In this document: piece after piece, positions 1-64,000 of the stretch
Layout: each line of letters starts with the position of its first letter
How positions within the stretch are numbered: position 1 is the stretch's first letter
DNA from: Echinarachnius parma
Taxonomy: Eukaryota > Echinodermata > Echinoidea > Clypeasteroida > Echinarachniidae
Assembly (NCBI GenBank): GCA_037951105.1
Contig: JBAMJV010008091.1
Coordinates: forward strand, 1-64,000
Direction of reading: 5' to 3'
Length of the DNA: 64,000 nt
Notes under the pieces: model-generated
The model's input: only the letters and a program-made list of their open reading frames with translations
Database searches by the model: none
What the model was told of the DNA's origin: nothing
Position numbers and translations under genes: made by a program

Positions 1-430
1 CCGAAAAAAAAATCCATGAAAAATAAACACTACAGTAGTGGATTTAAGACTAACTTTCTGATGCCAAATCTCATTTAGCAACCAGTTTAACACCCCACCC
101 ACATTTAGGGTCCAGAATCGGCAGCGTGATTGACATGTGATTGAACAATACATTGGCTTACGTCATGACGCGTCATCTACAGAATTTAGTTCATTAGTCC
201 GTACTTTAGATGACGTCACATATTTGGTCGATTTAAAAGGGGCGTTCCCAGGACAATTAGATATTTACTAATTACCCCAAAATTTATTGATTTCATGAGA
301 ATTGACTGCCAAATTCTTTTTTCTTCAGGAAAAATTACATATAGAGAGCCGAATTGTGAAAATTAGGCCATCTTTAAGATATGTGAAAGCTTTCATGGAC
401 CAAAATTGGTCTTTAATATCTTAATCCTTT
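1..430. other. Intergenic, no gene seen
   Basis: AT-rich single-copy-looking sequence. No exon-like reading frame, RNA gene or clear repeat end was recognised. It leads into the foldback repeat that follows. Confidence 0.5.
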
Positions 431-1190
431 CTATACTACGCACAAAAGGTTCCGCAATCGAGTGTTTGTGACATTGAATAACTTTTCTATTACGCTATTA
501 CCATTCATAAATTTGGTATCATTGGAAAGCGTGAATTCCTCCCCTTTACATTGATATAACATTTGCTATGAATATTTTATCATGGAATGTGCATTGCATC
601 CAAATGCAGGGCAAAGGTCAAAAGTGAAAATGTTGCAAAATGCACTAATTTTAGTCAACAAAGGGCCTTCCTTTTGTTTGAAGATTAAAATGTGGCTTGG
701 AATGCCTATTACGTTATTACCATTCATTACATTTGGAATCATTGTAAGTGTGAATCCTCCTCTTTACCATTTGATATAACATTTGCTATGGATATTTTAT
801 CTTGGAATGTGCAATTACATCAGAATGTAGGGCCAAAGTAAAAATGAAATGTTGCAAAATGCTACTGATTTTGTCAACAGTGTGCCTTTCTTTTGCTTTG
901 AAGATTAAAACGTGGCTTGAATGCATGACCACCTCACCCCCATTACAAGCCAAGGAAGGCACACTGTGACAAAATCAGTGCATTTTGCAAATTTCACCTT
1001 TTGACTTTGCCCTACATTTGATGCAATGCACATTCCATGATAAAATATTATAGCATCATGTTATATTAATGTAAAGGGGAGAATTTACGCTTTCAATATA
1101 CCAAATTATGAATGGTAATTGCCGTAATAGAAAAGTTATTATGCGCAAACCTTGATTGCGGAACTTTTTTGTGCGAAGTATATGTTAGGC
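431..1190. repeat. Foldback repeat with an internally duplicated left arm
   Basis: The left arm (about 431-690) is repeated in tandem (about 697-925) and then appears inverted at about 945-1185. Shared landmarks are ATTACCATTCATAAATTTGG, TTGATATAACATTTGCTATG and GGAATGTGCATTGCATC, each found on the plus strand in the left arms and reverse-complemented in the right arm. This is the structure of a non-autonomous foldback DNA element. No coding capacity; the 65-codon frame at 582 lies inside the arm. Exact ends and target duplication were not resolved. Confidence 0.65.
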
Positions 1191-2172
1191 CAAAACTTTT
1201 CAGTCGCCCCTCGTAGACCATTGGGCCTAGAGGATGCTACATAGAGAACAGCACTCAAACTGAAATAGCTTCCCTATGTTAATTCAGTGTAATGAATCGG
1301 TCTACATACTAATGAGACCACGCCCACAATATATGGGGACCAATCATGGGGACATTCAAGGGCTCTACAAAAATGTGATTTCCAACTTGCCTAGCAGGAC
1401 AAATTTTTTAGAAAACAACTTACTACTGAAAACATATATAGGCCGAAAGAGCATGGTATAATCACATGACGATCAACACTTAACGGTAAAGGAAATGCTG
1501 GAATTTCCCCCAACTTACTGTTTACATGCATAATGCCCGACACTTCTAGTTTCCACTAATGTTTTCCAAACGATACACCTTACCAAACACTAAACAAGAT
1601 TGTTATGTAATCCGCTGTTACTGTCAGTGGTAAACTTAACCCGCTTTTGTTAGTGAAAAGCCAATAAAACCGTGTTGGAAAATTGATATCCAAGAGGTAA
1701 TCAACAACTAGAAGTGAAGGGATCATGTACTTCTCGGTATCATTAAGCCAAATAGCAGCATTTGGCTTCCCCTTTATAATTTGTTGTTCATTATAATGTG
1801 TTTGCATGTTTATCCCCATAATATTATAATTCAAACATTTCTCAATACATGAGATTTTGATTTGGCACAGGCAATATGGGAAGTTGGTTCCTAGGGCCCT
1901 GCATTCCCTTTGACATGTTGCATTCTGGTACACACTGGGCTACATGTAAAGGCATTCGGGAAATGACCAATGTTGGGTTGAAATAATTCTATGCTTATGT
2001 TTCCTTGTATATCTTTATTATTAAGGACATCACATAAAATTCCCTTGAAATAAGAGTGTGTGTGGGTGTGTTGGTATGATTAGGGAGGTGCATGTGAAAT
2101 TACAGTCAACATGTGCAAGTTGACTATTTGCCATGGTCGAAGGTCTATTCTGGTTCCAAATTTCTCGTTTTT
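1191..2172. other. Intergenic, no gene seen
   Basis: Contains a 117-codon open frame on the minus strand (1580-1933) with no recognisable domain and no coding-like composition. It is not annotated as a gene. Confidence 0.4.
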
Positions 2173-2466
2173 ATGCCTCCGCCAACGAAGTAGCCGGAGG
2201 CATTATGATTTTCGGGTATCCCAGGAAGCCATTGTAGCCATCAGATTTTTGGGTCATGAGGTCAAAGGTCAAGGTCACATGACTAAATAAGCCAAAGTAG
2301 CTTAATAATTGCATATCTCAAAAAACCAGTTGACAAATAACCATCAAACTTGGTACCTACATTGTATTTGTATCTTGTAATTTTTTTACTTTTAAAATTG
2401 AGTTGAAGAATTAATTCAGTGCATGTTATTTGGGCTTGATATAAATCATGGCAATGGCGGAGGCAT
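2173..2466. mobile_element. Dispersed inverted-repeat element with ATGCCTCCGCCA ends
   Basis: Begins ATGCCTCCGCCA and ends TGGCGGAGGCAT, a perfect 12-bp terminal inverted repeat. The left end also forms a hairpin (GCCTCCGCC ... GGCCGGAGGC-like, 2175-2200). A fragment with the same left-end word (acGCCTCaaCCACaaAGTGGCC) recurs near 63,452. Similar sequences are common in marine invertebrate genomes as far as I recall. Non-coding. Confidence 0.6.
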
Positions 2467-3740
2467 CATTTATGACTAGCGCGCAGTCGAAGATCCATCT
2501 AGTTTCAATTTTTTTGGTTTGATCCACTAGTATAATTAAGACCGCTAGGCTACTTCATTTGCGAAAGGTTGACTGTACGTACAGTGTAGCCTTGTATAAA
2601 GAGTACATTATATAAAACCCTATAAAATGGTAATATTGCTGGTACCAATTTCTTTATATTCTTGGTTGTTTTTAACACTCTAACATATACCAAGGGTAGT
2701 ACAAGTCGTAACAAAAGAGGGAAATTTTTGTCATTTATCATACTTTTATTCTTGGAAAATTCACCATTGTCTCGAGTTTTAAATGACAAAAAACACCTAA
2801 TGCAGTCTGAAGTCATAAGATGTATACTAAATCTGACAATCACAACAGCCTTGATTACGTATCCTGTCACAGCAATCTGTACGTTATATACCTCCGTTTC
2901 TCGTTCCTGTTTATTTCTAGGTAACCACCCCACTCCATCGGAAACTGCAATCATCCAAACCTTGAGTAATCAACGACGCTGAATTTAAGTTTCAGCTCCA
3001 GTGTTTTAAAGAAAACACAGGCTAAACAAGCTAGAAAACTGCATATGACAAAAATACTCTTGTTTCTCTGCAGCACAGTTAGACAAAAGTGATCCATTAA
3101 AGCTTTGTCAAGTTCAACCCAAAATATTCAGACCAAGTCACCGTGGGACCAATTATCTAGATAATTTGTAGCAGTGTCTGTCACGTACTTAGGTGCATTA
3201 TACTAGATAACTATTACCTAGATAATGATGTGTGACACCGAGCTATTGTTTGGCTGATGGTAACGAGGAATTGAATAGGTTTTGATTTGTTATAATGTCT
3301 CCTATTAAGTTTATTGGAGATATTCAATACGAGTTGAAAAACATTCCAGGAATGCGTTGTTAATTGGTTACCGCAAAATCAATGGGGAGTAGGGTGGTAA
3401 AATCTGACTTATTAATTATTTTTTTCGCTAGGTAAACTTTTTTGTTGTTTGAAACCATCACACAGTTAGAAGAATCTTGCAATGATATGGGGTATGGGGT
3501 AAATGAGTGAAGTATCAATTATCACCTGGTTTTGAATCGATTAATCTTAAGTTATGGTACCTGGTTGCAGACAAGTTTCTTGCGGGAGCTGGACCACCTG
3601 TGGTGGCTTGTTTTTGGGTGGGCAAGGGTATGCGTGTGCGTGGTGAGTAGTGCGTGAGAGAGTAGTGAGTGACGTGAGTGCGTGCTTGCGTGAAACGATC
3701 TATCTATCTGCTGGTGCGTGCGAGAGTGCTTGCAGTCGAC
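2467..3740. other. Intergenic, no gene seen
   Basis: Two overlapping open frames on opposite strands (2550-2954 and 2662-2982) have no domain and no splice context. Nothing else is recognised. Confidence 0.4.
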
Positions 3741-3781
3741 GTGCGGCGATCTATCTTCTATCTATCTTCTATCTAGCTATC

Positions 3782-3817
<36 letters not shown>

Positions 3818-3868
3818 TCTACCTACCTACCTATATATCTATACATCAATCTATCTATCTATCTATCG
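3741..3868. repeat. (CTAT)n microsatellite
   Basis: Imperfect run of CTAT/CTAC tetranucleotides, with purer blocks at 3778-3815 and 3850-3866. The Tyr/Leu/Ser-rich open frames here (3650-3948) are translations of the repeat. Confidence 0.9.
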
Positions 3869-5810
3869 GGCTATATTTCATCCAGACGTTGGACAAAGCC
3901 CTCCTCTTGACATTTCCATTCTCTTCTGTCTCTAGCTTTTTCTTTTGACATCATTTTAAAGTTGATAAACATTAAAAATTCATGAAACTGTACATAAAAC
4001 AATCAGTTGCACAAAAATCCTCCAGACTATACAGCATATTTCAATTCAAAACATAGATGGGAACAAAATGATACAGTATGTAAACAAAAAATATCACTAA
4101 TTTACACATACACTAGATGAGATAAAAGTAGTATTTGGGCTAGTTATGTCGGGTGGCTATACAGTAAAATACCGGGACAAGAATCTGGGAACTGCCTACA
4201 TCCACTGATTACCAGTCTACCGCAAAATCTGCCAGAAACTGAACTGTGCATTCCCGTGAACAAGAGTACTGATCGTAAGCTTAGCCAAAGAGTTCCAAAT
4301 CCTGTCAATACCTGGTCATTGTGTATACCGTGTACTGACCTCTTTTAGATACTTTTGATTCAATGGTGAGTTGGGCCTATCCAGCTGTTATAGTAGTCTT
4401 GGCCAGATTTAATTATTGTCTAACTGACTAACAGAATAGCAAGAATGACAGGGAATAATCCAACAATTTGATCAACTTGGCCTGCTGCTTGTTGACATCT
4501 TTCATGCACTTCTCATCATTAGATTTATAGTTTTGTACATGAACATTAAATTACTATCTTAATCCCTTGAGTTGCTAGAAAAACAGTTTTATTTTGTTCC
4601 TTTTTCTTGGAAATATGAAGGAAAATTGATGGATAAAATATTTTGTATCATTTACAAGCTCATTAAATATAAAAATTTTGTAATTAAGAATTAATAAATT
4701 AATCTTATTTTGGTAAAAATTAATGTACTAACCCTACTGGCAGCAGCTCTCAAATGACGACGTAATCCGTGACAATATTACGAATGACATAAACCTCAGA
4801 TTTGAGTTAAGATACCTCTAATTCATATTCATCTCACCACACCATTTCTTCTAGAGTGGAATTTCCCTGTTGACTAAACATGTCATTTTGGCTCTATAAA
4901 AACCAAAGATGCCTATTAAAAAAACCTATAAAAAAACTTCTGATTTTACACAAACATGCAAATATGGTAAGTCAGAGGCAAGTTCCTCCTGAGTGATGTT
5001 ACAAATATAACATTTTTCCTCTCATTTAACATGTGAGCAAACCATTAATGCAACTTTTGTTTGAGTCTGCATCACAACATTTTTCCACTGCATTTCTTAA
5101 TGTTTAATTTTCAGGGACAACATGGCTATCATTTCATAAAAAACACATGCATTTTTCAAAAATTCAAGCATATTACTAAACTGTTAACTATATTTAACAA
5201 TCATGTCCATATTTACCACACAATGCTGAATAAATATTTCATTTCATGTATATGAGAACTATAATAAGGCAAGAGCATAAACCACCACCTACCCTGCAAT
5301 GCTAACTGATTTGACAGCATACAATAAAGCAAGGCAAGAAATGTCAAGAGGTGGGCTGTACAGTGTAGCACTACATAACAAAGAAGCTCCAAAGGGAATC
5401 TGGCCACACTAATAATGTCATGCATAGGATAAATGGCTTGGAAACTTCATATTTATGTCCGCAACGTCGAACATTAGTCATATCAAAGCTTCTACAAAAC
5501 TGCTATAGCAGGGTCGAAATATTGCCAAAAATTAAAACTTATTTATTTCTTGGATTTCTCGGATGTAAAGATACCATTCTTTTTGGTTCTCTGTGATTAA
5601 CACCATGGTTTTCTATATAGTCATCACCAGTTCCAAAATAAATGGACAATTGTTTTTTCAAAAGCTAAATAATATAATCTATTATATATTAATTTAGACA
5701 TACAAATAATTGAATTTCTTTTATCTAGTATACCCCAGGGCCCACCCCACCTGGGTCCACTTGCTATTTTGTCAGTGCTGCATATCAAAACATTCACTGG
5801 CATCAAGTGG
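3869..5810. other. Intergenic, no gene seen
   Basis: AT-rich sequence with only short, domain-free open frames. No repeat boundaries, RNA gene or exon was recognised. Confidence 0.4.
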
Positions 5811-5813
5811 GGA

Positions 5814-6040
5814 TGATTTAATCATCCTTGGGTTAGAGCAAAGTTTAATGAAAAGGGTTTCAAGGAATGGACCCCCATTTCAAGGGTTATTGTGGCTCGA
5901 TGGTTGGGCGCCAGTGTAGCAATCCAGTTCCTAAGTCTCCTGGTTTGATTCCTGGGAAGCATATTTTTCTTTTCTCATTTTCATTTATTTATATTTGTTA
6001 TGGTCAGTTTCCTTTAATGTTTGAATTTAATAAATAAAAA
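5814..6040 (+). mobile_element. tRNA-derived SINE, copy 1
   Basis: A tRNA-like segment (5893-5960) with a degenerate A box and a B box GGTTTGATTCC at 5942-5952 is preceded by the leader word AAGGGTTTCA and followed by an AT-rich tail. The same arrangement recurs at 6089, 7855, 16066 and 37694, so this is a SINE and not a functional tRNA gene. Confidence 0.7.
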
Positions 6041-6088
6041 GCTGCATCATATCACGTGATCCCTCGCACTTTCCTTGCATAATGTAGA

Positions 6089-6215
6089 TTTATTACCCTT
6101 GGGTTAGTGCCAAGCAATGGAAAGGGTTTCATGGGAAAGTCCCCCCATTCAAGGGTCTTTGTGGCTTGATGGTTTAGCACTGGTCTAGCAATCCTCAGGT
6201 TGAAAGCCTGTAACG
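6089..6215 (+). mobile_element. tRNA-derived SINE, copy 2 (truncated)
   Basis: Shares the leader AAAGGGTTTCATGGGAA, the CTTGATGGTTTAGCAC stretch and TCTAGCAATCC with the 16,066 copy. The B box is decayed and the tail is absent. Confidence 0.6.
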
Positions 6216-6430
6216 CAAGAGTTGTCAATCACAAGAACTTCTAAGTAATTCCCAGCTTAACCCCATTTAGGACTGGTCCCAAATATCTTCTGACTGTGGT
6301 CTATGGAGATGTATGCATTAAATCAAGTATGTCCTTTCATGAATAGGTACAGGTATTTGTCTTTACAAAAATTTGATAAAACTTGTAATTTTGTTCAGAG
6401 TTTCTCCTTCTTTTGGTTGTTGGCACGTGA

Positions 6431-6775
6431 ATGCTCCATTATAATGCTGTAACCGATCATTGGATCGGAATTCGAGTTGGATCGAGTATTTTTGTACAAG
6501 TAGAGTTAATCAGTTTGAAAATGAAAAGCATAAACCATACAAGATTACCTTGGGCTTATTCATATGGATATATGTTGCTTTCGTATTCATTTATTTCCCA
6601 AAATATGTTTTTGGGATCATTTTTTAATTTTTTATTTTGTAAAAAAATGTTTTATCGATCCGATCCGATCCGATCCGATTTTCCGATCCGATTCTCGATC
6701 ATCGATCAAATTTTGCCGATCCGATCAACCGATCCGATCATCAAGGTCAGTTACAGCAATTACTCCATTATGCCA
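6431..6775. repeat. Foldback element with GATCGGATCGG-rich arms
   Basis: Left end CATTATAATGCTGTAACCGA is answered by an inverted right end (GTTACAGCAATTACTCCATTATG). The arms carry multiple CGATC pentamers (6456-6484 and 6656-6740). The 134-codon frame across it is an artefact. Confidence 0.45.
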
Positions 6776-7059
6776 ATTCTGTCTCTAGATAAGAAAATAT
6801 GTGACTGGATAGGAAAACCTGGAATTGGTCACTAAAAATCAAAATTGAGATTTTCAAGCCATTAGAAAGGCCTCCTCACAAGCTTTCATTTGATGCCTTG
6901 TTCTAAAACATCTGACGATATTTGGCAAAGATATGATTGTTTCAATTTTACATACATTATGTGAACTTATAATACAATACCCATGTCTTCAAAACATGAA
7001 ATACCAACAGGTGCAAGGTTTTGCTATATCCAGTCACATATTCTGCACTACCTATAGGT

Positions 7060-7697
7060 CAGCATAGACACCGTTGACATGTATGATTGTCCATAGCCCA
7101 AGTCCAGTACAGTAGATCTTCGTAACTCTATAGAGCAGCAAAAGTTACAGATACAGTTGTCCACATGCATAGCTTTTCTTAAGTCCCTTGAGCCAGTAGA
7201 ATGGGTCATATCTCCCCAGTAGTATTGCCAACATATTCCAGAGTGGCCAAAGCAACCTTAAAATCTGTGGTTGTCCACAGCCTTGCCTGCGGTCCAGGTG
7301 TCAGTGAATGGGTCGTATCTCTCCAGTAGATATTGTACTATCTACAGAGCAGCAAAGGCCAAAGTTACATCTGCAGTGTTCTTAGCCTTGCCTGCGGTCC
7401 AGTGTCAGTGAATGGGTCGTATCTCTCCAGTAGATTTTGTACTATCTACAGAGCAGCAAAGGCAAAGTTACATCTGCAGTTGTTCATAGACCTTGCCTAC
7501 GGTCCAGTGTCAGTGAATGGGTCGTATCTCTCCAGTAGATATGTTTTTATCTACAGAGCAGCAAAGGCAAAAGTAACATCTGCAGTTGTTCATAGCCTTG
7601 CCTGCGGTCCAGTGTCAGTGATGGGTCGTAACTCTCAGTAGATATTGTACTATCTACAGAGCAGCAAAGGCAAAGTTACATCTGCCAGTTGTTCATG
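7060..7697 (-). repeat. 105-bp tandem array derived from the KLHL28 last-exon end
   Basis: CCTTGCCTGC-type landmarks recur at 7281, 7386, 7491 and 7596, then about 7699 in the gene itself, giving a 105-bp period. More decayed units continue left to about 7060. Read on the minus strand, each unit encodes the end of the last kelch blade (ERYDPFTDTW), then MNNCRCNFAFAAL, a TAG stop and a few non-coding bases. The units lie downstream of the KLHL28 stop, so they sit in its 3' UTR or 3' flank. Units differ mostly by single-base losses and gains. Confidence 0.85.
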
Positions 7698-7818
7698 CCT
7701 TGCTTTGCGGTCCAGGTGTCTGTGAATGGGTCGTATCTCTCCACTCGATCCAGGTATGCTGTACCAGAATGACCTCCTGCTGCATAGATGTGCCCTTCCA
7801 TCACTGTGACTCCTAGTC
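7654..7818 (-). CDS. KLHL28: KLHL28 exon 5: last kelch blade and stop
   Basis: Acceptor TTATGCAG (7826-7819), then LGVTVMEGHIYAAGGHSG, AYLDRVERYDPFTDTW and MNN. As printed, an extra base at about 7685 sends the frame to WQM and TAA (7678-7676). In the neighbouring tandem units the base is absent and the frame ends CRCNFAFAAL-TAG; the matching TAG here is at 7656-7654. Confidence 0.82.
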
Positions 7819-10800
7819 CTGCATAATGTCACAGAGACATAAAAGAACATGTTGTCAGTCAGGTTTATAATAGCTTCTGACCATTCTGGCAATGAGAGTT
7901 AAGGGGTTTCAGGGACGAGCACCGTCTAGGGTTTTCTATAGCTCAGTCGAAGAGAGCACCGGTCTAGCAATCCGGAGGTCTCGAGGTTCGAATCACCGTT
8001 CGAATCCCATTTTCTATGCCTTCTTTTAATCATTAAATGTACGAGATACAATGAATAGTCCAATTGCAAACATTGTATCAGCCAGCCTTTTAACATCAGT
8101 GATGTTCCTTAAAAATTCAAAATGAAGAAAAATACCTGGCTGATAAATGCTTATTAAAAACATTGCAAGTTATGTAAAATACAATGATCATCAGGAAGAT
8201 CACCAAGGGGCAAACGCTTTTGATCTCTAACAAAATCTTTATCAGAGGCAAAATGTCCATAGTTTATGTCATTATTGTTATTTTGCCTCTTTACAATTTT
8301 TAAGATGAAAAAAATACACATACGGGATGGGGTCCAGGATATATAGTACTCTAGGGTCCATGGTTACATAACATTTTTCACAAAAAGGCATTGTGATGGG
8401 CTGGAGGAGATATGTGCTTTGAATAGTATTTCTACAAAAATAGGTCTAGGAATCTTTTTTTTTTTTAAATACAAATTAAAACAGTTTTTGAGATTTAAGC
8501 ACCAGTAGAGGACAAGATAATAGCTCTAACAACTATCAATACATTACCTTCTTGATTATTCCATCCAAACAGAGTTAATAATGACACATTATGTTCCCAT
8601 AGAGTACAGAAGCCATGATGTCATAAATTTGTTTTTAGAATTTTCAAATTTGAACTTCATTTTCCATTAAGAGCATGAAAAATAATGGTCTAAAAATACC
8701 GAAAATAAATTGAATATGTAAAGTATTGGCTGAGATATGCCCATCCAAATTAATTTTTACTTCAATGGGCAATCAGCGTTATAGTGCACTGGTTCATAAG
8801 TTATGAACCAGTGCACTATAACACTGATTGCCTATTGGAAAAAAAATCATTCGGATGGGCAAATTTCAGCAATATCTAACATATTCAATTGATTTTCAGT
8901 ATTTAGACATTATTTCTTATGTTCTTTCTGAAAATGAAGTTCAAATTTGAAAATTCTAAAAATAGGTGTTTATGCCGTCATAGATGACATCACACTTCAC
9001 TACTCTATAGGCAATGGTTTAAACAATTTCTTTTTATACGAACCAGTTCGTGGTATTTCCATGGATGCAACCGTCTTCCAGTTGTCTTGGTGAGGGTCAT
9101 ATCGCTCCACACTGCTCAGATACTGTGCACCATTGTGGCCTCCAACAACATAGATGAATCCATGCAGGACAGCAACTCCAAAATTGATGCGCCGATCTGC
9201 CAGTGGTACAACCATCCTCCAGTGGTTCTTGTGAAGGTCATATTGCTCCACGCTATATTTGAAGATAAGAAAGTAATTATGAGTAAGCACTTTAAAATGA
9301 ACTATAAATATTTTGCAGATACAGTCAAGCCTGCAATAGCAGCCGTCTGTATAAAAAGACCAGTTTTGACTCCCTTGAGTGTAGTTCAAATGTAATTAAA
9401 ACCCATCTATAGAGACCACCTGCTCATAAAAAAACACTTATTGTTTCCCCATGGGTTTTATAGGTTTGACGGTAACTAAAAATAAGTTATGGAAACCTTT
9501 CTATAACACCAGCCTCCTTCTATCTTCCCTCATCGATATATATACACTCTGAATTAAAAACATACTTCCATGAAGAAAAGAAATTACCTATTGAGATAGT
9601 TGGGACCGTATCCACCGATGGCATAAATCTTGAATTGACAACAGCTGCAGAGAATATGCCTTCTACATTCAAGCATTGGGGTAGTCACTTTCCATTCATT
9701 GGTATCAGGAGAGTAGAACTCCACACTCTTCAAGTAGCATTCTCCGTCATACCCGCCAAGGAGCGTAGATGCGATTGTTGAGCACAGCTACACCATGATT
9801 GCTGCGGCGCGTGTGCATGCTAGCCACTGTGCTCCAGGTGTTTGTCTTGGGCTGCCATCTCTCGACCCGCTTGTCATAACGCGATACGAGGTCCCGTTTC
9901 TCAGCTGGCAGCGCACTCCTCCTATGATGTACAAGTTGTGGCCAATGACTGCAGCTGCACACTCCCCTGCCGACGGCAGCTTAGAGGAGCGACATCTCCC
10001 CATGAATCTGTCTGTGCCCTGAACACCTCAACACTGGAAGGGAAAATATAAAATAAAAAGTTTCATCAGCATTGTTCTATACATTATCAACAACCGTCTT
10101 TTACATTAAGGGTCATTTATTTCAAAAATATTTCACCAATTATTTATATACATGTACTCTTATAGGATAATGTATGCCCATGATACATTTTCTTTTGTAT
10201 TGTTTTACCATAAGGCTTTTATTTGTTGTTGTCTTTTGTATAACAAAATAAGTGCCATGTTCTATGTGGTGATCAAAGTGTCAAACTTACAAGTCTTGCA
10301 AAATTTTCAAGATGCACAAACATGATAAAAAGGTCTCTAGCATTAGGGGGTTCATTTGGTATATTGGACTTTTGTGAGAGTTCAGGTTATGTATCTTAAA
10401 CTTGCCTGTCCAGAGTTGCAAACAGCCCATTCTTCCCCCAACAGGCGCACAGTAGCTGCATTTCACCTCGTCTCCTCAGCTTGTCTTTGAGTTTCATAGC
10501 CACAGCTAGTCTGTCCTCAGTGTTCAAGTGATATTGCAAAGCCTTGTTGACCTGTTCAAGAGACATGCAAAATGTATGCAAGAAAAAACATATCATACAT
10601 TGTTCTAATGAATGTAAGGGATGAGGGGATTTTGTAGGGGTGGCAGAATTGGGAGAATGGGGTCACTTTGCCCCCCCCCCCCCCCCCCCACACACACTTT
10701 TTAAATACCAACCTTAAAGAGTATCTGATGCAACTAGGCTTTGCGGCTTTTTCCTGGCCAGTATAAATTGAACTGTTCATGTCAAATGTACCATTTCACA

Positions 10801-13422
10801 TTAAATGTATGCTCTTTGTGCAAGAAACAACATTCTCTTCTGTTTAGGGTACCCAGCCCCCTTTTTATGATGGTGACATGGCAAACTCAGACAGCGGCCT
10901 TGTCAAAAGGCTTTGAGAGAATAGATGGCCTTTTGTATCTTGAACGTCTCGGGCCCTATGAATTGTCCCTTTCCTGCTATTGCCTCTCTAGTACTGACTC
11001 TAGCTTAATACAGGGTGGGCCCCCCCAAAAAACGGAGCGGGGCACTTCCCAAAATAAAGTACCAAAATGATTATGTCCATCTGATAGGGTGTCTTTTCCA
11101 ATGAAAAACGATACCAAGAACAGTAATTTTGGTTGTGTAGTTTTTGTTATAGGGCGCTGTGAGTTACACCATTGTCAGGTTCCCATTTTTCTCAATTTTT
11201 ACCAAGTCAGTGCCTGATAAATCGCACTTCCTGCCCGTCATAGTATCTAACAGCTATGCCCATTCACTCGGCACACAGCTGAATGCACACTAACAATGGC
11301 GCACGTATGGCTCGTTGTTCGATGCTATGACGGGCAGTAAGTGCTATTTATCAGACACTGACTTGGTAAAAGTTTACAGAAATGGGAGCCTGACATGCTG
11401 TCACTCACAGCGCCCTAAAACAATAATTACACGACCAAAATTATTGTTCTTGGTATCGTTTTTCATTGTCCGATGGACATAATCAGTTTGTTACTTACTA
11501 TATTTTGGGAAGTGCCCCATTCTGTTTTTTGGGGGCCACCCTGTATAGCCTCCACACGAACATTTTGTTTTACTTGCCCATTCGGGCTAGTATATTCAAC
11601 TATTTTCAAATTTTAATTGCCCGAACAGAAATGTACTTGCCCCAAAAAGCAATGTGGAAAAAAAGAACACTTACTTCAACTTAAAGGGATAGTTGAGTAT
11701 CAATTGGTCAAACTTCACTAGTAACTGAAACCTGCATCATTACGGTACAAACTAATAGTTTTAACTCCACCATGCTCGAAAGGTATACACAATTACAACC
11801 ATTAAGTAAAAATGATAATAATAATAATAATGGTGGCTATTAAAAACGATCCGTTACAACTCAAGAGGGCGCCCTCTAAAAACTCATTGGTTTTAGCCAT
11901 TTTTTCATACAAAATTGTGGATTTAATGTTTTGTTAAAATAATGATTCAATAGAGATATCATCAACAACTATTTAAAAACCTATTTTGATTTTTTGAAGT
12001 AGTCTATTACAGTATTTAAAGCATTTTTTGTATTTTTGAAAAAGTCCAAATGTCCCCTGGCCGGTAGACTGATGAATAAAATATCTTGAAATCAAATTTT
12101 TCAACTATGAGAGCATTTAAAAGGGAATGATTCTCATTTTACATGTTTTATTCAAGGAACTTTCAAATGGAATTAAAACCAACCAATCAAGTGTCAAGGG
12201 GCATTTCCGGAAGTACCAATACTCAAGTGTACCTTTAATTGTACTAGCTTGCTAGGTCGCTCGATTTGCTTGGCAAATTTCTCTCAAGTTTCTAGATCAG
12301 ATTTACACAGACATTTTCTCTTTTAGTTGAATTGAAATGTTAGTTGATGTCGGGCAAGTAAAATGTCATAAATGTTCTTGTTTGCTTGCCAGATCAGGCA
12401 AATAAATAGTTGTTCAAGAGAGAAAAAATGTAATTTCATGTGTGTTAATCTCATCTAGAAATAAAAGGGCAAGTCAAATTTTAAAATGCATGATTTTACT
12501 TCCCCGAATAATGGGCCAGTAAAGACAAAAGTTAGCCTTAAACTATGCCACGATTAAAGGATAGCTCTTCAGAGGGAAACTGGGAACAAAAATCATGTAC
12601 CTGCTCTTGGCAAAGAGTATTCTCCTTAATGTAAGGATGGCTCTCAAAGAGTCTGGTCAGTGTTCTTAATGGGAGCTGCGGAAGACGGACACAAGGAATC
12701 AGCTTGCCCACACTCGAGTTCCGTTTGTTCGGATCATAATTCAACCAGGCATCCAGAGCATCAAAAACCACTTCCTCAGATGAAATAGTAAGATCATCTT
12801 GAGAAATAATTTTACTCAGCTTCTCGCAGTCCAGTTGACAAAATTCTTCACTTCGACTGACTTCACAGAAGTTTGCTGCAATGAAATTTTCAGCATTCCG
12901 ATGAAGTTCTTTACAAGCATGGACTTCAGCAAATTGAGCTATCCCTATACAATTCGTTGCATGGAGTTGAGCCTGAAGAAACTCGCAGCACAGATTCTTC
13001 ACAGATTGCATTTGGAAAAGGTTTGCAGCAGGTAATAATGACTGGACATTAGAGTGAGAAATTGCTATTTTTCCTGTGTATGAGAAATCAATTAAGGCAT
13101 CAACGGCAGTTTTGTCAACAGATTTCAGATCAATTTCCTCCTTTTCACTTTCACAAAGACTACCTGTGAACATTGCTTTGAAGTATGGACTGCATCCGGA
13201 TAACACAGCCCTGTGTGCTTGAATTCTATGACCGTCTACCCGGAGCACCACATCGCACAAGTAACCTTGTTGTTTCATGGTGTGCATCTCACGTAGGACC
13301 GCCCTTGCATGACCAGACACCTCGCTACAAATCCCGCCGGAACTCTCGGGGTTGTAAGAACATGGTGTACATCTAAGTCTATCCTGTGCTGGTGGTGATC
13401 CATTCTCACAACCCAAACTCAT
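7654..13422 (-). CDS. KLHL28: Kelch-like protein 28 orthologue (BTB-BACK-Kelch), whole gene span
   Basis: Member of the BTB-BACK-Kelch family, whose proteins typically act as substrate adaptors for Cullin-3 ubiquitin ligases; the substrate is unknown. Five exons: 13422-12601, 10551-10406, 10033-9588, 9252-9044 and 7818-7654, about 596 codons against 571 in human KLHL28 as I recall it. The BTB (residues ~40-150) holds CDVVLRV and AHRAVLSGCSPYFKAMFTG, followed by the BACK domain and six kelch blades. KLHL28 identity rests on NHWRMVVPLADRRINFGVAV, VVGGHNGAQYLSSVERYDPH and the C-terminal CRCNFAFAAL (human CRCNFGLTAL). As printed the frame is broken by six one-base indels, five in exon 3 and one in exon 5; splice phases agree only if these are discounted. 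Exons 1, 2 and 4 are clean. Either consensus errors or early decay would explain this. Confidence 0.85.
7855..8020 (+). mobile_element. tRNA-derived SINE, copy 3, near the last KLHL28 acceptor
   Basis: Contains TATAGCTCAG (A-box-like), TCTAGCAATCCGGAGGTCTC and GGTTCGAATC (B-box-like). Its head GTCAGGTTTATAATAGCTTC matches the 37,694 copy. It lies antisense to KLHL28 and begins about 35 bp upstream of the last-exon acceptor, inside the region normally used for branch point and polypyrimidine tract. Confidence 0.7.
8596..9011. repeat. Foldback element in KLHL28 intron 4
   Basis: Long imperfect inverted repeat centred near 8798. Arms share ATAGAGTA and GATGTCAT at the ends, TTAGAATTTTCAAATTTGAA, GATGGGCA and the hairpin ATGAACCAGTGCACTATAAC with its complement. 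Non-coding; no clean target duplication found. Confidence 0.7.
9044..9252 (-). CDS. KLHL28: KLHL28 exon 4: kelch blades 4-6
   Basis: Acceptor AAATATAG (9260-9253), donor CTG|GTTCGT (9043), phases 2 and 1. It encodes SVEQYDLHKNHWRMVVPLAD through SVERYDPHQDNWKTVASM and EIPRTG with no frame break. The following intron contains the 8596-9011 foldback repeat and a SINE. Confidence 0.88.
9588..10033 (-). CDS. KLHL28: KLHL28 exon 3: kelch blades 1-4, five one-base indels
   Basis: Acceptor CTTCCAG at 10040-10034, donor AATAG|GTAATT at 9587. The family reading needs a missing base near 9982 (before KLPSAGECAAAVI), a missing base near 9915 (giving GGVALPAEKRDLVSRYDK), an extra base near 9760 (before LGGYDGECYLKSVEFY), an extra base near 9663 and a missing base near 9630 (around GIFSAAVVNS). 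Net change is -1, exactly what the phase-2 to phase-2 exon requires. Conserved residues between the breaks are intact, which argues for recent events or consensus errors. Confidence 0.8.
10406..10551 (-). CDS. KLHL28: KLHL28 exon 2: BACK end and first kelch strand, GC donor
   Basis: Acceptor TTGAACAG at 10559-10552, then VNKALQYHLNTEDRLAVAMK through GKNGLFATLD. It continues the human-like ALKYHF...GGKSGLFACLDS. The only donor that restores SVEVF in the next exon is GGACAG|GCAAGT, a GC-AG intron (10405-10034), phase 2. Confidence 0.85.
10671..10690. repeat. Poly-C tract
   Basis: Run of about 19 C bases followed by a CA-rich stretch, inside KLHL28 intron 1 (poly-G on the transcript strand). 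Confidence 0.85.
11011..11543. mobile_element. TA-flanked MITE, CAGGGTGG ends (Tc1/mariner-like)
   Basis: Terminal inverted repeat of about 45 bp: CAGGGTGGGCCCCCCAAAAA at the left and its complement at the right, followed by matching GGGGCACTTCCCAAAAT words. TA duplicates flank it at 11009-11010 and 11544-11545. The arms extend inward (TATGTCCATC, CGATACCAAGAAC, CTGCCCGTCATAG). Non-coding. Assignment to Tc1/mariner is inferred from the TA duplication. Confidence 0.75.
11685..12233. mobile_element. TTAA-flanked element family T, copy 1
   Basis: Starts AGGGATAGTTGAG and ends CTCAAGTGTACCT, flanked by TTAA at 11681-11684 and 12234-12237. Internally shares AACTCCACCATGCTCGAAAG, CAAGAGGGCGC and ATCATCAACAACTAT with copies at 18,582 and 34,657. 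A TTAA duplication is typical of piggyBac- or Kolobok-type transposition; no transposase remains. Confidence 0.75.
12601..13422 (-). CDS. KLHL28: KLHL28 exon 1: BTB and BACK domains
   Basis: ATG at 13422-13420 opens a 274-codon clean frame; an in-frame TAA lies eleven codons upstream, so this start is well bounded. The exon ends ...TLCQEQ at a CAG|GTACAT donor (12600-12599), phase 0. Read-through beyond the donor gives VHDFCSQF and a stop at 12538, which departs from the family. A TTTATTCAG just upstream of the start could be an acceptor for a 5' UTR intron. The following intron (10552-12600) holds a TA-flanked MITE and a TTAA-flanked element. Confidence 0.9.
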
Positions 13423-13733
13423 TTCGGAAAAATCTAAAGCCTGAATAAATGTTTATATGATGTATACCACTTGACATAGACTGCCCGTCGACGCGACGTT
13501 CGTATATATTTGCTGTCTCCGATATCACTGGTCGGTAAGTTAAATGTAGATAGCCATTGTACGTCAGTTACAGTAATCCATCTTGGGATATGGGGTCAGC
13601 TGAGCTGAGCATTGTATGTGTACGTACGTGCATTAGATATCGATATTTATCTGGTACGGTAGTGGGCGTTGCCGTTTTAATGATGGTACAATCATGTGCA
13701 GATCGACGTCCATATCATGCAGAGAAGATCAGA
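13423..13733. promoter_or_regulatory. KLHL28 5' flank, promoter expected here but not resolved
   Basis: The stretch upstream of the KLHL28 start has a CpG-bearing segment (GTCGACGCGACGTTCG at 13487-13502). No TATA box or initiator could be fixed. The transcription start may lie further out if a 5' UTR exon exists. Confidence 0.25.
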
Positions 13734-13734
13734 C

Positions 13735-13781
13735 GGGGGGGGGGGGGGGGGGGGGGGGGGCGGGGGGGGGGGGGGGGGCGG
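13735..13781. repeat. Poly-G tract, about 45 nt with two interruptions
   Basis: Almost pure G with single C bases at two points. It is strongly predicted to form G-quadruplex on the plus strand and is a likely site of assembly length error. Confidence 0.9.
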
Positions 13782-14004
13782 GAGTGGAACCCAGAAGCCA
13801 GTGATGGTATTTTGAAAGCTCATTACTGGCATTCTTCATAATTATCTCATAAGTATCATTATTCAACATTTTCAAGGCTGCTTAAAAAAACTCTTTAGTC
13901 TAATCACATTTTTTGGTGCTGGGATAAATGATTGCTCTATACCATATTGTAAAAGATAATTATGTAAATGATCCTCACTATTCAAGCATAATGATCGAAT
14001 ACCC

Positions 14005-14205
14005 AGGGTGAAATTCCCATTGACTATATTACCAATTTAAATCAGTTTCAATGGGTACCCATGAATTCAACGGGCACCAATTAGAATTTCAATGGGTACC
14101 CATTGGTTTTCAATGGGTACCCATAATTGAAACTGAATTCAATGGGTAGGCCTACCCATTGGCATTGGTTTCAATGGTACCCATTGAAATTCTAATTGGT
14201 TTCAA
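14005..14205. repeat. Cluster of CAATGGGTACCCATTG palindromes in a foldback
   Basis: Several full or partial copies of the 16-bp perfect palindrome CAATGGGTACCCATTG lie within 200 bp, flanked by CCAATTAGAATTTCAATGGG and its complement. The whole forms a larger inverted repeat. Confidence 0.75.
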
Positions 14206-14955
14206 CTGGATTTTCGTCCTGGGGAGGCGTCGATCCTGGGGCGGGGCCGAGGGGGCCAGGGGGCAGCCGCCCCCCATGTAAATATTGGGTGGGGGGGGGG
14301 GGGGGGCGAACATATCGTTTCGCCCCCCCTAATAATTCTGAAGATGGAGAAGAAAAGTGGTGGATATAATACAAAAGACGGTAATCAAATTAGCATTTTT
14401 TTAGTGTAAAACATTCTGCAAATCAGCCATTCCATTGTGACTCGCGTGACATTTATACAAAATTCCATTAAGGTTAAGTAGCCTACTTGAAAACTTTAAT
14501 TTGCGGACCTGTTATTTTTACATATTTCAATCAATGTACCATACACATTGGTAAACAGAAATCTTTGATTTTAAGTCATTCTTGTTGGAGATATGTCATT
14601 TTTTTCTGTTGTGACTCGCGTGACGCGACACTCTTGAAGGTTTCTGACCTTACTGTACTTGACTGGATTTTCGTATATGAAAGTACTTGTCCCATTTACA
14701 CCAAATTTTCTGGAGTTCATTTTGAGACATTAGGCAATAATAAGACAAAATTTCATTATTCCTTGACTTTTCCTTTCAAATCAATCGCCATTTGAAAATG
14801 TGACTCGCGTGACACATGAGTGTGACTCGCGTGACAAGTGTCATTTGGGACTAAAAGTAAAACCAATCATCATGATTTATAAAGTAAAATTAGCAAAATG
14901 TTTAACCTAACATACATGTATCATTCATGGTCAGTTACATCACACACATCTTTAA

Positions 14956-15580
14956 AGGGAGAGATCCACTTTTGCAAGCCAAAATTCAAAAGTTGCGAGG
15001 TTATTGTCTTATATGAAAGGAAATGTCATTTAATAGCATGCCTGAAAAAATTAGGGCTTGAAATCTTTTTTCGTGGAGTTATAGACCTAAAACTTAATAA
15101 ACTGAGGGACGTCGGTTAATTAGGTACATACGTATTTTCGGCCGGTGAGTAAGTTTGTACATAGATTTCACGGAGTGCCAGATCGGTATGCATGACCCCT
15201 ACGTGACCCGCGCTAGCTACGTGACTCGCGCATAAGTACTAATGTGTGAGCGTTATACCAAGCAAAATACCCAAACATCGCTTAAACTGACTATTATATA
15301 TTCTTTCTTTTTGAGATCTTTTTCCGTGACATACGTTAAAAAATGTCGGCTTCACAATACCTTAACGAGAATTAGTACTATATTGTTGTAATATTATGCT
15401 AAATCAGTTGAACTCCTTTATTGACCGATATATAGTTTAAATGGAGGGACGCATTCGTTTTTCATTCGTAGAATCCAAATTAGAGGGCTGTTCGCTCTGA
15501 TTTTTTTTTTGCGTGTTACATTGATCCCCATCCGTCAACTGAAAGCTGTTCAGACGTTTTGTAAAAGTGGACCTGTCCCT
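14956..15580. mobile_element. TTAA-flanked MITE inserted in the motif island
   Basis: Starts AGGGAGAGATCCACTTTTGC and ends with the inverted word AAAAGTGGACCTGTCCCT, with TTAA at 14952-14955 and 15581-15584. It carries its own GTGACTCGCG-like words near 15205 and 15220. Non-coding. Confidence 0.75.
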
Positions 15581-16065
15581 TTAAAACAAAACATTATTTA
15601 ATTCAAGCTCTGATGCGAGCTCTTGGAACATGCAATACATAAACATCCAGCAAATATTCACTTTTCCTCTTTTTTCCCCCTTCAAATTGAGAGTTCTGGA
15701 AATTATTCATTTTTTTATAGCTAATTTTCCTTTTCTTTCTTAGTTAACTACTTTAAAAAGTCTTCTTTTTAGAATGGATCAAATTCAAACTGTGTCCATT
15801 TAAGTTCTTCTTGAAACTTGAAAGTCACTTTGATGCACTAAGAGTCCCTAATTCTTCTTACAAATAATGTTCACATAATAATCTTTTTCTGTCTTATCTA
15901 TCATTGCGATGTCTGATATTAAAACAATTATCAACTGTTTTGTTTTCTCTGAGCAAATTACATCACTTTATAGTTAAATCAGCTTAGCCCAACATAAGTT
16001 GACATTCCAGATAAAATATAGCTTACTTATTGTATGTATTGTATCTCTTTATTTATCAAATAATA

Positions 16066-16275
16066 AAAGTTGATTTAATTATCCTTGGGATTGGCCCAGT
16101 TTATAAAGCTTCTGACTAATCGAGCATTGAAAAGGGTTTCATGGGAACAACCGCCATTCAAAGGTCTTCGTGGCTTGATGGTTTGAGCACCGGTCTATAG
16201 CAATCCGGAGGTCTCGGGTTCGATTCCCGGCGAAGCCTATTTTTCTTTGCTCATTTTCAATCATCAAATAATATA
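16066..16275 (+). mobile_element. tRNA-derived SINE, copy 4 (best preserved)
   Basis: Leader GTTGATTTAATTATCC and AAAGGGTTTCATGGGAA precede a tRNA-like body with CTTGATGGTTTGAGCAC, GGTCTATAGCAATCCGGAGG and a perfect B box GGTTCGATTCC (16217-16227). A T-rich tail follows. The extra leader and altered A-box region argue against a functional tRNA. Confidence 0.78.
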
Positions 16276-17652
16276 ACATTTACCTTTAATGTGATAATTA
16301 GAATAATTTACATAAATTATTTTAAAGGCAGAGTTCATTTTTTTCAAAAAAAATGTCAATCGTTCTCTTTATTTTCACAAACTTGTAAAATGTGACTCGT
16401 GTGACAACCCTAAAAATCTTAGCGCGACTTTGTTCTGGCATTTTTCATAATGAAGGGGTTTACATAATTATATGGAAATCTTCTTTGCTGGTATGATTGA
16501 GGACCCTAAGATCCTCAAAAGTTATTAATTTCAATTCATACAATCTACTACTTTTGAAGCAATTCAAAATATGGACATATTTTTGTGACTCGCATGACAC
16601 ATTTTGAGGGTGTTTTCCAATCTGAAATATTGTCAAGCTGGTTGACGTAAAAATATGGTAAAATGGGTGTAAAATAAGACTTGATACAAACAATTATGTA
16701 TCTGCAGATAAAAGTACATGCTTTAAATAGTGTGACTCGTGTGACAACCCTAAGAAACCTTAGCGTGACTCGCGTGACATTATTGTTCTGGTGTTTTTCA
16801 TAATGAAGGGGTTTACGTAAAATTATGGAAATTTGTTTGCTGGTATGATTGGGGACCCTAAGCTCCTTACTACTGCAATTCATACAATCTACTACTTGTT
16901 TAGCAATCTAAAATATGGACATATTTTTGTGACTCGCGTGACACTTTTCGAGGGTGTTTTCAATCTAAAATATTGTCAAGCTGGTCGCATATAAATGTAA
17001 AAACCAACTTGATATGGTAAAATGGGTGTAAAATAATACTAAATACAAAAAGTGATGTATCTACAGATAATGGAACATGTTCGGATAGTGTGATTAAAAA
17101 AAGTACAAAATAGGCATAATATTCTTGTAGCAAATTTGATCTCTGTTCTGGGAGGTGTAACTCGGTTGTTAGAAGGTGAAAGGCGGTGAAAATTCAGATT
17201 TAAACCCTTTGAACATATTATACCTAGCCAGACATGAATAATTTTTTTTAATTGGTTGAACTTGAAATGTTAAGCTCCGGGTGCCTAGTTACACGGAATG
17301 GCTGAAATGTAGATTTTGCCATGGACCTCCGGTAGGCCTAATGTTCCTCAACGTTTTTAGTAGTTTCTGTATATGATTTTAAAACAATATGAGTCTTAAG
17401 TATTAAATGCTTCTAGGTATTTAAACGGATTACTTATTCCTTCTTTCACAGAATATAAACATTTCATATAATAAATAGGTTAAAGGTGCACCTGTAAAGT
17501 GTCAGATATTGCCCAAAATTACATTTGAGACTTCAATCCTATACTAAAATCATTGTAAGGTATGTCCGAATGATGTGTGAAAGTAACGAACACTGCTTTC
17601 CTGGTTAAAACATTACTGTATAACGTGTATGAGGTTTATGACCGTTCATTAA

Positions 17653-18343
17653 CCCTAACCAGGCCGGGTTATTTTGGCTATATGCTCTGGCCGGGGGGGG
17701 GGGGGGGGGATAGCTTGCAACATAATCTACAAGATTGCATTGTTATTTTTTTATCAATTTTTAATTAATTATGCATGCACATTTATGCAGAAATCCCTTT
17801 TTTGTCTGTAAATCATCTGATATTGCTCAGAATATGCAAATTTTGTGCATGAATATTCTTTATAACTTAATTAACAGGTTTTGAACATTAAAAATTGCGA
17901 CAGCCAAATTTTTCCTATGTATTTCTTTGTTTTTGGGAATTTCTTATGTATTTCTATGCTTTGTTATTGTTTTTTTCAATGGAATAAATTATTATTGACC
18001 ATTATCCACAATTTTTAGCCCAAAATTAAATGATTGCAGTGATTAGAATGAAAAATAATGAATGTTTTGTCTATTCTAGGAAAAAATCACTAATAGGATT
18101 TATACACAAAGCACAAAATTTAGCGATTTTCGGGCCGACGCTCACTTACAAAAGGTCACGTGACTTTAGAACGGTCGCCGCAAATTTGGTCTCAAAAGTT
18201 GCGCAAGACTTCAATGAAAAACTCATGAAGTCGCGCGACAATTAAGATCTGCGCGCGTTGCGGAATTATCGCGCGAAAAGTCGAGGGGGGGGGGGGGGTG
18301 GGTGGTGGATTCCACCCCCCCCCCCCCCCCGGCCTGGTTTGGG
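17653..18343. mobile_element. TTAA-flanked element with poly-G ends, copy 1
   Basis: Terminal inverted repeat CCCTAACCAGGCCGGG at the left and its near-complement at the right, flanked by TTAA (17649-17652, 18344-18347). Long poly-G/C tracts lie just inside both ends (17693-17709; 18285-18330). Internal words AAATTTGGTCTCAAAAGTTG and GCGCAAGACTTC recur reverse-complemented in the 40,069 element, so the two are one family in opposite orientation. Confidence 0.75.
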
Positions 18344-18581
18344 TTAACGCTCTTGAGCTGAATGATTATCGATGATAGATATCGTCATACTAAAGAGGCA
18401 TTAAAAAAAAATCTAACCCTATTTTATTCTTTTCTTACCATAAGCCAAACAACACGGTAGAAGAGAAATGTGGAAGCTCCCCATGCAGAAGCTCCACTAA
18501 TTTTCATGGAGTTAGACACTTTACTGGTTTCACTCAAGACAAAATAACGTAGGCGGGTGGGCAAAAGGCAAATCGTGTTAA

Positions 18582-19098
18582 ATCGGATTTTGGTCAAACT
18601 TAACTTTAGAAACCAAAACCTGCACCATTCGGTACAAAATTTCACAAAGCTCGAAAAGTATACACAATGACAAACGACTAAGTAAAACCCCTATTATCAT
18701 TCAAAAAGAGCCGTTACAACTCAAGAGGGCGCTCTCTAAAAAAAAATTGGTTTTAGCCATTTTTCATACACAATTGTGCATTTAATGTTTTGTTAAAATA
18801 ATGATTCAATAGAGATAATCATCAACAACTTTTTAAAAACCTATTCAGATTGTTTTCAAAGTAGTCACTCAAGCATTTTTTTGATTTTTTCTAAAAAGTC
18901 AAAATATCCCCTGGTGAAGAATTTTTGAATACAAATATGTTTATGGATATTTCAGCCGCAGTTCTGAACCGATTTTGTTCAAATAAAATTTATTCTGTCG
19001 TTAGAATTGTATGTTCTTTCAAATTTGACAGTCAGTTTTTCATTATCTCACAACTTATTTTGTGAAGTGCCCCCCTTTACCAACACTCGACTATTCCT
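18582..19098. mobile_element. TTAA-flanked element family T, copy 2
   Basis: Shares TTTGGTCAAACTTAA, CAACTCAAGAGGGCGC, AATGATTCAATAGAGAT and ATCATCAACAACT with copies at 11,685 and 34,657. TTAA lies at both sides (18578-18581, 19099-19102). The left terminus is shortened or diverged. Confidence 0.65.
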
Positions 19099-19379
19099 TT
19101 AAATAAAATTGAAAACAGTCACATGGGCATCAAACTTGAGAGGCGTTGTTTTTTGCCCAGTGAGGTGAAAACTCGAAAATTCAGGCAAAAGAACAGAGGT
19201 GCCCCTACGCCCATGATGATAGCCAATCCGACTCATTTCTACAATTAGCAATGTATAAATATAGTAACTTGGATGTTTATCCAGTATTCAACGAGCAGTA
19301 AAATATATAATCAGCCCCATAAGTAGCCTAAGAAGAACAAAGCCACAGCAGAATAACAATTGAGTTTAAAAATGCCGGA

Positions 19380-19470
19380 TGGGAACCCCCCCCCCTAAAA
19401 AAACACAAAAAACACAAAAAAACAAACAAACAAAAACAAACAAACAAAAACAAACAAACAAACAAACCAA
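19380..19470. repeat. (CAAA)n simple repeat
   Basis: A-rich run built of CAAA and CAAAAA units preceded by a short poly-C. It may be the tail of a SINE or LINE on the opposite strand, but no body was recognised. Confidence 0.8.
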
Positions 19471-19782
19471 ACATAACCTATAATCCAACCTTGAACAGTC
19501 TGTATCATTCAAGGAATTTAGTTATATATTTTTAAGAAGACTTGAGGATGTATTTTTAGGAATCAATATCATTATTCTGAGCAACATTTCCCTGAAAGGT
19601 ATTTGGGAGCCTCCCTTGAAGGAATGATGCAAATAAATTGCAAACATAACAAAGATTTTCTGTGCAAAAAGGGCAAACTAGGGATCTTCGGTGCAGTAAG
19701 CCTAGGTACAGTTTGTGATCTTGAAACTGTGAATCGATCTCCTGAAACTAGAGCAAGTGTGTATGTTGGTCATTATACATGA

Positions 19783-20092
19783 GGCCAAAAAAAAAAAATT
19801 TGTTTGATTGGCGTAACGGGCAACCAAAAATTAGGGTAGGTCGGTAGGGATTTTTTTTTTCTTTTTCTTTTTTTTCGCACAAATACACAAAAACACACAC
19901 AAAACACATCGCAATTGCAAATTCTATTGCAATTTTTTATTTATTTTTTATTTTTTGTTAAATTTTTTTTTTTAAATAAAATTCAGAAAAAACCTCTAGG
20001 GTCGACGTCGGCGTGCATTAGCGCCGGTATTTTTAGTGGCGCGCGGGCCGGGCGGGTTACGCCAATCCAACCATTTATTTTTCATGGCCTGA
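19783..20092. mobile_element. Inverted-repeat element just upstream of SLC39A9
   Basis: Left part AGGCCAAAAAAA then TTTGATTGGCGTAACGGGC is answered on the right by GCGGGTTACGCCAATCCAA then a TGGCCT end. Between lie poly-T and A/CA-rich stretches. The duplication at its target was not resolved. It ends about 250 bp before the SLC39A9 start codon. Confidence 0.55.
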
Positions 20093-20227
20093 TTACCTTT
20101 TCAAAACGGCACTGTGTAGAGCTTGAAGCAGACATTTCTGGCTGCCAACCTCAAGAGAAATGCACATTTAACCGTATAAAAAAACGAACTGAAGTTAGAC
20201 ACTCGTAAACGTAAATGTGCTCGATCT

Positions 20228-20258
20228 GATTGGATGACGTGACGTGATGCGATGACGT
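20228..20258 (+). promoter_or_regulatory. SLC39A9 proximal promoter: GATTGG plus three TGACGTG sites
   Basis: An inverted CCAAT box (GATTGG, 20228-20233) is followed by TGACGTG at 20235, 20240 and 20253, 86-110 bp upstream of the ATG. TGACGTG is the core bound by CREB/ATF and ATF6/XBP1-type bZIP factors. Use of these sites is inferred from spacing only. Confidence 0.45.
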
Positions 20259-20343
20259 GCTGACTGTTTATCGGATTCTGATCCTGTGAAGAAAAAAAAA
20301 CAAGAATTTAGAGTCACTAAATTCATTGGAACTTACACATAAA

Positions 20344-20451
20344 ATGGAAGAAGAAGGTGCAGATGCGTGGGGGATTTTTCTACTTTCCTTAGCCATGCTA
20401 ATTGGATGTTTCATCGCCGGATCTGTGCCGTTGTCTATATCTTTATCTGAG
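20344..20451 (+). CDS. SLC39A9: SLC39A9 exon 1
   Basis: Start codon context AAAATGG; encodes [20 protein letters not shown] and the rest of the first membrane segment, ending SLSE at GAG|GTACCG, phase 0. The intron after it (20452-29768) holds two 9-bp-duplication palindromes, two nested motif islands and a 3.9-kb transposon. Confidence 0.93.
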
Positions 20452-23400
20452 GTACCGTATGATTTTAATTTCTAATTTATGCCGTCACGACTACTTTGGC
20501 ATCGGTGAATTAGCGAGCGCGTACGCCGTAGCGTCGGGTACTCTTTCGCATGGTGTCTGCCTCAGCTCTGGTAAATGATTGAGAGACCCCCACAGCATTA
20601 GATCGACAAATCTATCGCTTTCATGGCCTTTTTGACATTATTATTGTTATTTTCACTGTCGGCATGCTAGAATGCCGACAGTGAAAATAACAATAATAAT
20701 GTCAAAAAGGCCATGAAAGCGATAGATTTGTCGATCTACCACAGCATCGGCACCTAGTCCAAGAAGACTAAAGGTAGAGACATTTACATTAACATTTGGA
20801 CGTTTTTTTTCAACATGTCATACCTTTAGTTCTAGTCCATAGTGTACACGTTCTGTATCTAGCCACTTATCCACCCAAAAAACCCTCAAATTTGGTTGGA
20901 AATATTTCGGCTACTCTCCTGAATTTTCACGACTAGGCAGATGTTTACTCTCTTTCTGCAATTGTGCTGTCCCAAATACGTTTACAAGTTGTAATTCTGG
21001 TAAAATTAACACTTTTCCGAGGTAAACACAGCCCGATGTTTGATGACCAAGAATTCCCGTAACATGCTATTCAACGCAATTGCACATGGTAGTATTGTAT
21101 TCGCCGTGTAGACATTTGCATAACACACGGCTCGCGAATATAATACCGTTGCATGTATAACCTGTACGCGCGCGCGCCGTATCCTCTATATAATACAGTA
21201 GAGGATACGGCGCGCGCGCGTGCAGGTTATACATGCAACGGTATTATAATCGCGAGCCGTGTGTTATGCAAATGTCTATACACGGCGAATACAATACTAC
21301 ATTGTGCAATTGCGTTGAATAGCATGTTACGGAAATTCTTGGTCATCAAACATCTGGCTGTGTTTACCTCGGAAAAGTGTTAATTTTACCAGAATTACAA
21401 CTTGTAAACGTATTTGGGACAGCACAATTGCAGAAAGAGAGTAAACATCTGCCTAGTCGTGAAAATTCAGGAGAGTAGCCGAAATATTTCCAACCAAATT
21501 GGAGGTTTTTTTGGGTGGATAAGTGGCTAGATACAGAACGTGTACACTATGGACTAGGACTAAAGGTATGACATGTTGAAAAAAAACGTCCAAATGTTAA
21601 TGTAAATGTCTCTACCTTTAGTCTTCTTGGACTAATCGGCACCCTAAAACATTTCCGACAGTTTTAGACTGTACAAATTTCATGAATCTTTACTCACACA
21701 TTGAGAAAATGGTGCAGATTCCGATGCGATGATCAGATTCACAACTCAAAATTTCTTATGCGATGTTGGCATTATTTCACAAATTTCACAAAAATATTCG
21801 TAGCGGACGATAAACGTATTACTATTAATACTATTATTTCTCCTCAAAATTTTGGGTGCGCTTCGTTATTCCGAAGGTTCGTTATTCCGAAGGTTCTTTA
21901 TTCCGAAGGTTCGTTATTCCGAACACACAAATTTCGTATACCTGAGCCCTGAGGGTTCTTAATCCTAAAATGAAATAGGGTTCGTTAATCCGAACATTTG
22001 TTGCATTATTCCGAAGGTTTGTTATTCCGAAGGTTCGTTATTCCGAGGGTTCGTTATTCCGAAGGTTCGCTATTCCTAAAATGAAATCAGGTTCGTTATT
22101 CCGAAGGTCCGTTATTCCGAGGGTTCGTTATTCCGAAGGTTCGCTATTCCTAAAATGAAATCGGGTTCGTTAATCCGAAAATGAATTTGGGTTTGTTATA
22201 ATGCTGCTATAATTTCATATAAAGAGATAAAATAAACGTAAATGTTTGATTGGTCTGGCCAAGGGAGGGAAAGGGGGAGGGGCACCCCTACAAGACAGGG
22301 GTTAACAGCATGCTGCATTAACCCCTTACTCCATTGCCTTGAAAAAAGCCTGATAGTCAGCTGCCCTCATTGTCCAAGTAAACACTGGGGAATTCCCCTG
22401 TCTACCTAGCCTTAAAACTAGATGTTTTTCACACTATTTATCAATTTGATGCTGTGTATGTCTGTATAAATTGCATAAAATATGGCTTTGGCCTTTGTTC
22501 AACAAACAATTATAGCATGCCTTCATTGAATCATTGTGTTAATCTTATAAGTAGTTCAAAGCTGGTTGTAAATTCCTTAGAGTCACAAATTGACCTATAT
22601 TCATTGTTATATACTACAAAAGCCACATGTATTGACTATTGTCTTGTCCAGACACCTATTGAAATGCTGCACCCCTGCAAATAGTACAACAGCGTGTTCA
22701 CAAACAACAAATTTTCATCCCTTTAATCATGACTAAAGAATCATGACTAATGGCAAGCCCTTTGTGTAAAAACCAGATACACTCTGTTTTCTCAGATAAA
22801 CTCAGTTTTTCTCAGATAAACTCAGTTTATAAGATAAACACAGTTTATCAGAAAAACTCAGTTTATCAGTTGATAGACTCTGTCTATCTGGTGATAAACT
22901 GAGTTTATCTGAGAAAAACAGGGTTTATCTAGTTGTTACGCAAAGGGCTTGCCATATAAACACATTATCAGACAAACTCAGTTTATCAACTGATGAACTC
23001 AGTTTATCAACTGATAAACTGAGTTTTCTGATAAACTGTGTTTATCTGGAGATTAACTGAGTTTATCTGAGAAAAACTGAGTGTATTTGAGAAAAACTGA
23101 GTTTATCTAGTTTTTACACAAAGGGCTTGCCATAGGAATTTTTAATGAGAAGCTGATTCTATAGTCAGCTGCTGATTCTTTAGTCATGATTAAGGGCTGA
23201 AAATTTTGTGTGTGAACACAGGGCAAGTCAGAGTACTTTGCAGAACCCATTGTCAGTTAGGTCATTCAGACACTAATCTCTGAAATAATCCCTTCAGCCT
23301 GTTGATAATACTGGCTGGCAGACAAGCCTAAACATGTAAACAACTGTTCTAAAACCTGTGGTTGAGGGCTGCACAGTCAGAAAGCTCATGCTCAGATTGG

Positions 23401-26400
23401 AGCTTCAAGTCATAGATCAAATATTTTAAAAACTGGAATTTAAAGTGCTTCTGACATTGGAAAGCTCATGTAAGTTTTAAATTATATTCAATTCTAACCC
23501 CCTGTTATGTTAAGTTTGATTAATTGGTGAGATTTTAGCTAGAAATGATTTTATGATTTTTGCCAGTCTCACAAATTTGTTTACTGCAGCGTGCCTATGA
23601 GAGTGACCCTAGAGTGGGGGAGGGGTATGCTTAATGCAGGCTGTAAATTAAATAAACAAAACACAAATTATAGTATTATAACAAACCCGATTTAATTTTC
23701 GGATTAACGAAACCTATTTTATTTTCGGACTAATGAACCTTCGGAATAACGAACCTTCGGAATAATGAACCCGATTTCTTTTTTCGGATAAACGAACCTT
23801 CGGAATAACGAACCCGATTTCGTTTTAGGAATAGCGAACCTTTGGAATAACGAACCCTCGGAATAACGAACCTTCGGAATAATGAACCTTCGGAATAACG
23901 AACCTTCGGAATAACTGAACCTTCGGAATAACTGAACCTTCGGAATAACGAACCTTCGGAATAACGGACTGTAACCGAAATTTCGACCAGTGCAGTTTTT
24001 AAGGGTAGCGCGCATCATCACATGCACGATTTTTCACAACACGCCCAAAAACAAATATTATGCGGGGTGCCGATAATAAAAACAGTGCCGATGTGTAGTA
24101 CACCTACCAAACATACTGACCACAAGGCACAATCAACTAGATGTCTGAACTACTGAAGATTTGTTTTCTTTCTTTTTATTGACATTGTATGATTTGTGTT
24201 TTGTTTAATTGTTCTATTTTCTTTGCTTAGTCTTAAGTTTCTTTAGCTTTTTTGTCTAGGTCTAGATACCATAGATCAACCAGTAATGGATCACCTACCC
24301 AAATTGATGGCATACATGAAAACATTTATGACTAAATCTAGAGTCTATCTACTTATTTTTCATAGCTGGTACTGTAGAGGATTGTGCGTCTTATATCAAC
24401 TTTATCATCTCCTTTTTAAAAGGGATAAACCTCAGTTACATGATCATCACGCAACAGTGAGAAATTAGCCTTCAAAATAATATCATCTAGTGACAAAATG
24501 TTCAGATTTCAGATTTTCACGAAAAAATAAAAAATCTAAATTTTTCATTTAAGATGTTTAAAAATTTAAAGTATGCCGACAGATCTAGATTGTATCCGTT
24601 ATTTACACAGAAAGATGACCGGGTGTACACTCTACAGCATTTTCCGGGTTGTTTGGGTGCAGGCTTATAGTAAAAAAGGCCAATTTTAATGTATAATTAC
24701 AAGCAGAAATTATCTCTACCACTTTACCAGTATTACCAGTAACGGATCACCGATTTTCAAAACCTTATAAAAACAAAACGAACGATCATAATTAATTTTG
24801 TTTTGCCCTAGAAATGTATTTTACTAAAATCTGTGTTATTTAACTTAAAAATCGGAAATTACTCCAGATATTTTGGAAAATTCGATTTTTGCTAACATTC
24901 CGTAAGAATCATGTAGCAGATTTCAAATCTTCATAACTACATAAGGAAGCAAGTTTAAGAAGTAATATTTGTCCTGGTTATAAATTGCAAATTTTCAAAC
25001 ACTTTGATGAAAAATTTAAGATAATTGGTCAATTACTTTTCAAATAAAGCCAGGTGATCTGTTACTGGTGAAGTGGTGATCCGTTACTGGTAGAGCTCAA
25101 GGGGTTCTTAAAATCACGCAGCAATTTGTGCATTAGCGGCGGAATGAGTTTGAATCTGGGCAATTCCGGATGAGAGAGGCCAAAAATGGAAAATTTAAAA
25201 GTTTATGAAATACAATTTCAAAGCATGTTTTGGGTGGACAACGTCCTATATATTAGTGAATAGAAGACCATTTGTGAATAACTTAATCTGTTTTTCTGAA
25301 AGCAGTGTTTGAACTTTTTGGGTTTTCTAGGCTTCAGAATTGAAAAAATGACTAAATTCAATACCAAATCAATAAATCATTGATCCCTGAACTTATTCCT
25401 TTGTATACTTTGCAGTTATACTAGTATATGGATAATCTTCTTATTTTGTAAAGCACTTGTTCCAACCGGAACCAATATTTGCTGGACAGAATGACCAAAT
25501 CTACTCCAATTTGTATGTAATTCCGTTACCGAAATTCCAAGAAAGTTTTTTTAAAGAACTTTAATATTGATGAATTATTCTGTAATTGTAAATCCAATGC
25601 TAAAATATGTGTCCTTGAAATCCCAAACACCCAATTCTTTAATATCTTCACCCATTTCTATGAAAACATCGGTAACGGAATTACATGGTAACGGAATTAC
25701 ACCGGTAACGGAATTACATCGGTAGGGGACGCAACATTAATTTGACTTCAAAGTGGGTAGGAAGTTTTTGAAAGAAAGGAACTCCACCTGCTATACAGGG
25801 GGGAAAACAAAATCCAACTTCTGATGAGTAAAAAACAAATTATGAATATAAAGGAAGATATCAAATGAGATAGATCCTCTCTTATGACCTTCTGTTCTTT
25901 TGCCATAAAAAATAGTTGAGAAACAGTTTATCTATTAAACATATGTCAGGCATAGTTTTCACAAAGTATAAACAAACAAAATCTTGCAGTCTTTGGCAAG
26001 AAAATAAAAAATAGATCACCCAACCCCAACACCCTCCACTTGTTGAAGTCTAAGACTGCAGGTAGTATTGAGGAAGATAGTGTCCAAGATAACAGCAAGA
26101 ACACTCAGAACAGAGGAAAAAGCAACAACACAGTCTATATTAGCAATGTCATCAGCAGCGGCATGGAGGACCTCAAATTGAAATGGGTGGTAGTTCAACA
26201 CTGCAAAGAAAACAATGCCAACAAATTAATTGGCCAAGTGATAGAAGCTGTGGATAGTAACATTACTGTCAAATTATTGAAGCGAACAGTACCAGAGAAG
26301 TATGGTTGGCCACATAGTAGATGACTTTGGCTTGAAATCTCATCAGTTGCTCAACTTGGTCTAAAAAGACCAAGACTACCAGTACCACTTTGCGCCAGCA

Positions 26401-29400
26401 GGAGTATTGAGTATAAAGTTTCATCTCATTATCTAGTCAATCCCTTGCTTCTGCTTAAAAGCATTAAGACAATGGGCCCTTTGAAATTCTGTCAATATTA
26501 TAAGAGGTCACCTGCAAATGTCCAGGATGATCCAGACACAATTGGGCTGATGACAGACTATACTTCGGCTACATATTTCAAAGGGCCCATTGCCCTGTTG
26601 CCTAATATCAGAACTCAAGGGATTGACTAGATAATGAAAGGAAACCATTCAAATATTATAGCACCATACAGGAACTACACAATAGGTCTACTGGTGAATA
26701 TTGTTACCGGTAGGTTTTGTCTTTTTAAGCCAAGCTCAAGTTGAGCTACTGATTTGAGAATTCGGGCCAATTACATTATTCACAGGTCTTAGATATGTAA
26801 AAGAGCCACAAACAGACAGAATAGATATATACTCTCCTTCATATAAATGCATGTATCATGCTAACTTATTCACTGGCTTTAAAATATAGCTTGCCAGTAT
26901 TATTGCTGATGAATTATAGTTCAGACAATAAGATTGAACTATATCCTTGCTGGCCATTTGACTTGTCAGTATTGTAACATACTTTGTTAGTACAATTTAT
27001 AAATAAGTTTAGGATTTTTAAAACTTGAACATCTTTAATATCAAGTTGTACACATTGTGCATTACATAATATACTACAAACAATTAATTGTATCCCTGAT
27101 ACATGTATCACCTGATCTCTGACTATAAATTAATGTTCTTGTACATGCTTCTAACAATTTATTATGTCCAAATTGCATCAAGTATGTGTACATGATCAAA
27201 AAAGTGTCTTGGTAGTATTCTTCAGTAGTAGTGATTTTGATCAGATGGATGAGTTTAATTTAGAACAATTTAGTAGATGGCATACAGGTAGACATTATTT
27301 ACAGGTCTAATAGCATATCATAGATACCCTCAATGAGCCACAAATGGACAGAAGAGATACACTTTCCTTCATATAATTACTCATAACATACTAATTAGTT
27401 TCCTGGCTTTTAACTTCCCAGAATTATTGGTATTAACATTCAGACAATAGGATTGAACCCTATCCGTGCTGGCCATTAAAGGGTACCACCACCCAAAAAT
27501 AGTATTCTTATTATAGAAAGGTAACATCTTTAGTATTCCATTCCTTCAACAAGCTCACAAAAATATGTTTTCAGAAAAAAATATATAATTGGAAAAAGCA
27601 TCACCATTCTCAACCATGCTTTCATGCGGTCTGAATTGCGAAGACTATATGCGTGCAGAGCCAGAGCGCTCTGTGCAGAGCGAACGAATCATCCGGGATT
27701 CTATTGACGTACTCGTGAAAGCATTGGCGCACTCCCAAATGCTTGGCCCGTATGGAACCAGGAAATAGCAGTGGTTCTGTAAGTGGTGGAAATTAATTGA
27801 TTTGTTTATGAATTACACAACCCTTTGCAAAATGTCGGGTATCTATTTGATATCACAAAATGGTACCAAAACATATAATAAATGTGTTGTCCTTTGCCTG
27901 GTGGTCCCCTTTAAACTTACCAGCATGGTTACATACTTTGTTAGTACATGTCCAATGTATAAGTCTTCCCAGGGTTTTCTGAATTCTAATATCAAGTTGT
28001 ACACATTGTGTATTGCATGATATACTTCAAGCAATTCATGTTACCCTTGATACATGCATCATTTGACATCTGACTTTGATTTATTGTTCTGCTAAGCACT
28101 TGCTTCCCAATCTGTTTTGTCCAAATTGCATAATATAAGGAAGTGTACATGATCAAAAAAGTGTTTTTGTAGTATATCTGTGTATAAAATACTTTGGTAG
28201 AAGTGATATTTATCCAATGGATACGTATAGTTTAGAAGAATTTGTGGATAATTGACAAAGCAGTGTTACTAGTGTAATTCCGTTACCATGTACATTAGAT
28301 AGCTTTCTAGTACATAGAGAAATATGTGACCATTGATTTGAGCCAGGACTGCAGAGTTTGATAACAAGGACTATGTAAACGAATACTGACTTGAATTTCA
28401 CAAATACAAATAGTTATTTTTTTAGAAATTTCACACTGCGTTACCAAATTAACAAATAAAGCAGGCGTATTCATATATTACTTCATAATTTGGCATAAAA
28501 GTATCTTGCATTTTGGTTTTTATAAATGTTTGAACATAAAAATAACATTTTAAAGGGATTTTAGCTTATCTGGTATTCAAAAAATTAAACTTTTTAAGGT
28601 AAATTTCAGAAGGCGTAATTCCGTTACCATTTATGTAATTCCGTTACCGCTGCCTTTTTTGGAAACATGGTCAGTTACGACCAAACAAGATGAACATAAA
28701 GGAAAAAATTAATGTTATCATGAAGTTGACACCCATAGCAATGAATTTTAAAATAAATCTACACAAAATGTCTTTTAAATTTCAGAGGAATTCATGTGAA
28801 AGTTGAAGGTGGGAAAAAAGGCCCATTCTCTGCCGTAATTCCGTTACCGACATATCATACGTGCTAGCACTTTCCTCATGTATGAAATTTCCATATTTTT
28901 GTTTCTATATGACAGCAGGTATATCTCCAGAACTTATTAAAGTGTTGATAAGCCTTTAGGTCATAGGACTAATCCATATTATGAAAAAGAATGAGCAAAA
29001 TTTCTCTGAATTGTAATTCCGTTACCACGGAATTGCCCATCTACAATTCATAATCTGCACCATTTTAGCTTTCCAATGATGTATGAAAAATAATTTGTCT
29101 TAGCAAGAAATTGTATGCACTGAAAAGTGATCCGTTACTGGTTGAGCTACGGTACATAATGTTACTTTCTTTAGATTCACTTGGGATTTCTTTCCTTTTT
29201 TCCCCCTTTTTATTAAAGTCCGTCACTAAGAAGAGTAGAAGACTAAGACTAAAAAAGAGCAAAGAAAATGGGATTCCAGCGGGATTAGACTAAGGTTGAA
29301 CACCACCTTATATTATGTAAAATGAAATGGAATTGATAAAATGTGGCTCTCTTGAGACTTTGAAGTTCAAGAGTTAAACTCAGCCCAAATAGTACTTACA

Positions 29401-32400
29401 AGTATATGTCCATATATTGCTTCAGTGTATGAATGATTGAAATGCTTAAAAATATTGTATGACTATGACTGAGTAGGGTCTGTTTATAAATGCATACTCA
29501 ATTAAAACAGTGATGCAATGTTTTTCAGGAAAATGTTAATTGGGAACGAGGGGGGGGGGGGGGCTGTGTGATTCCATCATTCCAAACTCTATTCTATTGC
29601 AGCTGTGTAGAAAAGATCTAGCTACCAGTTTTACGATAATTTTGTTTGCTTGTCGTTCTCCTGGTCATGCTTGGGTAAGCATGAACTGATGTGATTTCTC
29701 AATATTTTTACACTTGTTATCTGTTCAAAATTGTTACTGTAAACATGATTAAACATTTTCGGTTTCAGAGCAAAACACGTTTCCTAGCAGTTCTGGGAGC
29801 TGGACTGCTTGTTGGTACCTCCTTAGCTGTAATTATTCCTGAAGGAATTCACTCCATGTATGCGAATAAAGGTATTTAAAGTATAACAATAATAGATACA
29901 TCATACAATGAATGTTGTCTAAAATCATTAAAGAACAATGAAATCCAGACAAATGGTTGTATGCACTATAAGTCACTAAATAGGATGAATAGTCCGTGAA
30001 AATTTGAGCACAATCGGTCAAGAAATAAGAAAACTAAAAAAAAGAGCCATTTCTACGAGTGACTCAAATTGGCAACGCACTCTGGCAGAGTTTTGGACTA
30101 CTCCCCATACATTTTGTATACAAAATTTCAATTTTGTTCAATTTTCTCAAAATGTATGTTTACCCTTCGTTTGAGTTGAACATATAGTTTTGTAGAATGC
30201 TTTTATACATGTAACATATCATGAGTTGGGGGAATGGAAAAGTGTAACTATGAAGAAAACTGTAAAAATGGGAACATTTGTGTACAAAACATATGGGGAG
30301 TAGTTCACACACTTATCAGAGTGCATTGCCCATTTGAGTTCCCATAGGAATAAATGGACATCTTCAAAGAGCCATATTTTTCTTGTTTCTTGCCCGATTA
30401 AGCTCTAACTTTCAGAGATTATTCCTCCTAATCTCTTCAAGTCTATGAAAGCAACATTTTGCTTGGGTTTCATTGTCCCTTAAACTTGAGGGTCAAAAAT
30501 TCTTTATTGATAAAATATTGACATTGCTCTGCATTGAAACAATTGAGGATTTAATTTCATGCCTCCAAGGCTCCAAGCAAAGTGACTCCAGACTTTTTAA
30601 AAGCAGTAAAAGTTAACACTGGAAAAGTCACTTCAGAGACAATTAAGAATATTCATCTAAATTAAAAGCAGAAGGCATCAACCTTTAAGGGAAAGATTCC
30701 CCAACATACATGTATATTAACATTTTATTATGTTCTCTACACATTGAAACAGAATTTCATGCAAATATGACCGACATTGGCCCTTTGTGCAAGGGATGAG
30801 CATCTTTCAAAGTCACTCGCTGAACGGGCTAATCCCATTCATCGCGTACACCACGGAGGCTGCCATTGATGTTTATGAAACTCGGATCGCTCTAAAACGT
30901 GACGTCAAACCTGAATTACTCTTTTTGTTGGCTCACGTTTTGCCTTTTTTTTTGCACAAACCCTGCGAGCTGCGAGAGCTAAGAGGTCGAGCTTGTTTTT
31001 TCAGGTTTGACGTAGCATTTCGGCGCGAACAATTCAAAATCCGGGTTTCAAAACATATAATGGCAGCCTCGACGCTATACGCGATGAATGGGATTAGCCA
31101 ATACAGCGAGTGACTTTGAATGATGCTCCTCCTTTGTTCAGAGGGCAAACATTGGACATATTTGCATGAAATTATGTTTTAATCTGTAGGGCAATTCCAT
31201 AAATATGTCAACCAGTAGGCCAAAATTTCAAAATCATCATATTGGTCCAAATGATACATCAATTTGAAGGTAATAATGTGAACTGTCAAAAACTATTCAT
31301 TAAAAAAAAAATTGATCAAGGTCAAGGTCATGAGACCCTTCCAAATCAAGGCATTCTGAAGTTGCTGATTTTTCTTTGCTGTAACATACCATTTGATATT
31401 TGTATGTATTTCAATTAAAATAGACTGAATAATTAATTGATCATGATAGATGTACACATTATAACTTTCTGAATCCATTACCACACAAAAATTAGAAAAA
31501 TACTCTTTTAATTACGATTTGTAGCTAATTAATATCAGGACTATTTTTGTCATGTACGTCCGACACGGAAAAACACTTATTTTCAATTTCACGAAAAGAC
31601 AAAGAACCCAATAAAGGGCAGGATGTCAATGCAAAGCAAGTTCTAACCCCTCTACACAGAGAGTAAAAAAAAAAATTCCAATCATCACTAATTAAGGAAA
31701 AAATGGGTGGTCGGACGTACACTTTTTGAGTACGTCCGACCATGTACGTCCGACACGGCATTGAAATGAGTAGGTTTTTGCCAGCCTAAAACACTTAAAT
31801 TCACACTGTATCCTATCTGTATGATTGAAGAGTGTATTCAAATGTAATATCTCTTAATTACTTAGTGATTCATATCCCTAATTCTAACAAATCATCATAA
31901 TATGGCTGGACATTCCATAGTCACATTTTGTATGGGTATTTACATACTAATACTACACACTATCATGCTGTCATTAAAAAATATATCATAAAAACATACT
32001 TCAGAGGGCTTCAGATGGACCATGTTGTATAATTATTATTTAATTATGACTCACTTAGGCCATTTAATAATTTTCTTAGTAGGAAAGAACAACAAACATA
32101 CATTTTGTGATAACAAAATCAACCCTATACTTCAAATTTACATTATACATATAGTTCATGTAGTCCCAACAGTGCATATTCATGTTAGTGAAGATTAATT
32201 GTGTTTTTATTTGTATTATACTGCCATAATTTAATGGTACAGTGAAAACATGTTTATATCTACCATTTAAGACAACATTAGTTACTAATTATGACTTAAA
32301 GTGTCTATTTACAGCAAATATTTCAGCAGCAAGTAGACTTGCATTTGTATAACACATGTACGTCCGACATGGCAGTCTTGTACGTCCGACATTGTACGTC

Positions 32401-35400
32401 CGACACGAAAATAAAACGTAAATATTTCATGCTTCGAAGGGAAAATATCAATTTTTTTTTTATATTTCCCATCATTTCTAATCTTATCCGAATGGTAATA
32501 GATGATTTGGCCCCAAAAAATGATCAACTTCACAGAGTTTTCCAGTTGAAATCCTCATGTCAGAAAAATCATTTTCTCTGAGTACGTCCGACCATGCAGT
32601 GTTTTTTGATCGGTACAAGGTCATTATGGTGGTAAAATCTGAATAAGTCATATTATTATTTTCTACTCATCATTAGCAATCTATTGATCACATAAAATCT
32701 TATAATTTACATTTACTTCTCCTTTAGTACCTAATTGAAGTGCGTGAAATGTACGTCCGAATTTATGGAATTGCCCTGTAGAGAACAAGATGATGGGGAA
32801 ACTTTCCCTTTAATTTAAATGTTCAAACATGAATACCAAGTAATACAACAAAATAACAACTATTTATACATGTACAATTTGAATTTATCCAATGTAAAAT
32901 TTTATATGATTATTAATGAATCTGTAAAGCCTTGTACCCCATAATGGTTTATGTTTATCAATATTTATCTAGGGAAAAAAAGATGCATGTTTATGAAATC
33001 CATTACAATCAATGAAAATAAAGAATAAATTAAATATGATACCTGTACCCTTAATTTACAATAGACATATTTTGATTATTTCATGAATATTAAAGACCTT
33101 TTTATAAGTCCTTTAGTACACCTGGACCCTGTTGCAGAAAGATTTGCAAGTAAAGTTGCAAATAATTGCAAGTCAGAACATGTGACTAAATGCGCAAATC
33201 TGATTGGTTCAAATGTGCATATCTTCTGACTCGCAGTTAATTGCAACTTTGCAATCACTTGTAAGTTTGTAACTCTTTCTGCATTGGGGCCCAGGGGAGT
33301 TTTTACAAAGATTATAAATTTAACTTAAATCCAAGTTATTTTTTTTTTAATGGAAAGGCAATGATAGTTAAAACATAAACATGATAATTAGTTTTAAAAT
33401 GCAGCTCATAGAATTTGGTAATAATCATGAATATTTTATATTTTTAAGGATATTTAATGTTCTTGAAGTAAAATGTTTGCTTTTGATTGTAGATATTCCA
33501 AGGCTACAAATGGCCTACCATAATTTAAATTCTAACTTGGAAAAAACATAAAATCTTTGTGAATCACCCTCTTGGTACCATGTTGCTTTTCTATTGGTAG
33601 GCCATCAACCATGTGAAGACAAAGCTAACGGAGCAATAGGTCCAGAAAACAACCCAGGCGACGGGGACATCAAACAAGCTGATGCAGAAGAACATGTGCA
33701 CACACACGCCCATGGAGGAGTCGAGGATCAGCATTATCTGATTGGTGTGGCTCTGGTCATAGGCTTTGTCTTCATGCTGTGTGTGGATCAGATTGGTGGA
33801 GGCGGCCACAGCCATTCAGTCGGTCCTCTCCCTAGTAAGTAGAAGAGAGCATTCATTTCAGTGCTGTTGTGGAAAGGATCTATCCGTTTGTGATGAATCA
33901 AAACCATGTTTGCTTTTTAGGTTTCATCTAACTGTTTTTGTTCACATTCGAGAAGAAATATTCCTAGTATGTTCTAAAAACTACAGAAACACAATCTAAA
34001 ACTATGTTGAACAGCAATCACCTTGTTACTACCTGTATTAATTCCACTAAAAATATGAAGAAACTTGCTTCCATTTTAGTACTTTATCATTAAAAATGTC
34101 ACCAGCACAATGGTATTACCATTTGTTTATGAGAAAAGGTGAAATAATGCTGAGTATACTATATAGGTTAAGCAAGAACAGTCCGCTCTTTGTGTGACAG
34201 GTTTAACCTTTTTAACCTGTTCAGGACTTAACATTTGATTTTTTGGAATAACATGTATTCTCCTTAGACTGCAGTATTTTGGGTACCAGTCCTGAATGGG
34301 TTAAACATAGTAACAATTTAACCTGTACCTTCAGTATTCTGAAAAATACATTCAATCAAGCCATAAAATACCAGCCATTCGTTATTCAATTTAGTACTAT
34401 GAGTGAAACTTCATAATTTCATAATTGTTCAATTTATATGTGATGTGACTGCTCTGTTGTAGCCAGGCAGAAGTTGCATTTCAATTGCAACTCATGTGAG
34501 AGGCAAAACTTATTCTGTTAATTCTGTTAATTCTGTTTTGTTTTTGTTTATACAGGTGATCAAGAGGTGTCCAGTAGAGCGAGCCAAAAAAGTATAACAG
34601 CCACACTTGGACTTGTTGTTCATGCTGCAGGTAAAGATACACATTGCTTAAATTAAAGGGATAGTACAGTTTTGGTCAAACTTAATTTTAGTAACCCAAA
34701 CCTGCACCATAACATTACAAACTAATAGTTTATAACTCCACCATGCTCAAAAGGTATACAAACGACCAAGTAAAAAGAGCTGTTAAAATGCAAGAGGGCG
34801 CTCTTTAAAAATGCATTGGATTAAACTATTTTTTATTGTGCATGTGATGTTTTATTGAAATAATGATTAAATCGAGAGATCATCAACAACTATTGTAAAC
34901 CTAATATGTGTGGTTTGCGGTAAACCTATTGTAGACCTCTTGAAAAAATTTGAAAAAGTGTAAGCATTTTATTTTGTTTTTCTTAAATCATTGAATAAAC
35001 CTGGGGCCCCAGGTTTATTACCGATCGGATATATTTATTGATGTTTTAGCTGTTTCTGAACCGATTTTGATCAAATAAAGTTTATTCTGTCTTTAAAATT
35101 GTATGCTCTTTCAAATTTGACACTCAGTTTTTCAGTACCTCACAAAAAAGTATTTCTTGAAGCGCCCTCTATACCAAAACTGAACTACCCCTTTAAATTT
35201 ATTATGACAATTATTTCTTTCTGTATGCATGATTTTCAAAAGGGTGTTCAATTAAAAAAAATAAAAATAAAAATAAAAATGTGAGCAGGTTGAGTATCAT
35301 AGCTGACCAGTCACCACATAAGCCTAGGGCCACAATATTTCAATTGTCTGATTAAAATGGAGCTTTCTGGTAATATATAACTTGGTACATTAAGGTAAAA

Positions 35401-38237
35401 ACAACTATATGCAAAATGGTCAGAAATCCAGCAACAACATAGCCACTGTATTGAACAAGTCAAGTATTTTTCACTTTTCTTGTTTTACACATCGTGACTA
35501 TATGAGGTTTTCTTGGTAACATGTTACATATTATTTGTTTACTTGTTTGGAACCATTACCATTATGTATTTGCCTTTCTTCCAGCTGATGGGGTTGCTAT
35601 GGGGGCTGCAGCCACTGCATCAGGAGCAGACATACAAATGATAGTTTTCATCGCAATAATGTTGCACAAGGTAATTTGAAATCCATTTGTATTACTCTTT
35701 TCATGAATAAATGTAGTTTGAAAAGGCTATTCCCTTATAGACATTCTGAGATAATTGTTGCCTTACCAACATAAAAACTCATTTGAATGTAGGTTGCATG
35801 GTGTCGGTTACAATCATTTATGATCACTAAAAAATTATATATACATGCAGTGGCGTAGCATGGTATGACTGATTGGGTGCACAATTTCCATCTATTTCTA
35901 TTTGTATGTTTTTATTGTTTCGTCGATAATTGGAGGTGAAGCACCCTCCATGCCCCTGTAGCTTAGCCACTGAATAAATGCAATTCTATTGAAAATACCA
36001 TACACAGTAGTCCTTTTAATTGATTTTGAATATGCTAATATGCAGTGAATATGCTAATAACTTTCTTGATTATTGCGATGTATAAGTTGTACCAGTTATA
36101 ATCCATGGATGTACATCTATTTCCTCCTTTCAAGGCACCTGCAGCATTTGGCCTTGTGACTTTCCTGATGCATGAAAACTACGAGAGAAATCGGATACGC
36201 AAGCATCTACTTATATTCTCACTGGCAGCCCCAGTGGTGGCAATGCTATCTTACTTCAGCCTTAGTCACGTAAGTACAAACTAAGTACTGCTCTTTGACT
36301 GTAACTTGCATGATACCACAAGGTGGCCTACGCTCTTCATCTAGATCATTATAAGAAGCCTCAAGAACATACGTTATATTATATGGAAAAGGTGCATTTT
36401 TGCAGCACAAGACATATGGAATCTGCTGCCTCTTCTTATTTAATTCTGTACATGTTACAAGCTACCTCCCCTTCATAAAAATGCTATTGTAGCAATCTGT
36501 GAAAGTGTATTGTATGGTTTATTGTAATGATTTCCAGATTATACATACTTTCTGGCTATTTGAATTGTCCAATACAGCACTGTCAAACCAGTTTTGCATT
36601 TTCAGACTTTAATGCTTCATGAATTAGTTAACATATTTAGTTTAATGGCATATATCTTGCACAACTTGTGCTCTACCAGCTGAGCTATAGAAGGCTTTTT
36701 GCTGGCGTTCCTCCCAGAACCCATAGTTTCATTACTTGTGATGATCAGAAGCTTGAAATGATTTACCGTATTTGCCGGTGTATTACCCGCTCCGGTGTAT
36801 TAACCACATCCCTAACTTTGGGGGTTTTCCATGAAAAAAAAAAAATTTTGATAGTAAAATTCTTGATTTTTTAGATGGTCAAAATGTGCCGAAGTAAAAA
36901 CATAATTCTTTTTCAGAGAGTTTTGGTCTATGAAATATACTTCAATTTACTGAAGTCTCTGAAGCACAGAAACAAAATTATGAGCCCCTTCCCTGATCAA
37001 TCTGTAAGATTTGTTGAGCTTACCAAAATACAACACGGAACACTATACATGGGACTGTAATAAATTCTAGAAGAAAAGCGAAAACAAAACAACACAAATT
37101 AATCAAAACGGAGATAAAAAAACTGTACCTTGATATGTTATTCCTTCTTACAAGTTCAGATTTGGTTAAATCTACCCTTGAAAATAGTTAATTCTAAGCT
37201 TCTTTTGGAGATTTTGAAAAATTGCGATCGTAACTTGCAAGTGGTGGGGAGAAAAGTGCAGCATTGATTTGACTGAAATTAGCGATCAATCACGATCAGA
37301 GGTCAGTGATCAAGATAGGATTGGGAGTGGATGATCGCTCATTTCAGTCAAGGCACATATTTTCTCTCTAGATTGCAAGTTACGATCGCAATTTCTTATC
37401 CCCCAAAATAGCTTAGAATTAACTGTTTTCAAAGGTAGATTCAACAAAACTTGAGCTTATAAGAAGGAATAACATATCAAGGTACAGTTTTTTCATCTCC
37501 GATTTGATTCATGTTTTGCTTGCATAGTGTTCCATCTCTATCTCTGTGTAAGAACCGCACCCCCCTTTTCGTCGGTATTTCCGTCGGGAATACCATGTGG
37601 TTATACACCGACAAATACGGTATACAAAAAGCTGCATCACATTGGTGATCCCTCGCACATATTCCTAAGTTGATTTCTTATCCTTTGGGGCTGTGTCAGG
37701 TTTATAATAGCTTCTGACCATCACAAACATTGAAACTAAGTAGTTTCAGGGACGAACACCCACACAAGGGCTTTCTATAGCTCGGCTGGTAGAACAAGGG
37801 TTTAGCTATCTGGAAGTCTCTGGTTCTAATCCAGGAGAAACCCTATATATTTTTGCTCATTTTTCATTTATATTATATATTTCTGGTCAGTTCCATATTT
37901 TAAAAATATATATTGTATTTCTAATGAGAGTCGTATGAAGCCAGTTGCTTTGACGGTTGATTTCTCGTTGTCTCTTTAATTTGTTCAGGCAAGCAAAGAA
38001 GCACTAGTGTCTGTGAATGCCACCGGACTGTCGATGCTCTTCTCAGCTGGAACATTCCTTTACGTTGCAACTGTTCACGTGTTACCAGAGATCGTGGCCA
38101 TGAAGCACCACCAAACTCTGCCCACTGACCAGGGAACAGTGACTGAAGTCAAGCAAGGACTCTCATGCTCTGAGCTCACGGCCCTGGTGTGTAGTTGTAT
38201 GGCTCCCCTCTTACTAGCCATGGGTCACCACCACTAG
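20344..38237 (+). CDS. SLC39A9: Zinc transporter ZIP9, whole gene span
   Basis: ZIP-family zinc importer, in vertebrates found at Golgi and plasma membranes, moving zinc toward the cytosol. Seven exons (20344-20451, 29769-29871, 33601-33834, 34556-34630, 35585-35670, 36135-36269, 37989-38237) join into one clean 329-codon frame; human ZIP9 has 307 residues. Membrane segments include [19 protein letters not shown] and [21 protein letters not shown] His-rich loop (HVHTHAHGG) precedes [20 protein letters not shown]. The metal-site motifs [13 protein letters not shown] and HKAPAAFG are both intact. The C-terminus MGHHH parallels human VGHQH. All introns are GT-AG and all junction phases match. 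Intron 1 (9.3 kb) and intron 2 (3.7 kb) carry nested transposons, which the coding frame tolerates. Confidence 0.96.
20599..20738. mobile_element. 140-bp perfect palindrome with 9-bp target duplication
   Basis: TAGATCGACAAATCTATCGC and onward reads as its own complement over nearly the whole length, with only a tiny loop (GGCATGCTAGAATGCC region). CCACAGCAT is duplicated at 20590-20598 and 20739-20747. A diverged relative is at 47013. The 9-bp duplication is typical of Mutator-like elements; superfamily is inferred. Confidence 0.88.
20755..21634. mobile_element. 880-bp near-perfect palindrome with 9-bp target duplication
   Basis: Ends TAGTCCAAG and CTTGGACTA; each arm is about 435 bp and nearly identical, meeting around TATATAATACAGTAGAGGAT near 21190. 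ATCGGCACC is duplicated at 20746-20754 and 21635-21643. Long arms, TAG/CTA ends and a 9-bp duplication point to a Mutator-like (MULE) foldback. Both short open frames here are arm sequence. Confidence 0.9.
21862..22196 (+). repeat. TTCGTTATTCCGAAGG array, left arm
   Basis: About a dozen copies of TTCGTTATTCCGAAGG or TTCGTTAATCCGAAAATGAA on the plus strand, spaced 15-40 bp. The same word appears reverse-complemented at 23690-23970, so the two arrays form the arms of one foldback structure. Confidence 0.85.
22692..23223. mobile_element. Foldback element enclosing an AAACTCAGTTTATC array
   Basis: Ends GTGTTCACAAACAACAAATT and the inverted TTTTGTGTGTGAACAC, with AATCATGACTAAAGAATCA and its complement just inside. 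Inside these, GGCAAGCCCTTTGTGTAAAAA (22753) and its complement (23115-23136) bound a block with about 15 copies of AAACTCAGTTTATC on both strands. It sits between the two TTCGTTATTCCGAAGG arrays. Confidence 0.75.
23690..23970 (-). repeat. TTCGTTATTCCGAAGG array, right arm
   Basis: Reverse complement of the 21,862 array, written as CCTTCGGAATAACGAA with the variant CCCGATTTCATTTTCGGA-like words. The 102-codon frame with FRRFVIPKV repeats is the array read in translation. Confidence 0.85.
26040..26440 (+). pseudogene. Coding-like remnant inside element A
   Basis: A 94-codon frame (26040-26324) holds [29 protein letters not shown] and [14 protein letters not shown], a pattern like the small Tudor/SH3-like C-terminal segments (xVGxVLEVxxxxVTVKFLxRxxxxxxxWP) that I recall from transposon-linked proteins of invertebrates. 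After one frame change [20 protein letters not shown] follows, continuing the same kind of tail. It has no counterpart in element C. Function unknown; a decayed transposase-associated ORF is possible. Confidence 0.4.
27481..27910. mobile_element. TTAA-flanked MITE, AGGGTACCACCA ends, copy 1
   Basis: Ends AGGGTACCACCACC and GGTGGTCCCCT; TTAA at 27477-27480 and 27911-27914. Shares CCCAAAAATA, AAAAAGCATCACCAT and GGGATTCTATTG-like words with the copy at 58,627. Inserted into the duplicated middle of element A. Confidence 0.8.
29769..29871 (+). CDS. SLC39A9: SLC39A9 exon 2
   Basis: Acceptor TTCGGTTTCAG, then [34 protein letters not shown], donor AAAG|GTATTT, phase 1. Corresponds to human [20 protein letters not shown]. 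The next intron contains a foldback element with a second transposon inside it. Confidence 0.95.
30689..32808. mobile_element. Foldback element in SLC39A9 intron 2, split by element B
   Basis: Ends GGGAAAGATTCCCC and GGGGAAACTTTCCC, with TTTAA at 30684-30688 and 32809-32813. Arms of about 280 bp share CAAAGTCACTCGCTG, GGCTAATCCCATTCATCGCG, GAGGCTGCCATT and GACGTCAAACCTGAA. Element B (31189-32776) cuts the right arm near its outer end. Frames 30787-31113 and 30933-31148 are arm sequence. Confidence 0.82.
31189..32776. mobile_element. Element B: GGGCAATTCC-ended transposon with TACGTCCGAC words
   Basis: Perfect 16-bp terminal inverted repeat GGGCAATTCCATAAAT, TGTA duplicated at 31185-31188 and 32777-32780, total 1588 bp. 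TACGTCCGAC or its complement occurs at about 31555, 31713, 31730, 31745, 32358, 32380, 32394, 32582 and 32752, mostly in two end clusters. It shares the ten terminal bases and the 4-bp duplication with elements A and C but not their internal word. Non-coding. Confidence 0.88.
33122..33293. mobile_element. Short inverted-repeat MITE, GGACCCTGTTGCAGAAAG ends
   Basis: Left CTGGACCCTGTTGCAGAAAG is answered by the right TTTCTGCATTGGGGCCCAGG; internal TTGCAA and GACTTGCAA words also mirror. About 170 bp and non-coding. Confidence 0.7.
33601..33834 (+). CDS. SLC39A9: SLC39A9 exon 3 (His-rich loop)
   Basis: Acceptor TATTGGTAG; encodes a hydrophilic loop with [20 protein letters not shown] and then a membrane segment and [11 protein letters not shown]. 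Donor CCTA|GTAAGT, phase 1. The loop is longer than in human. Confidence 0.95.
34556..34630 (+). CDS. SLC39A9: SLC39A9 exon 4
   Basis: Acceptor TTTATACAG; encodes [20 protein letters not shown] and VVHAA, donor GCAG|GTAAAG. It begins the catalytic HAAADG motif. A TTAA-flanked element (34657-35192) starts 26 bp after the exon. Confidence 0.95.
34657..35192. mobile_element. TTAA-flanked element family T, copy 3 (best ends)
   Basis: Starts AGGGATAGTACAGTTTTGG and ends CCAAAACTGAACTACCCCT, a clear terminal inverted repeat, with TTAA at 34653-34656 and 35193-35196. Internal AACTCCACCATGCTC, GCAAGAGGGCGC and ATCATCAACAACTATT match copies at 11,685 and 18,582. Confidence 0.82.
35585..35670 (+). CDS. 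SLC39A9: SLC39A9 exon 5 (metal-site helix)
   Basis: Acceptor TTTCTTCCAG; encodes [20 protein letters not shown] and VFIAIMLHK, donor AAG|GTAATT, phase 0. His and Asp of HxxADG and His of HKxPAAFG are zinc ligands by family knowledge. Confidence 0.96.
36135..36269 (+). CDS. SLC39A9: SLC39A9 exon 6
   Basis: Acceptor [29 protein letters not shown] then [20 protein letters not shown], donor CAC|GTAAGT. The intron after it holds a foldback element (36765-37621) and SINE copies in both orientations. Confidence 0.95.
36664..36760 (-). mobile_element. tRNA-like SINE fragment, minus orientation
   Basis: Read on the minus strand gives GCCTTCTATAGCTCAGCTGG then TAGAGCACAAG, an excellent A-box region. 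It is followed by a shortened body, and no intact B box was seen. Confidence 0.5.
36765..37621. mobile_element. Foldback element in SLC39A9 intron 6
   Basis: Ends ACCGTATTTGCCGGTGTATT and the inverted ACACCGACAAATACGGT. The arms further share AACTGTACCTTGATATGTTA and CTTACAAGTTCAG-like words around 37110-37160 and 37440-37490, and GTTACGATCGCAATTT. No coding capacity; target duplication not resolved. Confidence 0.72.
37694..37845 (+). mobile_element. tRNA-derived SINE, copy 5
   Basis: GTCAGGTTTATAATAGCTTC head, TTTCTATAGCTCGGCTGGTA A-box region and TCTGGTTCTAATCC B-box region, as in the 7855 copy. It ends about 140 bp before the SLC39A9 exon 7 acceptor. Confidence 0.68.
37989..38237 (+). CDS. 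SLC39A9: SLC39A9 exon 7 and stop
   Basis: Acceptor TTTGTTCAG; encodes [20 protein letters not shown] then HVLPEIVAM and the last membrane segment, ending MGHHH and TAG at 38235-38237. Confidence 0.95.
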
Positions 38238-38673
38238 GATATGCCTGGAACTTCTTCTTTTTACATCTGTTTTCTACAGTCTACGTCGAGAAATATTGTA
38301 CCAGCGAAAAAAGATGCTGTAAATGCTGTAATGCCCGGCGCAGACAGAGCAGACTCGACTTGTTGTCATTCCGATCGGCTCAGTTTTCAGTGCCTCGCGA
38401 CACACATTTTGCCATTCGAGAGACTGTCGGATGCCAGTTGGGGCCGATTCAACATGATAAATCTGCTCCGACCGACCGGGCCCAACTCTAGCCTGATTGA
38501 AACCAGTCGGATCGGGTCGAGTCGGCTCTGTCTGCGCTGGGCTTAAGACATCTACAGATTGTACTGCATATCTGACTGGTGAAATTGGTAGAGCTCTTCC
38601 ATATGTGATATGATGTTTATATATGGTCGATGTTCCCTCTTGTAATTTCTGTATTATTATAATGAATTATACA

Positions 38674-38679
38674 AATAAA
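38674..38679 (+). terminator. AATAAA polyadenylation signal of SLC39A9
   Basis: Canonical AATAAA about 440 bp after the stop codon, followed within 30 bp by a T/GT-rich stretch. Other AATAAA words exist further downstream (for example near 43125), so a longer 3' UTR cannot be excluded. Confidence 0.5.
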
Positions 38680-40068
38680 ACAGTTACATATTGTTATTTT
38701 TATTTCCCACAACAAAAGCTTTAATATGTGGTTTTGAGTTAATGGAACATAGAATAGTATGATATAAAAGTGATTAAATATTGCAGTCTGTGGATGATGC
38801 TTAACAAGGCAGCCTGATTCGTTTGTTGTAAAATCACATTTACCCCCTCCACCTCATCAAATGAGTAAAAGAAGGCACTCATATAATTATATCATTACAC
38901 ATAAATGCCGAAATATTCAAGCTCCCAGTACCCTATTCAACCTTCTAACTGTTTGGCAATTTTCTTGCAGTACTTTTTATCATTGTAGGTTGCAACCAGA
39001 AAGTCTACACTTGGTACAAGATTTAATGAAAGCATAAATCATTCATCTCTAGTTGTTCTTTCATGCCTGGTTGGTTTCTTCTAATTAATGGAAATATGAA
39101 GCAATTTTTTTTCTTCTTCAAATTCTCTTTTTTTAAATTTAGATATTTATAATTAAATTTGAAAAATCCTGGGATGATTTCAGCTGTGTTTGAACTTTGA
39201 ACTCATGGCAATGAGTTAGCAAATACCAATTTGCATTTTTGCCCATTACTATTCTATTCAGCCATGGCATGGCATTTTCACACATCAGTCAGCAGACATA
39301 TCAGAAATACATACTTTATTAACCCGCTGTTAGTTTTTGTTTAGTTCTCTCTTGTTGGTTGCACTTCATTGATCTTTTTTGTTTTATTGTTTCATGTGAA
39401 TGCCCATAAAATGATCTAATGCAATGCATTTCGGTAATATAAGCTCATTATTATTGTATCAGCTAACAGGGTCTTTGCCTTGTATCATATGCGTGGAGCA
39501 TGCCATTTTCAATTTTGTGTAGCTAACTACAATGTATTACTATTAACTAAATGATATATTTCTGTATCTTGTAAATACATATTTATCACAGATCACATGT
39601 TTATGCCATTCTGATTCAACAAAAATTAAGTGATTAATTAATGCATTACTTATGCTTTTATGGCAGTAAGGAAATTCCCATTTTCAAATTCAAATTTGAA
39701 ATCATTTGGGGGGCATATAGTAAGCTATTTGGTTGAGACAGTGAAATGCATACTGATGGAAGTAAGATATCACATGATGTGTTAGCACCTCAGAACATGC
39801 AGTGTCACAAGTTTTATTTTATACTTACCGGTACTTTACTTTCATGGAGATGGCTTTGGGGATTGTCTTTTCTTGTTTTCCCAAGGAAAAACAAGTTCTC
39901 TCCCTTTTTTGAAGTCTGATGATCACTCACTAAACCAGAAATGTATTTTGTTTTAGAGAGAGTGGAATTATCTGATCATTAGAAAATAATAAGTAGGGTT
40001 TTAATCATACTAATGTCTCAAAAGTTCTGTATGACATGTATGTGCCATAGCCTAGCTGCCATATTAAC
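38680..40068. other. Intergenic or extended 3' UTR, no gene seen
   Basis: AT-rich sequence with no open frame over 60 codons on either strand. No repeat ends recognised. Confidence 0.4.
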
Positions 40069-41062
40069 CCTAAAAAGACTTGGGGGGGGGGGCTGATTCA
40101 GCCCCCCCCCTCCGCTATTTTCGCGATTACTTCGCAACGCTTAAATATTTTACGGTGCCACTTCATGACTTTTTTCTTGGAGTCTTGCGCAACTTTTGAT
40201 ACCAAATTTGCGCACACCGGGTCAACGATCCATGTGTTATGTAACATTTTGCGATCGCGTGTCACAGAAAATTTGATTTTTTTTTTTTTTTTTTTTTTTT
40301 TTTCTTCTAATTCTTCCATGTACATGTATATAACACAGTTTTTACATGCACCTTTTATGTTGCAGTTTTACACCCATCTTTTCACAAGTAATGTTAGTAT
40401 TCCACTTTGGCATGGTTAAAAAACTTATTGCATTCTCATTTGCATAAAACTACAATATATAGAGACTAATACAAAGAAAAACAAAGAAAAACAAAGAAAA
40501 GGATAAAAACAAAGAAAAAACATAGAAAATGCTAAAACTAAATTTATTTTCATGATTATCCTGTTGTTTTATCAGAGATTGGGTACATTTATATAATCTT
40601 AGCATGTATACTGCACCAGAAACACAATTTTGTTTGATAAGAATCACCAAATATTTTTAAAAATGCAAAAAATATGAAAAAAATAAAATTTTCGCATAAT
40701 TAATTAGCTCTAATTAGCATATTATAATAATTAAAAAAATTTAACTATGCAATATTGTAGAGCTCATGGACATCTATCACCATGCCAAATTTGGGGTTGA
40801 TCAGAGTTTCGATTGCCGAGAAAACTCCACAAAATACAAAAAAATAAAATGTTTGCATAATTAATTAGCTCTAATTAGCATATTCTAATACATTTTTTTG
40901 TTTACTTCGCAATATTGTAGACCTTATGGACGTCTATCACGATGCCAAATTTGGAGTCGATCGAAGTTTCGGTTGCCGAGATTTTAGGGGGTGGCCCTTT
41001 TAGCCCCCCCCCCCCCCCCCCCCCCCCCCGTTTTTTTAAGGTTCAAAATAGCCTTTTTATGG
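40069..41062. mobile_element. TTAA-flanked element with poly-G/C ends, copy 2
   Basis: CCCTAAAAAGACTTGGGG at the left and CTTTTTATGG at the right, with TTAA at 40065-40068 and 41063-41066. Poly-G/C tracts lie at 40081-40110 and 41006-41029 and a long poly-T at 40279-40302. CTTGCGCAACTTTTGATACC matches the 17,653 element in reverse. A 165-bp unit with GCATAATTAATTAGCTCTAA is tandemly repeated at 40675 and 40840. Confidence 0.75.
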
Positions 41063-41066
41063 TTAA

Positions 41067-43225
41067 GGGGCATCAATCATTTCAAGGAATATATTCCTGC
41101 CACTGCCAGGTACCCATTTGCTACACCTGGGTTGAGAGCAGCAAATGTGGATTAAGTCTCTTGCTGAAAACACATGTGTGTGGTTTGGTATCAAAACCTG
41201 TGATCCTTGTATTTAGAGACATAAGCCCAAATCAATATACCACTACAGAGGGAGTGAAACAAAATGTACAGTCCTTTTCATCTTTCATCTTTTCGTCTCA
41301 GTAAATACCAGCAGTGAAAGAAAAATCTCCAAAAATGCCATCACCAAGTTGTACATTACTTGCCATTGTACAGATCATGTTGAAAATACTCTGACAGCAC
41401 TTGGCCAAAGAGAATAAAGAACTATTATTTAAATTAATCATATTTAAATAACAATTTGTTTAAATGCATGTTCTTCTTCATCATTATTGGTTTTGTTCTG
41501 GTGCTCTTAGTAAGTGTGTGAATCCATTGAGCAGATTGGCAGTTCTCCACACTAGCCTGATTCAGGGCTAGTCACAATTATGTTGGGCCAGTAAAATTGA
41601 TAAAAGTCAACTGCTAGTGGCCTGATCAGGCAACTATAATTTCAAACTGACAATAACAATAAGAAAATCTTGTTTTCTTCAATGTCAAGCATCATCCCAA
41701 ATTACAGTTTTGATATTTAACCCGTTCCCTTTGAGTTCCTGAAATCCCCATAGACTTTGTACACAATTACCCACCCTGTTCCCATAGTCAATGGGTTAAA
41801 GGGTGTAAGAATCTTAGTAGAAGATATTTTACAAATTCAAGGTAAATTTGTGGCCAGTGAATATTATGCCGGCAATCAAAATGAGAAGAAGTTATTCTAT
41901 TTGCCTGACTGGGCCACGTACTAGCAAGATTTGTTTAGTATGGAGCCTAATTGGGATAAAGGTGTGGGGCAGGGTTGCATCCTCTGTATGTTTGTCAATT
42001 ATGTATGTCAGTTTCTTCCCCTGATTTTTTGTACCATTCAAATATTTGAGTAAACTGTTTAAATTTTGTTTTTTTAATAGCCAGCTCTGACATTTACCAA
42101 TCCTTTATAAAAACATAATACCTCTACTTGGCAGTATACTGTAGGCCCTTACACTGTCACCGGATACTATCACATGAAACTGTCACAAACTCCTGTGCTG
42201 TTGTGCCCGCTCTTCCAATCCGGCCTTTGACCCGGCATACATCCTTTCATGTAGGAAAGAGAGAATTGTATTATACTGATAGTACTTCTCTACTTCTCAT
42301 CAAAATCAATCAATGGTAATATATCTGATGACCTGTTTTTCTTCTTGGTTCTGAAGAATAGAATTTGCCCTTTTTCATAATCATCTGCTTGAACATTTAA
42401 GCAACATTGTCAGTAGGCAGGTATAAAAAAAACATGCAAATGTGTCTGTTCTTATAATCTGCACTGTAACAAAATGTAAATGTTGATTATATGTATATCA
42501 TGCTTTGTACATTTTTTCTTTTAGGCTGACAGATAAACTGAATTTAAAAACGAATTTTTGATACTTACAGCGCATAAAGAATACATGAATACATGGATGC
42601 TTAATCTCTGTTTATAGTCCTTAGCAGATTGTTATAATATATAATGGATACAGGATACTTGTTTCAGAATGAAATTAACTTAGGAAAATTGGGGATCGTT
42701 GACAAGTAATTTAAAACCTTTTAAACCTGTCTAATCTAAGTCTGGAGGTCACTCCTCCATTCTCACTGTTGTCATCTTTAATTTGCCACCTCTTGTATTT
42801 CAGTAAGAACCTAGTGGCTATTTATTACTAATTAGATGGGTACAAAAGTTGTATCTCCATTGAATGCTGATACATGTTACTAATATTCAATATCTACTTA
42901 AATGTCTAATGAGCACTGTTATGAATAATTTAATTTGCATTTCTGTATTTTAATACACATATCAACAATGCCTATTTGGCCAACATAATTTGATAACTGT
43001 TATTATTTTGCACTACTTGTATTTTCTTTGTTGTTTAGGTTTGCTGCAATATATGTTGTGAGCTGGTTGACACTTGATGAAAAGTGTATTCATCTGATAA
43101 AAAGTGTCTAATTTTGATAAATAAAATAAATAAATAAAATTAATATCTTGCAAGATACTATTCAGTATAATTTTAGTGTCCTGTTGGTATACTGTATTTG
43201 ATAATTTTATCTACCCTCCTTCATC
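41067..43225. other. Intergenic, no gene seen
   Basis: Only short domain-free frames. An AATAAA-rich A/T stretch lies at about 43118-43140. No transcript can be supported. Confidence 0.35.
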
Positions 43226-43227
43226 AT

Positions 43228-44245
43228 TCTCAATTCAATTCAATTCAATTTTGGTTTATTCAAGAAAAATACTGAGTAAAAAGTCCGAAGACTAAACAAG
43301 TCAGTTTACAATGTACAATTACATATAAACGTACTATAAATAACAATTAAATATCAAAAGCAAAAGAGGTGAGTTAATGAAACATAAACCGTCCAAAATC
43401 TAAGCAAGAACACAATACTATGAAGAATACTTTTAAAAATAAAATATAGCATAAATAAATATACATAATTCTATCATTGCTAGTGAAAGCACAATTGTAT
43501 TTAATTTTACCACTAAATAATTTAACATATTAATGGGTTCTAGTATCATAGGTTATCACATTAAACGTGAACGGGCTAATTGTATGATGGACTTGAAATT
43601 CAAATTAAAAACAAATTAAATCAGTACTAAATAAAATATAACAGGGTTCTACCAAATCAATGTGAGAAAAGTATGTAAAGTCATACAATGTATTTAAACC
43701 ATCAGTACCAACGAACGTGATGAGTATTATAAATAACAATTAAGAATCAAAAGCCAAAGAGGTAAGTTAATAAAACATAAACCGTCTAAAATTTGAGCAA
43801 GAAAAAAATACTATAGAGGATACAACGTTTTTAAAGATACCATAAATAATTACTAGTATACATAATTCTATCATTGCTATAGTGAAATGACTTGAAATTC
43901 AAATTAAAAACAAATTAAATCAGCTTTGAGAGATCGCAATACTAATATTTGACATAATCATTATGATATAATAAATTAACATTTAAAAAATCACAAAGGT
44001 ACAGGATACAAACAGTACAATCAAGAGCAAACCTATGAGGGCATAACTAAGAAGATGAATTCAGAAGTTGTATAAAGTAAGGAATGGGAGAAAGCATGCG
44101 TCTTTGAGTTCGTATACGAGGTAATGTCATGTGTGTAGAGTTCCGAAGATTGCGACCTGTCATTAATTCTCTACTTTGTGGCAAGAGATGGCGATGGTCA
44201 GGAGAGATTAAAACTGATTTGGCAAATTTAGTACAGTGGAACCTC
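43228..44245 (-). mobile_element. 3' end of a LINE (non-LTR retrotransposon), minus strand
   Basis: On the minus strand 44245-44047 encodes LRNSTHMTLPRIRTQRRM followed by a PYFIQLLNS-like end. This resembles the LRxxxxxxxPRxRTxxxxxSF...WNSLP tail of reverse-transcriptase ORFs in the CR1/L2/Jockey group. Then comes about 800 bp of 3' UTR with an internal tandem duplication (43330-43540 and 43727-43925), ending in the short repeat TTGAATTGAATTGAATTGAA (43232-43252). It is 5' truncated, as is usual for LINEs. Confidence 0.6.
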
Positions 44246-44320
44246 ATTATAAAGAGCTCTGATATATAACAAGGTGTTTTGCTCTTTATGATTTGATTTT
44301 TATAGAGACAAGTACAAGGT
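44234..44320. mobile_element. Fragment of a CAGTGGAACC-ended MITE
   Basis: CAGTGGAACCTCATTATAAA and CTCTGATATATAACAAGG match the left end of the elements at 45,383 and 60,224. The right end is missing. Confidence 0.5.
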
Positions 44321-44943
44321 GAAGAGAGAATGCATCACCGAAATAAAGTTTTCTATTGTGTGTCTACATGTGGGTGGGGGGGTTGCAGGGAATTATAAAG
44401 CTTTTTGCATGGAATTATAAAGCTTTTTGACTGAGGACTAAGACAAATCCCATGAAGTATTATTCCACAATAGGAAATACTTACACAAGCACATTTTTAG
44501 CGCTCATCGCTTGGTGTCTTACATTTGTCAGGCATTCGAGGACAAGGAACAAGATGTTCTATAATGAGTAATTAAGTAAACAGACTGTGCATGCATTTGT
44601 AAGTGTTTGTGTGTAAAGTGTAGTAGTGTGAGTCTGTAAGCACCCCCAACCGAGGACATAATATATGCCACTACTATCCAACCACGGACACATTTCCAAC
44701 CGTGGACCGTCCTCGTTTACTTAACTAGTGCAAAGGATTGCTAATTCATATGCCATTCATATGCGCGCGCATCGAAAATCCGGAAAAATTAACGTGCACC
44801 CCGTACGTCCACGGTTGGACGCAGAAAGTCAAACACATACACAATAGTCCTCGGTTGGACGCAGAATATCAATGTGACACATATTAGTGTGTCCACGTTT
44901 GCATAGTACAAGGATTTAGGTCCTCGATTGACACGATTTACGG

Positions 44944-45121
44944 GTATGTGTGTGTGTGTGTGTGTGTGTAGTGTGGTGTGTGTGTGTGTATGTGTGTGTG
45001 TGTGTGTATGTGTTGGTGTGTATAGTGTGGTTGTGTGTGTATGCATGTACATGTATTATGTGTGTATGTGTGTGTGCCTGTTTGTGTGTTTGTATGTGTT
45101 GGTGTGTATAGTGTGTGTGTG

Positions 45122-45172
<51 letters not shown>

Positions 45173-45180
45173 ATGTGTAT
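44944..45180. repeat. (TG)n microsatellite
   Basis: Long TG repeat with TA and other interruptions, purest at 45108-45170. Frames coding for runs of Cys-Val or Thr-His are translations of it. Confidence 0.95.
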
Positions 45181-45382
45181 GATCATTTAGGGCAGTATAT
45201 GATATAAGGAGGTATATTTTCATTTTAGTATTTTATCTGCAAAACCTGTCAACGGCCACCAACCATAAAGATTCAAGATTTATCGTACAACCAATTAATC
45301 AATCGTAGCCTAGGGTTAATTGATTGATCGTACGATTCATTGTGAATCATTATGTTACAAGTGAGTTGGTCCATAATCTATA

Positions 45383-45567
45383 CAGTAGAACCTTGTTATA
45401 GGCCTAAGAGGTCGGATATAACAAAACCCTCTTATAACAAGGTAATTTAGCTGATCCCAGCTCTTTATATTGCTTTTGTATTTTGACCCTGATATAATGA
45501 GAAACCTGATATAACAAGGTAATTTTCATGGTCCCATCAAGGACCTCGTTATAACAAAGTTCCACTG
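45383..45567. mobile_element. 185-bp MITE, CAGTAGAACC ends, TA duplication
   Basis: CAGTAGAACCTTGTTATA at the left and TATAACAAAGTTCCACTG at the right, TA at 45381-45382 and 45568-45569. Ends and duplication resemble pogo/Tigger-type Tc1/mariner elements. A second copy is at 60,224. Confidence 0.78.
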
Positions 45568-45847
45568 TAGTACAGGAGATTACCACTTTGGCACTTATCT
45601 ACCAATAATAATATAATGCTGTATTATTTCTCACTGATCAAAACTTGCCATACATATTTAATTTATTTCATAAACTTTAGTTATCTATTCACAAGTATCT
45701 TTATGTACATTTCTATTTTGGCAAATTTTAAAATTATTGGAAAGAAATCAAATTTCAAACTTTCAATCCAACTCCGCCATTGTGTAGAATTTAATACTTT
45801 GTCCTTGCTTGGACTGTTCACTGCCACTTGGCAATATTGAGGTACTG

Positions 45848-46110
45848 AGACAATATAGTGTGACGTGAGCCCAAATAAAAAATGTGAAACACAGTTATTC
45901 CATTTGATCTCAGCATGGGACACAAAGGGGCACCCCAATAAAATCCATAACTGCCCATGCCCCCCCCCCCCCCCCCGCAATATAGTGTGACGTGAGCCCA
46001 AATAAAAAATGTGAAACACAGTTATTCCATTTGCTCTCAGCATGGGACACAAAGGGGCACCCCAATAAAATCCTGAACTGCCAATGCCCCCCCCCCCCCC
46101 CCCCCCCCCG
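45848..46110. repeat. Two ~128-bp tandem units ending in poly-C
   Basis: CAATATAGTGTGACGTGAGC begins a unit that runs to CCATGCCCCC with 16 Cs; the next unit repeats it with few changes and ends in about 22 Cs. GCATGGGACACAAAGGGGCA is identical in both. No ends of a mobile element seen. Confidence 0.85.
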
Positions 46111-46179
46111 GCCCCAATCCACCCAGACCTTGTAATCGGAATTAAACGAGATTTAAATGAAATTTAGATTGAAGTTTAA

Positions 46180-46285
46180 TTATGATTCTACGAAGTATAG
46201 GCCTAATATGAGGAGTCAGGTAGGACGCAACAGATGTGCATCCTACCTGATTTCGATTCATTAGGCCATACGAAGTAGAATTGTG
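46180..46285. repeat. Short palindrome
   Basis: ATTCTACGAAGTATAGGCCT is answered by ATTAGGCCATACGAAGTAGAAT, with ATCAGGTAGGA-type arms inside. A small MITE-like hairpin. Confidence 0.7.
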
Positions 46286-47012
46286 TTTGCTTAATTTTCC
46301 TGGGCGTGAGGTTGTCTTTATTTATGAAACAGAGCGCGCCGCACAAATACGATACATGATACGGTGCGGTGGCGGATAGGTAGCCGACTGTAGCCCGCTG
46401 GATCTCCGGCCGTCACCGTGCATTTATATATTGACTAGCATGAGCATGACATTGATTACGACCATCTATTGGAGCTTTTTTAAGTATTATGCCTAGACCA
46501 GATACAGAGAAGGAATGGTTATGTCACGAATATCAACTTAGAAATATAACTGGATAATTACTGGGCTCATGTTGAAACGAATAACCGTAGCATTCTCATC
46601 ATCTGGTGATCGTCATGAGCAAACAAACAACACTTTTCCAGAATTGGGGATGCAAAAATACAACTTCGAAAGATGAAGGTCTGTGAAATTACATCATTAT
46701 ATAATTATATAATTAAGACTTTACAGTTTACTATGACGGACATTAGTTACCTATGACGATACACTATAGATTTTGATCAAATAGTATTTCCGTTAAAAAC
46801 TAAACATTCATTTCTTTCTGCTTGAGTATTGTACAATTAAATTGGAACAATTGATTGGGTGCAGCACACATTTAGAAGAAGAATCTGTATTGATATAAAT
46901 ATGTTGTTCTGTATGTATTCCCTCAATGATTGTCTCCACAAAATGTAAAATGTATAACCTCCACTAAATTCTGCATTTGTTTTTTGAAAGCACCTGTTTT
47001 TGTGTTTAGATT

Positions 47013-47159
47013 AGATCGACAAATCTAGTATCGTTTTCATGGCCTCTTTTAGTTTTAAATTTAATTGCACAGTTTTTAGTTTTACTGTCTGCTATTCTAG
47101 CTAGACTGCAATTGAATGCTAAGCAAAGAGGCCATGAAAATTATAGATTTGTTGATCTA
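47013..47159. mobile_element. 147-bp palindrome, second copy of the TAGATCGACAAATC family
   Basis: Starts TAGATCGACAAATCTAG and ends TAGATTTGTTGATCTA, with CATGGCCTCTTT and its complement inside, as in the 20,599 element. The flanking nonamers TGTTTAGAT and CATTTAGTT agree at six of nine places, fitting an old 9-bp duplication. Confidence 0.7.
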
Positions 47160-47254
47160 CATTTAGTTATAATATGCCAATGTCATGATGAACTTGTCTG
47201 CTTGAAAATCGTGAGTTTTTTATTTGAATTGCTCTGACATTCCCTTCGAAGAAG

Positions 47255-47368
47255 TGCCCACGACTCACTTATTACACATGTGACATATATCTAAAAGAAC
47301 CGATGCGCTATAAAAATTGGATAGAGCATGGGTTCTTTTAGTCGTGCATAATAAGTCGTGGGCACGTC
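47255..47368. repeat. Hairpin repeat, GTGCCCACGACT ends
   Basis: GTGCCCACGACT at the left pairs with AGTCGTGGGCAC at the right, and CTAAAAGAACC pairs with GGTTCTTTTAG inside. Non-coding. Confidence 0.75.
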
Positions 47369-49318
47369 TTGCAAAAGAATGCCAAAGCTCTTCTATGACT
47401 ATGGTATGGTATGTGTTTGCACGCTTTACGCACTCGTATGACCTTTGTTAATTGACTTGAGTATTGTACTGTATGATCGATATTGGCATTTGGGCAATTC
47501 CACCATAACGGAATTACATTCAGAGACGTTTTTTGCTCACTATTTCATTCCCTGCGCAATATTCTCATGACTTAAGTAAATTTTTATACTTATATAAGTT
47601 GCATGGGTAACAAGGCTACAACATGATAGGGAAATGGTTTTATATCTTCCATGTGTTGTTGCACACTAGACCAATATGTGTGACCGTAACGGAATTACCG
47701 GAGAATGGAGTTTTTTTATTGCTACAAGTTTGCGTTGAGTTTCTCTGAAATATAAGACACTTTGAAACTGATTTTATGTATTTTTTCTATCTTGATAATG
47801 TCAACTTTATTTTGGAACAAGTAGGTGCATAAACAACACAATGATAAGTTCACAAATTCACTTTTTTGAAAAAAGACCACTGTAACGGAATTACACAAAT
47901 TTGTAACGGAATTACATCTCTGAAAGTTTCAAGGTAAACTCAATTATTTTGCACTCAACTTTTCTTACATGCTAATGCAAACATCAAGGCTATCTAGCAC
48001 TTGAATATAAACCATGATTTGACATATCTGTAAAGCAATATTTGAACTTGTTATGTGTAAAATAAATGAAAATATGGCAAAAATACAAACAAGAATGAAA
48101 TTTGAAAAAAATATTGCTAAACTCCAGCTTTATTTCGGTTTATTTTCAGCTTCATATTAGTAGGCAAGAAATTAAAAAGGATTGCATCAATTAAATGAAA
48201 GAAAAATCCTAGAAACTATGTCCACTAAAGTGTGTAACAGAATTACACAACTTAAGCAGTGGGATCAACTTTTCCTCAAATCGGTACATGAACAACAAAA
48301 AATTCACATTTTAGCTTCAATACTTTTCAAAAATCAATAATTTGACAATAATAACCATATTTGAAGTAAAAAATAGCAACATTTTTTAATTTTTCCTTTA
48401 CTTCAAGAAAAATGGTTAAATTGTAAAAAAACCCAAAGTACAAAAAAAAAAAAGTACCTACATTATGTGACATGCTAAAGAACTGCACATCATCAATATC
48501 AAGAAACATTTAAACAATTTAAAATCACAAACAGGTCAAATAATTCAACTTTCAATGCTATAAAGCCTCGTAAACTTCCTGAATATTGGAAATCTGTGTG
48601 AATGGAAATGCATTGTGAATGGGCAATTCCACTGTTACAGAATGACATATAAGTGATTTTTACCTCTGTTTTCTTAATCATATTTAAAATTCCTTTCACT
48701 TCCACAGTTTTTACAACTTTAATAACTGGCAGGGGTACTAGAGGTACAAATCTATAAAACTGTAGCGTCAGGAGACCAAAATACAATCATAACGGAAAGG
48801 GGTCTTTTATTCAACACTAACTTTGTAATGATTTTCTGCAAAAGCTACCACAAAAAATTCTTCATTGGTAATAAAAACTTATCAGTCAAGTTACAAACTT
48901 GAATTTGGTACATCTTTTTTCCAGAAATGATCTATTTTAACCTCTGAAATTACCTTAAGACAAACGAATGTCACTGTAACGGAATTACGCCTGTGAAATC
49001 CACCCATGAATCCACCTATGAAAATGCAATTTCTTGGTTACATTTTTCTGCGTACAGTCTATAGTAAAGAATTTGTATGCATTGTTAATTTGTATGCATT
49101 GTTAAACAATGTATGCATTGTTAAACTCTTACATAAGGACCAGAACAAATCCTGAATTTATGTGTGTGCGTAACAGAATTACAAACAAATCGAGATTTGT
49201 TATATATAAACTCTTGTTATATTCTAAAATTATTCTTTTAAAAAATTCATCCTAAAGTGATCTTAATTTACTCTCAAATCAATTTAGAATGCGTTTTCAT
49301 TCATTTCATGAAATACAT

Positions 49319-52300
49319 GGGTCAGAATTTTGAAAAGTGCACTTTTCGGCCCAAACAGGGTAAAATTCAATTATTTTTTGTATTTAAAGACATCTATCTA
49401 ATATGAAAGCATGCAATCCTAGCTTTCAGGCGTACCCCATTATACTGGGAAACTCCATGTGGTTCCGTTTTTATTCACTGTTGAAGTAACCCATCTCCAA
49501 AAGGCGAACGTCCGTGAGGGATTATGTAGATATAGATTTAGTACCCATATATCTCATTTATTTTCTGTCATATACAGCTTATATTCGGACAATTTACTTC
49601 TAAGACTTGCTTCTCTCTGTATGCCAAACGTGGATTGTGTATTATTTGCCAAATAGAAAATACAAATGTCCAAACTTTGACTGAATTGTTATATTTCTTT
49701 TTAAATAATGTATTATTCGGAACCTTTGCTTTTCTTTAGCCGCATTTTTTAGGTAAGCACCTATATACGCTCGTATTCCCGTATCACATATTTTAATGTG
49801 CATGTTAATAGGATCAATTGCTGTCTAGATCATATATTACATAATTACATGACCAAAGAGAGTATAGTTTTCATCACGGACGTTCCCATATCGCTCACGG
49901 ACGTTCGCCAGAAACAAGAATGTTGGCAGAATGATCTGATCTCATCAAAAAGAGTTTCTATTCTTCGTAAATGGCTTTAAAACAGGGTCATTATAGAAAC
50001 AAACTTGAACATTGCAATAAACCTTTAAAAATGGTTTGGTTTTGACATGGACCTGGTCGTTATAACGAGTCCTATTATTGGTAATTTAAATTGATTTAAT
50101 GCTTATAGAACAATATGATGATAATACTTTATCTATTCCTATTATATTTAAGCTAGAGACCATGTATACATCCTAGTCAGATATAAAAGTAGCATTTCCA
50201 AGTCGCCTGGTCCCTCTTTCTTACTATATTGTTTTTAATTACAATTTCACGGACGTTCGCATAAATTTCACGGACGTTCTCTGCCTGAACAGTCTTACAG
50301 AAATTGATACCAACATTTATTTGAATCTCCTCCAGACCAATATAAAACATATAAATTTATCAGTTGATATGATTTTAGCTATCTGAATTAATTATAATGA
50401 CATGTCTGCTACTTAACTATCACTCTTAGTGGACCTGTGAAAATCGTAACCCCTAATTTTACACCGGCTTTCCCCGGTTGGGCACTCTATAACAGAAATG
50501 CCACTATACTTCTGTAAATAAATGATTTTACAACATTTCTGCAAACATAAATAACATGTATAATCAAAATAAAGGCCATTTTCCAGTTACCAGAATACGG
50601 TTTCTCACATGAGTCTTAATGTCACGGACGTTCGTATTAATTTCACGGACGTTCTCGAATTGCCTATAGTGGTACCCAAGTGTCCCATCTTGAGTCAATT
50701 AATTACAGAAATAAATGTAAGTGCCAACATAACGTAAGTGCAAACATATATGCCTATCACACGTTTCAAACCTTGCCATATATATTTAAGATGTATTTTG
50801 ACTTTGGGAGACCCATAATATATAAACTGTTATTTTGGTTTGTGTATGTTGTACATATATTTCGATTCAATTCGTATATGGTTTATTAATTGAAAATACA
50901 TATATTTATCTATTCCAGCTATATGGCTGAATTGCTAATGCATTTTCACAAAACATAAAACAAACTGAGGGTAACAAAAGCCATGAGCAAAGTAAATAAT
51001 ATACTCGTATAACTTATTTCTTAAATAAATACATATAGATTGCATTTTAGATCATACATGTATATGTTTTGTATAAAGAAATATTAGACATAGAAACCAT
51101 TACGCTAAATATATATAAGCTAAACATATTATATGTGTTTATTATCGCATTTTATTATTATATTTAGAAAGAATATTTTTATTTAATGTAAAACCAATCG
51201 CATAATTATTATAATAAAAACAATCATTGTAAAGCCTAACTGTTTAAATCTAATTTGCAAAGATTTTAAATTGTTTTATAACATTAATATGTCAAAGTTA
51301 AATCTTTCAAATAATCACGTTGATAGTTAATTCCGATGTTTCCTGACCCACATCTCGCTTCCTAATTGTTAACCTCCAATCGGTTTTAATGTTTCAATTA
51401 GAATTAAGAACAATGTTGACCTTGAATGGTTTATTATAAATATTGCGCGAGCTGAAATTTAGTTGTATAATATTATAATGATCCTAGCAAAAACAATATT
51501 TTTGATATATCAAGAAAGAACAAAACAGCCAATATTATATATTATTACGATGAAGTCATCAAAATAATGCATAAATCTTACAATCTCTATTAAAAGTGAA
51601 GAAGTCCAACAAATCTAATCCCTTGCTAGATATAATTTCAAACGATACCACATAATTTGGCACTATTAACAGATTGAAGCAGAGATGCTTTGAAAACCCA
51701 TTCATACGTCATCATAATAATAAATGCGTTTGTCTCTTAGATCTGCATACTTACGGGCTGGATATTGCAGCTTTGCACATCAGGCAAAAATTATGATATA
51801 ATTATGTATTTATTATCGTATTATCATTATTATCATTATTATTATTTTATTTATTTATTTTCTTTTTTGAGGGGGGGGGGGGGGGGGGGAGAGAGGGGTA
51901 TGCATGTATTCGTTGCTTTTTCGTAATACAGTCAATATTGTAAAGCAAGTAGCTATCCTCTCGCAAGTAGCTGACGACCTTTGTGATGTACCTCTTCTTT
52001 TCAAACTGGCGTCATACAGCCATTTAGTTGGACTTAAATCCGACAGGCAGATGAGAAAACAGTCTCAAAGCCTGCAGCAGAGGAGGAGCCGACAGTCTCA
52101 AGTTTTGCAGAGGGTGGGGCAACAGTTTCCACTCAGACCTTCAGTTGAAATGTTGTTATTGCGCCATATACCCCCTTATTACCATTATGTTTTGAACAGC
52201 TTTCTTTCGCTTGTAGGCCTGCGACTGTGCACAATCATAATCTTGGGGTTTGCCTTCCTATAGTATAATGTCAACGCTGCACGGGTAGAAGTAAATATAA

Positions 52301-53604
52301 TATCTAGGGGTGTTACAAAACAGCTAAGCAAGGTGATCAAATGTAAAACGAACCTCCGTGATGGTGACTAAAAATCAACATATTCATGTGTGGTTGGCAG
52401 TGACCTGGGTCGAAAGGCACACAGAAGGGGCACGTGCTGTCAAAAAATTGTGCCATTACTTGAACTTTTACTAAGATTTTTGGGGCCATAAATGACGAAC
52501 GAACGTCCGTGAGCACAACATTTCATAAGTTTGTTACAGTTAAATGACTTGCAGGAAATAAATCCATATGGGATATGAGAGACATAACAATGTACTAACA
52601 ACATCAAACAGTATCAACTTGATGTGAGCGTTTAACATGGTAACATTATTAGAACAATTTGCATGATCGAACGTCCGTGAACGAACGTCCGAGCGAACGT
52701 CGTATCATAAATAGTTGTCAAAAGGCTTCGAAAATGCCTGATATAAGTTTTTGGTTAGCTGCTTGCCAAATAAAATTGCTGTACCGGTGTCTACGTGCAG
52801 ATAAGCAGCCTCAGATTCGTAACTGGGTCTACTCTTGCCGGACGTTCGTTTTCATCACGGACGTTCACGAAGATCAGTTTCGGCCCAAACCAAACATTGT
52901 ATTTGATAGATAGTTTTCAAATAGGCAAAATACTGTGGCCCTACTGTGAGTTCATCAGACTGACCCCAGCAATTGATGACTAGGATGCACTTCGCTGAGC
53001 AGTGATGATACAAGACAACAGAACGTCCGTGACGAAATCCAGTATAATTTCATACAAAAAAATGTTACTCCGCGAGCAGGAGTAGTTAGCCAACAATTTT
53101 TGTAGAATGTGTTCAGTGGGTTCAACCCTTGGTTTTGGCAATAGTTTTTGTTTTGACAACTAAGTAGAATTCTGGTTGTATGGATTTTAATGTATGTTCA
53201 CGGACGTTCACTTATTATGACCTTTCCTATTGAAATGTACCATGAGATCATATCAATGCCGCTCTACCGCCAATTCTTATGTGATACATGCTCAAGACAT
53301 GTAAGATAGAAAATATAGACGTTAATGCCTTTAAAGTTGATTAATATTTTTTTTATCAGGTTAAAAAAAATCATAATTTTGTGGAAAATGCCAATTTATG
53401 CTATTTTTTCACATTTGAGGTCCTGTGGCATGAAACCAAATGTTTGAAATGATATAAAACTATACATTTTCTGAAAGCCTTAATAATTCTCTTTAATATG
53501 AGACCCAAAACAGGTATATCAGAGTTAATGGTGAGACACAGCAAATGATAGAAGCGCTCAAGGTCTGGAAATGGCTAAAAGTGCACTTTTCAAAAATCTG
53601 ACCC
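49319..53604. mobile_element. Element D: GGGTCAG-ended transposon with CACGGACGTTCG words
   Basis: Terminal inverted repeat of about 28 bp with one mismatch: GGGTCAGAATTTTGAAAAGT then GCACTTTT, mirrored at the right. ACAT is duplicated at 49315-49318 and 53605-53608; total 4286 bp. CACGGACGTTCG or its complement appears at about 49507, 49875, 49895, 50249, 50268, 50622, 50643, 52496, 52670, 52682, 52840, 52856, 53022 and 53197. The middle (50.7-52.4 kb) is free of the word and contains a poly-G tract (51871-51889). Inserted in element C. Confidence 0.88.
52047..52145 (+). pseudogene. Coding-like fragment inside element D
   Basis: After a possible acceptor (AAATCCGACAG) a 33-codon frame reads ADEKTVSKPAAEEEPTVSSF then AEGGATVSTQTFS before a stop. 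Composition is GC-richer and more protein-like than its surroundings. It could be a captured exon piece or a relic of the element's own gene. No domain recognised. Confidence 0.25.
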
Positions 53605-55014
53605 ACATACGTACGGATATAAACATGTATGATCCAAATACAAAAAGTTGGCATACTATATAAAATATAAAAATCGAATTGCAAAAAATGAAAGACACCT
53701 TTAGGAATCCCATTTGAAAATGCAAATACTTTGTACATCTTCTTTGATCTGCATACAGAAGCACACTGAACACTCAATGAATTCTGACTTTATGATAATG
53801 AATAAAACATATCTTAGCCTGTATTATGTATAGTTTTAAATACCTGGAAGCCTATTCTGTATTTATGTTTGATTTTATATGCTTCAGTTTAATACAAATT
53901 TACATAATTAATGGTGAATTATGAGCCCTTAACTGATCAATGATATTCAAATCTACATACAAAATTATTAATATTAAATCTCCTTGAAAGTTGAAGGTAT
54001 GATTTATATCTTAAAATACATCAATGTAAATTAATGTGAGAAAATAAATGTAGAACCAGTGTCATACTAATTACTGGATATTTTTACATTTTTGTTATCG
54101 TTTTTGTTTTCCCCTTTCTAAAGTACAAACATGAATCTGCTGCATCTTCATAATTTCAGTCAAGTGGGTCTTGCTGGAAACTAATTTAATGATAGAACAT
54201 TATCATCTCTATTATGTTCATGGAGAAATTAGAGAAATTATCTATCGTGTATCAATTTAGTTGATGCAATCCATTGATGCAATATGAAGCATGTGAGGTA
54301 ATGAGTCACATAAAGTAACATTGTACAGTACATGTATGTATAATGACTTATTGTCTACATGGCTACAGTTCATGCTATTTAAAGGGTATTTCTACATTCA
54401 GAACAAGAAAAAATGTTATTTTCAGCAATATCATTCAATACCTTACAAACCATGTGCATGTAATTCCGTTATGTAACGGAATTACTAATACTGTTACGCA
54501 ATTTTTGGAAAAAGTAGTGACATTATTTCAGAAAATTATGTTGGAAGTTCTTAGGACTATGGTGAAGGAAGAGAATTCACAATGACATGACTAAAGAACA
54601 AGTAATAAGATATTGAGAAAAACTTAAAACGTTTTATCGTAACGGAATTACGATCAAATGTGCATAGATTAAAAAAAATTCTCAAAAAAATATGCAATGA
54701 AGTTACTGCCCATGCTTTACAATTTGTGATTGTTACAACATCGTATGGAAAATATGAGAAAATGAGCAGAAACAGTCATTGAATTAAAAGATTCACTTTA
54801 TTTTCACAAAATGAAGCTGATTTATGAATAAAAGGTCATAAATTTCTGTTCAATTCAAGCAGAAATATTTGAAAAACCAATTGAGCTATATACAAACGGT
54901 TTTCAGTTTCCTAAAATTCAAGTTTTCCTCTATTGATAACAGTTTGATTTAGGGAAGATTGCTCAACTTTGAGATGTGGTGTTTTTGCCTTCTCTCATAC
55001 GGAATTGCCCATTT

Positions 55015-55600
55015 GTATGAACTTGAATATCCCCAAAGCTTGGACAATGGTGTATTCGCAAATTTGATTTCTTATTAGGTACAAACTGGTATCTGCTTTT
55101 TTTTTTTTTGGAAAAAGGAATCATGGTTATGGTTAAAATGGACGTTCTGAATGGTTTTCCCATGGCATCTAACTCTAAGGCATCTATAGTCATAGACAAC
55201 TTCTACACATGTGTAAAATATATGCGTAAATGCATGTAAAATTCCTGAGGAATTAGAACAATTTCCTGTAGGGAAATGCTGACTCATCTTGAGTGTTCAA
55301 ATTTTGACACACAATTTAGAAAACTATGTTGTGTTGCAACAGCAATGCATAACATGCATACTAGCGGTCAGAATGTTGCTAGGTGGCCGAGTGACCGTCT
55401 TGTTCTAATTTTGGGGAAAATTGCTAGGCATCCCTTGTTGATCCTTTGCTTTTTATATATTATAAGTGGCAATTGATGACTTCTTGTTGTTATTTCACAT
55501 TTTCCTCTCTTTCTTGATTCAAACTGTGTTTGTGTGGGTCAATGTGATGTCACATGATCACATCAAAATCTGGTATATCATACTGCTTCTTCCCCCACAG
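55015..55600. other. Upstream of the first visible FANCM exon, start exon not found
   Basis: No frame resembling the FANCM N-terminus was found here. The first visible coding exon begins in phase 1 after an acceptor, so at least one earlier exon is needed, here or further left. Confidence 0.4.
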
Positions 55601-55931
55601 CAGGAGGAGGAGCAGCAGCTGATGAGATGGTTGATGAGTTTGATGAGGAGACCTTGCTTGCAGCATGTGAAGAGTGGGAGAGTGAAGGCATTGCAGCTGG
55701 TGGCTCGTCAGCCTCTCACGTGGCAGCACCTCCCCACGGGACCCCTCTGGAAGACCTGCCCGGCTTTGATGTGTCATGTGGGCACATCTACATCTATCCC
55801 ATCAACTACCCCCTCAGGGACTACCAGTTTAACATCGTCCAACAGGCACTCTTCAGGAATACACTGGTCACACTGCCCACTGGTCTTGGCAAGACATTCA
55901 TTGCTGCTGTTGTCATGTACAACTTTTATCG
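55601..55931 (+). CDS. FANCM: FANCM visible exon 1: Walker A
   Basis: Acceptor TTCCCCCACAG. Encodes [20 protein letters not shown] then ACEEWESEG, matching the acidic segment before the human helicase, and [32 protein letters not shown]. Donor TATCG|GTAAGA, phase 2. The acceptor is in phase 1, so the ATG inside (55627) is probably not the start. Confidence 0.9.
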
Positions 55932-58900
55932 GTAAGACATCTTGGCCATGTTTTGTAAAATATTTAATCTTTGCAAAAATAGTGCTGTATGTACCTTGGC
56001 GATAGCTAAAATACAGGCTTTATAAGAGTCATATCTTCCAAGTTGGAACTCTGTTCATTCTTATGCTCGACAGCTCTCATCTAATGGCTCTATCGAACAT
56101 GATGCTAGGTCTTATAAAGTCTCTATGAAGGAACCTATTTCAAAGCAGTTGTACTCTGCCAAGAATTGTCAATCATTATAAACAAACTAATCATAATATG
56201 TATGAATGTTAATGGACAAGTTTGATAGAATTGATATCCCAATTGATTTTGTGCTATTCAGTTGAAATAATGAGTTTGTTTTTGTGTTGCTTGACACAGG
56301 TGGTATCCTACCGGCAAGATAGTGTTCATGGCTCCAACCAAGCCTCTGGTATTTCAGCAGATAGAGGCCTGCTTCAACATCATGGGCATACCTCAAGATG
56401 ATATGGCTGAAATGACAGGTGGGTAAAAGAGCAATTGTCAAACAAACAGACACATCAAGATGACCAATAATCCAAGTTTAATAGCCTGAGCCGTGAAGTA
56501 AAAACGAAAATTAATCCATGAGTATCACTTTTGAATGCATCATTTATTCCCCATCAAATGTAATAGGTAACCTGAGGAAGGGATTTCGGCTGAGACAAAG
56601 AATGTTCTTTTTGACCCCCTGGCAATTACCAACAACCAGAGTCACATATGACCTTACTAGAGGAAATCCAATCACCATAAATAATATGATCTAACTAGAT
56701 GAAACACCCTGAGTATCACTTTTTAATGCATCATTTATTCCCCACCAAACCTAACAGGTAACATGGCCCCAGCAGAGAGGAAGCGATGTTGGCTGAGACA
56801 GAAGGTGTTCTTCTTGACCCCCCAGGTGATGACCAATGACCTGAGTCGCAGGGCGTGTCCCGTCATGGACGTCAAGTGTGTGGTGGTGGATGAGGCTCAC
56901 AAGGCTATGGGCAACCATGCATACTGTCAGGTATTGATCATAATGTACTCAATTTTGTATAGCCCCTAATAAGAGTGGTCATCATCTGACCTGAGTCGCA
57001 GGGCGTGTCCCGTCATGGATGTCAAGTGTGTGGTGGTGGATGAGGCTCACAAGGCTATGGGCAACCATGCATACTGTCAGGTATTGATCATAATGTACTC
57101 AATTTTGTATAGCCCCTAATAAGAGTGGTCATCATCTCTTAGCGCTTTATAGTGATATTATTATCCCAGTTAAGGACACACTCCCAATCAATCTACTCAA
57201 AATGTGCACTAAATCCATTCTAGGCTATTTGATTTTTGTATAAACACATTCTCCATATATATACCCCATCTAGAGTATTTCCTAACGTATCTGGACCAGT
57301 CCTGAAAGGGTCAAGAAAGTTTACGAGACTTTGGCCATCCAATTTTGCAAACAGCTCTTCTTAACACACAGGGTTGTGGAAGAAGTATACAAAAGAGATA
57401 AATTATGTAGTTTTAGAATTCATATTTGTTTATACCATGATTTGTACGAGAGAATTACATGTGATGCTCCTTGAAGCATGTTTTTTTCCTTTTTTATTTT
57501 ATTTTAATTTTTCTTTTACTGGTACTTGAAATTGTTTTTTGCCCGTATCTTAGACATACATGTAACTTATCTGTTTTCCAGGACATTTTCATAGACAATC
57601 CTGCAAGTGAAGGCAATTGCACTGATTTGTGAAATGTCTATCCAACTGATATTATACAAGTTCACCAGTACATTTTGACTACATATTCAACAGGTGGTGA
57701 GGGAGATGTCCAAGTTCTCCAGTCAGTTCAGAGTCCTAGCACTTAGTGCTACACCAGGAGGTGATATCAAGGTAAACGTTTCTTCATTTGCCTCAACCAG
57801 TCTTTCACTAAATACTTTCACTTATTTAAAAGAATTGCAAACACCTTTCTGAACTATACTAGAGTGTGTGATGTTCATATGCAGCGCTCCTTGATAGACC
57901 ATTAAAACTATTGTCTTTTTGTTTTTAATTGAAAAGAGTGAAGCAGAAACTCCTGCAACCCTTTCAAGACTATTTGATTTTGGTATAAATGCATGTTTAA
58001 TAAAGGAGATGGAGGAATATAGTGTTATATGTATGAAGTTCATGGTCATTTGTATTTATTTTATGTATTTATTAGTTTGAATGGTTGAAAAAGAGAAAAA
58101 AGGAAAATGGGCTCCCATTGTGATAACAGCAAAGACCTCTGGTTTGCTAGACTGTTGCTCTGACCACTAAGCTAGAAGCTCTTCTGGCAGTACTTCACCA
58201 AAACTCTTTTCAATGCTCATTCAAGGCAGACGCTATGTAAACCTGGCCACAACATGCAGGATGAGCATCAACCAAAGTAATGCATTTTTTAAATATTTTT
58301 TTTACTGTCAGGATTAGTATCAACTAAGGAGGTAAGTGTGAGGGATCAACCAAAGTAATACAGTAAAAATTTTCATATAAAATGCATTTGTTGTTGTACT
58401 AGTAGATATCCTAAACTTATTTTCCATCTTGTGCGATCTGTGAATCTCCCCAGGCTGTCAACCAAGTCCTGAGCAATCTGCTGATATCTCATATTGAGAT
58501 TCGGTCCGAGGATTCCCTGGACATCAAACGGTATGTCCATGAACGCAAGGTGGAGAAGATTGTTGTTCCTCTCGGTGAAGAGCTCAAGCTGGTCAAGCAA
58601 CAGTACCTCGAGGTAAGTGTTGTTAAAAGGTACCACCACCCAAAAATAATATTCTTATAAATAAAAGGGAATACTTTGAGTAGTCCATTCCACCAACAAT
58701 TTTAGAATGTTTTTTTTTTCAGAAAAAAATTATATTTTGAAAAAAAGCATCACCATACTACAACATGTGTTCATGGGTGATCTGCATACGAAGACTACCT
58801 TTTGTCTAGGACAAATGCATCGTCCGTGATTCTATTGTCTCCAAACGTACGCGTGAATAGAACTGGCGCACTCGCCTACGTTTGGCACATACGGAACCAT

Positions 58901-61900
58901 GAGGTCATAATGGTCATATTAAGGAGGTTTAAAGGGATCTAGTAAGTATGTGGACATACATGTATGCAAGAACTGACAAAGGGTTGATAACATTTCTGGG
59001 ATCTGAAATGTCCACTTATTGAAGGATGCAACTTCCATGCAAAGTTACTGTCATATGGCTGAGTAATGTGTGAAAATGCAAAGTGCCATAAGTTTGTACA
59101 CAGTTGAAATGATCCACAGGATTTTTCAAATTCAGTCATAAATATCTCAATAACAAAGAGAAAATTTGAAAAACCAAAGCTGGTTTCATGCTTCTATGAA
59201 AAGTAAAAAAAAAAAAAATTGACATGAAAGAACCACTAGAGATCCAAATGAGTTTGGTTGATTTGAGACAAGTTACTAGATCCCTCTAATACAGTGCTTC
59301 TCAACCAGTGGTCCGCGGCCCACTGGTGGGCCGCGGACCTCTTTCAGGTGGGCCGCGAGGTCGGCGAAAATGAAATTTTAAAAAATAGATTAAAAAAGAA
59401 AATAAGATGTGTCTTATTTTAAATGACTACAGCTGAAATTTAGCTATATTATGTTACATGTTACCACGATTTGACCTTCTTATTTCCCACAAGCAAGCTC
59501 AAGTGTCCCATTGAAGGTATGTAGACAATTTTTCGACATTGCAACTGACATATATAGATACCACACAGTTTTCTATTTTCTTCTGTTTTATTGTAATTTT
59601 GTCATTTTTTCCAAATATGTTTTTGTAAGGTGGGCCTCGAAAAAATTTGTAGGAGCCAAAGTGGGCCTCGGGTTAAAAAAGGTTGAGAAGCGCTGCTCTA
59701 ATACTTTGCTTATATTCCAGTAAAGCCAACAAAATGTGAAATGATTGGCTCAATGTATTGTTTTCCCAAATAGATTCTGAATGTGTATGTCCAGCGCCTG
59801 GTGAGACTAAGGGTGTTGTTCTGCAGAGACCCAGCAAGCATGACCAAGTTTCAGATTCTGAAAGCTAGGGAGGCATACAGGCAGGATCCACCACCAGAAA
59901 TAACAGTAAGTTGATCCAAAATAACCTCATTTCATCACATTTTGTTATTGTGAAAGATAAAAACATTTCTCATCGTTGAACTATTTATGATAAAGTATAA
60001 CTATTCATTAGTAATTATTACATAAAATTAGTGGAAGACAACCAGATGTCCACCAGAAAAAAAACCTACTTGTGAAGGGCCTATTGATTTATTTCCTATG
60101 GGCATGCATTCAAAGACCTAGAACCAGCTCAGAATTTTATGAAGTATATGTACAAAGCACTTTAGTGGGGTATACATGTACTTTTGTTATTTTCAGCAGT
60201 GCTCGGGAGAATAAGTTGAACTACAGTGGAATCTCATAAAGAGCTCTGATATAAACATTACAAAAAAATGATTATAAGGTAATTTTTCTGGTATAATCTC
60301 TCTATATTCTTTTTTGTTTACACTGATATATCAAGATACCTGATATAAACAGGTAATTGTCATGGTCTCAAGCTCCTTGTTATAATGAGGTTCTACTCAT
60401 TATTTTTTTTAATTATGACTGTGTTTCAGGCTGCCAAGCGGGGTCCTGTTGAAGGTGACTTCGCCATCTGCATGAGTCTGTATCATGGCTTTGAGCTGCT
60501 GTTACAGCACGGCCAGCGCTCCCTCTACAGCTTCTTACTCAGCATCGTCGATGGGTCCAAGGGCACGTCAAGGTCACGGTCAGAGCTGCAACGCAACCAA
60601 ACTTTCTCAAATCTCATGGACACGCTAGAGGAGAAGTATGGCGGCTCTGTCCACAACGCGACCGCAGCAGCTGGCCACAACGCTTCCACACTCCACAACA
60701 GCAGTCGCCACAACTCCAGCGGGCTCTTTACATCCATGAACCCCTCTGCTGCAAAGCATCCTGGGATAGGAGCTGGACCGATGGGGAAGATGGGTGGGGG
60801 AGAGGAGGGAGGAGGAGAGTACATCAAGAGCCATCCCAAGATGGTCAAGTTAGAGGAAGTTGTTCTGGAACACTTCAACAAGTTTTCACAGGGTAAGATT
60901 GAACAGATCACAGTAACATAATCAGTTTGGTCTACACAGTGGAGCATCTTCATAGATTTGAAAAATAAAATTGTTTTGTAAACCCATGTTTCAAGTCATT
61001 TTTAAACTTTAAAATATAGGATATCCTCTTTTATATCCCTTCTATGAATATTCATGAGTATTCTAGAAACGTGATTGGTCAATTGGGGCTCTCACAATAA
61101 AGATTATTTCCACTATAAATCTGAAATCGGGGAATATTTTTCACTATCTTTACCGATAGCAGAAATAGCAAGCATATCATATTGCCCGTAGAGATGCGTG
61201 TAATAACAGCTTCTCTGCGAGGGGAGGTCTTGTTTTAGCTTGCGAAAGATGCTCGACGAGATTTCCCAAAGAGTAATTTAAAACGAAATACAGAATATTT
61301 TCACCCGTGAATATTAACAAGTTCCACAAAATATTCTAGAGATACATTTCATGTATAACATGGCGGTTTTCGAAGTAAACAATTTCGAAAATGGTGCACA
61401 TTTTGCATCATTGTCCTTCCATGGTCGTGACAGTAATTCATTTCATTTAATTTCATGTAATGTAGTAATGTATGCTGTAATGTACGTACGAATAGCTGTT
61501 TTCCCATATTCAATTACACACGTGTGACGTACGTGTATCTAAAGCGGGTTAATTATTCACTTTGATGCGCGCGTTTTGTATTTGTGTGCGCATTAGTTGT
61601 TAATGCGCGTAACCATGAATGGAAACATAGCTCAATACGCGCTCTGTGCCAGGACTATTGCGCTAAGGGGGCCAGTGTCACAAACATAACATAGTGCAGT
61701 GATGGTTCTATGATCAATGGTTTGTTTTTCCTTTATAATACTTAAGTTTAATTGAAATCATTTATTTGGCGATGATTATAATCATGCGAAGGATATATAG
61801 CAAACAGAAGGGATATAAAACAAATATACCAAGCTTTTAGTTCAAAAGTATAGTGGAATTATATATCTTCGGAGGGACTGGCATAGTTACTATTTTTGTC

Positions 61901-63967
61901 CTCGGGGGGCTTCGCCCCTCGGAAAAAATAGTTCTATGCCAGTCCCTCCTCAGATATATAATTCCACTATACTTTCTCACAGCTTGGTATATTTGTATAC
62001 TGTAGGAGATCACCAACAATATAAATAGAAAAGTTACGATTGGAGAAGATTGATGAAATGGAACCCTGATGTATACGTATCCATAACCTAGCTTTTGACC
62101 ATGAAAATAAACTTTTGATATTATGGTAAACCCCAAAGAATATAAAGAGCTTGAACCATCCAAATGACCTTGTTTTAGGAGGGTTTTGTTATACATGTAT
62201 ATACATGTATGTGATTTTTCTAAAAAGGTTCAACTGTACTAATTTGTTGTTGATATTTTGACAGGGAGCAGTGAGTCGTCGACCAGCAAGCAGGCAGAAG
62301 CACGCAACACTCGAGTGATGATCTTTGCTCAGTACCGGGACAGTGTGCAGGAGATAACTGACATGCTCAACCACCACTGGCCCAGCATCAGGTGTATGAG
62401 CTTTATCGGCCAGGCATCTGCAGGAAAGAACACCAAAGGCTTCACCCAGAAGGAGCAAATACGGGTCAGAATGCATCTTGATTGTAATATGCTTGAAGTA
62501 TTTTCAACTGTGCAGTTACAGTATTTGTTCTTGTTTATTAGTTTATAATTTTATGAACATAATTAGAAGAAAAAAATAATACATGAGAAAGGAGCAAAAG
62601 ATATAAGAATGTGTGTCAGTTTCGATATGCCTTCAAATATGCCCTTACCTTACTGACATACATGTATGTTAAAAATCAGGTTGAGAGCAGCTAGTTTCCA
62701 AGTGGCTGTGGATTTAGTATACACATAGTTTGTAATATTGTTCAAAGGCTTGCCAGAGCTGGCCAAGACGTGATGATAATAATAATAGATATTTATAGAG
62801 CGAAAATTGCAATTTAGAGCTTCTAAGCGCTATTAATATTACCCCTGTCAACAGATACACACTGCAAGCATTCCTGCTAACAAAGTGCACATTTTTCCTC
62901 TCCCAACATAGCAACAAGTAATATCCGAGATTGCATTGCATTTCCGTTTACAAAAGGAAAAAGAATCACAGGGAACAGTTTCATAATGTACATAGCTGGT
63001 TTCTAGCGCTGGCCATGTGCAAGCTGCATACAATTTGAATACACACCAGTTCTTTCATCTCCATACTAGGTGGTAGGCGAGTTTCGGTCCGGTGGGTACA
63101 ACACGCTCGTCTCCACGTGCGTTGGTGAGGAGGGCCTGGATATTGGTGATGTGGATCTGATCGTGTGCTACGATGCCCACAAGAGCCCCATCAGACTGGT
63201 GCAGAGGATGGGCAGGACGGGGCGCAAGCGGGAGGGCAGGATTGTCATGCTGGTCACCGAGGGAAAGGAAGCAGCGGTAACTTTCCTCTCTCTATCACAA
63301 TTTGTGTATAACATAAATTATAGTGCATAATGTTTATATAATTATTTATATAACATATTACATATATTTTATGATATAATTTGTCTTTGCATGAATCCAT
63401 ATACCAAGCAATGTAAACATGTTCCTTTCAAATTCTTTTTTACGCCTCAACCACAAAGTGGCCAGAGGCTTTATGTTTTAGAGTTGCCTGTATGTCCCAT
63501 TCTTGTTATCTCAATATGTCAAAGAACTGTTTTCACTGATGGCCAGTTGAATCGCTCTCTCTCTTTCTTTTAATAACCATGATTTTGTACAGTAATTAAC
63601 AATGGGTACCTATTGTGACCTTCTGAGCTGCTGTAAGTCTGTGTGCACATACCCCAGCTTAGTTTCTCATACTTCAGCCTCCAGTTGTTGAGATATTCAA
63701 ACGCTTTCTTTCCCCAGATTTATGATCGCAGCCAGTACAGCAAGAGGGGTATTCACCGTGCCCTGCAGGGGAACAGCAAGTCCCTGCACCTGTACCCTAG
63801 CAGCCCTAGGATGGTCCCCAGGGGGCTCAACCCGACCCCTCACAAGATGAATATCAAGGTTGAGAAATACCTGAGCAAGCATATTACCAAGCAGCCTCAG
63901 GCTGACAAAGCCACTGTCAAGAGGAGATCCAGCATGGGCGGAGACATATCAAAGTTCCTCCATGGAA
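55601..63967 (+). CDS. FANCM: FANCM DNA translocase, helicase region (partial at both ends)
   Basis: Fanconi anaemia complementation group M protein, an SF2 DNA translocase that remodels stalled forks and recruits the FA core complex in the nucleus. Ten exons (55601-55931, 56300-56418, 56761-56930, 57694-57771, 58454-58612, 59774-59905, 60430-60892, 62265-62464, 63070-63276, 63718-63967) form one clean frame. Motifs in order: LRDYQ, PTGLGKT (I), APTKPL (Ia), DEAH (II), LSATPGG (III), [15 protein letters not shown] (IV), [15 protein letters not shown] (V), [13 protein letters not shown] (VI). KGFTQKEQ and SPRMVP after it are FANCM hallmarks. The first coding exon is missing to the left and the C-terminal part lies beyond the right edge. 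Exon 7 carries a lineage-specific Asn/His/Gly-rich insert. Exon 3 is surrounded by partial duplicates of itself. Confidence 0.95.
56300..56418 (+). CDS. FANCM: FANCM exon 2: motif Ia
   Basis: Acceptor [30 protein letters not shown] then [20 protein letters not shown]. Donor ACAG|GTGGGT, phase 1. Confidence 0.95.
56518..56660 (+). pseudogene. Decayed copy of FANCM exon 3 and its acceptor
   Basis: GAGTATCACTTTTGAATGCA then TCATTTATTCCCC and an AG acceptor match the sequence before true exon 3 (56711-56758). The following GGCTGAGACAAAGAATGTTC then TTTTTGACCCCC matches the exon's start with a small deletion and no open frame to a donor. A local tandem duplicate that has decayed. Confidence 0.75.
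56761..56930 (+). CDS. FANCM: FANCM exon 3: DEAH box
   Basis: The joint codon is G|GT: acceptor AACCTAACAG at 56749-56758 places the exon start at 56759 in that reading, giving [20 protein letters not shown] then [20 protein letters not shown] and [17 protein letters not shown]. Donor CAG|GTATTG at 56931. I give the start as the first full codon, 56761. The region 56837-56987 is repeated immediately downstream. Confidence 0.92.
56987..57137 (+). repeat. 150-bp near-identical duplicate of the FANCM exon 3 end and donor
   Basis: Repeats 56837-56987 with a 150-bp offset and one difference (C at 56870, T at 57020). It contains the last 30 codons of exon 3 including DEAH and a second copy of the GTATTG donor, but no upstream acceptor. 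Reading on from the first copy meets a stop, so it should be intronic if real. Confidence 0.9.
57694..57771 (+). CDS. FANCM: FANCM exon 4: motif III
   Basis: Acceptor [30 protein letters not shown] then PGGDIK, donor AAG|GTAAAC, phase 0. SAT is helicase motif III. Confidence 0.95.
58454..58612 (+). CDS. FANCM: FANCM exon 5
   Basis: Acceptor [30 protein letters not shown] then [20 protein letters not shown] and [13 protein letters not shown], donor GAG|GTAAGT. Close to human AVQQVITNLLIGQIELRSED. The intron after it holds two transposon copies (58627 and 59292). Confidence 0.96.
58627..58933. mobile_element. TTAA-flanked MITE, AGGTACCACCA ends, copy 2
   Basis: Follows TTAA (58623-58626) with AAGGTACCACCACCCAAAAA, as in the 27,481 copy. 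It shares AAAAAAGCATCACCAT and GATTCTATTG words. The right end (about 58922-58933) is decayed. Lies in FANCM intron 5. Confidence 0.65.
59292..59695. mobile_element. hAT-type MITE with perfect 8-bp target duplication
   Basis: CAGTGCTTCTCAACCAGTGG at the left and GGTTGAGAAGCGCTG at the right, with CTCTAATA at 59284-59291 and 59696-59703. These ends are like those of hAT-Charlie elements. 404 bp, non-coding, in FANCM intron 5. Confidence 0.88.
59774..59905 (+). CDS. FANCM: FANCM exon 6
   Basis: Acceptor [29 protein letters not shown] then [20 protein letters not shown] and PEIT, donor ACA|GTAAGT. Belongs to the helical insert between the two RecA-like lobes. Confidence 0.95.
60224..60399. mobile_element. 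CAGTGGAATC-ended MITE, copy 2 of the 45,383 family
   Basis: CAGTGGAATCTCATAAAGAG, CTGATATAAACA and TATAATGAGGTTCTACT match the 45,383 element. It ends about 30 bp before the FANCM exon 7 acceptor. Confidence 0.65.
60430..60892 (+). CDS. FANCM: FANCM exon 7: helical insert with Asn/His/Gly-rich expansion
   Basis: Acceptor [30 protein letters not shown] matches human GEFAICISLYHGYELL. After LEEKYG comes a low-complexity stretch ([33 protein letters not shown]) before [19 protein letters not shown]. Donor CAGG|GTAAGA, phase 1. Confidence 0.95.
61821..61995. repeat. Nested hairpin in FANCM intron 7
   Basis: Outer arms CAAATATACCAAGCT and AGCTTGGTATATTTG, inner arms AAGTATAGTGGAATTATATA and its complement, GAGGGACTGGCATAG and its complement, with a GC-rich tip CTCGGGGGGCTTCGCCCCTC. 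A stable single hairpin; MITE-like. Confidence 0.8.
62265..62464 (+). CDS. FANCM: FANCM exon 8: motif IV
   Basis: Acceptor [31 protein letters not shown] then [20 protein letters not shown], donor CGG|GTCAGA, a weak donor that keeps QIRVVGEF aligned with human QLEVVKQF. Confidence 0.93.
63070..63276 (+). CDS. FANCM: FANCM exon 9: motifs V and VI
   Basis: Acceptor [29 protein letters not shown] then [40 protein letters not shown]. Donor GCG|GTAACT, phase 0. The arginine finger motif VI is intact. Confidence 0.96.
63718..63967 (+). CDS. FANCM: FANCM exon 10 (last in window)
   Basis: Acceptor [30 protein letters not shown] then [20 protein letters not shown] and [16 protein letters not shown]. 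Donor GGAA|GTAAGT at 63968; the next exon is beyond the window. Confidence 0.93.
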
Positions 63968-64000
63968 GTAAGTTTTATTTCAACTTTGATTTCTTTATCA

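Follow-up and report, generated by a model that had tools for sequence, protein, structure and literature searches.

Across the transposon families that we found in the window (the whole 64-kb stretch of DNA that was analysed) and in loci fetched from the same genome, a short family-private word of 11-14 bp was reiterated at near-fixed distances from the element tip, in steps of ~180 bp, which suggests a spacing rule for the grip of a transposase on its DNA. The words contain CG and differ between families, and one tip can serve several of them.

Two elements of one kind had been proposed in the original prediction. Element A extends over positions 25158-29038 (3881 bp; 25154..29042 with its ATCT duplications) and element C over positions 47492-55010 (47488..55014 with its ATTT duplications), and their ends, coordinates and duplications proved correct, as did the claim that the ends match in opposite orientation: the left end of A resembles the right end of C, and the right end of A the left end of C. 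The ends read GGGCAATTCC/GGAATTGCCC, at 25158 and 29038 in A and at 47492 and 55010 in C. The word of this family, GTAATTCCGTTAC, had been predicted to recur about ten times, and we indeed found nine exact copies in A (starting at 25517, 25672, 25688, 25705, 28274, 28615, 28635, 28835 and 29013) and 10 copies in C, of which 6 are exact and 4 differ at one base. Over the entire window, allowing two mismatches, we counted 20 matches where 1.48 were expected, and none of 100 shuffles reached 20. The tip GGGCAATTCC occurs once more inside C, at 48621..48630 (+ strand), and extra tip copies within or beside a C-type element were also seen at 3207-3226 of the fetched locus L049 (oriented), as though tips could at times be duplicated or land inside one another.

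Beyond these two elements, the window contains another element that shares their tip (B), a cousin (G), and an element nested in C (D). Element B (31189-32776, 1588 bp; 31185..32780 with TGTA duplications) has the tips GGGCAATTCCATAAAT at both ends, as in A, and carries another word, GTCGGACGTACA, in nine copies at no more than one mismatch. Element G (14424-17304; 14420..17308 with AAAT duplications), a cousin of the A/B/C kind, has the terminal inverted repeat (TIR) CAGCCATTCC and the word GTGACTCGCGTGAC, whose 12-bp core occurs in six copies. The TIRs of A, B and G measure 10-16 bp, and the tips of A-type elements are of the form GGG..CCC. Element D (49319-53604; 49315..53608 with ACAT duplications) makes up the middle of C, so that C itself measures ~3.2 kb. 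D represents a separate kind and has a 28-bp TIR, GGGTCAGAWTTTTGAAAAGTGCACTTTT, tips unrelated to those of A, B, C and G, and a word of its own, TCACGGACGTTCG, with an 11-bp core in 12 copies. Inverted tips and a 4-bp duplication were seen in all five elements, A, B, C, D and G.

The window holds further repeats and some coding sequence. Positions 21862-23969 (repeat F) show a 16-bp unit, GAAGGTTCGTTATTCC, in inverted arrays flanking ~1.5 kb, and positions 22750-23133 are foldback-like, with units resembling AAACTGAGTTTATC. Inverted-repeat pairs, foldback or MITE-like, lie at 477-1140, 11022-11535, 30062-30339, 37101-37509 and 30737-31189, the last of which stops at the left tip of B. Pfam hits to BTB and BACK domains mark a kelch-like gene at 12538-13449 (- strand). 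The translations of 55558-55935 and 60349-60921 resemble what we take to be exons of a FANCM-type helicase; a Pfam scan of the latter translation returned no hit.

The assembly (1.2 Gb, 14,790 contigs), which we searched with reversed patterns as controls, bore out the prediction that A is part of a genuinely mobile family that makes 4-bp duplications. The right end of A, word included, had 173 exact matches and the left end 177, against 0 in either control. We fetched 20 of the A loci with ~9.9 kb on the inner side; three had no exact left tip and stand outside the duplication count, and all 17 copies with both tips were flanked by a perfect duplication of 4 bp, and none by one of 5 bp, which disposes of the concern that the duplications had arisen by chance. 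Among the letters of these duplications, 64 of 68 were A or T, and in a set of 30 right flanks of A copies (the 17 included) we counted ATAT 12 times, ATTT six times, AAAT four times and others eight times, so that 22 of 30 fit AWWT; of the five window elements, two fit (ATTT of C and AAAT of G), with ATCT, TGTA and ACAT as misfits. Over the best stretch, identity to the A of the window was 94.8-98.5% in 16 of the 17 copies (84% in the remaining one), and most would therefore be recent. When the flanks of A were joined over one ATCT, all 40 scored hits (from 405 candidates) crossed the junction at 83-91% identity, and the two best ran over 236 versus 236 bases, a zero net length change as judged by match span. 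A has an empty site in paralogous DNA, within copies of repeat E, its host (24267..29154, provisional bounds set by an imperfect inverted repeat; word GTGATCCGTTACTGGT). With this empty site, the reading of A and C as parts of one segmental duplication falls: their flanks differ, and the spacers at their ends are only ~50% identical. A and C are separate insertions of one inverted-repeat transposon kind.

The other kinds are numerous as well. The right end of B had 222 exact matches (reversed control 0), the TIR of D 359 (control 0), a G-type end pattern 68 (control 2) and a K-type pattern 156 (control 20), which puts the share of K-type matches that may be due to chance at roughly one in eight. 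A pattern made of GGGCAATTCC, a GT..AC word and ACATT occurred at 1,696 places in the genome (control 1), the first 35 of which comprised 23 of family P (word GTAACGGAAGGAC), eight of family H, one of family J and three of other forms. Accordingly, one tip serves several words. Further words were found in fetched loci of families H, J, K and M, behind the tips GGGCAATTCC, GGGCAAGTCC or GGGTAGGTCC, which brings the words found behind tips of the A-like kind to eight in total.

The original prediction had described the word as crowded toward both ends. The reiteration at the ends was confirmed, but the description was incomplete, since the words stand at fixed distances in ~180-bp steps and the same layout recurs with other words in B, G, H, J, K and M. 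Elements A, B, C and G each have one end of an R type and one of an L type. At the R-type end of A (28615..29038, + strand), word centres lie 20, 198 and 398/418 bp from the tip, and at that of B (32358..32776, - strand) at 21.5, 190.5 and 378.5/392.5/414.5 bp. Over seven families (A, B, G, H, J, K and M), the R-type clusters are centred at 23.8 (SD 5.0), 197.6 (SD 4.8) and 396.6 (SD 9.2) bp, where the first cluster of J (22 bp) was read by hand; the third place holds two or three words in A, B, G, K and M and one in H and J. At the L-type end of A (25158..25717, + strand), word centres lie 366, 521, 537 and 554 bp from the tip, and the L-type clusters of three families (A, B and G) are centred at 368.7 (SD 2.4) and 544.0 (SD 6.4) bp. 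Paired words lie 13-22 bp apart. The ladders of words extend over ~7-9 steps, to ~1.7 kb on the left side of C and to ~1.3 kb on the left side of D.

Pooling the distances, we obtained a best period of 181-182 bp with a score of 0.711, which none of 2000 random sets reached, and a second pooled test at this period gave 0.775 (0 of 1000 random sets). Three repeats had no part in these main tests: C because it is homologous to A, E because its ends are uncertain, and F because it is a tandem array. Families K and M had been chosen by eye among 88 word groups, and their far ends were looked for and not found; without them the score was 0.766 (0 of 600 random sets). The period also held when E and a second copy of J were added (0 of 600). 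Smaller subsets gave weaker results: D by itself was matched by 12 of 800 random sets, the right end of A together with D by one of 800, and the L001 copy of J by 16 of 600. The step itself varies, from ~187 bp on the left side of D to ~171 bp on its right side, and in repeat E the right-hand words fall on the ladder and the left word, ~480 bp from the presumed end, falls off it. Because the families share common ancestry, they do not count as independent trials.

The layout could also be used to forecast positions. Going by the L-type distance of A, the far tip of G should have stood within 17150-17450, and that interval did contain, at 17295-17308, the near tip in exact inverted form followed by AAAT. 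Family P was known from its tip and first word alone when we forecast a same-orientation word pair at 385-420 bp from the tip, a forecast stated together with the search. The pair pattern matched 1,143 places in the genome (control 0). Among the 71 of 100 listed pairs that lie on contigs up to C420, i.e., those that the list of tips covers too, 68 had a listed tip on the same strand within 3 kb, and 63 of these 68 stood at 385-420 bp (median 403), with the remaining five at 364, 376, 378, 1209 and -1267 bp. Seen from the tips, the word pair was present behind 64 of 77 listed 29-base (P-like) tips and behind none of 19 30-base tips. Family P thus has the forecast layout, as far as this could be checked; as its copies are kin, it adds one more family, not 63.

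While words and distances were kept, the DNA in between had turned over. In the homologous comparison of the right end of A with the left end of C, 63 of 65 word positions were identical versus 348 of 701 spacer positions (~50%). Between families, A-C aside, 23 of 27 spacer comparisons remained under z 3, and the four above it were B-K (5.1), H-M (3.4), B-M (3.2) and G-J (3.1). This retention of words and distances amid replaced DNA argues for selection on them. In several families the word, taken in the direction away from the tip, resembles a pair of GTNAC-like pentamers ~4 bases apart: GTGAC-TCGC-GTGAC in G, GTAAC-TGAC-GTTAC in J, GTTAC-GTAT-GGGAC in K, GTGAC-GTAC-GGGAC in M and GTAAC-GGA-ATTAC in A. 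This apparent grammar was read by eye, with no statistics behind it, and the words of B and D fit it poorly.

We consider it likely that these patterns are best explained by a transposase that acts through the words, with their spacing under selection, in line with the original suggestion that the reiterated word is probably a transposase site. The mover of the elements has to be inferred because a transposase gene was not found: it would be encoded by an element and supplied in trans, and would cut at the conserved ~10 bp tip. Its recruitment and assembly would take place on the many word copies, recognised by a DNA-binding part of the protein that evolves together with the word, and selection would hold the ~180-bp step because subunits, once bound, have to come together in a single complex on DNA that is looped or wrapped around nucleosomes. 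A private word would keep the transposase loyal to its own family, with the cutting signal staying common.

In A, an open stretch of 122 amino acids (25956..26324, + strand) encodes a broken protein remnant (WVVVQ...KLIGQV...ITVK) with at least 150 scored matches in the genome. It had no match in Pfam, and its four hits in the PDB all had E values above 1. Together with one of 130 amino acids in D, it is the longest open stretch in the window elements (cut-off 110 amino acids). In the fetched A copies, we recognised no transposase, only the broken remnant, and a copy lacking the shared stop turned out to be one more left end of this kind, again with no transposase. A genome search with PF13359 (DDE_Tnp_4), the transposase domain expected in PIF/Harbinger-ISL2EU (PHIS) elements, gave 150 scored hits out of 394 candidates; in a low-power comparison by eye with the first 100 listed ends per search, none lay clearly within an element. 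Contig C170 carries three weak fragments at 8-12 kb on the inner side of a listed end, and one hit on contig C4796 lies ~0.4 kb outside a K-type end. On contigs C3860, C2278, C5381 and C5130, listed ends of A stand an unusual 7.6-11.7 kb apart and may enclose an autonomous member.

What sets the step can be pictured in two ways. It may come from protein bridging and DNA looping within a multi-site complex on naked DNA, a variant that is compatible with the preferred explanation and that we regard as a serious possibility, short of probable. The word pairs 13-22 bp apart resemble dimer sites, as looping would have it, and a linker signal in base composition was looked for in word flanks and mid-spacers and not found: G+C was 0.349 next to the words versus 0.330 in mid-spacers, and A/T runs were equal. 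Ladders of ~7-9 steps, however, exceed what a simple two-site loop needs. The other picture is a transpososome gauged by nucleosomes, with one word cluster per nucleosome repeat, which we put forward tentatively. A step of ~180 bp falls in the usual range of nucleosome repeat lengths, and the transposase would read a phased array from the tip inward, the families speciating by swapping the word throughout while keeping tip and gauge. The near equality in base composition of word flanks and mid-spacers leaves this picture unproved. In favour of looping, Sleeping Beauty needs two spaced sites in TIRs of ~220 bp (PMC7827188).

Explanations outside a transposase fare less well. The words might bind a host factor, acting in chromatin, replication or silencing, and be kept because that factor opens or phases chromatin, for which the nucleosome-like step, the CG within the words and the GTNAC-like grammar (a by-eye reading) that a host factor could read all speak. 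Such a factor would favour a single word, yet the word differs by family within one genome with tip and layout constant, and we hold this reading to be unlikely. Less probable still is that tandem duplication left the regular spacing behind, the ends deriving from decayed satellite units of ~180 bp with one word each. Arrays with units of 78 to ~185 bp do occur in fetched loci of this genome, and two of 20 comparisons between the inter-word units on the right side of D, made in both orientations, showed likeness (one direct, z 4.4, and one inverted, z 3.5). Against this, all 12 unit comparisons at the right end of A and all six on the left side of D were without mutual likeness (z <1), spacers mostly differ between families, and decay would have spoiled the spacing too, through indels. 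Chance repeats, or a single segmental duplication bearing A and C, are refuted by the excess of words, by the 173 and 177 genomic ends, by the differing flanks and duplications and by the empty site of A.

Returning to the transposase reading, subterminal transposase sites as such are already known. For a distance rule held across families whose words differ and whose spacers are largely unrelated, we found no precedent in the open-licence literature, searched by titles and abstract openings; a literature search for the words and tips themselves yielded one unrelated paper and no prior description, and none of nucleosome-spaced transposase sites was found at the level of titles and abstracts. 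Such a rule would offer a way into three questions: the assembly of transposases on chromatin, the concerted change of a DNA-binding domain and its many dispersed sites, and the means by which sibling families escape mobilisation by one another. With 1,696 ends matching one pattern alone, and with fetched A copies that are recent, the rule is testable at scale.

As part of the preferred explanation, A, B, C and G are probably non-autonomous members of class II, from related families of cut-and-paste (TIR) DNA transposons. Known superfamilies differ in their target duplications, of 8 bp in hAT, 2-3 bp in CACTA, TTAA in piggyBac, TA in Tc1-mariner and a 3-bp TWA in PIF/Harbinger, and we rejected all five, given duplications here of 4 bp, mostly ATAT, ATTT and AAAT. 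In En/Spm (CACTA), Ac/Ds and other hAT elements, a short motif bound by the transposase is reiterated near both ends, just as the words are here; En/Spm and hAT elements have 2-3-bp and 8-bp duplications, respectively, with other tips and with motifs within a few hundred base pairs, so that duplication length, tips and motif packing all set them apart from the present elements.

Some IS481EU families share the 4-bp duplication (others make ~15 and 25 bp), and this superfamily was rejected on its tips, given as TNT..AYA (PMC10045372) versus GGG..CCC in our elements. The original prediction that no superfamily could be named was too strong, since Sola2 is described with 4-bp AWWT duplications (ATAT, AAAT, ATTT) and short TIRs, of 12, 13 or 21 bp in the families named (PMC3627910); it stood insofar as the transposase that would settle the matter was not found, and for want of this defining protein we leave the A-type elements outside Sola2. 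With AT-rich 4-bp duplications (AWWT in 22 of 30 A flanks) and a short TIR, they resemble Sola2 most closely, and they differ in the reiterated words and the stepped layout, of which the excerpted Sola2 description makes no mention (PMC3627910). With Sleeping Beauty and its Tc1-like IR/DR arrangement, in which all four sites are needed (PMC7827188), they share more than one putative transposase site per end. Sleeping Beauty has a TA target and two sites per end, whereas the elements described here have 4-bp targets and many words per side, with the words differing by family.
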